Assembly (NCBI RefSeq): GCF_949628215.1
Contig: NC_134282.1
Span: 15,728,723-15,792,722, forward strand
DNA from: Phalacrocorax aristotelis
Taxonomy: Eukaryota > Chordata > Aves > Suliformes > Phalacrocoracidae
Length of the DNA: 64,000 bases
Direction: 5' to 3'
The translations under genes and the position numbers were made by a program. Below are positions 1 to 64,000 of this stretch, piece by piece; position 1 is the stretch's first letter; each line of letters opens with the position of its first letter. Under the pieces are notes generated by a model that was given only the letters and a program-made list of their open reading frames with translations, had not been told where the DNA came from and made no database searches.

Positions 1-1195
1 TTTTTTTAAAAGACAGGTCCCAAACACATTTTACAGAGCATTGATCACCTGCAAAAGACAACTGAGACCAGAAAGTATCTGCCCTGCAAGCAGCCAGGCT
101 GAGATGGGACAGAGGACTCTGTCAGATGAGAAATCTGCACACGCTTCTCTGTGTTTTATCCCTGCTTGGGGATGATCCCTGCGAGGAAGCAAAGGGCAAT
201 TCCCTTGTTTTTACCACGCACTCAGCCCAGTCCTCTCTCCTCCCTGGCAGTGAGGAAGTTGCCAGGAGGCCTTTGGGAGCTGTTGACCCAATGTACCAGC
301 TAGTTTTAAGATGCTCAGCTCCTGGTAATTGCCAGGAGTTTGGCACCTGCAGATGTCTGAGCCATTTACCATCGCTCTGTGGCATCCTGCTCCTTTGGAA
401 GAGGATGCAAAGCCAGACAAACTCTCCCTGTGGAAGGCACAGGTAGAGCCTACCTTTTCACCCTGTCAGTCGGAGAAGCACCTGGCCCTCCCTGGGAGGG
501 CGGCCCACAAGAACAAGCAGCTTCTGCTGCTGCCTGTGGTTCAGGCGTACGGCTGAGCATGTGGAGGAGCAAGAGCAGGGGAAGGGATGCTGGTGTGGCA
601 CACAGCAGTGCCCTTTCAAGGCAGTTTTCTGTGGTTGTATAAGAATGAGAATGTGCCAAATCACTTGTGCAAGAAAAACCAGTGTAGGTGGTTAGCTTTG
701 CAACAGACTGCTGGGGAGTAACTCCTCTAGTTTCAATTCCACAGCTTTTCTTTTGAGGGGAAAAAAAGAAAGTCATTTTACATGATGGCAGTTGTACAGC
801 ATTAGCATTTGGGGCTCCTGTGACCATATTTGCAGAGTTTGGTCACCAACTGCCCTCCCTCCCAGGGCACAAATGCTCTTCTTTCCCCAGCTGTATTTTC
901 AGTCCTCCTGGCCCTCCAGCTTGCAATCTGCACAGTAGCTTGCAGGTAAGCACAAATGGAATGTGCATTTCCTTTTCATGCCACATATTTTGCTGGCCCT
1001 TTACCTAAGCGTATAGAGCAGAAAGTACAGTTACGGTCGTCCTGAAAACAAATTTGCTGATCTGATGCTGACTGGGCAACCCTTTCAAACTTTATCTTTC
1101 TGAAAAAGACTTGATTAATGAGGTAGTCTTCCTCTCCTCTGAAGACTGGGTGGCAACAGGGAGAAGAAAAAGTGCTTATAGCTTGCTCAGCTTTT
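1..1195. other. Intergenic, no gene recognised
   Basis: Short overlapping open frames occur on both strands, but none shows a recognisable domain, codon bias or splice structure. I see nothing supportable here. Confidence 0.5.
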
Positions 1196-1671
1196 CTTCT
1201 TAGCAAAAAACTGAAGAGAGCCCAATGGAAGGCTACCAAGATGATCAGGGGACTGGAGCATCTCCCTTATGAGGAAAGGCTGAGAGACCTGGGTTTGTTC
1301 AGCCTGGACAAGAGAAGTCTGAGAGGGGGGAATCTTATCAATGCTTATAAATATCTAAAGGGTGGGTGTTAAAAGGATGGGGCTGGACTCTTTTCAGTGG
1401 TGCTCAATGACAGGCCAAGGGGCAATGGGCACGAGATGGAACATGGGAAGTTCCACATATACATGAGAAAAAACTCCTTTCCTGTGCGGGTGCCAGAGCA
1501 GGGGCACAGGCTGCCCAGGGAGGCTGTGGGGTCCCTTCCCTGGAGACATTCAAAACCCGCCTGGATGCGTTCCTGTGCCCCCTGCTCTGGGGGTGCCTGC
1601 TCACACAAGGGGTTGGACAAGATGATCTCCGGAGGTCCCTTCCAAACCCTACCGTTCTGTGATTCTGTGAA
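1196..1671 (+). mobile_element. CR1 LINE, 5'-truncated 3' end
   Basis: The segment reads, in plus orientation, as the last part of the CR1 reverse-transcriptase ORF and its 3' UTR. The conserved translated stretch around '[13 protein letters not shown]' is visible, followed by the 'GGTTGGACAAGATGATCT' block and the tail 'TTCTGTGATTCTGTGA' at about 1655-1671. It is heavily 5' truncated, as is usual for CR1. It closely matches, in inverted orientation, the copy at 6755-7190, so both belong to a young subfamily. The exact 5' edge is uncertain by a few tens of bases. Confidence 0.88.
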
Positions 1672-4348
1672 AAGCACAGTAGGGTGGATTGTGGTCTTGC
1701 ATATTGAAGGAGGTTTGCTGGCCAGCGAAGCAAGTGGGCAGGGATTGCTGTTGCATTCCCACATCCCCTGGAGCACCAGGAGCTGATGTGATGTGGGGTT
1801 GTGGCTGCCACAGCCCACCTGGGCGCTCAGGCAGGGCACAGCACAGGCAGCTGCCTCCAGCTCTGTTGCCCAACGTTGGGAATGGCCAAGCTCTGCAGCT
1901 TGTCCCTGGCTATCCTGCACGGGATGGATTTGGGTGGAGGCCTGGCATTAGGGTGGGCATACACAGACAGAGAGGAGCTGCCTGTTGTGCAATAGCTGCA
2001 GGTCCTCAGAAGTGTTTGGGTGCTGGGTCCTGCCCCAGGCACCTAATCTAAAGATTTCACCATTAGCTTAAGTAGCTGAGATGAGTTAGGCAGCTCTGTG
2101 CCATGGGGAGTCTGGCACCAAACCTTCCAAGATCTCTGTGACAAGGAATTACTTGTCACTTCCTACTGCCTCCTCCATGCTTGCCACTGGGAAAACGTTA
2201 GTCAGCCTCTCAGATCATTAGGAACAGATGCAAATCTTGGCAAGGCATTTAAACCTAATTGCTGTTCATGTCTTTTCCAACAGTTTCTTTGCACTCCTGT
2301 GATCTGGAGAGTTTACATCTTACTGATGCTTTTGGTCACCTTTTGTGTATTTTTTCTTACGGAGGCCAGTGCATTTGTTTACTGCCTGTTCCCCAGGGGG
2401 TGAACAGGAGCAGTGTCTGGTCAGGTCTTTCTACCTGCATTTGCAGCAATGCTCTCTTCCTGCAGAAGCATAAACCTTCAGGCCTTTTTCTTTTTCTCCC
2501 TCAAGACTCAATGACTGTCAGTCAAATCCATTTTATGCAGCCCAGAGATGATTTAGACCATATCTTTTAGGCTTTTAGAGATGGAATGAGCTGAAATGCA
2601 GCTTCCTGGAAGGAGTCTGCTGCCCTGGCTCACAGGGGAGCAGCCCACAGCACTGGTCAGGTGCTTGGCAGTGATTTCGAAACAACCACTTCCCTCTTGT
2701 CCTACAGTCGACCAGGCCAGAGACCGTGCTGGCTTGTGCCATTAGGATACTGCAGTAATGACTAAGCTCTAAAGTGTTTCATGGGTCAAGGCTGGCTGTA
2801 TCCAGCACTGGGTATTATCCCCTGCAAGGAGCAGCAGTGCCTGGTTGTCCCACAGGCCCAGGAAGAAAAATGTGCCCCTTGACTATCTTCTTCACCTAAA
2901 CAGACTGAGATCAGCTTTGTTCCAATATAACTGAGCAAGAGCCTTCCTGTAGATGAGGAAGGTGATATTTGTCAGCTGTGTTACTGAAGGGGAGTGCATG
3001 CAGCCACCCAGTGCCATGGGGCTCGGGGGTTGCACATGTAGCAAGGGATGGCTTTTGTCCCTGAGCGGCCCTCCCTTCCAGTAAAGGGCAACAGCACTGA
3101 GCCTGCGCCATGTCACTCTGCAGGACATTATCTTGCAGGACAAGCACCTCTGGCCGCTGATTTAAGCCTGGTTTGGGTACCAGTCAAACAGCCAGTACCA
3201 AAAATGGCAGAGGATGCTGCAGAGGGATCCAAACTGGCCGCCCGTAAACACAAAAGACTTTGCAGCAAAATGCACGGATGAGATTTACATTAACCCCACC
3301 AACGGATAAAGCTACAAGGACTAGGCGAGGCCCTGCAGCCAGGCATGGGGCTGCACAGTGCTGGCAGCTTCCCTGGCTTGCACTGAGCAGCCCGTGTTTT
3401 CCTTTAATGTGCACCAGATTCAGATGTTTGAACTCCCTGCACAAATCCATCCATTCAGGGGCAGGCTGGGCTCTTGCTGGCTGTGCCCCACAGCACAGGC
3501 AAGGATTATTCTCTCAGCTGCTGGTGAAATAGCAGTCTTGACTCTACTCCATGGCAACAGGAGGTCTTAGGCCTCGCCAACATCTACAAAGGCTCAAAAA
3601 TACTGAATACAGTGAAGCGATGGCTTCTGCTGCTCCATGTCACACTTTCAGTCCGTGTTTCAACCACTCCTCCACCAAATCCTGTCAGTGCAGCCACTGG
3701 GCCTGATGGAAAGGCAGTCCAAAATAAACAACCTAATCTTGACCGCACAGAGGAGCACATGTACAATTGCAAAATCCTAAGTTAAATGAAATATTGCAGC
3801 TTCCAAGAACCACAGGAAAGTTCCTCAGATGAAGTAATTCCGGTTTTCTTGCATCCCAGAGTAAATTAAGCTGTGAGAGGGTGCATGCGCTGCCCTCACC
3901 CAGATTTCCCTTGCCAGTTCTTGCAGACATAATGCTCTGAGTATAGGAAAGGTTAAAGTTGACAAATTACTGTAAGACCAGGCTGGCAAGGATATGCCCC
4001 ACTTAAGCTTGCAAAAGCAGAGGACAGCACAGCTGCTGCACGCGCACACACACACAGAGATGACCCCCCCCAGTTTGTGCTCTGCTGCTGCCAGGTCCTG
4101 GCCCAAGTTTTGTGTCACACGGCAGAAAGCAGTGCTAAACCTGGGCTTCTTGCTTTAACTAGGTCATACCAAGAAGCAGGGTTTTTAATGCGCTCTGGCC
4201 CATGGCTGGCTGCTGGACAGGTAGAAGAAGCTGAGCACCTCTCTACCTGCCCTTTCATCTTCACGTTGTTCAACCACCTAATTAGTTTAGCCATGAAAGG
4301 AATTTTGATTAAATTTGCAGGAAGCAAAAAAGGACTTTCAGGTTCAGT
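1672..4348. other. Intergenic, no gene recognised
   Basis: No coherent exon, RNA gene or mobile element was recognised. The short open frames on both strands lack conserved motifs. A small CA-repeat lies near 4040-4060. Confidence 0.45.
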
Positions 4349-4388
4349 TTTATTATAATGTTTTCCCATATTAAAAAAGAACTTTATT
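4349..4388 (-). terminator. Candidate polyadenylation signals for the PLAAT1-type gene
   Basis: Two AATAAA hexamers occur on the minus strand, at 4388-4383 and 4354-4349, about 1.46-1.5 kb downstream of the PLAAT1 stop codon. They are the first close pair of canonical signals in a plausible place. Use of either is inferred; a transcript would be needed to fix the 3' end. Confidence 0.4.
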
Positions 4389-5849
4389 TAAATGTAATAA
4401 CAGAGGGCACTACAAAGTACAGTCAGAAGCCTTGGCTTTGTTATTTCAAACATTGAAACAACTGATGTTTAAAAAAAGCTTCTAATCCCGTTATGTACAT
4501 GTTAAGAGCAGACAAAAATAGCAAGCCTCTTACAGACAGCTCTTTTTCTCTCATCTCTTCTTACAGTCCAGGCAGTTGCACGTGGTGAAAGCAACACAGG
4601 ATTTCATTTCTTACATGTGGTCTGCAAATAACATGGTTCCAAACACACAAGCCAGATACTCCTGGTAAAGAATAATAAATCACACTTTTCCAGAACTGGT
4701 TTCTTTTATGACAAGCCACACATCAGCTTTGTGACAAGAAAATAGCAGGGCTCTCTAGATTTGGAGATGAGGCACAGGTGCCGCACAGCTCATTCTCCAG
4801 GTACGTTGCCCACAGCACTGCAGGGACCCTGGCTTTGCCTTCCTGCTGGCTGGAGGAAGATCCATCTTGGGCAGGGGCTTCAAAGTGCTTAAACTTAACT
4901 GCTGGTCAGGGAGGAGCCAGTGGCCCCAGTTCTGGGGGCAACTGGCTGCCCCTGCAATCCATGGTGGTCTTTCTTTAAACCTCAGTGCTTTGGCAGCCCA
5001 AGGAGTAGAATCATAGAATGGTTCCGTTTGGAAGGGACCTTAAAGATCATCTAGAAAGCTTGGTCAGGTCCAATGCCAACAATTACTGCACTTACAGGGA
5101 TGAGGAGGGAAATTTCAGTGGCACAGTGGTCCCAACATAGAACAAACAGCTGCCAGAAAAAAAACAAAACTAGCTGGGTTTTTTGTCAGAACCCTCCCCA
5201 GACTGGGGGTCTGCTGCTCCCAAAGGGAGTCAGAGAAGCTAGGGAAAGGGAGGCTTTCCAGGTTGGACAAAACTGAGCAAAACACCATAATGCCAAAACC
5301 AGAGCATTAATTTAAAACACTGAGGGATACAGCCTGTAAGACCTGCCCTTCCTTCCTACACCCTGCCCTCGCAGGAGCAGCTCAATTTAGGCACTGCAGG
5401 CACAGGCTCTGAGACACAGCACGTACCTTGTCTGCCCTTTCGCAGGCCTGGGAACCTGGGGTTTTCCACTTGCACAGGCCCTCAGCTGGAGGACACACAG
5501 TAAACCCTTGGCAATACTTTTACATTACTTTTGATTGAAAAACAAAAAAAACCAAAACCAAAACTTGTTAAGGTGAAAATAGGTTATTCACATAAAGAGC
5601 CCATAGGATGTAGCTGATAAAAGCAGGATGTGTGTAGAATGCCTGCACCAGCCCTCAGCAGAGGTGTGTAAGGTGGGGGTGTAAGGAGGGAGAATTTGCT
5701 TGCAAGGACTCTCAGACTACCACAGAAATCATGACAGGCAATGAAATAAAAGCAGAAATGGCAAAAAGGCTAGTGCCACGCTCAGCAACGGCAACACAGT
5801 TGTTAGTAAGTCTTGGTGGCAACTATGGCCACAAATCATCCTGGGTCCA
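4389..5849 (-). other. PLAAT1: Probable 3' UTR of the PLAAT1-type gene
   Basis: This stretch lies between the stop codon at 5852-5850 and the candidate polyadenylation signals. It has no coding feature I can recognise. It contains a short CR1 tail fragment (about 5007-5078) and an A-rich patch near 5545. Assignment as UTR is by position only. Confidence 0.4.
5007..5078 (-). mobile_element. CR1 3' tail fragment
   Basis: The plus strand begins 'gaatcatagaatggttccg' and continues 'gaagggacctt' and 'aagatcat'. This is the reverse complement of the typical CR1 3' end. Only the terminal 70 bases or so remain, so the insertion is minus-oriented and extremely truncated or eroded. Confidence 0.75.
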
Positions 5850-7383
5850 TCAGTATTGTCTCTCCCTGGATCTGCCCCGGAGCAAGCCCAGCAAGGAGAA
5901 GGCACCAGCAGCAGCTGTAACAAACCCAATGGCACTGATTGCCCGGTTGGCCTGCAAAGGGGAAGCAAAACACAGGCTGGAAATGTAAGCTTTTTTTTTT
6001 TTTACCCCCAGGCATGCTAATGAAGAGCAAGCAGAGATAATCAGGGCAATTAAATGAATGAGAGACACCTGCCCCATAAGCAGAAAGGGTAACACCCAGG
6101 CTTTTATCCTTGGGCTGTGGCATTCAATAAAAGGGCACTATCAGGATGCAGATAGACCACAGTGAACCTCCTGGGCTGAGCTCTCCAGTAAGGCCAGAGG
6201 CAGCAATCATTTGGACTCTGTGTCTGGGGCTTTGCTGTCCCCTTGCAGTTTGCAGGCTGTGTCCTTGTCCCGTGGCTCACACAGAGCAGCAAGGAGGTGC
6301 ACCATGAGGCGTGCAGGGGTTTACCCCATGTTACTTACCTGGTCAGAAACCCCCTCGCCGTAGCGGAGCAGTGTCACAAAGTGCTCGCAGTTGTTGCCAA
6401 GGAGGTCGTAGGACACCTCCTGGTCAATAAGGTACTCAGCACGTCGGATGATCTCCTCCACTGGGAGGGGAGCATAGGTGTCATCGTACTTGTTGTTGAT
6501 GTGGTAGGTGTCACTTCCCACCACATCCTTCAGGAGCTGCATCCTCACCCGGGCCTTTCTGCTGAACACAGACTTGGCACTGGCGAACGTTGCTGGGGGC
6601 CCTTCATCTGGGGAAGGCAGGGATGGGATGAGCCAGGCAGGCCCTGTCTGGCCCCTCCAAGACCTCAGAGTGGTTTCTGGTTGGCTCCTGGAAATGCCAT
6701 CTACACACACAGGGTCCACCATCAGCCCATGGAGGGAGACAGGGCTTCTGGGTCACAGAATCACAGAATGGTAGGGGTTGGAAGGCACCTCTGGAGATCA
6801 TCTTGTCCAACCCCCCTGCTTGAGCAGGCACACCCAGAGCAGGGGGCACAGGAATGCATCCAGGTGGGTTTTGAATGTCTCCAGGGAAGGGACCCCACAG
6901 CCTCCCTGGGCAGCCTGTGCCACTGCTCTGGCACCCGCGCAGGAAAGAAGTTTTTTCTCATGTGTATGTGGAACTTCCCATGTTCTATCTCGTGCCCATT
7001 GCCCCTTGGCCTGTCATTGAGCACCACTGAAAAGAGTCCAGCCCCATCCTTTTAACACCCACCCTTTAGATATTTATAAGCATTGATAAGATTCCCCCCT
7101 CAGACTTCTCTTGTCCAGGCTGAACAAACCCAGGTCTCTCAGCCTTTCCTCATAAGGGAGATGCTCCAGTCCCCTGGTCATCTTGGTAGCTCTGTGGTCA
7201 CCCCAAAGACCCCTCTGCACCCTGCTGGGCTGCATCAGCCTTACCTACGGGCGTCACGTTGATGACGTACCCGTCCCCCAGGTAGAGGGCCCAGTGCTGG
7301 TAAGCTGGCCGGAAGATCTCGATCAGGTCCCCGGGCTGGGGGTCGCCGGGGTGGGCGGCGCTGAAGCTCTGGATAGCTGCCAT
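5850..7383 (-). CDS. PLAAT1: PLAAT1-type phospholipase A/acyltransferase (LRAT domain), 3 coding exons
   Basis: The exons are 7383-7245 (139 nt), 6607-6339 (269 nt) and 5951-5850 (102 nt, with stop TGA). They join in frame (phases 1, then 0) to 169 aa, the usual length for the family. PLAAT enzymes are thiol hydrolases of the LRAT/NlpC-P60 superfamily that act on phospholipids (A1/A2 hydrolysis and N- or O-acyl transfer) at membranes. The catalytic '[10 protein letters not shown]' block gives His30 and the 'NNCEHFV' block gives nucleophile Cys120. The third position, after 'GYVI', is Asn42, which as I recall is also the PLAAT1 state; other PLAATs have His there. A hydrophobic C-terminal segment at about 140-160 is the expected membrane anchor. 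The start is supported by an in-frame TGA six codons upstream and a G at +4. The match to PLAAT1 is strong along the whole length ('KDVVG', 'PLPVEEII', 'LLRYGEGVS'). A close paralogue of PLAAT1 is the main alternative. Confidence 0.9.
6755..7190 (-). mobile_element. CR1 LINE 3' end inside the first PLAAT1 coding intron
   Basis: The plus strand starts 'cacagaatcacagaatgg' and runs backwards through CR1 3' UTR into the end of the reverse-transcriptase ORF. By eye it differs from the copy at 1196-1671 by only a few percent. It is inserted in the intron between exons 7383-7245 and 6607-6339, in the same orientation as the gene. Confidence 0.88.
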
Positions 7384-7559
7384 CTCAAGAGCGTGAGGTC
7401 AGGACATGCTCCTCTTGCTGGGCAGGCTCAGCACAAGGCACAGTGGTGAGGGGAGGTCTGGGATGTGCACAGGGCATCTGCTAGGGGATCGCAGGCAGGG
7501 AGATCATTAGGGCCTGGCACTGGCACACTCACACCGCGTGTGGAGCATCATCGGGTGGC

Positions 7560-8560
7560 ACCCGACCGCTGCTGTGACGGTCCCCCTCTCTGCAGGGCCC
7601 TGGCTCGGGACGGCCGGTCCCGCTGCTAGCAACGTGCTGGCATAGGGCGAGAAATGAAATCGCCGGCCCCCCCCCGCCAAGGGCTGCAGGCGAGAGGTGA
7701 AGCTGTTACGGGCGCCCATCCCCGGCGCCCCCCGCCGCAGGGCCCCCTCCCCAGGCCGGGGGGCTAAACTGTTCCCACTGCAAGACACCCCCCGCCCCAA
7801 CCCGGTCCGTCGCAGCCGCTCCCGGCCCTACTCCCTTCGGGTCTCTGCCTGTTCTGGCACCAGGCCAACACCGGTGGAGGGGCGCAGCTCCCCCGGTGTG
7901 GGGGGGCACCCGGGGTGCCGAGTCCGTCCCCAGGCTCTGGGGCAACCCCTAGAGCTCGGCGGACCCGCCCCCGCCTCCGGCACCCCCGCAGCACAGCAGC
8001 CGGCACCCTGGAGGGGGCCGCATCGCGCTGGCAGATGCCTGCTCCCACCCCCGGAGCTGCCCCGCATCGCCCCCCCAGCTCCCCGCTCACCCCCAGCGCC
8101 CGTCCCGCTGCTGCCGCGGCCGGGGGAAGCTGGGCCGGGCCAAGCTGGGCCGGGCCCTGGCTCGGCCGGGCCCTGGCTCCTCCCGGCCGCTATAAATGGC
8201 GAGGAGCCGGGCGCGTTCCGGGCAGGCGGCGCTCGTACCGGGAGCTGCCTGCCTCCTCCTGCCAGGCAGCCGCCCCGATCCGCCGGCGGAGGCTCCGCTC
8301 CCCAGGGTGTTGCCAAAACCGCCCGCCGGGTGGAAAAGCTCGCCCTGCCCCTAGGAAAGACGGGCCGCCGCCTCCTCGCCGGGAGCCTCCGTCCCGGGGC
8401 CCCGCCGCGGGTGGGCTCCGGTGTGCGGCGCCGGGGCAGCCGTCCTGCGGGCCGGGGGCTCGGGGAGCATCCCTCACCGGGAAACCTGAGCGAAAGGCAA
8501 CGCAGAGCTGCCGTTTCGCTTCTTTGCTGGCAAAGGGAAGCAAAGGAGGAGCTCAGCGTA
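7560..8560 (-). promoter_or_regulatory. PLAAT1: CpG island, probable PLAAT1 promoter and 5' UTR region
   Basis: This block is sharply richer in G+C and CpG than its flanks, with many CCCGCC/GGGCGG-like boxes. It begins about 180 bp upstream of the PLAAT1 start codon. A plus-strand 'TATAAA' occurs near 8191, and no matching TATA is evident on the minus strand. The long open frames across it (for example about 344 codons on the plus strand) are what G+C-rich sequence produces by chance. A non-coding first exon is likely, with a possible acceptor 'cctgcccag' near 7420. The transcription start cannot be fixed from sequence alone. Confidence 0.6.
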
Positions 8561-8599
8561 AATCCCTATGGCCATTTTAGGGCAAAGAGATTTCTAGGG

Positions 8600-10152
8600 T
8601 GGCTTTTCATGTGTCTTGCACGTTGTGGCCCAGGAATTTCCTTCAGGACATCACAGTCGTCTCCTGACTGTGCCGAGCAAGAGCCCTCTGAGCCGAGGGG
8701 CGGGCAGTGCGGGCAGCCTAAGCGGAGCTAGGCAGCTATGGCTGCCTCCTTGGCTATTGCCAGCGCAGGATGCTGAAAAGGAGGGTTTGCTATAAACGAA
8801 ACTGTCCTCTGGGTGAGTTGAACTAAGCAGTGTATTTAAAGCCCAGTGTTTTGTCGGGTGAGCAAGCCAGTTGATTAAAAAGACCAGTGCAGCAGAAGAT
8901 TTAGCATCTTTCTGACTTCTAGTGACGTGAAATAGTTAATTCAGTGGAGCACTGCATTACAATTCTGCACTCTGTATCAGCCCCTATTTAAGGTCTGAAG
9001 CATTTGCAAGGCTTTGCAGTGGAAAGCCAAGGCAATTCTTGAGGTATTGCAATGGCAAGGTGTATCTGTGGAAACCCAGAACCCTGCTTTACCTGGGCCC
9101 AGCTGGGCCCTGTTGCTTGGGAGAGCCTGGGCTGGGATCCAACAGGGCAGGGGTGGGTGTGTGCTCCCACCAAGTGCAAGGGGAGGTAAGCGTGGTCAGC
9201 ACCGCTCAACATTGATAGAATCATGCTGTTAGCAAGCACGAGAATGTGCTAGGAAGCTGCCGCTGAACAGGCAGGAAAAGTGCTTTTATAATTGTAGTGA
9301 AATTCCAGCATAAGGTTGACAGTTCGTTCATGCATGAGTAGGTCTCTCGCGCTGATTCATTTTCATTATGTAATGAGGCTGAAAGCCCTGGTCCATTCAG
9401 ATCCTCCCCAAAATAGCTGAACTGTGCATGTATGGACAGCTGGTGTGTTCCTGAACAGACCAGAATAAAATGCCATTTATCTACCTACCTGTTCATGGAG
9501 GTTACAAATACTTATTTTTTTTGGCTAGCAGCACACATGAGTTTATGGATACAAGGGAAAGGAAAAAGGTTGAGTAAATAATAACCAGCATTATGGCAGA
9601 AACAACAGGAAGCCCACGCTGTTTATCACCACAGTCAGAAGTGAACCTGCAAAGATCTGGAAAAGCACCAGAGCAACCTTAATGGTGCATTCCTTAGATC
9701 TGAAAGATTCACTCATGGCACTTTGAAATTCGTTCAGGGCTTGTACAAGGCCCAGACAGCGCCTTGGTCCCCTGAGCCTTGTGAGGGGTCTGTCATGGGG
9801 TGGGTGTCTCGCAGACTGCATGTTATTAGGCCTTGCCCCAAACACCTTCAATCTTCTGCAGTAGGAGGGTACTTAGCATGGTCTGGGACTGAGCTGATGC
9901 AGATCTCTACCCACGTTCATCAGACTGTGGCAGCTTCAGAGTTTGCAAAGACTGCAAGGAAGGAGAGTTTATGACATTCTTCAGAAAGTTTTTGTTAAGT
10001 TACCCTTTTGTTTAGCCCCCACAGGCTGGGGTCTGATGACAACCCTACTTCTTGTCTACTCCACTCTGACAGAAAGGAGGCAGCTCTCCTTCAAACAATC
10101 ACTTCTTTCAGTCCAGCACTCCCAAGGCAGACAATGGGGGTCATGTTTTTTC
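8600..10152. other. Intergenic, nothing recognised
   Basis: This is the spacer between the PLAAT1 CpG island and the CR1 at 10.15 kb. No exon with splice support, no RNA gene and no clear repeat was recognised. Confidence 0.45.
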
Positions 10153-11275
10153 ATAGAATCCTAGAGTCATTAAGGTTGGAAAAGACCTCTAGGATCATTG
10201 AGTCCAACTGTAAACCCAACACTACCATGCTTCCTAAAGCATGCCCTGACATGCCATGTCTACACACTTTTTCAACACCTCCAGAGATGGTGACTCCACC
10301 ACCTCTCTGGGCAGCCTGTTCCAATGCCTGACCACTTTTTTCAGTAAAGAAATTTTTCCTAATATCCAATCTAAACCTCCCCTGGCACAGCTTGAGGCCA
10401 TTTCCTCTTGTCCTATCACTTGTTACTTGGGAGAAGAGACCAAGACCCACCTCGCTACAACCTCCTTTCAGGCAGTTGTAGAGAGCAGTAAGGTCTCCCC
10501 TCAGCCTCCTCTTCTCCAGACTAAACAACCCCAGATTCCTCAGCTGCTCCTCATCAGACTTGTGCTCTAGACCCTTCACCAGCTTCGTTGCCCTTCTCTG
10601 GACGCGCTCCAGAAACTTAATGTCCTTGTAGTGAGGGGCCTGAAACTGAACACAATATTCAAGGTGCGGCCTCACCAGTGCCGAGTACAGGGGCACCATC
10701 ACTGCCCTGCTCCTGCTGGCCACACTATTCCTGATGCAAGCCAGGACACCATTGGTCTTCTTGCCCACCTGGGCACGCTGCCGGCTCACGTTCAGCCACT
10801 GTCAACCAGCACCCCCAGGTCCTTTCCCGCCGGGCACTTTCCAGCCACTCCTCCCCAAGCCTGTAGCGTTGCCTGGGGTTGTTGTGACCCAAGTGCAGGA
10901 CCCGGCACTTGGCCTTGTTAAACCTCTTACAATTGGCCTCAGCCCATTGATCCAGCCTGTCCAGATCCTTCTGCAGAGCCTTCCTACCCTTGAGCAGATC
11001 AACACTCCTGCACAACTTGGTGTCGTCTGCAAACTTACTGAGGGTGCACTCGATCCCCCCATCCAGATCATTGATAAAGGTGTTAAACAGAACTGGCCCC
11101 ATAATTAAGCCCTGGGGAACCCTGCTTGCGACCAGCCGCTAACTGGATTTAGCTCCATTCACCACAACTGTCTGGGCCTGGCCATCCAGCCAGTTTTTTA
11201 CCCAATGAGGAGTATAAATGTCTGAGCCATGAGCAGTCAGTTTCTGCAGGATAATGCTGTGGGAGACTACCTCTG
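10153..11275 (-). mobile_element. CR1 LINE, about 1.1 kb, with partial reverse-transcriptase ORF
   Basis: Read on the minus strand, this carries the CR1 polymerase palm ('[12 protein letters not shown]' then 'FADDTKL', the F/YADD active-site box) and the downstream thumb region. It ends in the CR1 3' tail at about 10153 ('tcatagaatcctagagtc' on plus). The coding frame is interrupted by stops and frameshifts, for example upstream of 'VASRVPQG' and again near 10790, so it is inactive. It lies between PLAAT1 and the zonadhesin-like gene. The 5' edge is approximate. Confidence 0.9.
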
Positions 11276-11666
11276 TCACCAGATGAGCTTGTGTCTTATA
11301 TATTTCTGTCCTCAGTTGGACATCCCTTGCCAGAAGAGGAGTAAGAACTGTGTCCAGCTCAGTCAGCTAATCCCCTCCCCATGGGATGATTTGGGTAAGA
11401 TGATCTCATGAAGATGTGCCTGGGATGCTGTAATTAATTCTGACCACATCAGTTTACAGTTTGTATGTGTATCAGAGGTGTGTATGTGATGGTGTGCCAC
11501 TTGTGCTGGCAAATTCTGTCTGGACTTTGTGTTTTTCAAACATCCTTTGAAAACAACACAGTCTCCTATGTGAGTTAGGACATATTTCAGTTTGGGTCCA
11601 CAACATGAGATCTGAGAGATATTTTAGATGAACAATTTCAAAGGTTTTCACCAATCCAATGACTTA

Positions 11667-11672
11667 TTTATT
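11667..11672 (-). terminator. ZAN: Polyadenylation signal of the zonadhesin-like gene
   Basis: AATAAA lies on the minus strand about 125 nt downstream of the TAG stop at 11800-11798. It is the first canonical hexamer after the stop and implies a short 3' UTR ending near 11.65 kb. Confidence 0.6.
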
Positions 11673-11724
11673 ATTATTTCTTCTCAAAGTATTAGAAATA
11701 CTATTAAATACAAGAGCAGGAAGT

Positions 11725-11748
11725 ATTACAAATGTATACATTTGTAAT
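11725..11748. repeat. Perfect 24-bp palindrome in the 3' UTR
   Basis: The 12-base arm 'ATTACAAATGTA' is followed directly by its exact reverse complement. It lies in the predicted 3' UTR between the stop codon and the AATAAA. Related 'ATTACAAAT' copies follow at about 11760-11785. Confidence 0.9.
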
Positions 11749-11797
11749 GTAATACAAAGTATTACAAATTTGAATTACAAATGAATTGGAAAAATAT

Positions 11798-11933
11798 CTA
11801 TGTGTTTTGATCAAATGCAGCGTTCACGATGCAGCCATAATCTCGCTCGTCTCCTCTGTCATCCAGTGCAACCCTGGGCAGGCTCCGAGAAGAATCCCTT
11901 GATACCACAACTGTACCTGTCTTTCCCTTCCTT
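11798..11933 (-). CDS. ZAN: Zonadhesin-like: last exon, cytoplasmic tail and stop
   Basis: Acceptor 'ttgtacag' precedes 136 nt ending in TAG. The tail starts with a basic patch (R-R-K-G-K), continues with a Ser/Arg-rich stretch, and ends '...AAFDQNT'. The tail of about 45 residues after the membrane helix is typical of a type I membrane protein stop-transfer segment followed by a short cytoplasmic end. Confidence 0.85.
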
Positions 11934-14900
11934 CTGTACAATGGGGAAAAAAAAAAAGAACAACCATTTAAAATTTCTATTTTTAGCTTGAGAGAGAGGT
12001 TAAATAATGGTGTGAGCATGAATGAAGTCAGATTTTGGACAAGCCCAAGTTTTGTGACAGTGATGGATGTGCCCTGTGTAAAGGAAATGACATATGTTCA
12101 TTTCTGTAGGAGCAGCTGTTTTCCCTCACATTCCTCAAGTGACATCCTGAATGCTGTGGTTCCTTTCTGGTCCTACAGATATGTGACTAATGGGAGTTTT
12201 AAGGTTTACAGGTGCTGAAAGGGGTGTATGTGTCTTGGCTCTGATGAATGTAGCAAGGCTGGGAAAAGCTTTACCTGTACAGGCACACTATGGAGGACAT
12301 GATAATGACAATAACAGCTGCGCCTGCCACAACTCCAACGATGATAGCAATTGTATGGTCAGAATCCTCTGTGGGAAGAAGAAGAAAGAAGAGCTCTGTC
12401 AGTGAAGGCTAACCATACTGTGAAGAGAAATTTTTTCTCAACCCTCGCCTGTCTGCTTAGTTTATACTGTGTTCTCCGATAAATGTGGCTTTCTAGAGTG
12501 GTGTCAGACCCAGGTCCTGTACGCTCTACAGAGCCCTGTTGTTGTGCCTTCTGGCACCTCTTCACTGGGGGATCTGTCCCCTTCTTCCTGCTTGAATGAC
12601 CACAGGTTCTCACCCACTGGGTTACTAATTTACATCATGGAAATGAAGAGCAAGCTCAGTCTTCTCCATAATGACACTCATTTTTGAAAGTGGTGTGTGT
12701 AATGCAGACAGTGAAATTCAAAACAGTTTTATTACCTCTCTTTTCAGCCTCACATATTAGTCCTGTGTACAGTTCTGAACATTCACAGCGGAAGTGGACA
12801 GAGGTGCCCTTGGTAGTTTCAGAGCAAACTCCATCATTCTTACAAGGGTCTGGCATACATGGCCCACCTAGTAAAAAGGAAGGAGAAACACTTCAGACTC
12901 TCACATAATCCAACCCTGAGAGAACAGTTCTTGTTTAGATGACACTGACTCCTGATGCTGGACATCCCCTGTATATATCCTATAAACAGTAAGTCAAGGC
13001 TTCTTAGCACCAGAGACAAAGTGATAGAGGTTGACTCACTCCTGTAGCATCCACGAGTGTAGTTTGAAATGCCACAGATTTCATCAGATCCACACACTAT
13101 GTTAGAGCAGAAGACAGTGGAGCTTTCTGTGCATTGGCATCTCTGAGAGCAGTCATCAGTGGTGAATACTTCTCCAATCTGGAAGACAGCAGTTCAAAGT
13201 TAAAAAAATCAGCCAGAAAAAACATGAATGGAGCACTGGGGTCCTGTGCTACTCTTTCCAATGTCTTTGTGATGAATGGCAACAGGGCAGATTTTTTTTA
13301 AGTAGTTTGTACAAAAAAAAGAGAAAGGCAAGCAGCTTGCTAATCCAGCTCTCTGAAACTCAAGGATGACCCAAGAAAGAAGTCAAAAGAAGACTTTGGG
13401 GCATGAGATCCTAGGTCCAGGTGGGATACATGTGCAACCAACAATGTCTAACTGTTTCTGGAGATGGAGAGAGTGGCAGATGCATCACGTCATGCCTCCA
13501 AGGCAATATTGAAATGCTACGTGCCATTTTTCTGGCAAGTGCCACCTGTTCATAGTGAGCGTCTCCCTCCTCCCATAAAACAATCTTGACTGACTTAAGC
13601 CTTTCCTGTGCCAAATCTCTAGTGTTAAAACAGAAATCTATGATATTATGAAGCTGTTCTATCCTCCAGTGGCAATGGAGGATTCTCCATATTCCTCAGA
13701 GTCCAGCCTTGCTTGGGGATCTCTTCATGTCATAGCCAACTCTTATAGACTCTCAGCCCTGCCTATCCCACTCTTCACTGAGGGGGGAGGGACTACAGTC
13801 ATAGAATTTCTCTGTAACTGGTGTGTCGTAAACTTTAGAGCCTATGAGGCTATTATTTAGCTTAATAAAGGTGAATAATTAACATGGAGGTCAGAGTGTA
13901 ATTGTATACTTTCTCTGAGTGCCTGCCTTGAGTATTCTGGCAGGCAGAGTTTCAGAGGCAGACCACGTGAGCTACTCTCTCTTCCCTTTCTCCAGAGACC
14001 AGAATTTTATTAAACAATTGCTTTTTGTTTCTAATGCAAAATTATATGCTGAGGAGAATGAGGAGATTGTCAAAATAATTAGCAGAAGAAAATATTGTTT
14101 GGTGCTGCGGGAGGTGTCTGACCCACAGAGAGACTGTACCTCATAATATTTGTTAAGGTATGTGCAGCCACATTGTTTATAAGGCACGCAGTCAAAGCCA
14201 CTAAGAACATAGCCAGGGAGACATTCACAGCCTTCAACGCAAGGTGATTTGCACTCAGAGGGCCTGGTCAAATCGTTGCAGGATGCTGGGCATGCAGACA
14301 TGCATGAGCTGTAGTTGCTGTTGGCAGGACATGATATTTCTGTACAAATAAGGAGAGACCAGTTAGTTACAGCAGACTGCTGTGCATTACTTACACAATG
14401 CTCTTTATGATCCAGAAGACGTTACTGTTTTGTAGGGGGCAATATGATGGATGCACATACACAGAGATATGCATACATATATAATAGTACTGAAGTTGTA
14501 AGTAAAGCACTCCAAAGTCAGGAAATGCATCACCAAAGATATTTGTATGCTGTGCTCTCATTCCTGGCGCTCAGTGATCTCAAATAACTTCTCACACATT
14601 CAGGGTAGCCATCCCTGTAAGTACCAGAGCTGTTTCACAACTCTGGGAACTGTGTTTCACCAGGAATACAAAGTCATCTAACCATGGGTGATGAAGGGGA
14701 AGTATGGTTTGATGAATCTCCCAACTTGAAAAAAAAATTAGGAAAAAAAGTTTTGAGATTATGACAACTTTTATTTCAGCATTTTTTAGTCCTAAAGATT
14801 TGGAGTTTTCAGCTGAATCTTTTTTATCTCAAAATTTCACAGGCAAAAAAGAGAATTAGTGTATTTTGTAGATTTAAAAAGTGATTGAAATGAAATGTTT

Positions 14901-17900
14901 TTCCTTCAGATTTGTGGCTTGTGATAGGCTCCAAAATTTTAACTTTTTTGCCAGCTGGGAATGGGGACATTTTTTTCCTCTCACAAAACTTCTGATGGCA
15001 GGGGAGCTGACAGCTCTGCTTTCCTCAGTAGCTTTCTAAGCTGCAGTCTAAGTGTGAAAGCCAGCATGGGGCACAGAAGAGAGGCCAGAAGAGCAAGTGT
15101 GCATGCTAAACTGTGAACTGTGACTGGAGCATGAATCAACATGCTTTTGTTCCCTATGGAGCTTCAATATATGGTGCATCTAGGAAAAGCCTTATATCTC
15201 AGATTTTGAGAGTCCTTTAGGCAGAAACAATACTTTCTGGTCCTTCTGTGCTTACCACAAGTTGTCTGTTGCCTCCAGCCTTCCATACTGACTCCTTGCT
15301 GCTGACAAGCCAGCACGTATTCCTCCAGACTGCGACATAAGGTAGCATCCTCATCTCCTGCCACACACATGTCAAACAGGCAGCTCCTGTGTGCAACATG
15401 AGAAAATGTTCATTCCTAATACCTTTGTTACAGTTTATTTTCACCTGATTTTCTGCCTGACTCTGAGTTAGTTCCATTTTCCTGTATCTGTCTGACAGCA
15501 AAACAGAGGAATAAAACGATTAGGAAGATCGGGTCATTTGTTGTGCAGCTGGTGCTAACGTGCGAGGTATTCATATATGAACAAGCAATAAACAGGTACC
15601 TGACTGCTTGTCACAGTAAGTTATTCTTTGTTATCTGCTTCTGTTTTGGGCTAGCATGGCTGCATTTTGCTTATAGAGCACTTTTTAGTGCTGCTAAGTC
15701 TTATAGCTGGACTACACACTTCTTTCAACACGTGGCTGCCCTCCCCCTGTCCACATGCCCTGAATATTGACACAGAATTCTGTTTTACCTAGCATTTGTT
15801 TGCCAATGCTACCTTCTCAGTTTTGCTCATCATCTGAATATCCATGGCCTGACTTTCAGAGGCATTGAGATCTGAGATGAATGGGATTGCAAGTATGCAG
15901 CACCTCAGAAAAATCAGACAACCACTAAAAAGTTAGAACAGGCTGCCCAACCAGGGTGAGAAAAGTAGGCTTAAGAATCAGGATATATACACTGAAGCCA
16001 GCGGTCCAGTTTATCTGGCTTAAGATACCTTCACATTCTTCTCACAGCTAAGAGAGACTTTGAGGTGGGCTTACCTGTCTTTAAACATTAGGTACAACTA
16101 TATGACTAAAGAAAACTGGCAGCTACTTGGCAATTTCATGACTAATGGTGGATGAATAATGAATGTGGGGATGAATCAACAGGCTTCATACAGCTCAAAA
16201 TTAGGTGTGTAGGAATTGTATATGTAGGAGGCCAGAGCAGCACGGGGATCTTTCTTGAAGATACCAGGTTAGTTACTCTTCACTAATCTGTTTTTTGCCC
16301 TTCTCCATGAAAGATTCAAGAAGTGTCACTAACAGCTTCAGCCTTTGTGGCTATAGCATGCAGGCTAGATTTTAGGAAGCTAGAATTGCTACAATGAAAC
16401 TAATAGAGCCAGGTGCTAAGTTCTCACTAAATGAGGATGAGAGCCATAAGCACACTGGAATCCCAGCCTACAGGTATAATACATTATCTGTGTAGGACGA
16501 GAGGAAAGCTACTTTCCAGAGCTAACAGAAAAGTGAAACTCTGAACAGATGGAAAGACAGATCATCACACTTATTTAAAAATAAATAATGGGATTTAAAT
16601 ATATCAAAAATGGAATTACTGGGCCCAGTTCTTCAAAGACACTTACCATCCTCAGTTCCTATTAATACCCTGGAGACTGAAGATGCAAAGTTCTTGTCAG
16701 AAACTAGCACCAAATGGTTTTGCAAATGAAGAGAACAACTCTCTACAGTAGTCACTTACGTCAAATAGAAATTTGGTGAGACTGTAGAATGACACTTTAC
16801 AAAAGGACCATTCAAGTCAGTCAGGATTTGACACCTTGAAGTTCCGTTTTCTTGCTCCAGCTGATTTTTGTTGCAGCCTTGGAAAAGTCCTGGATCTGGT
16901 TCCTCCTCAGATTCATCTTTTGAGTTGACATCTCGTCTGAAAATGAAGTCATCATGAAACCATCAGTTCTCTGTACATCCAGCATTCATGGTACTACTCT
17001 CTAAGGAACACCACAAAAGTACTTCTACCTTGAGGTGTAAGTGTAAGCTTATTTCTCTCTCATGATTTATCCTGAACTGGAAGGAGACAGATAAAGAAAA
17101 TAAAACATGTACTAGAACACTTCCTACCATCTCAGAGATTTATGGGTATTTAGATCAAGAGGGATATCTATAATTCTCTCTTTTGAAATTCTGCATGACA
17201 CAGGCTTCATCCAATGCCTCCTTCACCCAATCTACTCAATAAAACTTGAACATTAGTCAGAATGATGCAGCTGGAATAGGCCACTATTTCTTGGGCATGT
17301 GCTCAGTTTCACTGAACAACTGGCCAGAATTCTCCTGTAGGCATAGACTCCACAGCCCATTTCTGCTCATCACTAGCCTACATACTGTTTTCTACTATTT
17401 TGGCAGACAAGCTTTTGCAGCCAAATTATATCCTGACAGCTAATACAATTCCATTTACGTGCTGACAAAGTTCTAAGTTAGTGCTAAGCAACCTCCAAAG
17501 GTCTTTCAAAGCGAATCGAGAGGGACAGACAGATGGAAGGAAGGGAGGAAGGGAGGAAGTGAGGGAAGGAAACTAACTTCTTTCCCTACCTGCTTCAGTG
17601 TTCTGCATGGACTAATTAGAACAGAATTTGCCTGACCACAAATATCATGGAGAAGTCATGGAGAACGGCGGATGTCCCAGAGGACTGAAGGAAGGCAAAT
17701 GTTACCCCTATCTACAAGAAAGGCTTGAGGGAGTATCCAGGTAACTGTAGGCCCATCAGCCTTACTTCAATCCCTGGGAAAGTTATGGAACGAATCCTCC
17801 TGGGGGCCATCACAAGTCAAATGAAGCACCTGATTGGGAAAAGCCAACATGGCTTCACTAAGCGCAGATCGTGCTTGACAAACCTGGTGGCCTTCTACAC

Positions 17901-20900
17901 CAAAGTGACTTGCCTGGTTGACATGGGGGGGGTGGTGGACGTTGTCTACCTGGACTTCTCCAAGGCCTTTGATAATGTCCCCTACAGTCTTCTGGAGAAA
18001 TTAATGCGTTATGGCCTAGACAAGTGGTCGGTGCAGTGGGTGGGGAACTGGCTGACAGGCCGCACCCAAAGGGTGGTGGTAAATAGCTCCTTTTCCAAGT
18101 GGTGACCTGTCACTAGTGGAGTCCCCCAGGGATCGATATTGGGCCCAATGTTATTCAACATCTTCATAAGTGATCTGGATAATGGGATCAAGTGTAGCCT
18201 GATGAATTTTGCTGATGACACCAAGTTGAGTGGGGAAGTAGACACTCCAGAAGGGAGAACTGCTCTGCAGGAAGATCTGGATAGGCTGGAAGAGTGGGCC
18301 AACAAGAACCTTATGAAGTTCAACAAGGGTAAGTGTACAGTCTTGCACCTGGGAAAACATAATCCGGGAGTGCAGCACAGACTGGGATCCACCTGGCTGG
18401 AGAGCAGCTCTGTGGAAAGGGACCTGGGGGTCCTGGTGAACAGAAAGTTCAACATAAGTGAACAGTGGCTGCTGCGACCAAGAAGGCCAACAGGATGCTG
18501 GATTGCATCAGAAAGGGCATCACCAGCAGACATAAAGAAGTCATTATCCCGCTCTACTCAGCACTTGCCAGGCCACACCTGGAGTGCTGTGTACAGTTCT
18601 GGTCCCTTCTATACAAAAAGGATGTGGACAGGCTGGAAGGGGTGCAGAGAAGGGCCACCAGGATAATCAAAGAACTGGGAAGCTGCCCTTCGAGGATAGG
18701 CTGGGAGAACTGGGTTTGTTCAGCCTTGAGAAAAGGAGGCTTAGAGGGAATCTCATCACTATGTACCGGTACTTAAGGGGTAGCTACAAAGAAGGTGGAG
18801 ACTACCTTTTTACACAGAGTCCCATGGAGAGGACAAGGGGGAATGGACACAAGTTGCTCTTGGGGAGATTCCGATTGGACACGAGAGGGAAATTTTTCAC
18901 AGTGAGGACAGTCAACCATTGGAATAATCTCCCCAGGGAAGTGGTTGGCTCTGCCACGTTGGACACCTTTAAGAGTCGTCTGGACAGGGTGCTGGGCCAC
19001 CTTGTCTAGACTGTGCTCTTCCTAGAAAGGTTGGACTAGGTGATCCCTGAGGTCCCTTCCAACCTGTGATTCCGTGATTCTGCGATCATGTTCATTTATA
19101 CTCAAAAGAATGTCCTTACTTTTTATGTACTGGCAGAAAAAAAACCTAGATAGCCATGAAAGTAAGGAAATCAGACTCTTCAAGAACCTCTTCTGGGAGG
19201 ACCTGTGGATTCATCTTGATGGATTTCAAGCTACGTTCATGTTCCAGAGGGAGGGGTGACACTGAACCAGGAGTTGTGCTCCCTCAGGCCCATCCAGCAC
19301 AACATGATGTACTTATCTTTGCCAGGAACCACGAGCTTGGCAAAGATCTTATTCAACCTTGTGCCCTAGCAGTTGTAATGGCTGTGACTCCAAAGAGGGA
19401 TACTGAACTGGAGTAATGCAGTGATAGTTCAGGCCTCTTTTGGCTAGATAGAAGGGCACTGATAGTTCACCTTAGTGATGAGCAGGAAAAGTCCCTACAC
19501 ACAGACCAAGAGAAGAAGAAAGACCAGAAATAAGACAGTGTAGTTATTCCTGGGTATTAACTATGGCTTAATTAACTCAGTTTCAGTGGCTGTGCTTGCC
19601 ATGGATATCAAGTAGAAAATTAAGTACCTGAGACGAGATGTTGATCTTTTCAGAGGAACTTTCCAGCTCTCACCAAATACATTCACGCTCTTCACCCAAA
19701 CACCGTCTGGCTTTTTGAAGTCATTTTTACGTCTCCCATCAAAGTCACCACACAAGCCTTCCACTCTGTTTCGGTAGGTGTTAGCCAGCTTGATACCTAG
19801 GGAAGTTCAGGGAAAAGAAAAGCCATTACACAGAAATCTTTGCTTCTGAGTGTATGGAAGAGGTGGAAAGCAGTGCCAAGTACCAAATTTCGTGACTCAA
19901 ATCGGAGTTGGTAATGTCACATGGGCTTTATATGTAGGATATGAACACAGCCCTGAACATATATGTTCATACATGTATTCATGAGACTGTTTCTGTGCTC
20001 TGAAACATGGATCATGAAAAAAGTCATTTCTTGCAGCCAATAAGGTGTTATATAACATGACATCACCACCTGAGTGCTCTTAGTGCATACTGCTTACTGC
20101 TTTGCAACAGACTGAATGCACCACCCACTTTTTGCCTTTCACTTGCAATCTGCTTGCTCATTGAGAAACAGAATTCCTATAACATAGATCTTTTCTTTCT
20201 TCAGTTGGAATTTTAGGGTTTGGAACGATGGCCGTGTGTATAAATGACCTGGCACTTTCACCATACATTCAGAAATAACATGGCTATATTCTGTTGTAAA
20301 TCAGGAGTAACTCAGCTTTGAGCAGAGGAGGTAATGTGTGTTCAACTTATATGAGTGAATTGTGTATATGTGATATAAGAGTCCTGCTGAGAAACAGTAA
20401 AGAATGGGATTATCTGGAAGGCTTGAGAGGAAGCATGTAGAAGGATGCACTAACAGCTATATAGCTCGAGGACCTCAGTCCTACAACTGGGTTAAGCTGG
20501 CAAAGGGGCAGATCCAGGCTTCGCCCCAGCATCCTGATTTGCTTTTGTTTTTAATCACTCAGGCCTTATTTAACATGGAAAAAAGTAGAACAGTCTGACT
20601 CTACATCTCATTTTTCCTAAGTTCAGGTGGATCCAGATAAAGAAATGTTAGTTTTATGGGTTTTCTGGTTCCTGGGAAACACTTTTTGTTTTAATTTTCT
20701 GGAAGTTCATATCACAGCCATAGGCTCAAAGGGTGAAGGTTGCTAATTTTGCCTTGGGTTTAGACCTTCTTTGGAATGAGAACATTTTTTGAGACAGTGC
20801 ATAAATATTCCTGCACATTATCTTAGTATCACTTACCTGCGTTTTGATTGCCATCAAAGCTCACATATAAGCCAAAATCTGTCTCCAGGTAAATTCTTCT

Positions 20901-23900
20901 TATCCTCTGATATATATGAATACCTTCATGAGGACGAGCAGGGGGTCTCACCCTTACACCATCCAACTAACAGGGAAAGGAATAAGTTAAAATTCATAAT
21001 ATATTGAAGCCAGATTTAAATCTGGCTTCAGTACAGGTCAATGCTATAAATGAATACTCCTCTTATCTGTTTTTTTGATAAATATATCAGATAATTTAAT
21101 GAGGTAAAAAACTCAGTATTCAGTTTTTAAAGTTAACAAAATAATGTATTCAGGAAAGTGATCTGGACACAGTATTTTCATATAATCCTAAGAGATTTCT
21201 ATTACTGAGCTAAAAAAGAATATATATGAGCTGTGTATACTCCTATGCACCAAAAAAAGGGGAAGGAAATTAAGTTTTCCCAGCATTATTCACACTTTTC
21301 CCTACCACTGGTAAAAATTTGTATGGTTTTATTGTTAGTCTTGGGATATTTAGTGTTTTATTTGTATATCTCCATTTATTTATTTATTTGTTTGTTTGAA
21401 GTAGATATCCTTCATAACTATGGAGAAAAAAGACTCAACACAACTGAAAATGACGTTTGTGGTTGCTCCATAGCACTGCTGTAATAATACAGTTAGGTTT
21501 AATACTTAAATTCTTCAAAACAGACATTTATTACTCAGAGGTGTTTTAGTCCAAGGGAGGGCCTTTCTTTGTGCTCTGCAGTCAGTGAGAGACTTACCAC
21601 AAGCTGCTTGTTCTGCCTGAATCGCACTGTGTGATTGTAAACATTGATGAGAACCTCTTTCAGGTAAGTAATGCGCCGACTTCGACGGAAAGGATAGTTC
21701 ATGCCTTCAATGCTGAACCGTGTCAGAGTATCAGGTAGGTCAGGGATGGTCTGAGCCAGAATATATGTGTATTTTCCTTGAAAGTGGTGCACCAGACCGT
21801 CAAAGGTGATGTAGTGTGGGTCGCCCATGATCCAGCATTTCCCAAAACCTAAAAGGGAAGAGCTTCATTACTCTCCAGTCTGTATGTGCATGTGTCAGAT
21901 TCCATGCATGGATCAGTTTAAAACAAGTCAGATACAAATGATTGCTGCTAGCATGCAGGTCTCTTAAAATAAAGATGGGTGTTCAGGCATCACCCTAGTG
22001 AATGGGCACTCAAGTGGAGAGATGGCCAGAGAAACTCATTCCTCTGCTGAGAACCAGTGCAAGCCAACTGAACTGAAGCAGAACATTAGGGTTTATAGGC
22101 TTTATAGAGACTAAGTCGTGCACATTGGTCCTCTGCAGAGGAATGACTCTACCACACAGCTTGGCTTGCTGTTGGGTCTTAGAGATGTCAGTTTCATAAT
22201 TCTCAGCAATATGTTGCTAACGAAATTATTGGAACATGAAAAGCAGTGTCTAATTTTGGCTGCCTCACTGCTGTCACACTCATTTCTTCTGAGGTTACTA
22301 AATTGATCATTGGGTTCACCAGACCTAACAATCAGATGCAGCGACTGTTGCCTAAGTATTCTCCTTGACCATTGAGGGCAGAGCAAGTCATTATCGCAGG
22401 AGCAAGGCTCTCCTTAAGACTGCTGGGGTGCTTCTGATGTATTTTGCCAAAATGGAGCAGGGGGAAGCTGGATTTGCATTATGGTCTTGTGCTGATCATC
22501 AGTGCAGTAGGACCTATGCCATACTACCCTTCAAAACTAAAGTGTAGAGTCACATGGCAACAAGCTATCTCCTGAACAATCCAATTTACCTAGAGAATAT
22601 GGGATTGACTTTGCTTAGCCAAAGCAACTATTGAAAGAAAAGCACCAATGTTCTTTGACTGGCCTATTACATACCTGTTCAGATCTGCTCTGTCCCATTT
22701 TGCCTTTATTTGTTTCTGTTCTCAAATCAACATACAATTGAAGAAACAGGATCTTTGCCAAAGGATTCACAGACATATCTGAGTTTTGATTTTGGTAGAT
22801 GCAGTGCAAATATATTTTTTTAAATTTTTATTTATATAAACTAGTCAGATTGAACTGTCAAAATTCTAGATGTAAGTAAATTTTCAAATTCTTGTTCCAC
22901 TTCCCTCTACAAATTCTCTGTCTTGTACTGGAACTTTCTATTCTGAGAACTGAGGCCTTTTTGTATTCAATAATGTGTCATCAATAGCACTATCAGAGCT
23001 GCCTTCTTTCCTTGTGGAACAGACTGGAAGTGCTGTGGAAGAAAGAACGGACATCCACATCCATCCTCCTTCTCCAGCCCCCATGGAACACCAAGTGAAG
23101 ACCTGCCTGGACGTACCTGTTGGATTGCACATGTGTTTTCCATTTTTGATCACGCAGGTTTCTTTAGAATCACAGCTATAGCTCTTACATTTGATGACAC
23201 CATTCTTCTGACACTGGCATCTTTTGGTGCAGCGTGGAGTTATCCAGGTCTCCCCAGCCTGGACACAAGTTGTGTTAATAATATATTATCAAGGTGCGCA
23301 CTTTTGCAATGCAATAGAAGTTCAATAGCAAAAAGGGTGTAGGGGCTGGCAAGGTGCAACCTGTCCAGCTGGCGATTCCACATCTACTCAATTCAGGTGT
23401 AGTCTCACCGAGAGCCTGGGAGGGGGGAATCCCAGTCCATTTATCTCATTGTCTTCGACATGAGAATTTGAATACAAAACAGGACTGGGACAGACTGCCT
23501 GAATAACTCTGATCAATTGACTACTTTTGAATATGCCTCAATTTTGGCCTCAGGTGCAGAGTACCAAGCTCCTGCATCTCCTAATACCTGAGCCTGTAGC
23601 TTTTACTAATAGATGATAGGTATTTAAGAGGTAGATCCTCTCTCTCATTCAGATGGACAGGAGACCAACTTTCTACAAGTTTTGCAGCCAGAGATTTGTT
23701 CCACAGACAAACTACTTACACTGTAGTAATTGTTGTCATCATCCCTGCAGCCACAGTTGCTCAGAGGTACACACTTGCCATTACTGAGAACATAATTATC
23801 ATCACACTCACAGCCCTCTGTACACTTTTCTGTCTTCTCACAAAGGGAAGAGGCAAAAATGTTATTGCATGTTGATGGGCAGGTGGAGACGCAGTCAGTG

Positions 23901-26900
23901 TAATGGCTGTGGGGTGGACAGGGCAATGCTGTGTGGGTGAAGAGAGTAGAACCAGCATTATTAAATACATTTAGAAAGTACACTGCAAACACATGTGCCT
24001 GCCTGAAAGCTACAACTTGGCCTATAAAACGGTAGTGTAGAATTGCCTTTTAATAGCTGATTTTGATCATCAACCAGTTTTGGTCTTTTAAATTTTATTT
24101 AAAAACCAACAAAACTAAAACAGAGAAACCTCTCTCTAGCTGCTGATTCAGTTCTATTACAGGTATGCCTGAATTGGTGGCACCTGGCGCTAGATGATTC
24201 AGATTCAGTATTCCAGTTCAGCCACAAATGCCTCTTTGGGCACTGCAAGAAGTTAGAAATTTCAGGACAAACTCCTTAGAATGTTCAACCCTCCAGTCAT
24301 GCAAACCAGGTGTATAACTATCTTAACCACAGGCACAAACACATGCAAGAACAACAGATATGCACCGTCAGACTGAAGACTCATCTAGCTCTACACCCTA
24401 TTTCTGGCAATGACTAGAGATGCATAAGGGGCCAGTTCAAGAAACAGGGTAGCAGGACAAAGGGTGAGTTTGTCCAGTATTTCCCTCCACTTGTGGCAAG
24501 AAGGAAAATAGGAATTTCTGATGGACCTGTTCAACAGTAATCTGGCTTGGGTTTTAACCCGTTAATTGTTTTGTCCTCCACATTATGTGATGATTAATTC
24601 CACAAAGTAATATTAAATTGTGGAAAAAAAAACCCAAACAAAAGAAAAGAAACCCATTGTGTAATCTTTACTCATTTTTACATGATTTTTTTGTAGCTTT
24701 GTTGAATGGGTGGTGAGGCACATACACTGGAAATTAATCCGAGAACATGGCCCATAACAAGCAACTGGCCAAATTGCCAGTTTTCTTTCAAAACACAGCT
24801 AGTGGCATTGAGTTCTGTGTCCTAACATAGTATCCCACTTTGTTTTAGTCTTCTGGTTATATTATTTCTCCATTTTAGGCTCATTGCAATATCTCATGGC
24901 ACTCATTCGGCCATTATCCATAACTTGTGCAGTCCTGAGTTATCACTGGGTTTAGCTCAACATGAACACAGTTCAGTGCAAAAAAGGAATCATAAAATCA
25001 TAATAATAGAATTGCATTTTGTGAGAATTTGGATTTAATTTTCTTTTACATAACTTGTTCATCTAACACTGCTAATTTGTTTTCATGCTATCAGCCATTT
25101 AAGTTTCAGGTTTTTCACTTGCTTGTGCACTTACGACAGAATGTGCTATTCCTCCATTTAATGGTGATTCCATGATTCCTGCAGGTGTCCACATAGACTT
25201 GAACTACATCACAGAGAACAGACTTCATGCCATCATACTGGCACATGTCATAGATGCAGATCTGTATGAAGTCTTCAGGCTTGACTAGATTATGACATGC
25301 TTTGAATTTTTCTGATTTTAGGACATTGCACTGGCTTTCAATGACTGGTTTATTCTCAGAAGTGCAAGGAGGAACATCATCTTCTCTTAAGTCTGGTAAA
25401 CAGCTGCATGAAAGCATAGGCACAGCTGCATTTAAGTTTCAAAGGCATATATAAAATGGAGACTGAAACCAAAAAGTTTGTTTCTACTGAAAGGTATTAA
25501 ACAAATAACGTTGGAGACTACAGTCTTCTTTCTGTTTATGAGTGAAAGATTAGGCAGAAGTAGACCTGCCTGGCAATCACCATGCTGTGTCTCTCTCTGA
25601 ACTTGAGCCTGACTTCTCAGCTTGACCTCAGACCTGTCTTGTCACTGCAAACTTGTGTGGTGATCTGGACGCTTGGCTGACCCTGGCTTTACCCCTTGGG
25701 CTTCCTCTGCTTGCCTTGGTTGGGTAGTACGGGATAGGGCCTGGCTGGTGAGGCCACTGTTTTCTCGGCTGTGTTATCACACTTGGCTCCCTGTCCCTCA
25801 GAGAGCAGCTAGCCCTCACTGTTCCCCAACACCATTGTCCTGCTCTAGGTGTTTTCAGTGTAAAATGAACAGAGGCTATGACCACACGGCCTCACTCCCG
25901 AAGCGTGCATGCAGATCAATAGGATGGCTGTGGTTTCCCTCTGGCCTGTGCAGTGGTATTCTGTGGTGATGGCTTTTTTTTAACTTCAAATTAAGGAAAA
26001 GTCTCATATACACTACTTATATGTTACAAAGTAGCAAAGAGTCAAATCAATTGAAAGGAGACTGTTTCCTGAAGGGAGATGGAAGGTATGAAAAGAAGTT
26101 AAATTTACCCTTCATCACTGTCTTCCTCCACTTTCCAGCTATTTCCAAACTGTGGGACACTGACAAGTGTACCATTGGGTAAGGACAGATCATCTTCATG
26201 ATTATCATTGAAGTTACCACACATGCCATGTACCTGCAAATGAACAAGAACCATATTCTAAGCACAAGCTGTTCTACATCAGCTTCCCCAAAAACTTCTT
26301 ATTCATTGCCTATGAGATGATGTGACCAAATCAACGCCAACAACCAATACTGTACTAGACATTTCAGACATAATACTGTCTGACTGCACTTATGGAGAAA
26401 TAAAATAGAAACTGCAGTAAATCTGTGGTTCCCTAAGGCTTCAAGGCATTTGATTCCATAAGCTGGATGTATTCCCCTAGCCAGGTCATCTTCTCTAACT
26501 ACCCCCTTGGAACACAAGGAAATTGTTGTGAAGAGAAAAAAAAAGAGAAAGGAAAAAAATTACATGTGTTACGTCAGAGCTACAAAGAAAAATGGAATAG
26601 CAAAACACAGGAATAAAAGAAATTAAGAGTAAATGCACAAAGCAGTGATTTTGAAACAGTGCCAGATATTTACATGCTAAATTTTACCTTTGAGACGTAA
26701 GACCGTGGGAGGGTGATTTCCAGATGGTGATTGCCATCATATCTCACTATCATACCAAATTCAGTTTCCACTACTATAAATCGGCCAACATTTCCAATGG
26801 ACACACCTTGCAAACGGTTCTCCACTGGTGTGTAGACTCTCTCATTGTTCAGCTGGAGAAACATGTCATTTATCAGTATGGACATTCTTCCATGAAAGAC

Positions 26901-29900
26901 TTTTGCTTACAATCTATATTCCTTGAAGTGCTGAAGATTTCTCTATGACAGTTCTAGCTCTTTTACACTTCCACCATTGTATATTCCAACTAGGGGTTGC
27001 AGGAATCAGCCTCTTAGCTGGGCAGGACTCACAGCCTGTCCCTTCACCAGGGAGCTGGAAAGATCCCTAGTAGTGAGCAAACTTACCCACCCATAGGGTG
27101 GATTCCCTGCCATGGATCCCCATGCTATTCTAGACCAATACAGTATGTCTTGCTTTTATTGTGCTCTTGTTAGCTAGCTACAGATGATCGGGTTGACAAC
27201 AGCTATTGAAGTGGGGGCCCCTATTCTTTAGTTCAGGCAACAGTTCTCCGATCTGGAGGCTCGGGCCTCCATCTCCAAAATACGGCCAACAGAACAGTAA
27301 ACCCAAACCAGAAGCCTTGCGAACCAGTGAGAAATTATATTTGCCCATGATATCCAGTTAATGGAGGTGCCCACAAGTATCAAGCATATGTATACATATT
27401 CCTTAGGAAACATGAAGATCCTTTTTCCTACAGCTACCGCAGTGAGCTGATTTTAAGATACTTCTTGGCAGAATAAAGAGTACCACAACCTACCAGGATT
27501 CCTTGGTTTTTTTCAAGTGTGATTCGTGTACCATACACATCTATGTAGACTTCTTTCAGGTATGTGGCCCCTCTTAGCCCTCTATCTTCATTCTTGCCAA
27601 GGATGGTTATGGGAGTGACACTGTTGGCATTGACAACCTCAACCAAGGTGTAGGTGCAGGTACCCACGAAAGTGTACATCATTCCATCAAAAGTGAAATA
27701 ATGGGGATCTCCTACCACTTGACATGTTGCTTGGCCTGAAGGTGAAAAAACAATCTCAGAACTTTGGACTGGATTTTACCATGGACTCAGTTGACCAAAG
27801 AAGTTTGCATTAGTGCAGCAACCTAATCCTGATCATTATTATTTGGGCAAACCTTCACAGAGGATCTCAGGTTCATGGCAATGGCATGAACCTTTATTTG
27901 GAAATAAGACATTTCCAGAAAGTGTGTCCTAAATTTAGTTTGCAAATTATGTACAAACTGTCAACTTGGCAGCAAATGAAGCTCTTTATACATTTGTATA
28001 TGCTGTTGTAGCTACGATTTGTAGTAGTTGAGAGTAATACAGAGCTTTGCTACATAGCTATGTAAAAATTCATAATTATATGTATAAATATAGGTGTAAA
28101 TATAAAAGTAAATAAATTTGCATCTATATACATAGGTACTTAATGCACTTGCCATCACCAAGACTCTCAGAAATACAGTTCTCAATTATTCCCAAATTTA
28201 GCGCTTGCAGCACTGGTGATGTGGGACTTGAATTTGTATTATCAAGACAAAAGGAAACCAAATGACCTTGCAAACTTTTGGACAGCATCAGTTTTTGCTG
28301 ATATCCACTACAACAGAAGGGGATCTGTGCTTGCAAGGCAGGTCATCATGTCTTTTCATCTATTAGCACTGGCAGCAGTCAGTTAGGACTTTGCCATCAC
28401 ATGTAAAAAGATATTTATAAAAAAGCTAGAAGAAGAAGGATCTAATTATGAAATGGACACTGAGAACTATTTTCAGGCAGGACTTACCATTGGAATGACA
28501 GCCCAGCACACCACCCTGAATACTGCATTCCTCTTGGACTCCACACTCCCAGGATGTGCATGAAATGGTGTTATTAGCCTTGCAGGTGCAGCGCTCAGTG
28601 CAGGGATAACTGGTGAACCAGCTTTCATCCAGCTGAGTGGAAAGAAGCGTATAGAAGTATGTACTATAAGATAAATTGGAAGGTAATACCATAAGGGACA
28701 ATCAAGTTACTAGTATCTGAACGTTTGTGATATATAATCATTTGGGCAACTGTAGCCACACAGCTCATGGATGAGGAAGGCTGGGAAAGTGAGTCTATTT
28801 TGTTGTTATTAATGGTGTAAATGATAATTGTGTTAGTGTTTTTAACAATTTTTTCTTTCATGGTGATAGAAATGAGAAGATCTCCCGTTCTTCCTTTTTT
28901 TTTTTCATTTAATGTTTGAGGTAACTTGCCTGGTGATACTGGTTTTTTTCATCAATACAACCGCAGCTGCTTTCTGGCACACATTTGTCTCCACTCAAAA
29001 CATAGCCTTCCTTACAGAAGCAACCTTCCACTGGTAAGGAACTGCAGGAATCAACTGCTGAGATGTCCAAACAGGTAGAGGGACACCTAGTACCACAGCT
29101 CTTGTAAATGCTGCCTCCAGGGCAGGACATAGCTAGAGAGGAAAAATAAGATCACTCAGAAGGGCAAAATCATGATAAAAGTTTTCCTGATGCTTTCACT
29201 GTTTGCTCCTGAAAATATATAAAAATTGCTGCTACAAAATCTGACACTGGAGAGTGCTGTGTACAAAGGATTTTCCTGAAGTGTGAAATGGGTGGCTTTT
29301 GGTAGAGGTGGCTAAGACACATTGGCCACTCTGTACTTCACCTCACAAAGGAAGTCAAACACTGTAGGCTCGCTCTGAGGGCAGGTCTGATGTGATCATA
29401 CAGGACTAACTATGCTTGCTTCAGTAAATCTTTTTCTGCATGTTTAAAGACATAAAGTCACTCCCTTAAGGGAATAGAAGAATCTCTTCACATACCAGCT
29501 GATATAGCCCCATTAGTGTAGTTACTATTTGAACACCTGCCATATATTTAAAAATAGAACTAAAAATCAGACTCTGTCTTTCACTGCGACCCCTTGAGGA
29601 AAATATATTATCCTGCCACATGCAACAGTTATTTCCCCAGTGCAGAAGCTCACATAAGATTCAACTGAATGTAATCAAACTTTTCCAAGAAACTAAATTA
29701 CTAAATTTAGTAAAAATTTAGTAAATTAGTAAAAAAATTTAGTAAATTTAGTAAAAAATTTAGTAAAAAAAAAGTAAATTACTAAATCTTTAAGGATTAG
29801 ACCTACATGTATTCAAGCGTTCATGAAAATTAGTGTTTTATACAAATACTGGAATGATACTGAAACTGAAGCAGGCTCAAGACATGAGAAAAGATAGCCT

Positions 29901-32900
29901 ATACTCAAAACATTACATAAGATGAAATAGCATGCATGAAAAAGGTAGAGGAGAATGTGCATACTTTTAAAGTTTAAATCCAGAATAGATATTTATAAGT
30001 CACAACACTCACGACACAGAGTAGCATTCCTCCACTCTATGCATATTCCAGCATTGATACATGACTCGGCATAGGCCTGCAGTCCGTAGCATAAGGATAT
30101 TGCCTGTCCACCAGTGAAACACATGTCGTAAACACAGTTTTCAAAGAAATTCTCTGGAGGCACTTTGGTATGACAGTCCTTGAAGATTCCTGTGTAAATC
30201 AAGAAAGTTACACAGAAGGAGAGAAAAAAAATTGGGACTGATAGAATCACCACCAACATCTATTTTTTGTCATGGCAAATGTATTGTGAGTATTCCAGGC
30301 TAAATTTGTTTAGTAAGTTAAACCAACACTTGAAACAGAGCATGCACAATGAGACTTGGCCCTACTGGATCATATTTTCTTCTTTTTGCATGACTGATAG
30401 AACATAGCTTACATAAATTAAGAGTTGCTGGCTAGGCAAGCCACTAATTCTAGACAACTGCAGGGGCTCTCCAATGCAGGGAACCTCTACAGAATTTCAG
30501 TTAAAGTATCTGTAATGCATGCAATGACAGTACCCTCTGAATTATTTCTTTTAGCAAGCAGAGTGCAAGTCACTATAAAAGAAAGAGCAGCTATGGCTCC
30601 CTGCACACATTCTCAGCTAATCTTCATGGACATATTGGCACTGTCTGAATGGCTGACATATCTTGACCAAGCACCTATGAATTTTCTGTTAGTCATTCAC
30701 ACTGGAGGTTTTATATGTTTGCAGTGTGAACTTGGAACAACAGACTGTAGAGATGAGACAACACAAGCTATAAAGTGCTCCATCACATGGCTCACAGTGA
30801 GCTACCAACGTACTACCTGTTGGATCTATGATCATGCCACATGCTGTGTTCTTCTTTGCTTCACTCTCCAGTGCAGGATCACATTGCTCTTCTGTCCCAC
30901 TGGAGCATCTGGGGAAAGCAAGCAAACCCAAATGTGTTTCACATCTCTTACTATCAGATTTTCAGTGGAAGATTGACACACAGCAACCCTGCACAACAGG
31001 GTGCATTGTGTTACAGTCACAAGACTTTATTCAGCTTCTTTGAGAAGCTGATGTCAGCCCTATCACTGAAGGGACACCCTTTTTTTGATGCCTTCTGGGC
31101 TATTCAAAGGTTTATTCTTAGTTGAAAAGAGACCTATGGGATCCAATAAGTTATGGTTTCCAATCGGGGAACTGGACTGAAGTCCCATCCCCCCTCACAC
31201 TCAGCAGAGAGTTCCTGCTTTGTAAAACAAGACTTAAAGGACACAAGCCCTCTTCTCATTCCCTGTTTAATGTGAAGGGCCAGCTTCATACTTCTAACAG
31301 GCAGTTGGAAGATGTAAAATGGGACTTGATGACAAAGCCAGTGAGTGGATGGATCTTTGATTAAATTAATACACATACATGGTGTTACTCTCAGGTACAA
31401 GCCAGCTTTGTCCAAGATCAGTGGAACCACTTGCAATGTCACCATTGGGCTTTATGTTGTCATCATTTGGATCACCATTATAATTACCTGTGAGAATAAA
31501 AGAGATATATGGGACATGTGAAGTTCACACCTGTAGAACACACCTAGGCTTCATACTGTAAAATAAACTACAATGAACTAGGGAGAGTATATATGCAACA
31601 TCAGTGTATTCTGGGCAAAATAAGAAGAGCTCAATTGTGTTTTAGACTTTGACCACTGACAAGAGCTGCTACTCAGAGACTTTTGGACTTGAAGCAAGAA
31701 GTCTGTACGTTCTTATGTAACTAGATCACATTGCATACAAGAAAGAATTGCTTAGCTAAAAAAAACCCAACTCATTTCCTTGGATCCTACCTGTAGAATC
31801 TTGAACTAAAAATCAAATGGTGTTATTGGCACCATTATATTCTTAGGTAGATTTCCTGAACTGAAAGTGGGAAAAACACATGGAGAGCTTGAACTAGGAA
31901 ATTTCAGATGATCCAAATCAAGGAATAATCATAAACTCACAAGGCAAGCTACTCTTGTAATTTCTACAGTCCCATTTCCATCCTGAAGTACGTTTCATAT
32001 AATCACCGGGATTTCAGTATGTTGTTCCAACTAAACCTGCTCACATTCAGGAACTAGCAACACTGCTGATGAAAAATTACTGGTCACTTCTAATTCCAGC
32101 GAGATCCTACTCTCATTAGCTACATAAGCCACATGTGACTCTTACTTACTTTGCTATCCTATTGCAGCAGAATATCTTACAGAACACAGTAAAATGTGCC
32201 CTTTCTGTCTGATCTTTCTCACAAGTCTCTTAAAGAACTCTATGTTTTATATCATACATAGCACTTAGTGTATTTTGGTATTTGAATTTTGGAAATAAAG
32301 AACAAATTTTCTTTCATATTCATCAAGTCTGTCAGCTCATGATTATCCATACTGAATACTTGTCATTGTTTTGTTTTAATGTAGACAATGCCTGTCTTAT
32401 CTGGAATAAAAAGTGGGTAAAAATAAGACTTAGTAGCCTAATTTTTCTTTTCTTTCTTTTTCTTTTGCTTCTTCTTTTTTTTCCCTTTGATCATATAAAC
32501 ATGATCATCCAGGTTGTATAAAAACCTCCTAAAACAGCACAGAAAAACAGCAGCAGGAAAGTTTGAGGATGTTGACAGTAAGCTATTCTGAAGATTGCTC
32601 TCTGCTGTGGAAACAGCCTCAGGTTTTTATGATTCACAAAATGAAATGGTATAGCATTCCTCACACCCAACAAAAGACAAATACTTCAGAATGTAAATAA
32701 CAGAAAAATGTATTTGTAGAATTCTTGAGTAGATGCATGCAAATCATTACTCTTTTAAATTTAAACTGTAGAACTGAAGTGAGGGTTTTTTATTTGGCTA
32801 AAAATGTTATCTGTAGTTATACCTCACAACATTCCAAATGGATAGCATGTTACCAGGAATATTTTTAAGTAACAGTTCTTAGAAACTGAAAAATTCTAGC

Positions 32901-35900
32901 AAGTTTTCTTCACTGCTGTAAATTCTAGTCCATTTGACAATGACTGTTTGTGTGTAGAGTAAGTATGACATGCTAAGAAAAAAAGTTTAAGCAATTATCA
33001 GCCTCCACAACTCACTAAAAAGTGACTAAGCCTATGACTTACCACAGAGGCCACAGAGCAGACCACTGTAATCAGCGGGCACAGACACTTCTGCATAGTG
33101 ATTTCCATCATATCTCACCCACAGTCCAAAGTCAGTTTCCAAGAGAACATATCCACCACTGCTTTGAATACTGAGCTTCTTTTCAATAAATACAGGTAGG
33201 TTCATTCTGCTGCCATTTACCTGTACAGCAAGTTGTAAAAGTTAGTGTGTGGCTGCTGGGACTCCTATGACTACCAGCAGCTAAAATAGATTAGTGAGAG
33301 ATACGGTCTTGTGCACAAGGGAACTGGAAGTAATTAAAGAACACTTCATCTGAGCAAATTTGTTGGACATCTCATTAAAAGGGGTACATTTAACAAAAAA
33401 AAGAGAAAGTTTGCTAGCAACTCTACAATCAGAGAAAATATTTCATAACCTGCATGTCAACCTAAATATATTATATATGTCTTTTAAACAAGCATTTTCT
33501 TACATTCACTTTCTTGTTTTTCAGCAAAGAAATCTGGCTGCCATAAACTTCCACTTGCACTGACTTCACATACGAGACTTTGGTGTTGCCTCTTCTGTGC
33601 TCATTTGTTGTGGACACATCAAAGTATGGAAGCCTCTCAGAGACATTGCACACTTTGGAGAGCGTGTAAGTGCAATTTCCCATGAAATGATGAACTCTGT
33701 GGTCAAAAGTGTTATAATGTGGATCCCCAGAGGCACTGCAGGAAGCACGTCCTGGGAAAAAAGAAAGACAGAATAATTCCCTCTGAATCTCTACCAGACT
33801 TCTGCAGTTGCTTTGCTCCCACTTCGTTTATTTTCCTTTGTAATTGCTGCTCAGATATAACAGTGATGGCATCAGTCAAGAACATTCCAAAGCCCAGCCC
33901 AGCCTCCCATCTTTGGACCCATAAAGAATCTGTACTCGTGTATCAGAAATCTATGCTAGAGGTTGGGGAAGAAATATAAACAAAAAGCTTTGATATTAAA
34001 AAAAAGCTTTGCTATTAAGAGATCATTACATAAAGTGGAGCAGTGAGTTTTCAGTGTCCATGTCTGAAAGGCTATTTATGATTAAATAGCAAGAATCTAC
34101 TCAAAAACTTTACAGGGCTGATTAGCCAGAATAGGCCATTGCAATACCAGCTATCTGGGGTTCTGTACTCATAACAGTTATGGAACTCCTATTGAACACT
34201 GCATACACCAGATGTCCTTTACACACTTTTAAAAAATATTTAAGTTAGTTAGCCAGTGATAATATGTAGAAATGGAGGTATAGAGTGTGTTTGCATTTGT
34301 GCCTGTGAGCTGGGTAGGGTTTTGACTGCTAATAAGAGAATCTCATTTTCAGCAAAAAAACAAATCTCCCATCAAGTCTTAGCACAGGTCAGCTTGCAGG
34401 TGTTTTATGGTGTTTATCAACAACAACAAAAAATAATGAAAAGCAGTCCTTACCTCATCTCTGCTTTTCAATGGCATGTTACAAAAATAGCTACATTTAT
34501 GGTTGCATCTACCTGTCAACCTTAACTCCTTGCACACAAACTATTAAATCTCCAGGAACTACATACATAACAATTATTTTAAAAAATGCAAAAGGCATCC
34601 AGACTGACTAGGAGAGCTAGCGTTCTTTTGTAATTAAGAAGTTGACACACGTAAAAGACTTAGTGCCTAAAGTTGGAGGAAAGAAGCAGTTAAAACTTAT
34701 CTAAACTGACATTTTAGTGTATTTCCTAAGTACTAAAAAACCAATAACAACAAGTCACTCTTTTCTGGGACCGTATAATTGGATTATATCCAAAATAAAA
34801 ACAAAATTTGGAAATGTAATTAAGTTTCAAAACACTACAAACAGAACCCATATGTATAACAGATGAAAATTTGCTATAGAAAAGGGTAATTTAAGTATTT
34901 ATGGACATGGTAAAGAAGTGTATGTGAGAGAAATATCAGGCAGCTGCTCCACTGTTACCGCAAACCCCAAAACTGTGGCAAAAGAGACCCAGGGCATGAC
35001 TTCCATAGTCACTACTCAGAAAGAGACCCAGAACTGAAAGACTGTGCAACAGTGTGATTGAGTGAGCAATAAAAAGCTAGGGCCCTCCAGCATAACATCT
35101 CTGTCACTTGCCTGTGGGACCTCGATTAAGAAAAATGAGTTGTTATGACGGGCAGAAAGAGATGGGGATGGGAAACAACAGTACGTGAGCCTAGTGGGGG
35201 ACTTGGTGCAGATGGTATGTATGAGGCTGCGTTGCAGTGCCTGATGGGGGGATCGGAGGTTTTGATGTTGATAGACGTAGCACAAGAAAGAGTTAGGGGA
35301 CATCTGTGCCAACATGGGATATTTCTTGCAGGCAGCTGGCCCACCCTTCCCAAAAACCCACACTGTAACCAGAGAGGCCCAGGGAAGTGATGGCACAGTG
35401 ACTCCTCATCAAAAACTCCAGCACTCAAGTGCTCTCTCCACCAGCATTGCTGGGTGATAAAAGGAGCCGCGCAGCCCCTTCACTACAGACACTCCGTGCC
35501 ATGGCCGCGTGCCTTAGAGGAAGTGAAATGAACAGATTCAACAAGCACCAGAAGATGGGGACGGAGCATGAGAGTACCTGAGATCGGAGTGGGACTTGGG
35601 GACGATGACGGTGTCTGCAGAGGCTTTGTTGTAGGAGCTGGCGAGGGGGTGGTGGGTTTTGGTGTCGCTGGACCTAGCACAAGAGACAGCTAGAGGAGAT
35701 CTGTGCCAACATGGCAGATTCGTTGCAGGCCACTGGCCCACCCTTCCCAGTCACCGCCCCCACCCTGGCAAAGGGATCAAAGGACAGGAATTCCACAGCA
35801 TCCCTGTCACGATGAGTCTCTCCACCCCAGGGCTGGCCCACCAGAGTATTAGGCAACACACGGAGCAACCCCCACCAGAGCTGCCCCACTCCTTGAATTT

Positions 35901-38900
35901 GGGCCACAAAGGAGACCAACGGAACACTTACCACAGACAGTGCCAGCACTCCAGTCTCCCAGAGCAACACCTGCCGCAGCACAGGCCGCGGCATAGGCCC
36001 CCAGGTCATCGCAGAGCTGCTCCGTGCTGCCACTCGTGGCACACTGGTCATACACACAGCTCTCAAAGTACGCCTTGGGCGGCAGAACGGCATGGCACGG
36101 GTTGAACGGGCCACTGAGTTGCAGGAGGATTGCACACTTGTCGTGAGCTGCCGCCTCCTCGGAGGGGGAGCAGGGCGCAGGAGGCCTGATGGCTGGGTCA
36201 CACCTACGAAGCAGACAGACAGCCCTGAGCTCACAGCAGCCTGTGGACCCCAGACACACCTTTTCCGGACCCCCTCCCCAGCCAAGAGCTCAGCCGCTGG
36301 GGTCCAGATCCCTCGCTAAGACAAGGCACCCACGGCTGTCGCTTGCAAGGGCGGGCAACGCGGCCCACGGTCACCATTCCCCTCCGTGGCATCAGGTGGA
36401 CAGAAACAAATGGCCGAGGCAGTTGCGATCGCAACAGCTTGGGAGAAGCATCATGCCAAGGCCCCGGCCCACTCTCTCTCGGGTCAGGAACTGTGAGATG
36501 CAGCACATGGAGTGGGATGGCAGGGCCCCGCACAGAGGTCACCGAGGACCCCGGAGCAGCGTGCCTGTGCGGGGAGAGCACTGTGCACCCTGACCGCACG
36601 GAGGGGCCTGGACGGTGCCACAAGCAAGCCATCCTCGAGGGGAAAGGGGAACGGCCACACATCCGGCACCCAGCTGCAGGCAGGACATCCCACGGGTGGG
36701 TGGGTGGGTGGAGCAGAGAGGTGAGACGCAGGGATGATACGTCTGCGGCTGTGGAGCCTCTACGTGCTCTCACACACATTCCGGCAACTGCCTGTCTCCT
36801 CTCCCTTGGCCCACGCCTGCCATTACCAACCCTCCGTCCCTGTGCCCCTCACAGCTCCCCTCTCCCACGTTCCCTTTTGTCTGTCATCTATGCAACGGAA
36901 CAAGCACTCACGGCCACTCGTCATCTGGCACCATCCAGCTGGCTCCAAAGTCATTGAAGTCGGGCACGACAAGCCCATCGGGTCGCATGAAGTCGTCCTG
37001 CTGGCTCCCAGTGTACGTCCCGCACAGCCCACACAGCTTGCCCTTGTGCTTCTCAGACACCTTCACTAGGAGCTCATGGTCCCCATCGAACTGCAGCTGC
37101 AGGCCCAGCTTGGTAGAAACCCGCACATAGGTGCCGCTCAGGGAAATGTTCACACTGGGGGCAGGAGAAGCGGGCAGGGAGGCCAGAGCACCGTTGATCT
37201 GAATAATGGGGAAACAGAGAGAGACAGAAGCATAAAGAGATGCCCTCCACTGGGAGCTCACTGTTCTTCACTACAGTGGTGCCAGGGCCCAGCGAGTCAG
37301 AAGCACCGATGGCATGAGAAACCCTGCCCAGGCCTACGAGAACAGGAGCGACTCTACACGCGGCACACCGACGGCTCAGGAAAACAAGCCAAAAGTCTGT
37401 TGCTGCGCCAACAGCCCCGTATCTGCCCCGCTCAGAGCCCGGCCGTGCTCTTCTGTGAGCACGCCAGCAGGCTCAGGGAATATCAAGCTCTTGTTGGGGA
37501 CAGAGTGGTACTTAATGGTGCCTAGGGCATCTGTTGTTCCCAGGTGTAAAAATGAGGGGCTTACGTAGACCGCCTTGTTCTCGCGCAGGGCGATGTGGAG
37601 GCCTTCCATGGACAGCGCCACAGAGTTCAGAGCTGTCCAGCTCTGGCTGCCGCGATGTTTGTTGCGGGTGGTGACACTGAACCCAACGGAGGAGTTGTCA
37701 CAGCCCGTCACCGCCGTGTAGTTGCAGGAGCCCTGGAAGTGGTGGAGCTTCCCGTCGAAGGTGCTGTAATGTGGGTCGCCGTAGATGTGGCAGAGAGCAG
37801 TGCTGGCTGGGTAACAGCCCCTCTGGCCATTCTGGATCTTGCAGACCTCGTCCTCACCACAGGACAACGCAGAGCAAACCATCTGGCCGTTGTCTTCGCA
37901 CCGGCACTGGCGACTGCAGTTCTCGCTCACATAGTACTCGCCTTTCTGTAGGCAGAGAGACAGCGAGCGTCAGCATATCGGGCAGGGAAGCAGAGGCGAG
38001 GGAGTGCCCTGGGAAGGGTGCAAGCCAGGGCAGGGTTTTCACTCACGCTGTAGTAGTTGCCCTCAAAGAGGCAGCCACAGTGGGCCTCGGGCACACAGGT
38101 GTCTCCGCTGAGGAGGAAGCCAGAGGTACATGCACAGCCCTCCACGCAGGGCTTGGAGCAGTTCTGCGGGGCTTGTCGGTCAACACAGGTGGCCGGACAG
38201 CCGGTCATGCAAGGGTCGTAGTAGCTGTTGGCGGGGCACGGCAGGGCTGCAATGGGAAGGGGACAATTAGGACCAGCAAGCCTTCAAGGAAGGACGACCT
38301 CCTGGGAAGGGCAAGACCAAAGACTTGCTTCGGCCAGAGGCTCTGGGCACGGGGAGCGGCACATCTCCCTTCTAGCCACCGCAAGGCAGGTACTCACGGC
38401 AGAAGGTGGTATTCCTCCAGGGAAGAAGAGTCACGCCGGCTGCCTGGCATGCGTCAGCGTAGGCCTCCAGAGCAGCACACAGGACCTGCTGGCCGCCATT
38501 CAGGGAACAAAGGTCATAGAAGCAGGTCTCAAAGTAGCTCTGGGGGTTGATCACCCCGTGGCACCGCTCAAAAGAGCCAGGACTGGCAGTCAGCAAGCCA
38601 CAGAACTGGTCCGATTGGTAGAGCTTCTCCTCTTCTGCACTGCAGGGTGGGGTGGGGACAGGGACACCGCAAGGGCTGTCACTGCCTGGGACCTGCCAGC
38701 TCTCCCCCAGAGCGTTGGAGTCTGCGGCTTGCTGCCCGTTGGGCATCATGTAATCGTCCTCTCTCCGGCTGTTGAAGTTCCCGCACATGCCACAGGTCAG
38801 GTTGAAGTAGGTGGTGGGCACCTTCACCTCCACTGAGTGGTCGGTGTCGTAGGACACTCTGAGGTTGAAGTCGGTCTCCAGGACGATGTAGCGGCCGCTC

Positions 38901-41900
38901 CTGCTCACCGTGATGGCACCTCCCGCTGCGCTCACCGGCAAGGTCTGGCGCACACTGTTCACCTAGGGCAGACACACCGCAATGGGCCCTGGACTGGTCC
39001 CTGGCCTCTCTGGGGTCTCCCGCCCCAGGGAAATCAGCCACCAGGCCGGGCACGGCAAACCGGTGCCCACGACGCCCTCACACCCAGACGCCCGCCCCTG
39101 CGGCTTGCAGAGCCACGTCTGCCTTCTGCACTCTCCAGAGGCCTCTGTTCAACACGGGCCACGTTCCCTGTTTGCCTCTTCCTCCTCCAACCCCTCCGGA
39201 AAGGAAAAACCAAGCAACCCAGTGGCTTCAGGGGAACCCGGCGGAGCCTGGGACGATGGAGATGTCTGGCACATGCCAGGCCCTGCCAGGAAAAGCCAGC
39301 CCTGCCTTGCAGCTGCGCCGCACTCGTGCCAGCCCCACTGCCTACCAGCACTTGGCTCGTCTGCTTCTTGACAATGGCAATGCGCTCTCCGTACACCTCA
39401 ACCAGGACTTCGCGCACATAGGACACTCTGGTGTTCCCACGATGCTCGTTCTTGGCCTCAACATTGAAGTAGGGCAGGGAGGTGCTGTTGGAGCACACTT
39501 TGGCCAGGGTGTAGGTGCAGTTGCCCATGAAGCTGTGCGTCACCTTGTCAAAGGTGTTGTAGTGAGGGTCACTGTGGACGTGGCAGGTGCCGTAGGATTG
39601 TTTGAGGCACTCGGGTTTCCCGCCCTGCACCCCGCAGTACTGGCCCGCGGGGCATGAGGCACTGGAGCACTGGACTTTGCTTCCCCGCGCAGGACACGTG
39701 CACTTGGAGGAGCAGGTGTTGTCCGTCCAGAACTCTGAGCCCACAGGGTAGTGCTGCCCGTTGTGCCAGCACCCGCACTGCTGGCTGGGTACGCATCGGT
39801 GATTGTAGAGCAGGTACCCGCTGTCGCACACACATCCCTCCACGCACGGCAGGCTGCAGGTAACAGGAGCCATTGGGTCAACACAGGTGGCAGGGCAGGC
39901 TGCAGCACAAGGCTCGTAGTGACTGTTGGCTGGACAGGTGATGGCTGACGAGACAGAAGACATGGCCATTACTTGGAGAACATAACACTTCTTGTGCTGT
40001 ATTTCCCCCTTTGCAAAATTAAGAACCTATATTTTCTCCGTGGTCTGCTTGGCTCCACGGGTGTCCTCAGCCACACCTGACCCAACGGAACGGAAAATGG
40101 TGCCTCTAATACTGACCACTGCCTGTAAATCCCCACGGCACGTAATAAAAATATCTCTAATTCCCCCAGATTTTCATTCCTACCCGGTGTGTTCCTAAAG
40201 AGCAACGATCTGTGGTATCACGCGCGGACTTACGGCAGAAGGTTGCGTTCCTCCACACAGGGATTTGGACACCAAGCGACCGGCAGGCATCCGCGTAGGA
40301 CTGCAAGCTCTTGCACAGGGCCTCGTGGTCCAGCCCCAGCTCACACAGGTCATAAAAGCAGGTGCCAAAGTAACCGTCGGGGCTCAGCACAGCGTGGCAC
40401 ATCTGAAACGGGCCTCTGGTGTCAGTGATGAGACCACAGAAGAGGCTGCTGGCAATGACTTGCTTGTCCGTCTCATTGCAGGCTGGGGTGGGGAGTGGTC
40501 CGGCTGAGCAGCTGTGGAAAGACGGGGAGAAGGGCCCTTGGGTCACCTGCGGGCTTCTCCTGGGGCTCCCCCATGCCCTTGCCCGACACGTCCCCAGCCC
40601 TGCTGGGGGGCCACACACACCTGCTGTCGTTGGACACCTGCCAGCTGTTGCCCAGGCTGGTGGAGTCTGGCTCCAGCACCCCTTCTGGGTTCAGGAAGTC
40701 ATCAGCTGCCATCCCGTTGTAGTTCCCACACATGCCACAAACCTTCTGCTGAAAGGTGCTCGGAAGCATCACCTCCACCCGATGGTTCCCATCAAACTTC
40801 ACTCTCAAGCCAAAGTCCGTCGTGACCATAGTGTAGAACCCACTGGATGAGACCTGCACGCCTGTGGATGGGGTGCAGGGCAGGACCTCTGCCACTCCGT
40901 TGACCTGAGAGGACAGAAACCAAGACAGGGTTGGAGCAACCCATTTGGCACAGCTCTCTGCTCCCGTACAGCTGCACCGCCTCTGCCCTTGTGCTTACCG
41001 TCACCACTCCACCCTTCCCCAGCCGTATCCGCTGGCCAGCCACATCGACATCCACGTATCGGACATAGGACACGCGAGTGTTGCCTCCCCTGTGCTCATT
41101 GGCTGCTTCCACGTTGAAGTAGGGCAGCGAGCTGTTGCTCTCGCACAGCTTCGAGAGGGTGTAGGTGCAGGTGCCCATGAAGTGGTGTAGCTGCTTGTCG
41201 AACGTGTGGTAGTGAGGGTCTCCTTCCACCACACAGGTCCCTGGCACTGGACAGACCAGAGGAAATGTTCAGTTAAGCACCTCCTGCCACCCAACACCGT
41301 GACCAGAGAGGCCCAGGGAAGTGATGGCACAGTGACTCCTCATCAAAAACTCCAGCACTCAAGTGCTCTCTCCACCAGCATTGCTGGGTGATAAAAGGAG
41401 CCACGCAGCCCCTTCACTACAGACACTCCGTGCCATGGCCACGTGCCTTAGAGGAAGTGAAATGAACAGATTCAACAAGCACCAGAAGATGGGGACGGAG
41501 CATGAGAGTACCTGAGATCGGAGTGGGACTTGGGGACGATGACGGTGTCTGCAGAGGCTTTGTTGTAGGAGCTGGCGAGGGGGTGGTGGGTTTTGGTGTC
41601 GCTGGACCTAGCACAAGAGACAGCTAGAGGAGATCTGTGCCAACATGGCAGATTCGTTGCAGGCCACTGGCCCACCCTTCCCAAACACCCCAAGACTGTG
41701 ACCGGAAAGGCCCAGGGCAGGGACCACAGAGCGTCATCTCAGAAAGAGCCCTGCTGCTCAGGGGCTCTGACATCAGCATACGTGGCTGACAAACTCAGAT
41801 TAGGCACTTCAGTACCCCTGCTCAGTGTCTTGGCCGTTAGCCTTGTAAAAAACAAAAAAAAATAGTGACTGCAGGCAGTGCCATTGCTCCAGTCTCCCAG

Positions 41901-44900
41901 AGGAAAGCCTGCTTGGGCGTAGGCTGCTTCACTGGCCTGCAGGGCACTCCAAAGACAACCTGTGCTCCTGCCTCTAGCACAGCCTGCCACCTCAGTTGGT
42001 GACATCTCTCAAGCTGCCCTTCCCCAGGCCAAGCCGTGTACCTGTGCAGTATCCCTTTTCAATGGAGACGTCATCCAATGCTATGTCGCTCCTGACATCT
42101 TCACCTACCATGCCCTCCAGGAGGATCTAAGGGAAGGGATAGTTCCCAGCATTAGCTCCTGCCACATGTGTCAAGTGCTAACACAAAGCATGGTTCATCT
42201 CTGATTGCAGCAAGAACCTGTGCCCTACCTGCATGTTTCCTCTGCTGTGCACGGTGACCTCTCCCAAGTTCCATTTGTCCCCTTTGTTTCCAGCATCTTT
42301 CCATTCCAGTGTTGATGTTTCATTGTGAACTACATACACACGCAGGGTCATTGTTTCAGCCGCTCCGTACATGTGATACCAGAAGCGGAAGCAGTGCGGT
42401 CCTTCGGAATTGCACACTGGGCTGACCAGATGAGCCACAGAGCCGGGGAGGGCATTGCTCCCTTGCAGGTAGAGGTAGTAGCCATCTGAAACAGAGCGTG
42501 AGCCACACTGTCACATGCATATCAAATCTAGACAAAGCAGCCAGGGACAACCCAAGCACAGTCGTGGGAGCACCCTCTGCTGCAGTTCAAGGCAGGCCAA
42601 GGGAGGCGAGAGGAAACGGAGGTCCTCTGCTAGCCACAACCCTCCTCAGCCCTGAGTCCACCTATGAACTGTGTTCTCTGGGCCATGGCAGCTGTATGGC
42701 TTGAAATGGGCAATAGCACCAGCTCCAAAGCATCACCACAATCCTTGCAGGGATCGGCAGCTTTGGGGGCCACTCATCACTGGCTTCTGGAGAAGCCAGC
42801 GCCTCCTAAAAGATAGACCCGTTCCTGTTCCCCTGAGAGAGCCGGGTCACCAAGCTTTACATTACTCTCAGCCTTGCAAGGCAGGTTCTTGCCTGTCCTA
42901 CAGGTACTACAGATGGATTCCCAGGGCTAGAAATCACCCTAAAGGAAGGCTCTGACTCGGGGGGAGACTGCCACAATCAGCTCTGGATTGAGGCCAGGAA
43001 ACATGTGGCCTGTATTTGCTGTTAGAAGAGGTTTGTCAACATCTTTCCAGGGACAACCCTCGGGCTGAAGGACCGCTCTGTAGTGATTGCTGTTCCTACC
43101 TCCGGTCGTGTGGTCAGAGGAGGGGCCGGTGTTTGGTGTGGGCGTTGGACCCTTGTTCCGTATCCAGTCACAGCTGCTGGAGCCTGCCTGGACCCACTCA
43201 CAGAAGTCACTGTCGAATGTGCAGGTGAAATAGCAGTCTGTTGTGGGAGCTGGATATGGTGCAGGAAGGGAAGCAAAGTTTTAGACTGAGGGAGGGGCCA
43301 CCCTCAGTGCCCCACAGGGCACACCTACATTCATGGCATGCTCATGGCCCAGTGAGGATGGCCGAACAAGAGGAAACGCATGAGCTGAGTGCCCAGCACA
43401 GCCAGTAAAAAACATGGATGGGAGACAATGGTACCTGTGCTTGTCCCAGGTGCTGGTGATGTTGTTGTATGTGGAGGCCGTGTTGAGGTGCCTGGCAAAG
43501 GGGCTGAGGTTGTAGGAGCTGCTGGATGTACAGTGAAACAAAGATGGAGAAGGTGTGTTTCACAATGAGGATTTCTTCCCAAATGGCCGTGTTTCCCGCT
43601 TCCCAGTCACCGCCCCCACCCTGGCAAAGGGATCGAAGGACAGGAATTCCACAGCATCCCTGTCACGATGAGTCTCTCCACCCCAGGGCTGGCCCACCAG
43701 AGTATTAGGCAACACACGGAGCAACCCCCACCAGAGCTGCCCCACTCCTTGAATTTGGGCCACAAAGGAGACCAACGGAACACTTACCACAGACAGTGCC
43801 AGCACTCCAGTCTCCCAGAGCAACACCTGCCGCAGCACAGGCCGCGGCATAGGCCCCCAGGTCATCGCAGAGCTGCTCCGTGCTGCCACTCGTGGCACAC
43901 TGGTCATACACACAGCTCTCAAAGTACGCCTTGGGCGGCAGAACGGCATGGCACGGGTTGAACGGGCCACTGAGTTGCAGGAGGATTGCACACTTGTCGT
44001 GAGCTGCCGCCTCCTCGGAGGGGGAGCAGGGCGCAGGAGGCCTGATGGCTGGGTCACACCTACGAAGCAGACAGACAGCCCTGAGCTCACAGCAGCCTGT
44101 GGACCCCAGACACACTTTTCCGGACCCCCTCCCCAGCCAAGAGCTCAGCCGCTGGGGTCCAGATCCCTCGCTAAGACAAGGCACCCACGGCTGTCGCTTG
44201 CAAGGGCGGGCAACGTGGCCCACGGTCACCATTCCCCTCCGTGGCATCAGGTGGACAGAAACAAATGGCCGAGGCAGTTGCGATCGCAACAGCTTGGGAG
44301 AAGCATCATGCCAAGGCCCCGGCCCACTCTCTCTCGGGTCAGGAACTGTGAGATGCAGCACATGGAGTGGGATGGCAGGGCCCCGCACAGAGGTCACCGA
44401 GGACCCCGGAGCAGCGTGCCTGTGCGGGGAGAGCACTGTGCACCCTGACCGCACGGAGGGGCCTGGACGGTGCCACAAGCAAGCCATCCTCGAGGGGAAA
44501 GGGGAACGGCCACACATCCGGCACCCAGCTGCAGGCAGGACATCCCACGGGTGGGTGGGTGGGTGGAGCAGAGAGGTGAGACGCAGGGATGATACGTCTG
44601 CGGCTGTGGAGCCTCTACGTGCTCTCACACACATTCCGGCAACTGCCTGTCTCCTCTCCCTTGGCCCACGCCTGCCATTACCAACCCTCCGTCCCTGTGC
44701 CCCTCACAGCTCCCCTCTCCCACGTTCCCTTTTGTCTGTCATCTATGCAACGGAACAAGCACTCACGGCCACTCGTCATCTGGCACCATCCAGCTGGCTC
44801 CAAAGTCATTGAAGTCGGGCACGACAAGCCCATCGGGTCGCATGAAGTCGTCCTGCTGGCTCCCAGTGTACGTCCCGCACAGCCCACACAGCTTGCCCTT

Positions 44901-47900
44901 GTGCTTCTCAGACACCTTCACTAGGAGCTCATGGTCCCCATCGAACTGCAGCTGCAGGCCCAGCTTGGTAGAAACCCGCACATAGGCGCCGCTCAGGGAA
45001 ATGTTCACACTGGGGGCAGGAGAAGCGGGCAGGGAGGCCAGAGCACCGTTGATCTGAATAATGGGGAAACAGAGAGAGACAGAAGCATAAAGAGATGCCC
45101 TCCACTGGGAGCTCACTGTTCTTCACTGCAGTGGTGCCAGGGCCCAGCGAGTCAGAAGCACCGATGGCATGAGAAACCCTGCCCAGGCCTACGAGAACAG
45201 GAGCGACTCTACACGCGGCACACCGACGGCTCAGGAAAACAAGCCAAAAGTCTGTTGCTGCGCCAACAGCCCCGTATCTGCCCCGCTCAGAGCCCGGCCG
45301 TGCTCTTCTGTGAGCACGCCAGCAGGCTCAGGGAATATCAAGCTCTTGTTGGGGACAGAGTGGTACTTAATGGTGCCTAGGGCATCTGTTGTTCCCAGGT
45401 GTAAAAATGAGGGGCTTACGTAGACCGCCTTGTTCTCGCGCAGGGCGATGTGGAGGCCTTCCATGGACAGCGCCACAGAGTTCAGAGCTGTCCAGCTCTG
45501 GCTGCCGCGATGTTTGTTGCGGGTGGTGACACTGAACCCAACGGAGGAGTTGTCACAGCCCGTCACCGCCGTGTAGTTGCAGGAGCCCTGGAAGTGGTGG
45601 AGCTTCCCGTCGAAGGTGCTGTAATGTGGGTCGCCGTAGATGTGGCAGAGAGCAGTGCTGGCTGGGTAACAGCCCCTCTGGCCATTCTGGATCTTGCAGA
45701 CCTCGTCCTCACCACAGGACAACGCAGAGCAAACCATCTGGCCATTGTCTTCGCACCGGCACTGGCGACTGCAGTTCTCGCTCACATAGTACTCGCCTTT
45801 CTGTAGGCAGAGAGACAGCGAGCGTCAGCATATCAGGCAGGGAAGCAGAGGCGAGGGAGTGCCCTGGGAAGGGTGCAAGCCAGGGCAGGGTTTTCACTCA
45901 CGCTGTAGTAGTTGCCCTCAAAGAGGCAGCCACAGTGGGCCTCGGGCACACAGGTGTCTCCGCTGAGGAGGAAGCCAGAGGTACATGCACAGCCCTCCAC
46001 GCAGGGCTTGGAGCAGTTCTGCGGGGCTTGTCGGTCAACACAGGTGGCCGGACAGCCGGTCATGCAAGGGTCGTAGTAGCTGTTGGCGGGGCACGGCAGG
46101 GCTGCAATGGGAAGGGGACAATTAGGACCAGCGAGCCTTCAAGGAAGGACGACCTCCTGGGAAGGGCAAGACCAAAGACTTGCTTCGGCCAGAGGCTCTG
46201 GGCACGGGGAGCGGCACATCTCCCTTCTAGCCACCGCAAGGCAGGTACTCACGGCAGAAGGTGGTATTCCTCCAGGGAAGAAGAGTCACGCCGGCTGCCT
46301 GGCATGCGTCAGCGTAGGCCTCCAGAGCAGCACACAGGACCTGCTGGCCGCCATTCAGGGAACAAAGGTCATAGAAGCAGGTCTCAAAGTAGCTCTGGGG
46401 GTTGATCACCCCGTGGCACCGCTCAAAAGAGCCAGGACTGGCAGTCAGCAAGCCACAGAACTGGTCCGATTGGTAGAGCTTCTCCTCTTCTGCACTGCAG
46501 GGTGGGGTGGGGACAGGGACACCGCAAGGGCTGTCACTGCCTGGGACCTGCCAGCTCTCCCCCAGAGCGTTGGAGTCTGCGGCTTGCTGCCCGTTGGGCA
46601 TCATGTAATCGTCCTCTCTCCGGCTGTTGAAGTTCCCGCACATGCCACAGGTCAGGTTGAAGTAGGTGGTGGGCACCTTCACCTCCACTGAGTGGTCGGT
46701 GTCGTAGGACACTCTGAGGTTGAAGTCGGTCTCCAGGACGATGTAGCGGCCGCTCCTGCTCACCGTGATGGCACCTCCCGCTGCGCTCACCGGCAAGGTC
46801 TGGCGCACACTGTTCACCTAGGGCAGACACACCGCAATGGGCCCTGGACTGGTCCCTGGCCTCTCTGGGGTCTCCCGCCCCAGGGAAATCAGCCACCAGG
46901 CCGGGCACGGCAAACCGGTGCCCACGACGCCCTCACACCCAGACGCCCGCCCCTGCGGCTTGCAGAGCCACGTCTGCCTTCTGCACTCTCCAGAGGCCTC
47001 TGTTCAACACGGGCCACGTTCCCTGTTTGCCTCTTCCTCCTCCAACCCCTCCGGAAAGGAAAAACCAAGCAACCCAGTGGCTTCAGGGGAACCCGGCGGA
47101 GCCTGGGACGATGGAGATGTCTGGCACATGCCAGGCCCTGCCAGGAAAAGCCAGCCCTGCCTTGCAGCTGCGCCGCACTCGTGCCAGCCCCACTGCCTAC
47201 CAGCACTTGGCTCGTCTGCTTCTTGACAATGGCAATGCGCTCTCCGTACACCTCAACCAGGACTTCGCGCACATAGGACACTCTGGTGTTCCCACGATGC
47301 TCGTTCTTGGCCTCAACATTGAAGTAGGGCAGGGAGGTGCTGTTGGAGCACACTTTGGCCAGGGTGTAGGTGCAGTTGCCCATGAAGCTGTGCGTCACCT
47401 TGTCAAAGGTGTTGTAGTGAGGGTCACTGTGGACGTGGCAGGTGCCGTAGGATTGTTTGAGGCACTCGGGTTTCCCGCCCTGCACCCCGCAGTACTGGCC
47501 CGCGGGGCATGAGGCACTGGAGCACTGGACTTTGCTTCCCCGCGCAGGACACGTGCACTTGGAGGAGCAGGTGTTGTCCGTCCAGAACTCTGAGCCCACA
47601 GGGTAGTGCTGCCCGTTGTGCCAGCACCCGCACTGCTGGCTGGGTACGCATCGGTGATTGTAGAGCAGGTACCCGCTGTCGCACACACATCCCTCCACGC
47701 ACGGCAGGCTGCAGTTGTATGGTGCTAATGGGTCAACACAGGTGGCAGGGCAGGCTGCAGAACAGGGTTCGTAGTGACTGTTGGCCGGACAGGTGATGGC
47801 TGACGAGACAGAAGACATGGCCATTACTTGGAGAACATAACACTTCTTGTGCTGTATTTCCCCCTTTGCAAAATTAAGAACCTATATTTTCTCTGTGGTC

Positions 47901-50900
47901 TGCTTGGCTCCACGGGTGTCCTCAGCCACACCTGACCCAACGGAACGGAAAATGGTGCCTCTAATACTGACCACTGCCTGTAAATCCCCACGGCACGTAA
48001 TAAAAATATCTCTAATTCCCCCAGACTTTCATTCCTACCCGGTGTGTTCCTAAAGATCAACGATCCGTGGTATCACGCGTGGACTTACGGCAGAAGGTTG
48101 CGTTCCTCCACACAGGGATTTGGACACCAAGCGACCGGCAGGCATCCGCGTAGGACTGCAAGCTCTTGCACAGGGCCTCGTGGTCCAGCCCCAGCTCACA
48201 CAGGTCATAAAAGCAGGTGCCAAAGTAACCGTCGGGGCTCAGCACAGCGTGGCACATCTGAAACGGGCCTCTGGTGTCAGTGATGAGACCACAGAAGAGG
48301 CTGCTGGCAATGACTTGCTTGTCCGTCTCATTGCAGGCTGGGGTGGGGAGTGGTCCGGCTGAGCAGCTGTGGAAAGACGGGGAGAAGGGCCCTTGGGTCA
48401 CCTGCGGGCTTCTCCTGGGGCTCCCCCATGCCCTTGCCCGACACGTCCCCAGCCCTGCTGGGGGGCCACACACACCTGCTGTCGTTGGACACCTGCCAGC
48501 TGTTGCCCAGGCTGGTGGAGTCTGGCTCCAGCACCCCTTCTGGGTTCAGGAAGTCATCAGCTGCCATCCCGTTGTAGTTCCCACACATGCCACAAACCTT
48601 CTGCTGAAAGGTGCTCGGAAGCATCACCTCCACCCGATGGTTCCCATCAAACTTCACTCTCAAGCCAAAGTCCGTCGTGACCATAGTGTAGAACCCACTG
48701 GATGAGACCTGCACGCCTGCGGATGGGGTGCAGGGCAGGACCTCTGCCACTCCGTTGACCTGAGAGGACAGAAACCAAGACAGGGTTGGAGCAACCCATT
48801 TGGCACAGCTCTCTGCTCCCGTACAGCTGCACCGCCTCTGCCCTTGTGCTTACCGTCACCACTCCACCCTTCCCCAGCCGTATCCGCTGGCCAGCCACAT
48901 CGACATCCACGTATCGGACGTAGGACACGCGAGTGTTGCCTCCCCTGTGCTCATTGGCTGCTTCCACGTTGAAGTAGGGCAGCGAGCTGTTGCTCTCGCA
49001 CAGCTTCGAGAGGGTGTAGGTGCAGGTGCCCATGAAGTGGTGTAGCTGCTTGTCGAACGTGTGGTAGTGAGGGTCTCCTTCCACCACACAGGTCCCTGGC
49101 ACTGGACAGACCAGAGGAAATGTTCAGTTAAGCACCTCCTGCCACCCAACACCGTGACCAGAGAGGCCCAGGGAAGTGATGGCACAGTGACTCCTCATCA
49201 AAAACTCCAGCACTCAAGTGCTCTCTCCACCAGCATTGCTGGGTGATAAAAGGAGCCGCGCAGCCCCTTCACTACAGACACTCCGTGCCATGGCCACGTG
49301 CCTTAGAGGAAGTGAAATGAACAGATTCAACAAGCACCAGAAGATGGGGACGGAGCATGAGAGTACCTGAGATCGGAGTGGGACTTGGGGACGATGACGG
49401 TGTCTGCAGAGGCTTTGTTGTAGGAGCTGGTGAGGGGGTGGTGGGTTTTGGTGTCGCTGGACCTAGCACAAGAGACAGCTAGAGGAGATCTGTGCCAACA
49501 TGGCAGATTCGTTGCAGGCCACTGGCCCACCCTTCCCAGTCACCGCCCCCACCCTGGCAAAGGGATCGAAGGACAGGAATTCCACAGCATCCCTGTCACG
49601 ATGAGTCTCTCCACCCCAGGGCTGGCCCACCAGAGTATTAGGCAACACACGGAGCAACCCCCACCAGAGCTGCCCCACTCCTTGAATCTGGGCCACAAAG
49701 GAGACCAACGGAACACTTACCACAGACAGTGCCAGCACTCCAGTCTCCCAGAGCAACACCTGCCGCAGCACAGGCCGCGGCATAGGCCCCCAGGTCATCG
49801 CAGAGCTGCTCCGTGCTGCCACTCGTGGCACACTGGTCATACACACAGCTCTCAAAGTACGCCTTGGGCGGCAGAACGGCATGGCACGGGTTGAACGGGC
49901 CACTGAGTTGCAGGAGGATTGCACACTTGTCGTGAGCTGCCGCCTCCTCGGAGGGGGAGCAGGGCGCAGGAGGCCTGATGGCTGGGTCACACCTACGAAG
50001 CAGACAGACAGCCCTGAGCTCACAGCAGCCTGTGGACCCCAGACACACCTTTTCCGGACCCCCTCCCCAGCCAAGAGCTCAGCCGCTGGGGTCCAGATCC
50101 CTCGCTAAGACAAGGCACCCACGGCTGTCGCTTGCAAGGGCGGGCAACGCGGCCCACGGTCACCATTCCCCTCCGTGGCATCAGGTGGACAGAAACAAAT
50201 GGCCGAGGCAGTTGCGATCGCAACAGCTTGGGAGAAGCATCATGCCAAGGCCCCGGCCCACTCTCTCTCGGGTCAGGAACTGTGAGATGCAGCACATGGA
50301 GTGGGATGGCAGGGCCCCGCACAGAGGTCACCGAGGACCCCGGAGCAGCGTGCCTGTGCGGGGAGAGCACTGTGCACCCTGACCGCACGGAGGGGCCTGG
50401 ACGGTGCCACAAGCAAGCCATCCTCGAGGGGAAAGGGGAACGGCCACACATCCGGCACCCAGCTGCAGGCAGGACATCCCACGGGTGGGTGGAGCAGAGA
50501 GGTGAGACGCAGGGATGATACGTCTGCGGCTGTGGAGCCTCTACGTGCTCTCACACGCATTCCGGCAACTGCCTGTCTCCTCTCCCTTGGCCCACGCCTG
50601 CCATTACCAACCCTCCGTCCCTGTGCCCCTCACAGCTCCCCTCTCCCACGTTCCCTTTTGTCTGTCATCTATGCAACGGAACAAGCACTCACGGCCACTC
50701 GTCATCTGGCACCATCCAGCTGGCTCCAAAGTCATTGAAGTCGGGCACGACAAGCCCATCGGGTCGCATGAAGTCGTCCTGCTGGCTCCCAGTGTACGTC
50801 CCGCACAGCCCACACAGCTTGCCCTTGTGCTTCTCAGACACCTTCACTAGGAGCTCATGGTCCCCATCGAACTGCAGCTGCAGGCCCAGCTTGGTAGAAA

Positions 50901-53900
50901 CCCGCACATAGGCGCCGCTCAGGGAAATGTTCACACTGGGGGCAGGAGAAGCGGGCAGGGAGGCCAGAGCACCGTTGATCTGAATAATGGGGAAACAGAG
51001 AGAGACAGAAGCATAAAGAGATGCCCTCCACTGGGAGCTCACTGTTCTTCACTGCAGTGGTGCCAGGGCCCAGCGAGTCAGAAGCACCGATGGCATGAGA
51101 AACCCTGCCCAGGCCTACGAGAACAGGAGCGACTCTACACGCGGCACACCGACGGCTCAGGAAAACAAGCCAAAAGTCTGTTGCTGCGCCAACAGCCCCG
51201 TATCTGCCCCGCTCAGAGCCCGGCCGTGCTCTTCTGTGAGCACGCCAGCAGGCTCAGGGAATATCAAGCTCTTGTTGGGGACAGAGTGGTACTTAATGGT
51301 GCCTAGGGCATCTGTTGTTCCCAGGTGTAAAAATGAGGGGCTTACGTAGACCGCCTTGTTCTCGCGCAGGGCGATGTGGAGGCCTTCCATGGACAGCGCC
51401 ACAGAGTTCAGAGCTGTCCAGCTCTGGCTGCCGCGATGTTTGTTGCGGGTGGTGACACTGAACCCAACGGAGGAGTTGTCACAGCCCGTCACCGCCGTGT
51501 AGTTGCAGGAGCCCTGGAAGTGGTGGAGCTTCCCGTCGAAGGTGCTGTAATGTGGGTCGCCGTAGATGTGGCAGAGAGCAGTGCTGGCTGGGTAACAGCC
51601 CCTCTGGCCATTCTGGATCTTGCAGACCTCGTCCTCACCACAGGACAACGCAGAGCAAACCATCTGGCCATTGTCTTCGCACCGGCACTGGCGACTGCAG
51701 TTCTCGCTCACATAGTACTCGCCTTTCTGTAGGCAGAGAGACAGCGAGCGTCAGCATATCGGGCAGGGAAGCAGAGGCGAGGGAGTGCCCTGGGAAGGGT
51801 GCAAGCCAGGGCAGGGTTTTCACTCACGCTGTAGTAGTTGCCCTCAAAGAGGCAGCCACAGTGGGCCTCGGGCACACAGGTGTCTCCGCTGAGGAGGAAG
51901 CCAGAGGTACATGCACAGCCCTCCACGCAGGGCTTGGAGCAGTTCTGCGGGGCTTGTCGGTCAACACAGGTGGCCGGACAGCCGGTCATGCAAGGGTCGT
52001 AGTAGCTGTTGGCGGGGCACGGCAGGGCTGCAATGGGAAGGGGACAATTAGGACCAGCAAGCCTTCAAGGAAGGACGACCTCCTGGGAAGGGCAAGACCA
52101 AAGACTTGCTTCGGCCAGAGGCTCTGGGCACGGGGAGCGGCACATCTCCCTTCTAGCCACCGCAAGGCAGGTACTCACGGCAGAAGGTGGTATTCCTCCA
52201 GGGAAGAAGAGTCACGCCGGCTGCCTGGCATGCGTCAGCGTAGGCCTCCAGAGCAGCACACAGGACCTGCTGGCCGCCATTCAGGGAACAAAGGTCATAG
52301 AAGCAGGTCTCAAAGTAGCTCTGGGGGTTGATCACCCCATGGCACCGCTCAAAAGAGCCAGGACTGGCAGTCAGCAAGCCACAGAACTGGTCCGATCGGT
52401 AGAGCTTCTCCTCTTCTGCACTGCAGGGTGGGGTGGGGACAGGGACACCGCAAGGGCTGTCACTGCCTGGGACCTGCCAGCTCTCCCCCAGAGCGTTGGA
52501 GTCTGCGGCTTGCTGCCCGTTGGGCATCATGTAATCGTCCTCTCTCCGGCTGTTGAAGTTCCCGCACATGCCACAGGTCAGGTTGAAGTAGGTGGTGGGC
52601 ACCTTCACCTCCACTGAGTGGTCGGTGTCGTAGGACACTCTGAGGTTGAAGTCGGTCTCCAGGACGATGTAGCGGCCGCTCCTGCTCACCGTGATGGCAC
52701 CTCCCGCTGCGCTCACCGGCAAGGTCTGGCGCACACTGTTCACCTAGGGCAGACACACCGCAATGGGCCCTGGACTGGTCCCTGGCCTCTCTGGGGTCTC
52801 CCGCCCCAGGGAAATCAGCCGCCACGCCGGGCACGGCAAACCGGTGCCCACGACGCCCTCACACCCAGACGCCCGCCCCTGCGGCTTGCAGAGCCACGTC
52901 TGCCTTCTGCACTCTCCAGAGGCCTCTGTTCAACACGGGCCACGTTCCCTGTTTGCCTCTTCCTCCTCCAACCCCTCCGGAAAGGAAAAACCAAGCAACC
53001 CAGTGGCTTCAGGGGAACCCGGCGGAGCCTGGGACGATGGAGATGTCTGGCACATGCCAGGCCCTGCCAGGAAAAGCCAGCCCTGCCTTGCAGCTGCGCC
53101 GCACTCGTGCCAGCCCCACTGCCTACCAGCACTTGGCTCGTCTGCTTCTTGACAATGGCAATGCGCTCTCCGTACACCTCAACCAGGACTTCGCGCACAT
53201 AGGACACTCTGGTGTTCCCACGATGCTCGTTCTTGGCCTCAACATTGAAGTAGGGCAGGGAGGTGCTGTTGGAGCACACTTTGGCCAGGGTGTAGGTGCA
53301 GTTGCCCATGAAGCTGTGCGTCACCTTGTCAAAGGTGTTGTAGTGAGGGTCACTGTGGACGTGGCAGGTGCCGTAGGATTGTTTGAGGCACTCGGGTTTC
53401 CCGCCCTGCACCCCGCAGTACTGGCCCGCGGGGCATGAGGCACTGGAGCACTGGACTTTGCTTCCCCGCGCAGGACACGTGCACTTGGAGGAGCAGGTGT
53501 TGTCCGTCCAGAACTCTGAGCCCACAGGGTAGTGCTGCCCGTTGTGCCAGCACCCGCACTGCTGGCTGGGTACGCATCGGTGATTGTAGAGCAGGTACCC
53601 GCTGTCACACACACATCCCTCCACGCACGGCAGGCTGCAGTTGTATGGTGCTAATGGGTCAACACAGGTGGCAGGGCAGGCTGCAGAACAGGGTTCGTAG
53701 TGACTGTTGGCCGGACAGGTGATGGCTGACGAGACAGAAGACATGGCCATTACTTGGAGAACATAACACTTCTTGTGCTGTATTTCCCCCTTTGCAAAAT
53801 TAAGAACCTATATTTTCTCTGTGGTCTGCTTGGCTCCACGGGTGTCCTCAGCCACACCTGACCCAACGGAACGGAAAATGGTGCCTCTAATACTGACCAC

Positions 53901-56900
53901 TGCCTGTAAATCCCCACGGCACGTAATAAAAATATCTCTAATTCCCCCAGACTTTCATTCCTACCCGGTGTGTTCCTAAAGATCAACGATCCGTGGTATC
54001 ACGCGCGGACTTACGGCAGAAGGTTGCGTTCCTCCACACAGGGATTTGGACACCAAGCGACCGGCAGGCATCCGCGTAGGACTGCAAGCTCTTGCACAGG
54101 GCCTCGTGGTCCAGCCCCAGCTCACACAGGTCATAAAAGCAGGTGCCAAAGTAACCGTCGGGGCTCAGCACAGCGTGGCACATCTGAAACGGGCCTCTGG
54201 TGTCAGTGATGAGACCACAGAAGAGGCTGCTGGCAATGACTTGCTTGTCCGTCTCATTGCAGGCTGGGGTGGGGAGTGGTCCGGCTGAGCAGCTGTGGAA
54301 AGACGGGGAGAAGGGCCCTTGGGTCACCTGCGGGCTTCTCCTGGGGCTCCCCCATGCCCTTGCCCGACACGTCCCCAGCCCTGCTGGGGGGCCACACACA
54401 CCTGCTGTCGTTGGACACCTGCCAGCTGTTGCCCAGGCTGGTGGAGTCTGGCTCCAGCACCCCTTCTGGGTTCAGGAAGTCATCAGCTGCCATCCCGTTG
54501 TAGTTCCCACACATGCCACAAACCTTCTGCTGAAAGGTGCTCGGAAGCATCACCTCCACCCGATGGTTCCCATCAAACTTCACTCTCAAGCCAAAGTCCG
54601 TCGTGACCATAGTGTAGAACCCACTGGATGAGACCTGCACGCCTGCAGATGGGGTGCAGGGCAGGACCTCTGCCACTCCGTTGACCTGAGAGGACAGAAA
54701 CCAAGACAGGGTTGGAGCAACCCATTTGGCACAGCTCTCTGCTCCCGTACAGCTGCACCGCCTCTGCCCTTGTGCTTACCGTCACCACTCCACCCTTCCC
54801 CAGCCGTATCCGCTGGCCAGCCACATCGACATCCACGTATCGGACGTAGGACACGCGAGTGTTGCCTCCCCTGTGCTCATTGGCTGCTTCCACGTTGAAG
54901 TAGGGCAGCGAGCTGTTGCTCTCGCACAGCTTCGAGAGGGTGTAGGTGCAGGTGCCCATGAAGTGGTGTAGCTGCTTGTCGAACGTGTGGTAGTGAGGGT
55001 CTCCTTCCACCACACAGGTCCCTGGCACTGGACAGACCAGAGGAAATGTTCAGTTAAGCACCTCCTGCCACCCAACACCGTGACCAGAGAGGCCCAGGGA
55101 AGTGATGGCACAGTGACTCCTCATCAAAAACTCCAGCACTCAAGTGCTCTCTCCACCAGCATTGCTGGGTGATAAAAGGAGCCGCGCAGCCCCTTCACTA
55201 CAGACACTCCGTGCCATGGCCACGTGCCTTAGAGGAAGTGAAATGAACAGATTCAACAAGCACCAGAAGATGGGGACGGAGCATGAGAGTACCTGAGATC
55301 GGAGTGGGACTTGGGGACGATGACGGTGTCTGCAGAGGCTTTGTTGTAGGAGCTGGCGAGGGGGTGGTGGGTTTTGGTGTCGCTGGACCTAGCACAAGAG
55401 ACAGCTAGAGGAGATCTATGCCAACATGGCAGATTCGTTGCAGGCCACTGGCCCACCCTTCCCAGTCACCGCCCCCACCCTGGCAAAGGGATCGAAGGAC
55501 AGGAATTCCACAGCATCCCTGTCACGATGAGTCTCTCCACCCCAGGGCTGGCCCACCAGAGTATTAGGCAACACACGGAGCAACCTCCACCAGAGCTGCC
55601 CCACTGCTTGATTCTGGGCCACAAAGGAGACCAACGGAACACTTACCACAGACAGTGCCAGCACTCCAGTCTCCCAGAGCAACACCTGCCGCAGCACAGG
55701 CCGCGGCATAGGCCCCCAGGTCATCGCAGAGCTGCTCCGTGCTGCCACTCGTGGCACACTGGTCATACACACAGCTCTCAAAGTACGCCTTGGGCGGCAG
55801 AACGGCATGGCACGGGTTGAACGGGCCACTGAGTTGCAGGAGGATTGCACACTTGTCGTGAGCTGCCGCCTCCTCGGAGGGGGAGCAGGGCGCAGGAGGC
55901 CTGATGGCTGGGTCACACCTACGAAGCAGACAGACAGCCCTGAGCTCACAGCAGCCTGTGGACCCCAGACACACCTTTTCCGGACCCCCTCCCCAGCCAA
56001 GAGCTCAGCCGCTGGGGTCCAGATCCCTCGCTAAGACAAGGCACCCACGGCTGTCGCTTGCAAGGGCGGGCAACGCGGCCCACGGTCACCATTCCCCTCC
56101 GTGGCATCAGGTGGACAGAAACAAATGGCCGAGGCAGTTGCGATCGCAACAGCTTGGGAGAAGCATCATGCCAAGGCCCCGGCCCACTCTCTCTCGGGTC
56201 AGGAACTGTGAGATGCAGCACATGGAGTGGGATGGCAGGGCCCCGCACAGAGGTCACCGAGGACCCCGGAGCAGCGTGCCTGTGCGGGGAGAGCACTGTG
56301 CACCCTGACCGCACGGAGGGGCCTGGACGGTGCCACAAGCAAGCCATCCTCGAGGGGAAAGGGGAACGGCCACACATCCGGCACCCAGCTGCAGGCAGGA
56401 CATCCCACGGGTGGGTGGAGCAGAGAGGTGAGACGCAGGGATGATACGTCTGCGGCTGTGGAGCCTCTACGTGCTCTCACACGCATTCCGGCAACTGCCT
56501 GTCTCCTCTCCCTTGGCCCACGCCTGCCATTACCAACCCTCCGTCCCTGTGCCCCTCACAGCTCCCCTCTCCCACGTTCCCTTTTGTCTGTCATCTATGC
56601 AACGGAACAAGCACTCACGGCCACTCGTCATCTGGCACCATCCAGCTGGCTCCAAAGTCATTGAAGTCGGGCACGACAAGCCCATCGGGTCGCATGAAGT
56701 CGTCCTGCTGGCTCCCAGTGTACGTCCCGCACAGCCCACACAGCTTGCCCTTGTGCTTCTCAGACACCTTCACTAGGAGCTCATGGTCCCCATCGAACTG
56801 CAGCTGCAGGCCCAGCTTGGTAGAAACCCGCACATAGGCGCCGCTCAGGGAAATGTTCACACTGGGGGCAGGAGAAGCGGGCAGGGAGGCCAGAGCACCG

Positions 56901-59900
56901 TTGATCTGAATAATGGGGAAACAGAGAGAGACAGAAGCATAAAGAGATGCCCTCCACTGGGAGCTCACTGTTCTTCACTACAGTGGTGCCAGGGCCCAGC
57001 GAGTCAGAAGCACCGATGGCATGAGAAACCCTGCCCAGGCCTACGAGAACAGGAGCGACTCTACACGCGGCACACCGACGGCTCAGGAAAACAAGCCAAA
57101 AGTCTGTTGCTGCGCCAACAGCCCCGTATCTGCCCCGCTCAGAGCCCGGCCGTGCTCTTCTGTGAGCACGCCAGCAGGCTCAGGGAATATCAAGCTCTTG
57201 TTGGGGACAGAGTGGTACTTAATGGTGCCTAGGGCATCTGTTGTTCCCAGGTGTAAAAATGAGGGGCTTACGTAGACCGCCTTGTTCTCGCGCAGGGCGA
57301 TGTGGAGGCCTTCCATGGACAGCGCCACAGAGTTCAGAGCTGTCCAGCTCTGGCTGCCGCGATGTTTGTTGCGGGTGGTGACACTGAACCCAACGGAGGA
57401 GTTGTCACAGCCCGTCACCGCCGTGTAGTTGCAGGAGCCCTGGAAGTGGTGGAGCTTCCCGTCGAAGGTGCTGTAATGTGGGTCGCCGTAGATGTGGCAG
57501 AGAGCAGTGCTGGCTGGGTAACAGCCCCTCTGGCCATTCTGGATCTTGCAGACCTCGTCCTCACCACAGGACAACGCAGAGCAAACCATCTGGCCATTGT
57601 CTTCGCACCGGCACTGGCGACTGCAGTTCTCGCTCACATAGTACTCGCCTTTCTGTAGGCAGAGAGACAGCGAGCGTCAGCATATCGGGCAGGGAAGCAG
57701 AGGCGAGGGAGTGCCCTGGGAAGGGTGCAAGCCAGGGCAGGGTTTTCACTCACGCTGTAGTAGTTGCCCTCAAAGAGGCAGCCACAGTGGGCCTCGGGCA
57801 CACAGGTGTCTCCGCTGAGGAGGAAGCCAGAGGTACATGCACAGCCCTCCACGCAGGGCTTGGAGCAGTTCTGCGGGGCTTGTCGGTCAACACAGGTGGC
57901 CGGACAGCCGGTCATGCAAGGGTCGTAGTAGCTGTTGGCGGGGCACGGCAGGGCTGCAATGGGAAGGGGACAATTAGGACCAGCAAGCCTTCAAGGAAGG
58001 ACGACCTCCTGGGAAGGGCAAGACCAAAGACTTGCTTCGGCCAGAGGCTCTGGGCACGGGGAGCGGCACATCTCCCTTCTAGCCACCGCAAGGCAGGTAC
58101 TCACGGCAGAAGGTGGTATTCCTCCAGGGAAGAAGAGTCACGCCGGCTGCCTGGCATGCGTCAGCGTAGGCCTCCAGAGCAGCACACAGGACCTGCTGGC
58201 CGCCATTCAGGGAACAAAGGTCATAGAAGCAGGTCTCAAAGTAGCTCTGGGGGTTGATCACCCCGTGGCACCGCTCAAAAGAGCCAGGACTGGCAGTCAG
58301 CAAGCCACAGAACTGGTCCGATCGGTAGAGCTTCTCCTCTTCTGCACTGCAGGGTGGGGTGGGGACAGGGACACCGCAAGGGCTGTCACTGCCTGGGACC
58401 TGCCAGCTCTCCCCCAGAGCGTTGGAGTCTGCGGCTTGCTGCCCGTTGGGCATCATGTAATCGTCCTCTCTCCGGCTGTTGAAGTTCCCGCACATGCCAC
58501 AGGTCAGGTTGAAGTAGGTGGTGGGCACCTTCACCTCCACTGAGTGGTCGGTGTCGTAGGACACTCTGAGGTTGAAGTCGGTCTCCAGGACGATGTAGCG
58601 GCCGCTCCTGCTCACCGTGATGGCACCTCCCGCTGCGCTCACCGGCAAGGTCTGGCGCACACTGTTCACCTAGGGCAGACACACCGCAATGGGCCCTGGA
58701 CTGGTCCCTGGCCTCTCTGGGGTCTCCCGCCCCAGGGAAATCAGCCACCAGGCCGGGCACGGCAAACCGGTGCCCACGACGCCCTCACACCCAGACGCCC
58801 GCCCCTGCGGCTTGCAGAGCCACGTCTGCCTTCTGCACTCTCCAGAGGCCTCTGTTCAACACGGGCCACGTTCCCTGTTTGCCTCTTCCTCCTCCAACCC
58901 CTCCGGAAAGGAAAAACCAAGCAACCCAGTGGCTTCAGGGGAACCCGGCGGAGCCTGGGACGATGGAGATGTCTGGCACATGCCAGGCCCTGCCAGGAAA
59001 AGCCAGCCCTGCCTTGCAGCTGCGCCGCACTCGTGCCAGCCCCACTGCCTACCAGCACTTGGCTCGTCTGCTTCTTGACAATGGCAATGCGCTCTCCGTA
59101 CACCTCAACCAGGACTTCGCGCACATAGGACACTCTGGTGTTCCCACGATGCTCGTTCTTGGCCTCAACATTGAAGTAGGGCAGGGAGGTGCTGTTGGAG
59201 CACACTTTGGCCAGGGTGTAGGTGCAGTTGCCCATGAAGCTGTGCGTCACCTTGTCAAAGGTGTTGTAGTGAGGGTCACTGTGGACGTGGCAGGTGCCGT
59301 AGGATTGTTTGAGGCACTCGGGTTTCCCGCCCTGCACCCCGCAGTACTGGCCCGCGGGGCATGAGGCACTGGAGCACTGGACTTTGCTTCCCCGCGCAGG
59401 ACACGTGCACTTGGAGGAGCAGGTGTTGTCCGTCCAGAACTCTGAGCCCACAGGGTAGTGCTGCCCGTTGTGCCAGCACCCGCACTGCTGGCTGGGTACG
59501 CATCGGTGATTGTAGAGCAGGTACCCGCTGTCGCACACACATCCCTCCACGCACGGCAGGCTGCAGGTAACAGGAGCCATTGGGTCAACACAGGTGGCAG
59601 GGCAGGCTGCAGCACAAGGCTCGTAGTGACTGTTGGCTGGACAGGTGATGGCTGACGAGACAGAAGACATGGCCATTACTTGGAGAACATAACACTTCTT
59701 GTGCTGTATTTCCCCCTTTGCAAAATTAAGAACCTATATTTTCTCCGTGGTCTGCTTGGCTCCACGGGTGTCCTCAGCCACACCTGACCCAACGGAACGG
59801 AAAATGGTGCCTCTAATACTGACCACTGCCTGTAAATCCCCACGGCACGTAATAAAAATATCTCTAATTCCCCCAGACTTTCATTCCTACCCGGTGTGTT

Positions 59901-62900
59901 CCTAAAGAGCAACGATCTGTGGTATCACGCGCGGACTTACGGCAGAAGGTTGCGTTCCTCCACACAGGGATTTGGACACCAAGCGACTGGCAGGCATCTG
60001 CATAGGACTGCAAGCTCTTGCACAGGGCCTCGTGGTCCAGCCCCAGCTCACACAGGTCATAAAAGCAGGTGCCAAAGTAACCGTCGGGGCTCAGCACAGC
60101 GTGGCACATCTGAAACGGGCCTCTGGTGTCAGTGATGAGACCACAGAAGAGGCTGCTGGCAATGACTTGCTTGTCCGTCTCATTGCAGGCTGGGGTGGGG
60201 AGTGGTCCGGCTGAGCAGCTGTGGAAAGACGGGGAGAAGGGCCCTTGGGTCACCTGCGGGCTTCTCCTGGGGCTCCCCCATGCCCTTGCCCGACACGTCC
60301 CCAGCCCTGCTGGGGGGCCACACACACCTGCTGTCGTTGGACACCCGCCAGCTGTTGCCCAGGCTGGTGGAGTCTGGCTCCAGCACCCCTTCTGGGTTCA
60401 GGAAGTCATCAGCTGCCATCCCGTTGTAGTTCCCACACATGCCACAAACCTTCTGCTGAAAGGTGCTCGGAAGCATCACCTCCACCCGATGGTTCCCATC
60501 AAACTTCACTCTCAAGCCAAAGTCCGTCGTGACCATAGTGTAGAACCCACTGGATGAGACCTGCACGCCTGCGGATGGGGTGCAGGGCAGGACCTCTGCC
60601 ACTCCGTTGACCTGAGAGGACAGAAACCAAGACAGGGTTGGAGCAACCCATTTGGCACAGCTCTCTGCTCCCGTACAGCTGCACCGCCTCTGCCCTTGTG
60701 CTTACCGTCACCACTCCACCCTTCCCCAGCCGTATCCGCTGGCCAGCCACATCGACATCCACGTATCGGACGTAGGACACGCGAGTGTTGCCTCCCCTGT
60801 GCTCATTGGCTGCTTCCACGTTGAAGTAGGGCAGCGAGCTGTTGCTCTCGCACAGCTTCGAGAGGGTGTAGGTGCAGGTGCCCATGAAGTGGTGTAGCTG
60901 CTTGTCGAACGTGTGGTAGTGAGGGTCTCCTTCCACCACACAGGTCCCTGGCACTGGACAGACCAGAGGAAATGTTCAGTTAAGCACCTCCTGCCACCCA
61001 ACACCGTGACCAGAGAGGCCCAGGGAAGTGATGGCACAGTGACTCCTCATCAAAAACTCCAGCACTCAAGTGCTCTCTCCACCAGCATTGCTGGGTGATA
61101 AAAGGAGCCGCGCAGCCCCTTCACTACAGACACTCCGTGCCATGGCCACGTGCCTTAGAGGAAGTGAAATGAACAGATTCAACAAGCACCAGAAGATGGG
61201 GACGGAGCATGAGAGTACCTGAGATCGGAGTGGGACTTGGGGACGATGACGGTGTCTGCAGAGGCTTTGTTGTAGGAGCTGGCGAGGGGGTGGTGGGTTT
61301 TGGTGTCGCTGGACCTAGCACAAGAGACAGCTAGAGGAGATCTGTGCCAACATGGCAGATTCGTTGCAGGCCACTGGCCCACCCTTCCCAAACACCCCAA
61401 GACTGTGACCGGAAAGGCTCAGGGCAGGGACCACAGAGCGTCATCTCAGAAAGAGCCCTGCTGCTCAGGGGCTCTGACATCAGCATACGTGGCTGACAAA
61501 CTCAGATTAGGCACTTCAGTACCCCTGCTCAGTGTCTTGGCCGTTAGCCTTGTAAAAAACAAAAAAAAATAGTGACTGCAGGCAGTGCCATTGCTCCAGT
61601 CTCCCAGAGGAAAGCCTGCTTGGGCGTAGGCTGCTTCACTGGCCTGCCGGGCACTCCAAAGACAACCTGTGCTCCTGCCTCTAGCACAGCCTGCCACCTC
61701 AGTTGGTGACATCTCTCAAGCTGCCCTTCCCCAGGCCAAGCCGTGTACCTGTGCAGTATCCCTTTTCAATGGAGACGTCATCCAATGCTATGTCGCTCCT
61801 GACATCTTCACCTACCATGCCCTCCAGGAGGATCTAAGGGAAGGGATAGTTCCCAGCATTAGCTCCTGCCACATGTGTCAAGTGCTAACACAAAGCATGG
61901 TTCATCTCTGATTGCAGCAAGAACCTGTGCCCTACCTGCATGTTTCCTCTGCTGTGCACGGTGACCTCTCCCAAGTTCCATTTGTCCCCTTTGTTTCCAG
62001 CATCTTTCCATTCCAGTGTTGATGTTTCATTGTGAACTACATACACACGCAGGGTCATTGTTTCAGCCGCTCCGTACATGTGATACCAGAAGCGGAAGCA
62101 GTGCGGTCCTTCGGAATTGCACACTGGGCTGACCAGATGAGCCACAGAGCCGGGGAGGGCATTGCTCCCTTGCAGGTAGAGGTAGTAGCCATCTGAAACA
62201 GAGCGTGAGCCACACTGTCACATGCATATCAAATCTAGACAAAGCAGCCAGGGACAACCCAAGCACAGTCGTGGGAGCACCCTCTGCTGCAGTTCAAGGC
62301 AGGCCAAGGGAGGCGAGAGGAAACGGAGGTCCTCTGCTAGCCACAACCCTCCTCAGCCCTGAGTCCACCTATGAACTGTGTTCTCTGGGCCATGGCAGCT
62401 GTATGGCTTGAAATGGGCAATAGCACCAGCTCCAAAGCATCACCACAATCCTTGCAGGGATCGGCAGCTTTGGGGGCCACTCATCACTGGCTTCTGGAGA
62501 AGCCAGCGCCTCCTAAAAGATAGACCCGTTCCTGTTCCCCTGAGAGAGCCGGGTCACCAAGCTTTACATTACTCTCAGCCTTGCAAGGCAGGTTCTTGCC
62601 TGTCCTACAGGTACTACAGATGGATTCCCAGGGCTAGAAATCACCCTAAAGGAAGGCTCTGACTCGGGGGGAGACTGCCACAATCAGCTCTGGATTGAGG
62701 CCAGGAAACATGTGGCCTGTATTTGCTGTTAGAAGAGGTTTGTCAACATCTTTCCAGGGACAACCCTCGGGCTGAAGGACCGCTCTGTAGTGATTGCTGT
62801 TCCTACCTCCGGTCGTGTGGTCAGAGGAGGGGCCGGTGTTTGGTGTGGGCGTTGGACCCTTGTTCCGTATCCAGTCACAGCTGCTGGAGCCTGCCTGGAC

Positions 62901-64000
62901 CCACTCACAGAAGTCACTGTCGAATGTGCAGGTGAAATAGCAGTCTGTTGTGGGAGCTGGATATGGTGCAGGAAGGGAAGCAAAGTTTTAGACTGAGGGA
63001 GGGGCCACCCTCAGTGCCCCACAGGGCACACCTACATTCATGGCATGCTCATGGCCCAGTGAGGATGGCCGAACAAGAGGAAACGCATGAGCTGAGTGCC
63101 CAGCACAGCCAGTAAAAAACATGGATGGGAGACAATGGTACCTGTGCTTGTCCCAGGTGCTGGTGATGTTGTTGTATGTGGAGGCCGTGTTGAGGTGCCT
63201 GGCAAAGGGGCTGAGGTTGTAGGAGCTGCTGGATGTACAGTGAAACAAAGATGGAGAAGGTGTGTTTCACAATGAGGATTTCTTCCCAAATGGCCGTGTT
63301 TCCCGCTTCCCAGTCACCGCCCCCACCCTGGCAAAGGGATCGAAGGACAGGAATTCCACAGCATCCCTGTCACGATGAGTCTCTCCACCCCAGGGCTGGC
63401 CCACCAGAGTATTAGGCAACACACGGAGCAACCCCCACCAGAGCTGCCCCACTCCTTGAATTTGGGCCACAAAGGAGACCAACGGAACACTTACCACAGA
63501 CAGTGCCAGCACTCCAGTCTCCCAGAGCAACACCTGCCGCAGCACAGGCCGCGGCATAGGCCCCCAGGTCATCGCAGAGCTGCTCCGTGCTGCCACTCGT
63601 GGCACACTGGTCATACACACAGCTCTCAAAGTACGCCTTGGGCGGCAGAACGGCATGGCACGGGTTGAACGGGCCACTGAGTTGCAGGAGGATTGCACAC
63701 TTGTCGTGAGCTGCCGCCTCCTCGGAGGGGGAGCAGGGCGCAGGAGGCCTGATGGCTGGGTCACACCTACGAAGCAGACAGACAGCCCTGAGCTCACAGC
63801 AGCCTGTGGACCCCAGACACACTTTTCCGGACCCCCTCCCCAGCCAAGAGCTCAGCCGCTGGGGTCCAGATCCCTCGCTAAGACAAGGCACCCACGGCTG
63901 TCGCTTGCAAGGGCGGGCAACGTGGCCCACGGTCACCATTCCCCTCCGTGGCATCAGGTGGACAGAAACAAATGGCCGAGGCAGTTGCGATCGCAACAGC
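11798..64000 (-). CDS. ZAN: Giant zonadhesin-like gene (gene span; 73 exons traced, 5' end outside window)
   Basis: One reading frame with consistent splice phases can be followed through 73 exons. N- to C-terminal order inside the window is: C8 (unit 5, partial); Pro/Thr linker; MAM; three tandem units of [Pro/Thr linker, VWD-C8, TIL-VWC-VWD-C8, TIL-VWC-VWD-C8]; Pro/Thr linker; MAM; one more such unit; Pro/Thr linker; three complete VWD-C8-TIL-VWC modules; EGF; transmembrane helix; short basic tail. Zonadhesin is a sperm-membrane adhesion protein of mammals with MAM, mucin-like, VWD and EGF-TM parts in that order, so the architecture matches. FCGBP has similar triple-D repeats but no MAM, EGF or TM. 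About 6,070 residues are encoded here. Function in this lineage is not shown by the sequence, and the N-terminus and signal peptide are not in the window. That a single transcript joins all of this is inferred from phase, not from transcripts. Confidence 0.75.
12275..12368 (-). CDS. ZAN: Zonadhesin-like: transmembrane exon
   Basis: Starting after acceptor 'cccacag', the exon encodes an acidic lead (EDSDH) and then about 23 hydrophobic residues ([18 protein letters not shown]...), before the basic residues of the next exon. Donor GTAAAG, phase 2. This single-pass helix right after an EGF domain separates zonadhesin from the secreted relatives FCGBP and the gel-forming mucins. Confidence 0.9.
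12736..12867 (-). CDS. ZAN: Zonadhesin-like: EGF-like domain exon
   Basis: A 132-nt exon encodes six cysteines in EGF spacing ('[12 protein letters not shown]', then '[14 protein letters not shown]'). Both flanking phases are 1, the usual state for an EGF module. It immediately precedes the membrane exon. Confidence 0.9.
13040..13178 (-). CDS. ZAN: Zonadhesin-like: terminal VWC-like exon (module D3)
   Basis: 139 nt, starting at acceptor 'cttccag'. It encodes the short Cys-rich segment that follows each TIL ('[12 protein letters not shown]', then 'CGSDEICG' and 'GCYR'). Phase 0 in, phase 1 out. Confidence 0.82.
14140..14339 (-). CDS. ZAN: Zonadhesin-like: TIL domain (module D3)
   Basis: 200 nt. 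A trypsin-inhibitor-like Cys-rich domain, beginning '[10 protein letters not shown]' with '[15 protein letters not shown]' in the middle and ending '...YYE'. Donor GTACAG. Same length and phases (1 to 0) as the TIL exons of the repeat units. Confidence 0.88.
15256..16936 (-). CDS. ZAN: Zonadhesin-like: C8 domain of module D3, two exons
   Basis: Exons 16936-16760 (177 nt) and 15386-15256 (131 nt), phases 2-2 and 2-1. The C8 pattern is present ('[12 protein letters not shown]', 'SCLFDMC', '[13 protein letters not shown]', 'TTC'). An acidic, Ser-rich insert (DESEEEPDP) precedes the first C8 cysteine. In the amplified units upstream the same domain is one exon. Confidence 0.85.
17520..17575 (+). 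repeat. Purine-rich GGAA-type microsatellite
   Basis: The intron carries degenerate 'gacagacaga' followed by 'ggaaggaagggaggaaggg'-like repeats on the plus strand, directly upstream of a CR1 insertion. Confidence 0.8.
17648..19083 (+). mobile_element. CR1 LINE, about 1.4 kb, antisense in a zonadhesin-like intron
   Basis: The plus strand shows CR1 reverse-transcriptase fingers and palm ('[16 protein letters not shown]', '[10 protein letters not shown]', 'QGSILGP', 'FADDTKL'), the 3' domain, and the CR1 tail ending near 19083 ('gattccgtgattctgcgatc'). An in-frame TGA at 18103-18105 and frameshifts near 18465 and 18680 show it is dead. It sits in the 2.7 kb intron between exons 19628 and 16936, in opposite orientation to the host gene. 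Confidence 0.92.
19628..21848 (-). CDS. ZAN: Zonadhesin-like: VWD domain of module D3, three exons
   Basis: Exons 21848-21598, 20966-20837 and 19796-19628. The domain opens with '[10 protein letters not shown]' and contains the VWD core ('[14 protein letters not shown]'). The usual CGLCG motif reads E-GLCG here, so the first cysteine of the CXXC pair is missing. The end ('FGESWKV') matches other VWD domains. Phases 1-0, 0-1 and 1-2 join without a break. Confidence 0.87.
21005..21030. repeat. Perfect 26-bp palindrome in an intron
   Basis: The 13-base arm 'TGAAGCCAGATTT' is followed directly by its exact reverse complement. It lies about 40 bp upstream (in gene sense) of the 20966-20837 exon acceptor. 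Confidence 0.92.
23117..23258 (-). CDS. ZAN: Zonadhesin-like: VWC-like exon (module D2)
   Basis: 142 nt after acceptor 'tgtccag'. Cys-rich segment ('[15 protein letters not shown]', '[10 protein letters not shown]'). Phase 0 in, 1 out, equal to the module D3 equivalent. Confidence 0.82.
23720..23928 (-). CDS. ZAN: Zonadhesin-like: TIL domain (module D2)
   Basis: 209 nt. Starts '[13 protein letters not shown]', has '[16 protein letters not shown]' and ends '...NNYYS'. Acceptor 'cacacag', donor GTAAGT, phases 1 to 0. It is slightly longer than the other TIL exons because of an extra KTEK segment. Confidence 0.88.
25135..25403 (-). CDS. ZAN: Zonadhesin-like: C8 domain (module D2), single exon
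   Basis: 269 nt, phase 2 to 1. C8 signature '[13 protein letters not shown]', 'CIYDMC', 'YVDTCRNHG', 'WRNSTFC'. The acceptor was chosen as 'tcatgcag' at 25404 because only that joins in phase with the upstream exon; an alternative AG further up gives a stop. Confidence 0.85.
26109..27735 (-). CDS. ZAN: Zonadhesin-like: VWD domain of module D2, three exons
   Basis: Exons 27735-27494, 26852-26688 and 26233-26109. Opens with '[12 protein letters not shown]', continues with '[14 protein letters not shown]' and closes with '[10 protein letters not shown]'. The CGMCG motif reads HGMCG across the last exon junction, so the first cysteine of CXXC is replaced by His. Confidence 0.87.
28488..28632 (-). 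CDS. ZAN: Zonadhesin-like: VWC-like exon (module D1)
   Basis: 145 nt after acceptor 'cactcag'. Cys-rich ('[15 protein letters not shown]', 'CGVQEECSI', 'GCHSNG'). Phase 0 to 1. Confidence 0.82.
28930..29132 (-). CDS. ZAN: Zonadhesin-like: TIL domain (module D1), with a GC donor
   Basis: 203 nt, starting '[19 protein letters not shown]' and ending '...NQYHQ'. The only donor that keeps phase 0 is CAG|GCAAGT, the strong consensus for the rare GC-AG intron class. All other introns traced in this gene have GT donors. Confidence 0.85.
29690..29790. repeat. AT-rich tandem low-complexity repeat
   Basis: An imperfect array of 'tttagtaaa/aaatttagt' units in an intron. Several of the units are self-complementary. 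Confidence 0.85.
30013..30908 (-). CDS. ZAN: Zonadhesin-like: C8 domain (module D1), two exons
   Basis: Exons 30908-30817 (92 nt) and 30189-30013 (177 nt). Cysteines occur in '[16 protein letters not shown]', '[13 protein letters not shown]', 'NCVYDMC', 'AYAESC' and 'ATLC'. Donor GTAGTA, acceptor 'tacacag', then donor GTGAGT; phases 2-1 and 1-1. Confidence 0.85.
31379..33751 (-). CDS. ZAN: Zonadhesin-like: VWD domain of module D1, three exons
   Basis: Exons 33751-33504 (248 nt, the same length as the homologous exon of every repeat unit), 33220-33043 and 31487-31379. Motifs in order: '[10 protein letters not shown]', '[15 protein letters not shown]', 'CGLCG' split by an intron, and 'LGQSWLVPE'. 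The last donor is ATGTATGT; the nearer GTAACA would break the phase into the C8 exon. This module keeps the intact CXXC pair, unlike D2 and D3. Confidence 0.86.
32431..32490 (+). repeat. Polypyrimidine tract
   Basis: A degenerate T/C-only run ('ttcttttctttctttttc' and similar) on the plus strand within a 1.55 kb intron. Confidence 0.8.
33752..35367 (-). other. Intron joining the amplified array to the C-terminal modules, with a diverged linker relic
   Basis: This intron lies upstream (in gene sense) of exon 33751-33504. Most of it is AT-rich and featureless. At about 34975-35360 it contains a clearly diverged copy of the sequence around the Pro/Thr linker exon of the repeat units. For example, 'ctgtgccaacatgggatat' here matches 'ctgtgccaacatggcagat' in the units. 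The AG acceptor of the relic is mutated, so it is not an exon. Confidence 0.6.
35578..35673 (-). CDS. ZAN: Zonadhesin-like: Pro/Thr linker exon before the C-terminal modules
   Basis: 96 nt, phase 1 to 1, encoding 32 residues almost entirely Pro, Thr, Ser and Lys ('[18 protein letters not shown]...'). Such stretches are usually O-glycosylated spacers. The same exon recurs at 41512-41607, 49367-49462, 55293-55388 and 61219-61314, nearly identical each time. Confidence 0.82.
35932..38246 (-). CDS. ZAN: Unit 1 module Dc: TIL, VWC + VWD, C8 in four exons
   Basis: TIL exon 38246-38047 ('[10 protein letters not shown]', '[15 protein letters not shown]'). VWC + VWD exon 37945-37565 ('[12 protein letters not shown]'). 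VWD second half 37198-36912 ('[15 protein letters not shown]'). C8 exon 36203-35932 ('[11 protein letters not shown]', 'SCVYDQC', 'DWSAGTVC'). The C8 is followed directly by a Pro/Thr linker exon, so the TIL-VWC expected after a C8 is absent at this junction in every unit. Confidence 0.88.
36695..36711 (+). repeat. GGGT microsatellite in the Dc intron, unit-specific length
   Basis: Tandem GGGT runs on the plus strand. Units 1 and 2 (36.70 and 44.55 kb) carry two more GGGT repeats (8 bp) than units 3 and 4 (50.48 and 56.41 kb). Confidence 0.9.
38398..39944 (-). CDS. ZAN: Unit 1 module Db: TIL + VWC + VWD + C8 in two exons
   Basis: Exon 39944-39346 (599 nt) fuses TIL ('[10 protein letters not shown]', '[15 protein letters not shown]'), the VWC-like segment and the first half of VWD. 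Exon 38962-38398 (565 nt) fuses the second half of VWD ('[15 protein letters not shown]') and C8 ('[12 protein letters not shown]', 'CFYDLC', 'WRNTTFC'). The VWD opens with SDPHY, so the Gly of the usual GDPH motif is Ser; all four units share this. Homologous domains in the C-terminal part of the gene use twice as many exons. Confidence 0.88.
40234..41246 (-). CDS. ZAN: Unit 1 module Da: VWD + C8
   Basis: Exon 41246-40999 carries '[13 protein letters not shown]', with an intact GDPH motif, and the first half of VWD. Exon 40904-40621 carries the second half with 'CGMCGNYNG' and 'LGNSWQV'. Exon 40511-40234 carries the C8 ('[13 protein letters not shown]', 'CFYDLC', 'WRNATFC'). The C8 acceptor 'tttccacag' was chosen over a nearby 'ctcag' because only it keeps the frame. 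No TIL precedes this VWD; the Pro/Thr linker does. Confidence 0.88.
41868..41950 (-). pseudogene. Decayed C8 exon relic beside the MAM cassette
   Basis: Read on the minus strand, this gives '[19 protein letters not shown]', clearly homologous to the C8 end '[13 protein letters not shown]' of the units. The donor is destroyed (TGCAG|TCAC followed by a T run) and the upstream part of the domain is unrecognisable. The flanking MAM exon and linker exon are both phase 1, so the relic is skipped without loss of frame. Confidence 0.75.
42042..43521 (-). CDS. ZAN: MAM cassette 1: Pro/Thr linker and MAM domain, four exons
   Basis: Exons 43521-43435 (87 nt, Pro/Thr/Ser-rich '[16 protein letters not shown]'), 43249-43100 (MAM start, '[12 protein letters not shown]' and 'CDWIRNKG'), 42485-42229 (MAM core, '[15 protein letters not shown]' and '[11 protein letters not shown]') and 42126-42042 (MAM end, '[14 protein letters not shown]'). 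Total 579 nt, phases 1-1, 1-1, 1-0 and 0-1, so the cassette is frame-neutral. MAM domains are extracellular adhesion modules. In mammalian zonadhesin they are N-terminal; here one is embedded inside the VWD array. Confidence 0.88.
43788..49462 (-). CDS. ZAN: Array unit 2: linker + three VWD-C8 modules, ten exons
   Basis: Exons in gene order: 49462-49367, 49101-48854, 48759-48476, 48366-48089, 47799-47201, 46817-46253, 46101-45902, 45800-45420, 45053-44767 and 44059-43788. Domain content and phases equal unit 1. Markers: 'LAPYNC' in the Db TIL (as unit 3), 'LYQSD' (as unit 1), long GGGT tract (as unit 1) and one fewer C near 44115. This unit lies just upstream of MAM cassette 1. Its C8-side intron variants ('caacgtggcc' at 44213, single-C deletion) recur in the partial unit 5, which also precedes a MAM cassette. 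Confidence 0.9.
49721..55388 (-). CDS. ZAN: Array unit 3: linker + three VWD-C8 modules, ten exons
   Basis: Exons in gene order: 55388-55293, 55027-54780, 54685-54402, 54292-54015, 53725-53127, 52743-52179, 52027-51828, 51726-51346, 50979-50693 and 49992-49721. Open and in phase throughout. Markers: 'LAPYNC' (as unit 2), 'LYRSD' (as unit 4), short GGGT tract (as unit 4) and a synonymous change in the Db C8 at 52340. It joins unit 2 directly through a linker with no MAM cassette. Confidence 0.9.
55647..61314 (-). CDS. ZAN: Array unit 4: linker + three VWD-C8 modules, ten exons
   Basis: Exons in gene order: 61314-61219, 60953-60706, 60611-60328, 60218-59941, 59651-59053, 58669-58105, 57953-57754, 57652-57272, 56905-56619 and 55918-55647. 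Markers: 'MAPVTC' in the Db TIL (as unit 1), but 'LYRSD' and the short GGGT tract (as unit 3). One Q-to-R change occurs in 'NSWRVS' (Da), and a cluster of intron differences occurs just after the last C8 (about 55584-55617). It follows MAM cassette 2. Confidence 0.9.
61575..61657 (-). pseudogene. Second copy of the decayed C8 relic
   Basis: This lies exactly 19,707 bp from the relic at 41868 and is nearly identical, including the lost donor and T run. A single difference in the flanking sequence (about 61646) replaces Leu by Arg in the conceptual reading. Confidence 0.75.
61749..63228 (-). CDS. ZAN: MAM cassette 2: Pro/Thr linker and MAM domain, four exons
   Basis: Exons 63228-63142, 62956-62807, 62192-61936 and 61833-61749, each exactly 19,707 bp above those of cassette 1 and with the same phases. 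The MAM coding sequence appears identical to cassette 1 by eye. It separates the last C8 of unit 5 from unit 4. Confidence 0.88.
63495..63766 (-). CDS. ZAN: Array unit 5 (partial): final C8 exon
   Basis: The C8 exon of module Dc ('[11 protein letters not shown]', 'SCVYDQC', 'DWSAGTVC') with donor GTAAGT, phase 1 out. The rest of the unit lies to the right of the window. Intron sequence up to 64000 matches unit 2, so the array continues. Confidence 0.88.

Follow-up and report, generated by a model that had tools for sequence, protein, structure and literature searches.

Near-identical multi-exon units in tandem within an avian zonadhesin-like gene

A gene on the minus strand of a Phalacrocorax aristotelis contig carries, within its coding region, a tandem array of five copies (one of them partial) of a 5.93-kb unit of nine exons, together with two MAM cassettes of about 1.9 kb. 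Read in the sense of the gene, their order in the assembly is U5-MAM-U4-U3-U2-MAM-U1. Units of several kilobases lie in tandem inside one gene and are highly identical in both exons and introns, as in an intragenic tandem segmental duplication. We consider it probable that the array is of this kind, built from a frame-neutral module in an avian zonadhesin-like gene of the FCGBP/ZAN family, with crossing-over and gene conversion acting among the copies. The structure of the array, its reading frame, the site patterns, the constraint on its exons and the step in GC content at its edges are direct observations; from these we infer mechanism, age, function and copy number in living birds.

The window, the whole stretch of DNA that was analysed, is 64,000 nucleotides long (15,728,723-15,792,722 on contig C7). 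We joined to it 80 kb above and 40 kb below, giving 184 kb without an N; all coordinates are those of the window, continued past 64,000 into the flank (Table 1). The initial annotation, made from the window, proposed a self-comparison of window and flanks, and this yields one continuous array. As stated there, the array leaves the window; its end lies 3.5 kb further on. Between 35,357 and 64,000, self-alignment finds 11.9 kb at 99.5% identity (offset 5,933), 8.9 kb at 99.6% (offset 19,715) and 6.3 kb at 99.3%; kilobases at 99% identity rule out a chance repeat. The whole assembly (1.28 Gb in 352 contigs) was searched with two DNA probes, whose counts for repeats are lower bounds. A 501-bp unit probe hits five sites, all in the array on C7, with start-to-start steps of 7,855, 5,926, 5,926 and 7,847 bp. 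The first three match to the base the spacings given earlier, and the fourth lies beyond the window. A MAM-cassette probe hits two sites, both in the array, and neither search of the assembly found copies on other contigs. Each of the two long steps holds a 1,915-bp MAM cassette.

Table 1. Positions of the array, its modules and the remaining parts of the gene, in window coordinates.
Feature	Position	Strand	Remarks
Tandem array	35,356-64,000 in window, on to 67,483 in flank (32,128 bp)	-	Self-alignment; GC step at both edges
Unit U1	35,743-41,683	-	5,941 bp, 9 exons, 3,135 bp coding
Unit U2	43,599-49,538	-	Unit alignment
Unit U3	49,532-55,464	-	Unit alignment
Unit U4	55,458-61,390	-	Unit alignment
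Unit U5, partial	63,306-64,000, on to 67,483	-	5' edge inside the D2 TIL exon
PTS (mucin-like) 96-bp linker exon, in frame	35,578-35,673	-	One per unit, 32 aa
PTS linker exon, other copies	41,512-41,607, 49,367-49,462, 55,293-55,388, 61,219-61,314	-	
MAM cassette 1	41,684-43,598	-	Mucin-like (PTS) exon 43,521-43,435
Cassette 1 MAM exons	43,249-43,100, 42,485-42,229, 42,126-42,042	-	
C8-like relic, 3' end of MAM cassette	41,871-41,981	-	Own HMM 1.6e-3
MAM cassette 2	61,391-63,305	-	Same coding sequence as cassette 1; 2 of 1,915 bp differ
Older copy of unit-start intron	35,160-35,352	-	72-74% identity, just outside 3' array edge
MAM domain, upstream of N-terminal D1	78.1-76.2 kb	-	Pfam 0.012 (first exon, below cut-off) and 1.2e-14
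Older N-terminal D1	72.4-70.0 kb	-	Diverged, upstream of array
C-terminal block, three diverged D assemblies	13,040-33,751	-	19 exons modelled, some borders approximate
EGF-like exon	12,736-12,867	-	Pfam EGF 1.2e-4, 22.7 bits vs cut-off 21.5; spliceable in frame
Transmembrane exon	12,275-12,368	-	Hydropathy 2.93 over 19 residues; spliceable in frame

The initial annotation described a satellite-type higher-order repeat with an exact period of 19,707 bp. This figure is the sum of three steps (7,855 + 5,926 + 5,926) and holds as the distance between the MAM cassettes, whose exons recur from 43,244 to 62,951 and from 42,510 to 62,217. It does not hold as a fully repeated period, the array being 1.63 times that length, nor is it constant: at the outer ends the offset is 19,714-19,715, owing to an 8-bp indel between U1 and U4. 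In a satellite higher-order repeat, diverged monomers make up a larger unit that is itself repeated almost identically. Here the single units are already about 99.5% alike, pairs of them differing at 0.24-0.54% of sites, and the 19.7-kb arrangement spans only 1.63 copies; these are therefore units with an occasional extra cassette, and the satellite-type organisation is rejected. A small number of multi-exon units set between two MAM cassettes would account for the pattern. The initial annotation is roughly correct in that introns are as alike as exons: substitutions occur in 20 of the 2,702 columns outside exons and in 29 of the 3,231 within them, counts that omit indels (one of 8 bp, one of 1 bp). 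Nearly half of the exonic variable columns (14 of 29) fall in one 72-bp cluster.

All nine exons have AG/GT borders in each of the four full units. Every unit encodes three VWD-C8 assemblies, D1, D2 and D3 (1,045 aa), of which D2 and D3 are each preceded by TIL and TILa. After the third C8 comes a PTS-rich exon of 96 bp, which leads into the next D1; at two junctions the cassette precedes the PTS exon. The peptide encoded by the five PTS exons is identical. Unit and MAM cassette are each bounded by phase 1 on both sides; whole copies can thus be gained or lost without a frameshift, and one extra unit adds 1,077 aa. The 5' edge of the array also falls in frame, inside a coding TIL exon. In a tree of 15 of the 18 D assemblies (U2's three were left out, and the three C-terminal ones form long branches), the array's D1, D2 and D3 separate as distinct types. 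In D2, one 626-bp exon (53,752-53,127 and copies) covers TIL, TILa and the first half of VWD, whereas a separate TIL exon precedes D3, an apparent intron loss.

Our model of the product, from the N-terminal D1 to the transmembrane exon, has 79 exons with AG/GT borders and 20,869 bp that encode 6,955 aa without a stop; for a model of this span, the length is a minimum. The array exons were set by hand on one unit and transferred to the other units by alignment. In the C-terminal block and the N-terminal D1, a script chose the splice sites under the condition that the frame stay continuous, which in part guarantees the open frame there; ahead of the first C-terminal C8 the model contains a hydrophobic stretch, which points to one or more misplaced borders in that region. 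Judged from the open frame, the exons probably form a single transcription unit, and the predicted product contains 18 D assemblies in total. Introns in the C-terminal block are long and AT-rich, and one of them contains an AT-rich tandem repeat (29,690-29,787; 41-bp period among others). The gene has the C-terminal end of the zonadhesin type, an EGF domain and a transmembrane helix. Both exons can be spliced in frame, in agreement with the earlier description of a coding, zonadhesin-like gene for a membrane protein. The sauropsid origin named there also agrees with the assembly's beta-globin, which as a query scores 205-218 bits against twelve PDB chains, all of birds, and 186 bits against the next, of a tortoise.

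Which gene is it? One neighbour is MB21D2 (match to PDB 7lt1, 1.8e-21). The other, on the minus strand, is an LRAT-domain gene with two LRAT-domain exons at 6,324-7,398. We take this second neighbour to be PLAAT1, and we assume that MB21D2 and an LRAT-domain gene adjoin on human 3q29 and on chicken chromosome 9. From these assumed neighbour positions, the gene is likely the ortholog of the FCGBP-like gene on chicken chromosome 9. Beside the LRAT-domain exons lies a GC-rich stretch (about 7.6-8.7 kb), both strands of which have long open frames. Another feature of this end of the window is an inverted pair of 440 bp (1,232-1,670 and 6,753-7,190; 95.7% identity), the translation of which resembles the end of a retrotransposon ORF, presumably of a CR1-like element. 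Reverse-transcriptase-like ORFs also occur at 10.1-11.1 and 17.7-18.7 kb.

The chicken gene (XP_422715.1), predicted to encode 4,770 aa with three MAM domains, was reported in 2005 as a gene of MAM, mucin and VWD parts (Hunt et al. 2005, PMC1325057). The gene described here resembles it in its MAM-mucin-TIL-VWD series and in having three MAM domains: one upstream of the N-terminal D1, where the count is that of our own two-exon HMMs, and the two cassettes, both followed by PTS exons. The chicken tree also has a three-D periodicity, pairing VWD2/5, VWD3/6 and, in a data-not-shown remark, VWD1/4 (PMC1325057). The two differ in length, at least 6,955 aa being modelled here, and a near-identical array is not described in the accessible part of that report. 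If chicken has about twelve D assemblies, an estimate that we base on length, the present gene has two units more.

Human FCGBP has a block of three D assemblies in tandem, at least 99% identical in protein (PMC10880436), and its 15.7-kb unit, present three times, lies wholly within the gene (PMC2588610). It differs in being secreted and in having three copies and no MAM among its listed domains (PMC9354016), whereas the 5.9-kb unit of the bird gene is present five times, once in part, along with MAM cassettes and an EGF and transmembrane end; its MAM domains thus set it apart from FCGBP as listed in that source. Large coding units are likewise repeated within one gene in LPA (KIV-2) and CR1 (PMC11462820, PMC2588610) and have been duplicated intragenically in nebulin and titin (PMC9142044), although these proteins are unrelated to the bird gene. 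For LPA, nebulin and titin, copy number differs among people (PMC11462820, PMC9142044, PMC2588610). Zebrafish zan has three blocks of about 5 kb with tandem, phase-1 symmetrical D-domain exons, but these blocks are 85-87% identical (PMC1325057). Mouse Zan also grew in tandem, to 20 D3p cassettes, which are two-exon partial domains (PMC9275260).

Roberts et al. (2022) define Zan by MAM, mucin and tandem VWD domains in that order and by a locus between Ephb4 and Epo (PMC9275260). MAM, mucin and VWD parts are all present in the bird gene, and MAM and PTS exons recur between VWD blocks too. By locus the gene is not Zan: the closest genes recognised are MB21D2 and the LRAT-domain gene, not Ephb4 or Epo. 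The same source, in its accessible part, found no Zan or ZanL gene in birds (PMC9275260), a statement on which our finding bears, since at another locus a bird does have a gene that combines MAM, mucin-like, VWD, EGF and transmembrane parts. We found no earlier account of an array of this sort for a zonadhesin-like gene of a bird in the accessible open-licence PMC literature, and zonadhesin is absent from the main text, as available, of a duplication survey of 117 vertebrates (PMC13431229). Coding arrays of this build are already known from human FCGBP and LPA, and the bird gene is a further example. It is of specialist interest for its GC island, its exported tract and its optional cassette. 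Features usually seen apart meet at this one locus: modules that keep the frame, an exon cassette that is optional, copies that are mosaics, a conversion tract beyond the array and a step in base composition at its edges. If copy number varies, the locus offers a testable link between intragenic recombination and how long a surface adhesion protein becomes.

How are the copies related to one another? U1 is closest to U4 (0.29%), and U2 is closest to U3 and U5 (0.24% each). The grouping shifts along the unit: an 8-bp deletion is common to U3, U4 and U5, and other markers are common to U2 and U5. With the 72-bp cluster left out, 14 of the 28 pairs among eight informative sites are incompatible under the four-gamete test, some of them perhaps through recurrent mutation. 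The copies look like mosaics of one another. The cluster itself lies in the TIL exon of D2 (39,860-39,931 and matching columns), where 14 of 72 columns vary. It mostly splits U1 and U4 from U2, U3 and U5, a few of its sites being older sequence at the U5 edge. No donor of the U1/U4 version was found in the 184 kb, where, apart from the five D2 TIL exons, nothing matches better than 73.5% over 68 bp. The units show purifying selection. Leaving out the cluster, we count nine synonymous and five nonsynonymous variable sites on 714 and 2,418 sites, a ratio of 0.16 (Fisher p = 0.001); with the cluster, eight of whose 14 sites are nonsynonymous, the counts are 15 and 13 (ratio 0.26, p = 0.0004). Full units differ pairwise at 1 to 7 of 1,044 residues.

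The base composition of the array sets it apart from the rest of the gene. Introns in the units are 60.4-60.9% GC, against 40.2% in the C-terminal block (20 introns, none above 46%) and 38.8% in the N-terminal part (3 introns). GC3 is 0.75-0.78 in the VWD and C8 stretches of the units and 0.44-0.53 outside the array. The step occurs within about 0.5-1 kb of both array edges. Other figures tell against such an island: the MAM cassette, at 54%, is below the units, the flanks are 44-47% GC overall, and a 61% stretch lies at 6-8 kb, outside the gene. Differences private to one copy comprise 19 GC-to-AT and 5 AT-to-GC changes, a spectrum itself without GC bias; mutation alone would therefore not hold 60% GC (a rough estimate gives 0.28). 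The simplest reading is long-running GC-biased gene conversion, and descent from a GC-rich block is possible. GC-biased conversion has been described between the near-identical copies of X-chromosome palindromes (PMC8981503). Outside the array, the N-terminal D1 exon contains 147 bp of exact array D1 exon sequence (72,376-72,230), although the rest of this exon and its introns have diverged from the array. The tract looks like ectopic gene conversion.

The MAM cassette codes for 193 aa in one PTS and three MAM exons. Its 3' end is a diverged relative of the D3 C8 exon and the next intron (alignment score 81; none of 200 shuffles scored above 40); no Pfam family matched the C8-like relic there. 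CTTCCCA stands at both edges of both cassettes and once at each of the three junctions without MAM, and this 7-bp match sits at the aligned place in paralogous introns. The alignment of the older intron copy (35,160-35,390) crosses the low edge of the cassette, to 41,723. Most likely, MAM-D-D-D was the older module and MAM was lost by recombination at the 7-bp match. We take this to be the older unit because of the older intron copy, the C8 relic, the N-terminal MAM domain and the three MAM domains in chicken.

Under the explanation that we favour, copies would be gained by unequal crossing-over between aligned modules, and gene conversion would keep them alike. Conversion is suggested by the mosaic site patterns, by the exact tract in an outside exon and by a GC island that matches the array. 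The MAM-less junctions may come from recombination at the 7-bp match inside paralogous introns, most likely as cassette loss, and would then have spread among units. A larger reading is possible, and we put it forward tentatively: the array may be a long-lived, self-homogenising recombination island in which GC-biased conversion raised its exons and introns to 60% GC, exports tracts to neighbouring single-copy exons and shifts the number of 1,077-aa units, so that the surface protein would differ in length among individual birds or species. Against such a history stands a young burst, a recent amplification from one GC-rich block without long homogenisation. That copies are about 99.5% alike, introns included, and that private changes drift to AT would suit a burst, but we find it doubtful given the conflicting patterns at half of the site pairs, the 147-bp tract common to the N-terminal exon and a GC3 far above that of the gene's other D exons. 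An array that is non-coding or decaying, outside any working protein, is scarcely credible: its exons have no stops, all have AG/GT borders, and nonsynonymous changes are under-represented.

The cassette might also be a newcomer, inserted by exon shuffling into ancestral MAM-less units and later duplicated. Its flanking 7-bp direct repeats do resemble a target-site duplication and its GC is below that of the units; the older diverged intron copy that aligns across its low edge, the C8 relic at its end, the diverged MAM upstream of the N-terminal D1 and the three MAM domains of the chicken gene (PMC1325057) nevertheless make this order of events unlikely. Several points weigh against intragenic duplication as we have described it, among them that copy number and order are those of the assembly, that a copy divergence of 0.24-0.54% is within the allelic range, that the private changes show no GC bias and that 8 of the 14 sites in the TIL cluster are nonsynonymous. 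The assembly may have laid two haplotypes end to end, part of the array (most likely one MAM cassette and its neighbours) then being false. The small distances between U1 and U4 and between U2 and U5, the two differences between cassettes and an arrangement of 1.63 copies would suit this error. It is nonetheless quite improbable, for all five units carry private sites (some of U5's at its edge). A diploid has at most two versions of a locus, so five distinct units require at least three real ones if the base calls are right. Moreover, the 184 kb has no N, the two DNA searches found no copies on other contigs, the frame is open through the array, and the number of MAM domains equals that of chicken (PMC1325057). 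The GC island matches the array edges, and false joining of a single-copy gene would not make one. The concern in the initial annotation about an assembly artefact is thus weakened. The second MAM cassette is the least secure part of the array and, with it, the feature that had been called higher-order.

From its sequence we predict that the gene encodes a type-I membrane protein of great length, which would serve in adhesion or in a mucus barrier. The closest solved structure to the D1 assembly is FCGBP (PDB 8rde; 1,021 bits over six stretches). The modelled product contains 13 GDPH and 5 SDPH motifs; within the array, GDPH occurs in D1 and D3 and SDPH in D2, in a comparison of the units other than U2. 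In many VWD domains, GDPH is cut between Asp and Pro (PMC10880436), and by analogy we predict cleavage in D1 and D3 but not in D2. Expression of zebrafish zan and of salmon zlg is found in the gut and not in the testis (PMC1325057), which leads us to favour a role in epithelial or mucus-layer adhesion over one in sperm-egg binding. The assembly has other VWD-rich loci at C112:12,625-82,926, with some very long open frames, and C22:3,804,406-3,815,231; their VWD-type matches are 24-57% identical to D1, and the loci are possibly FCGBP-like genes.
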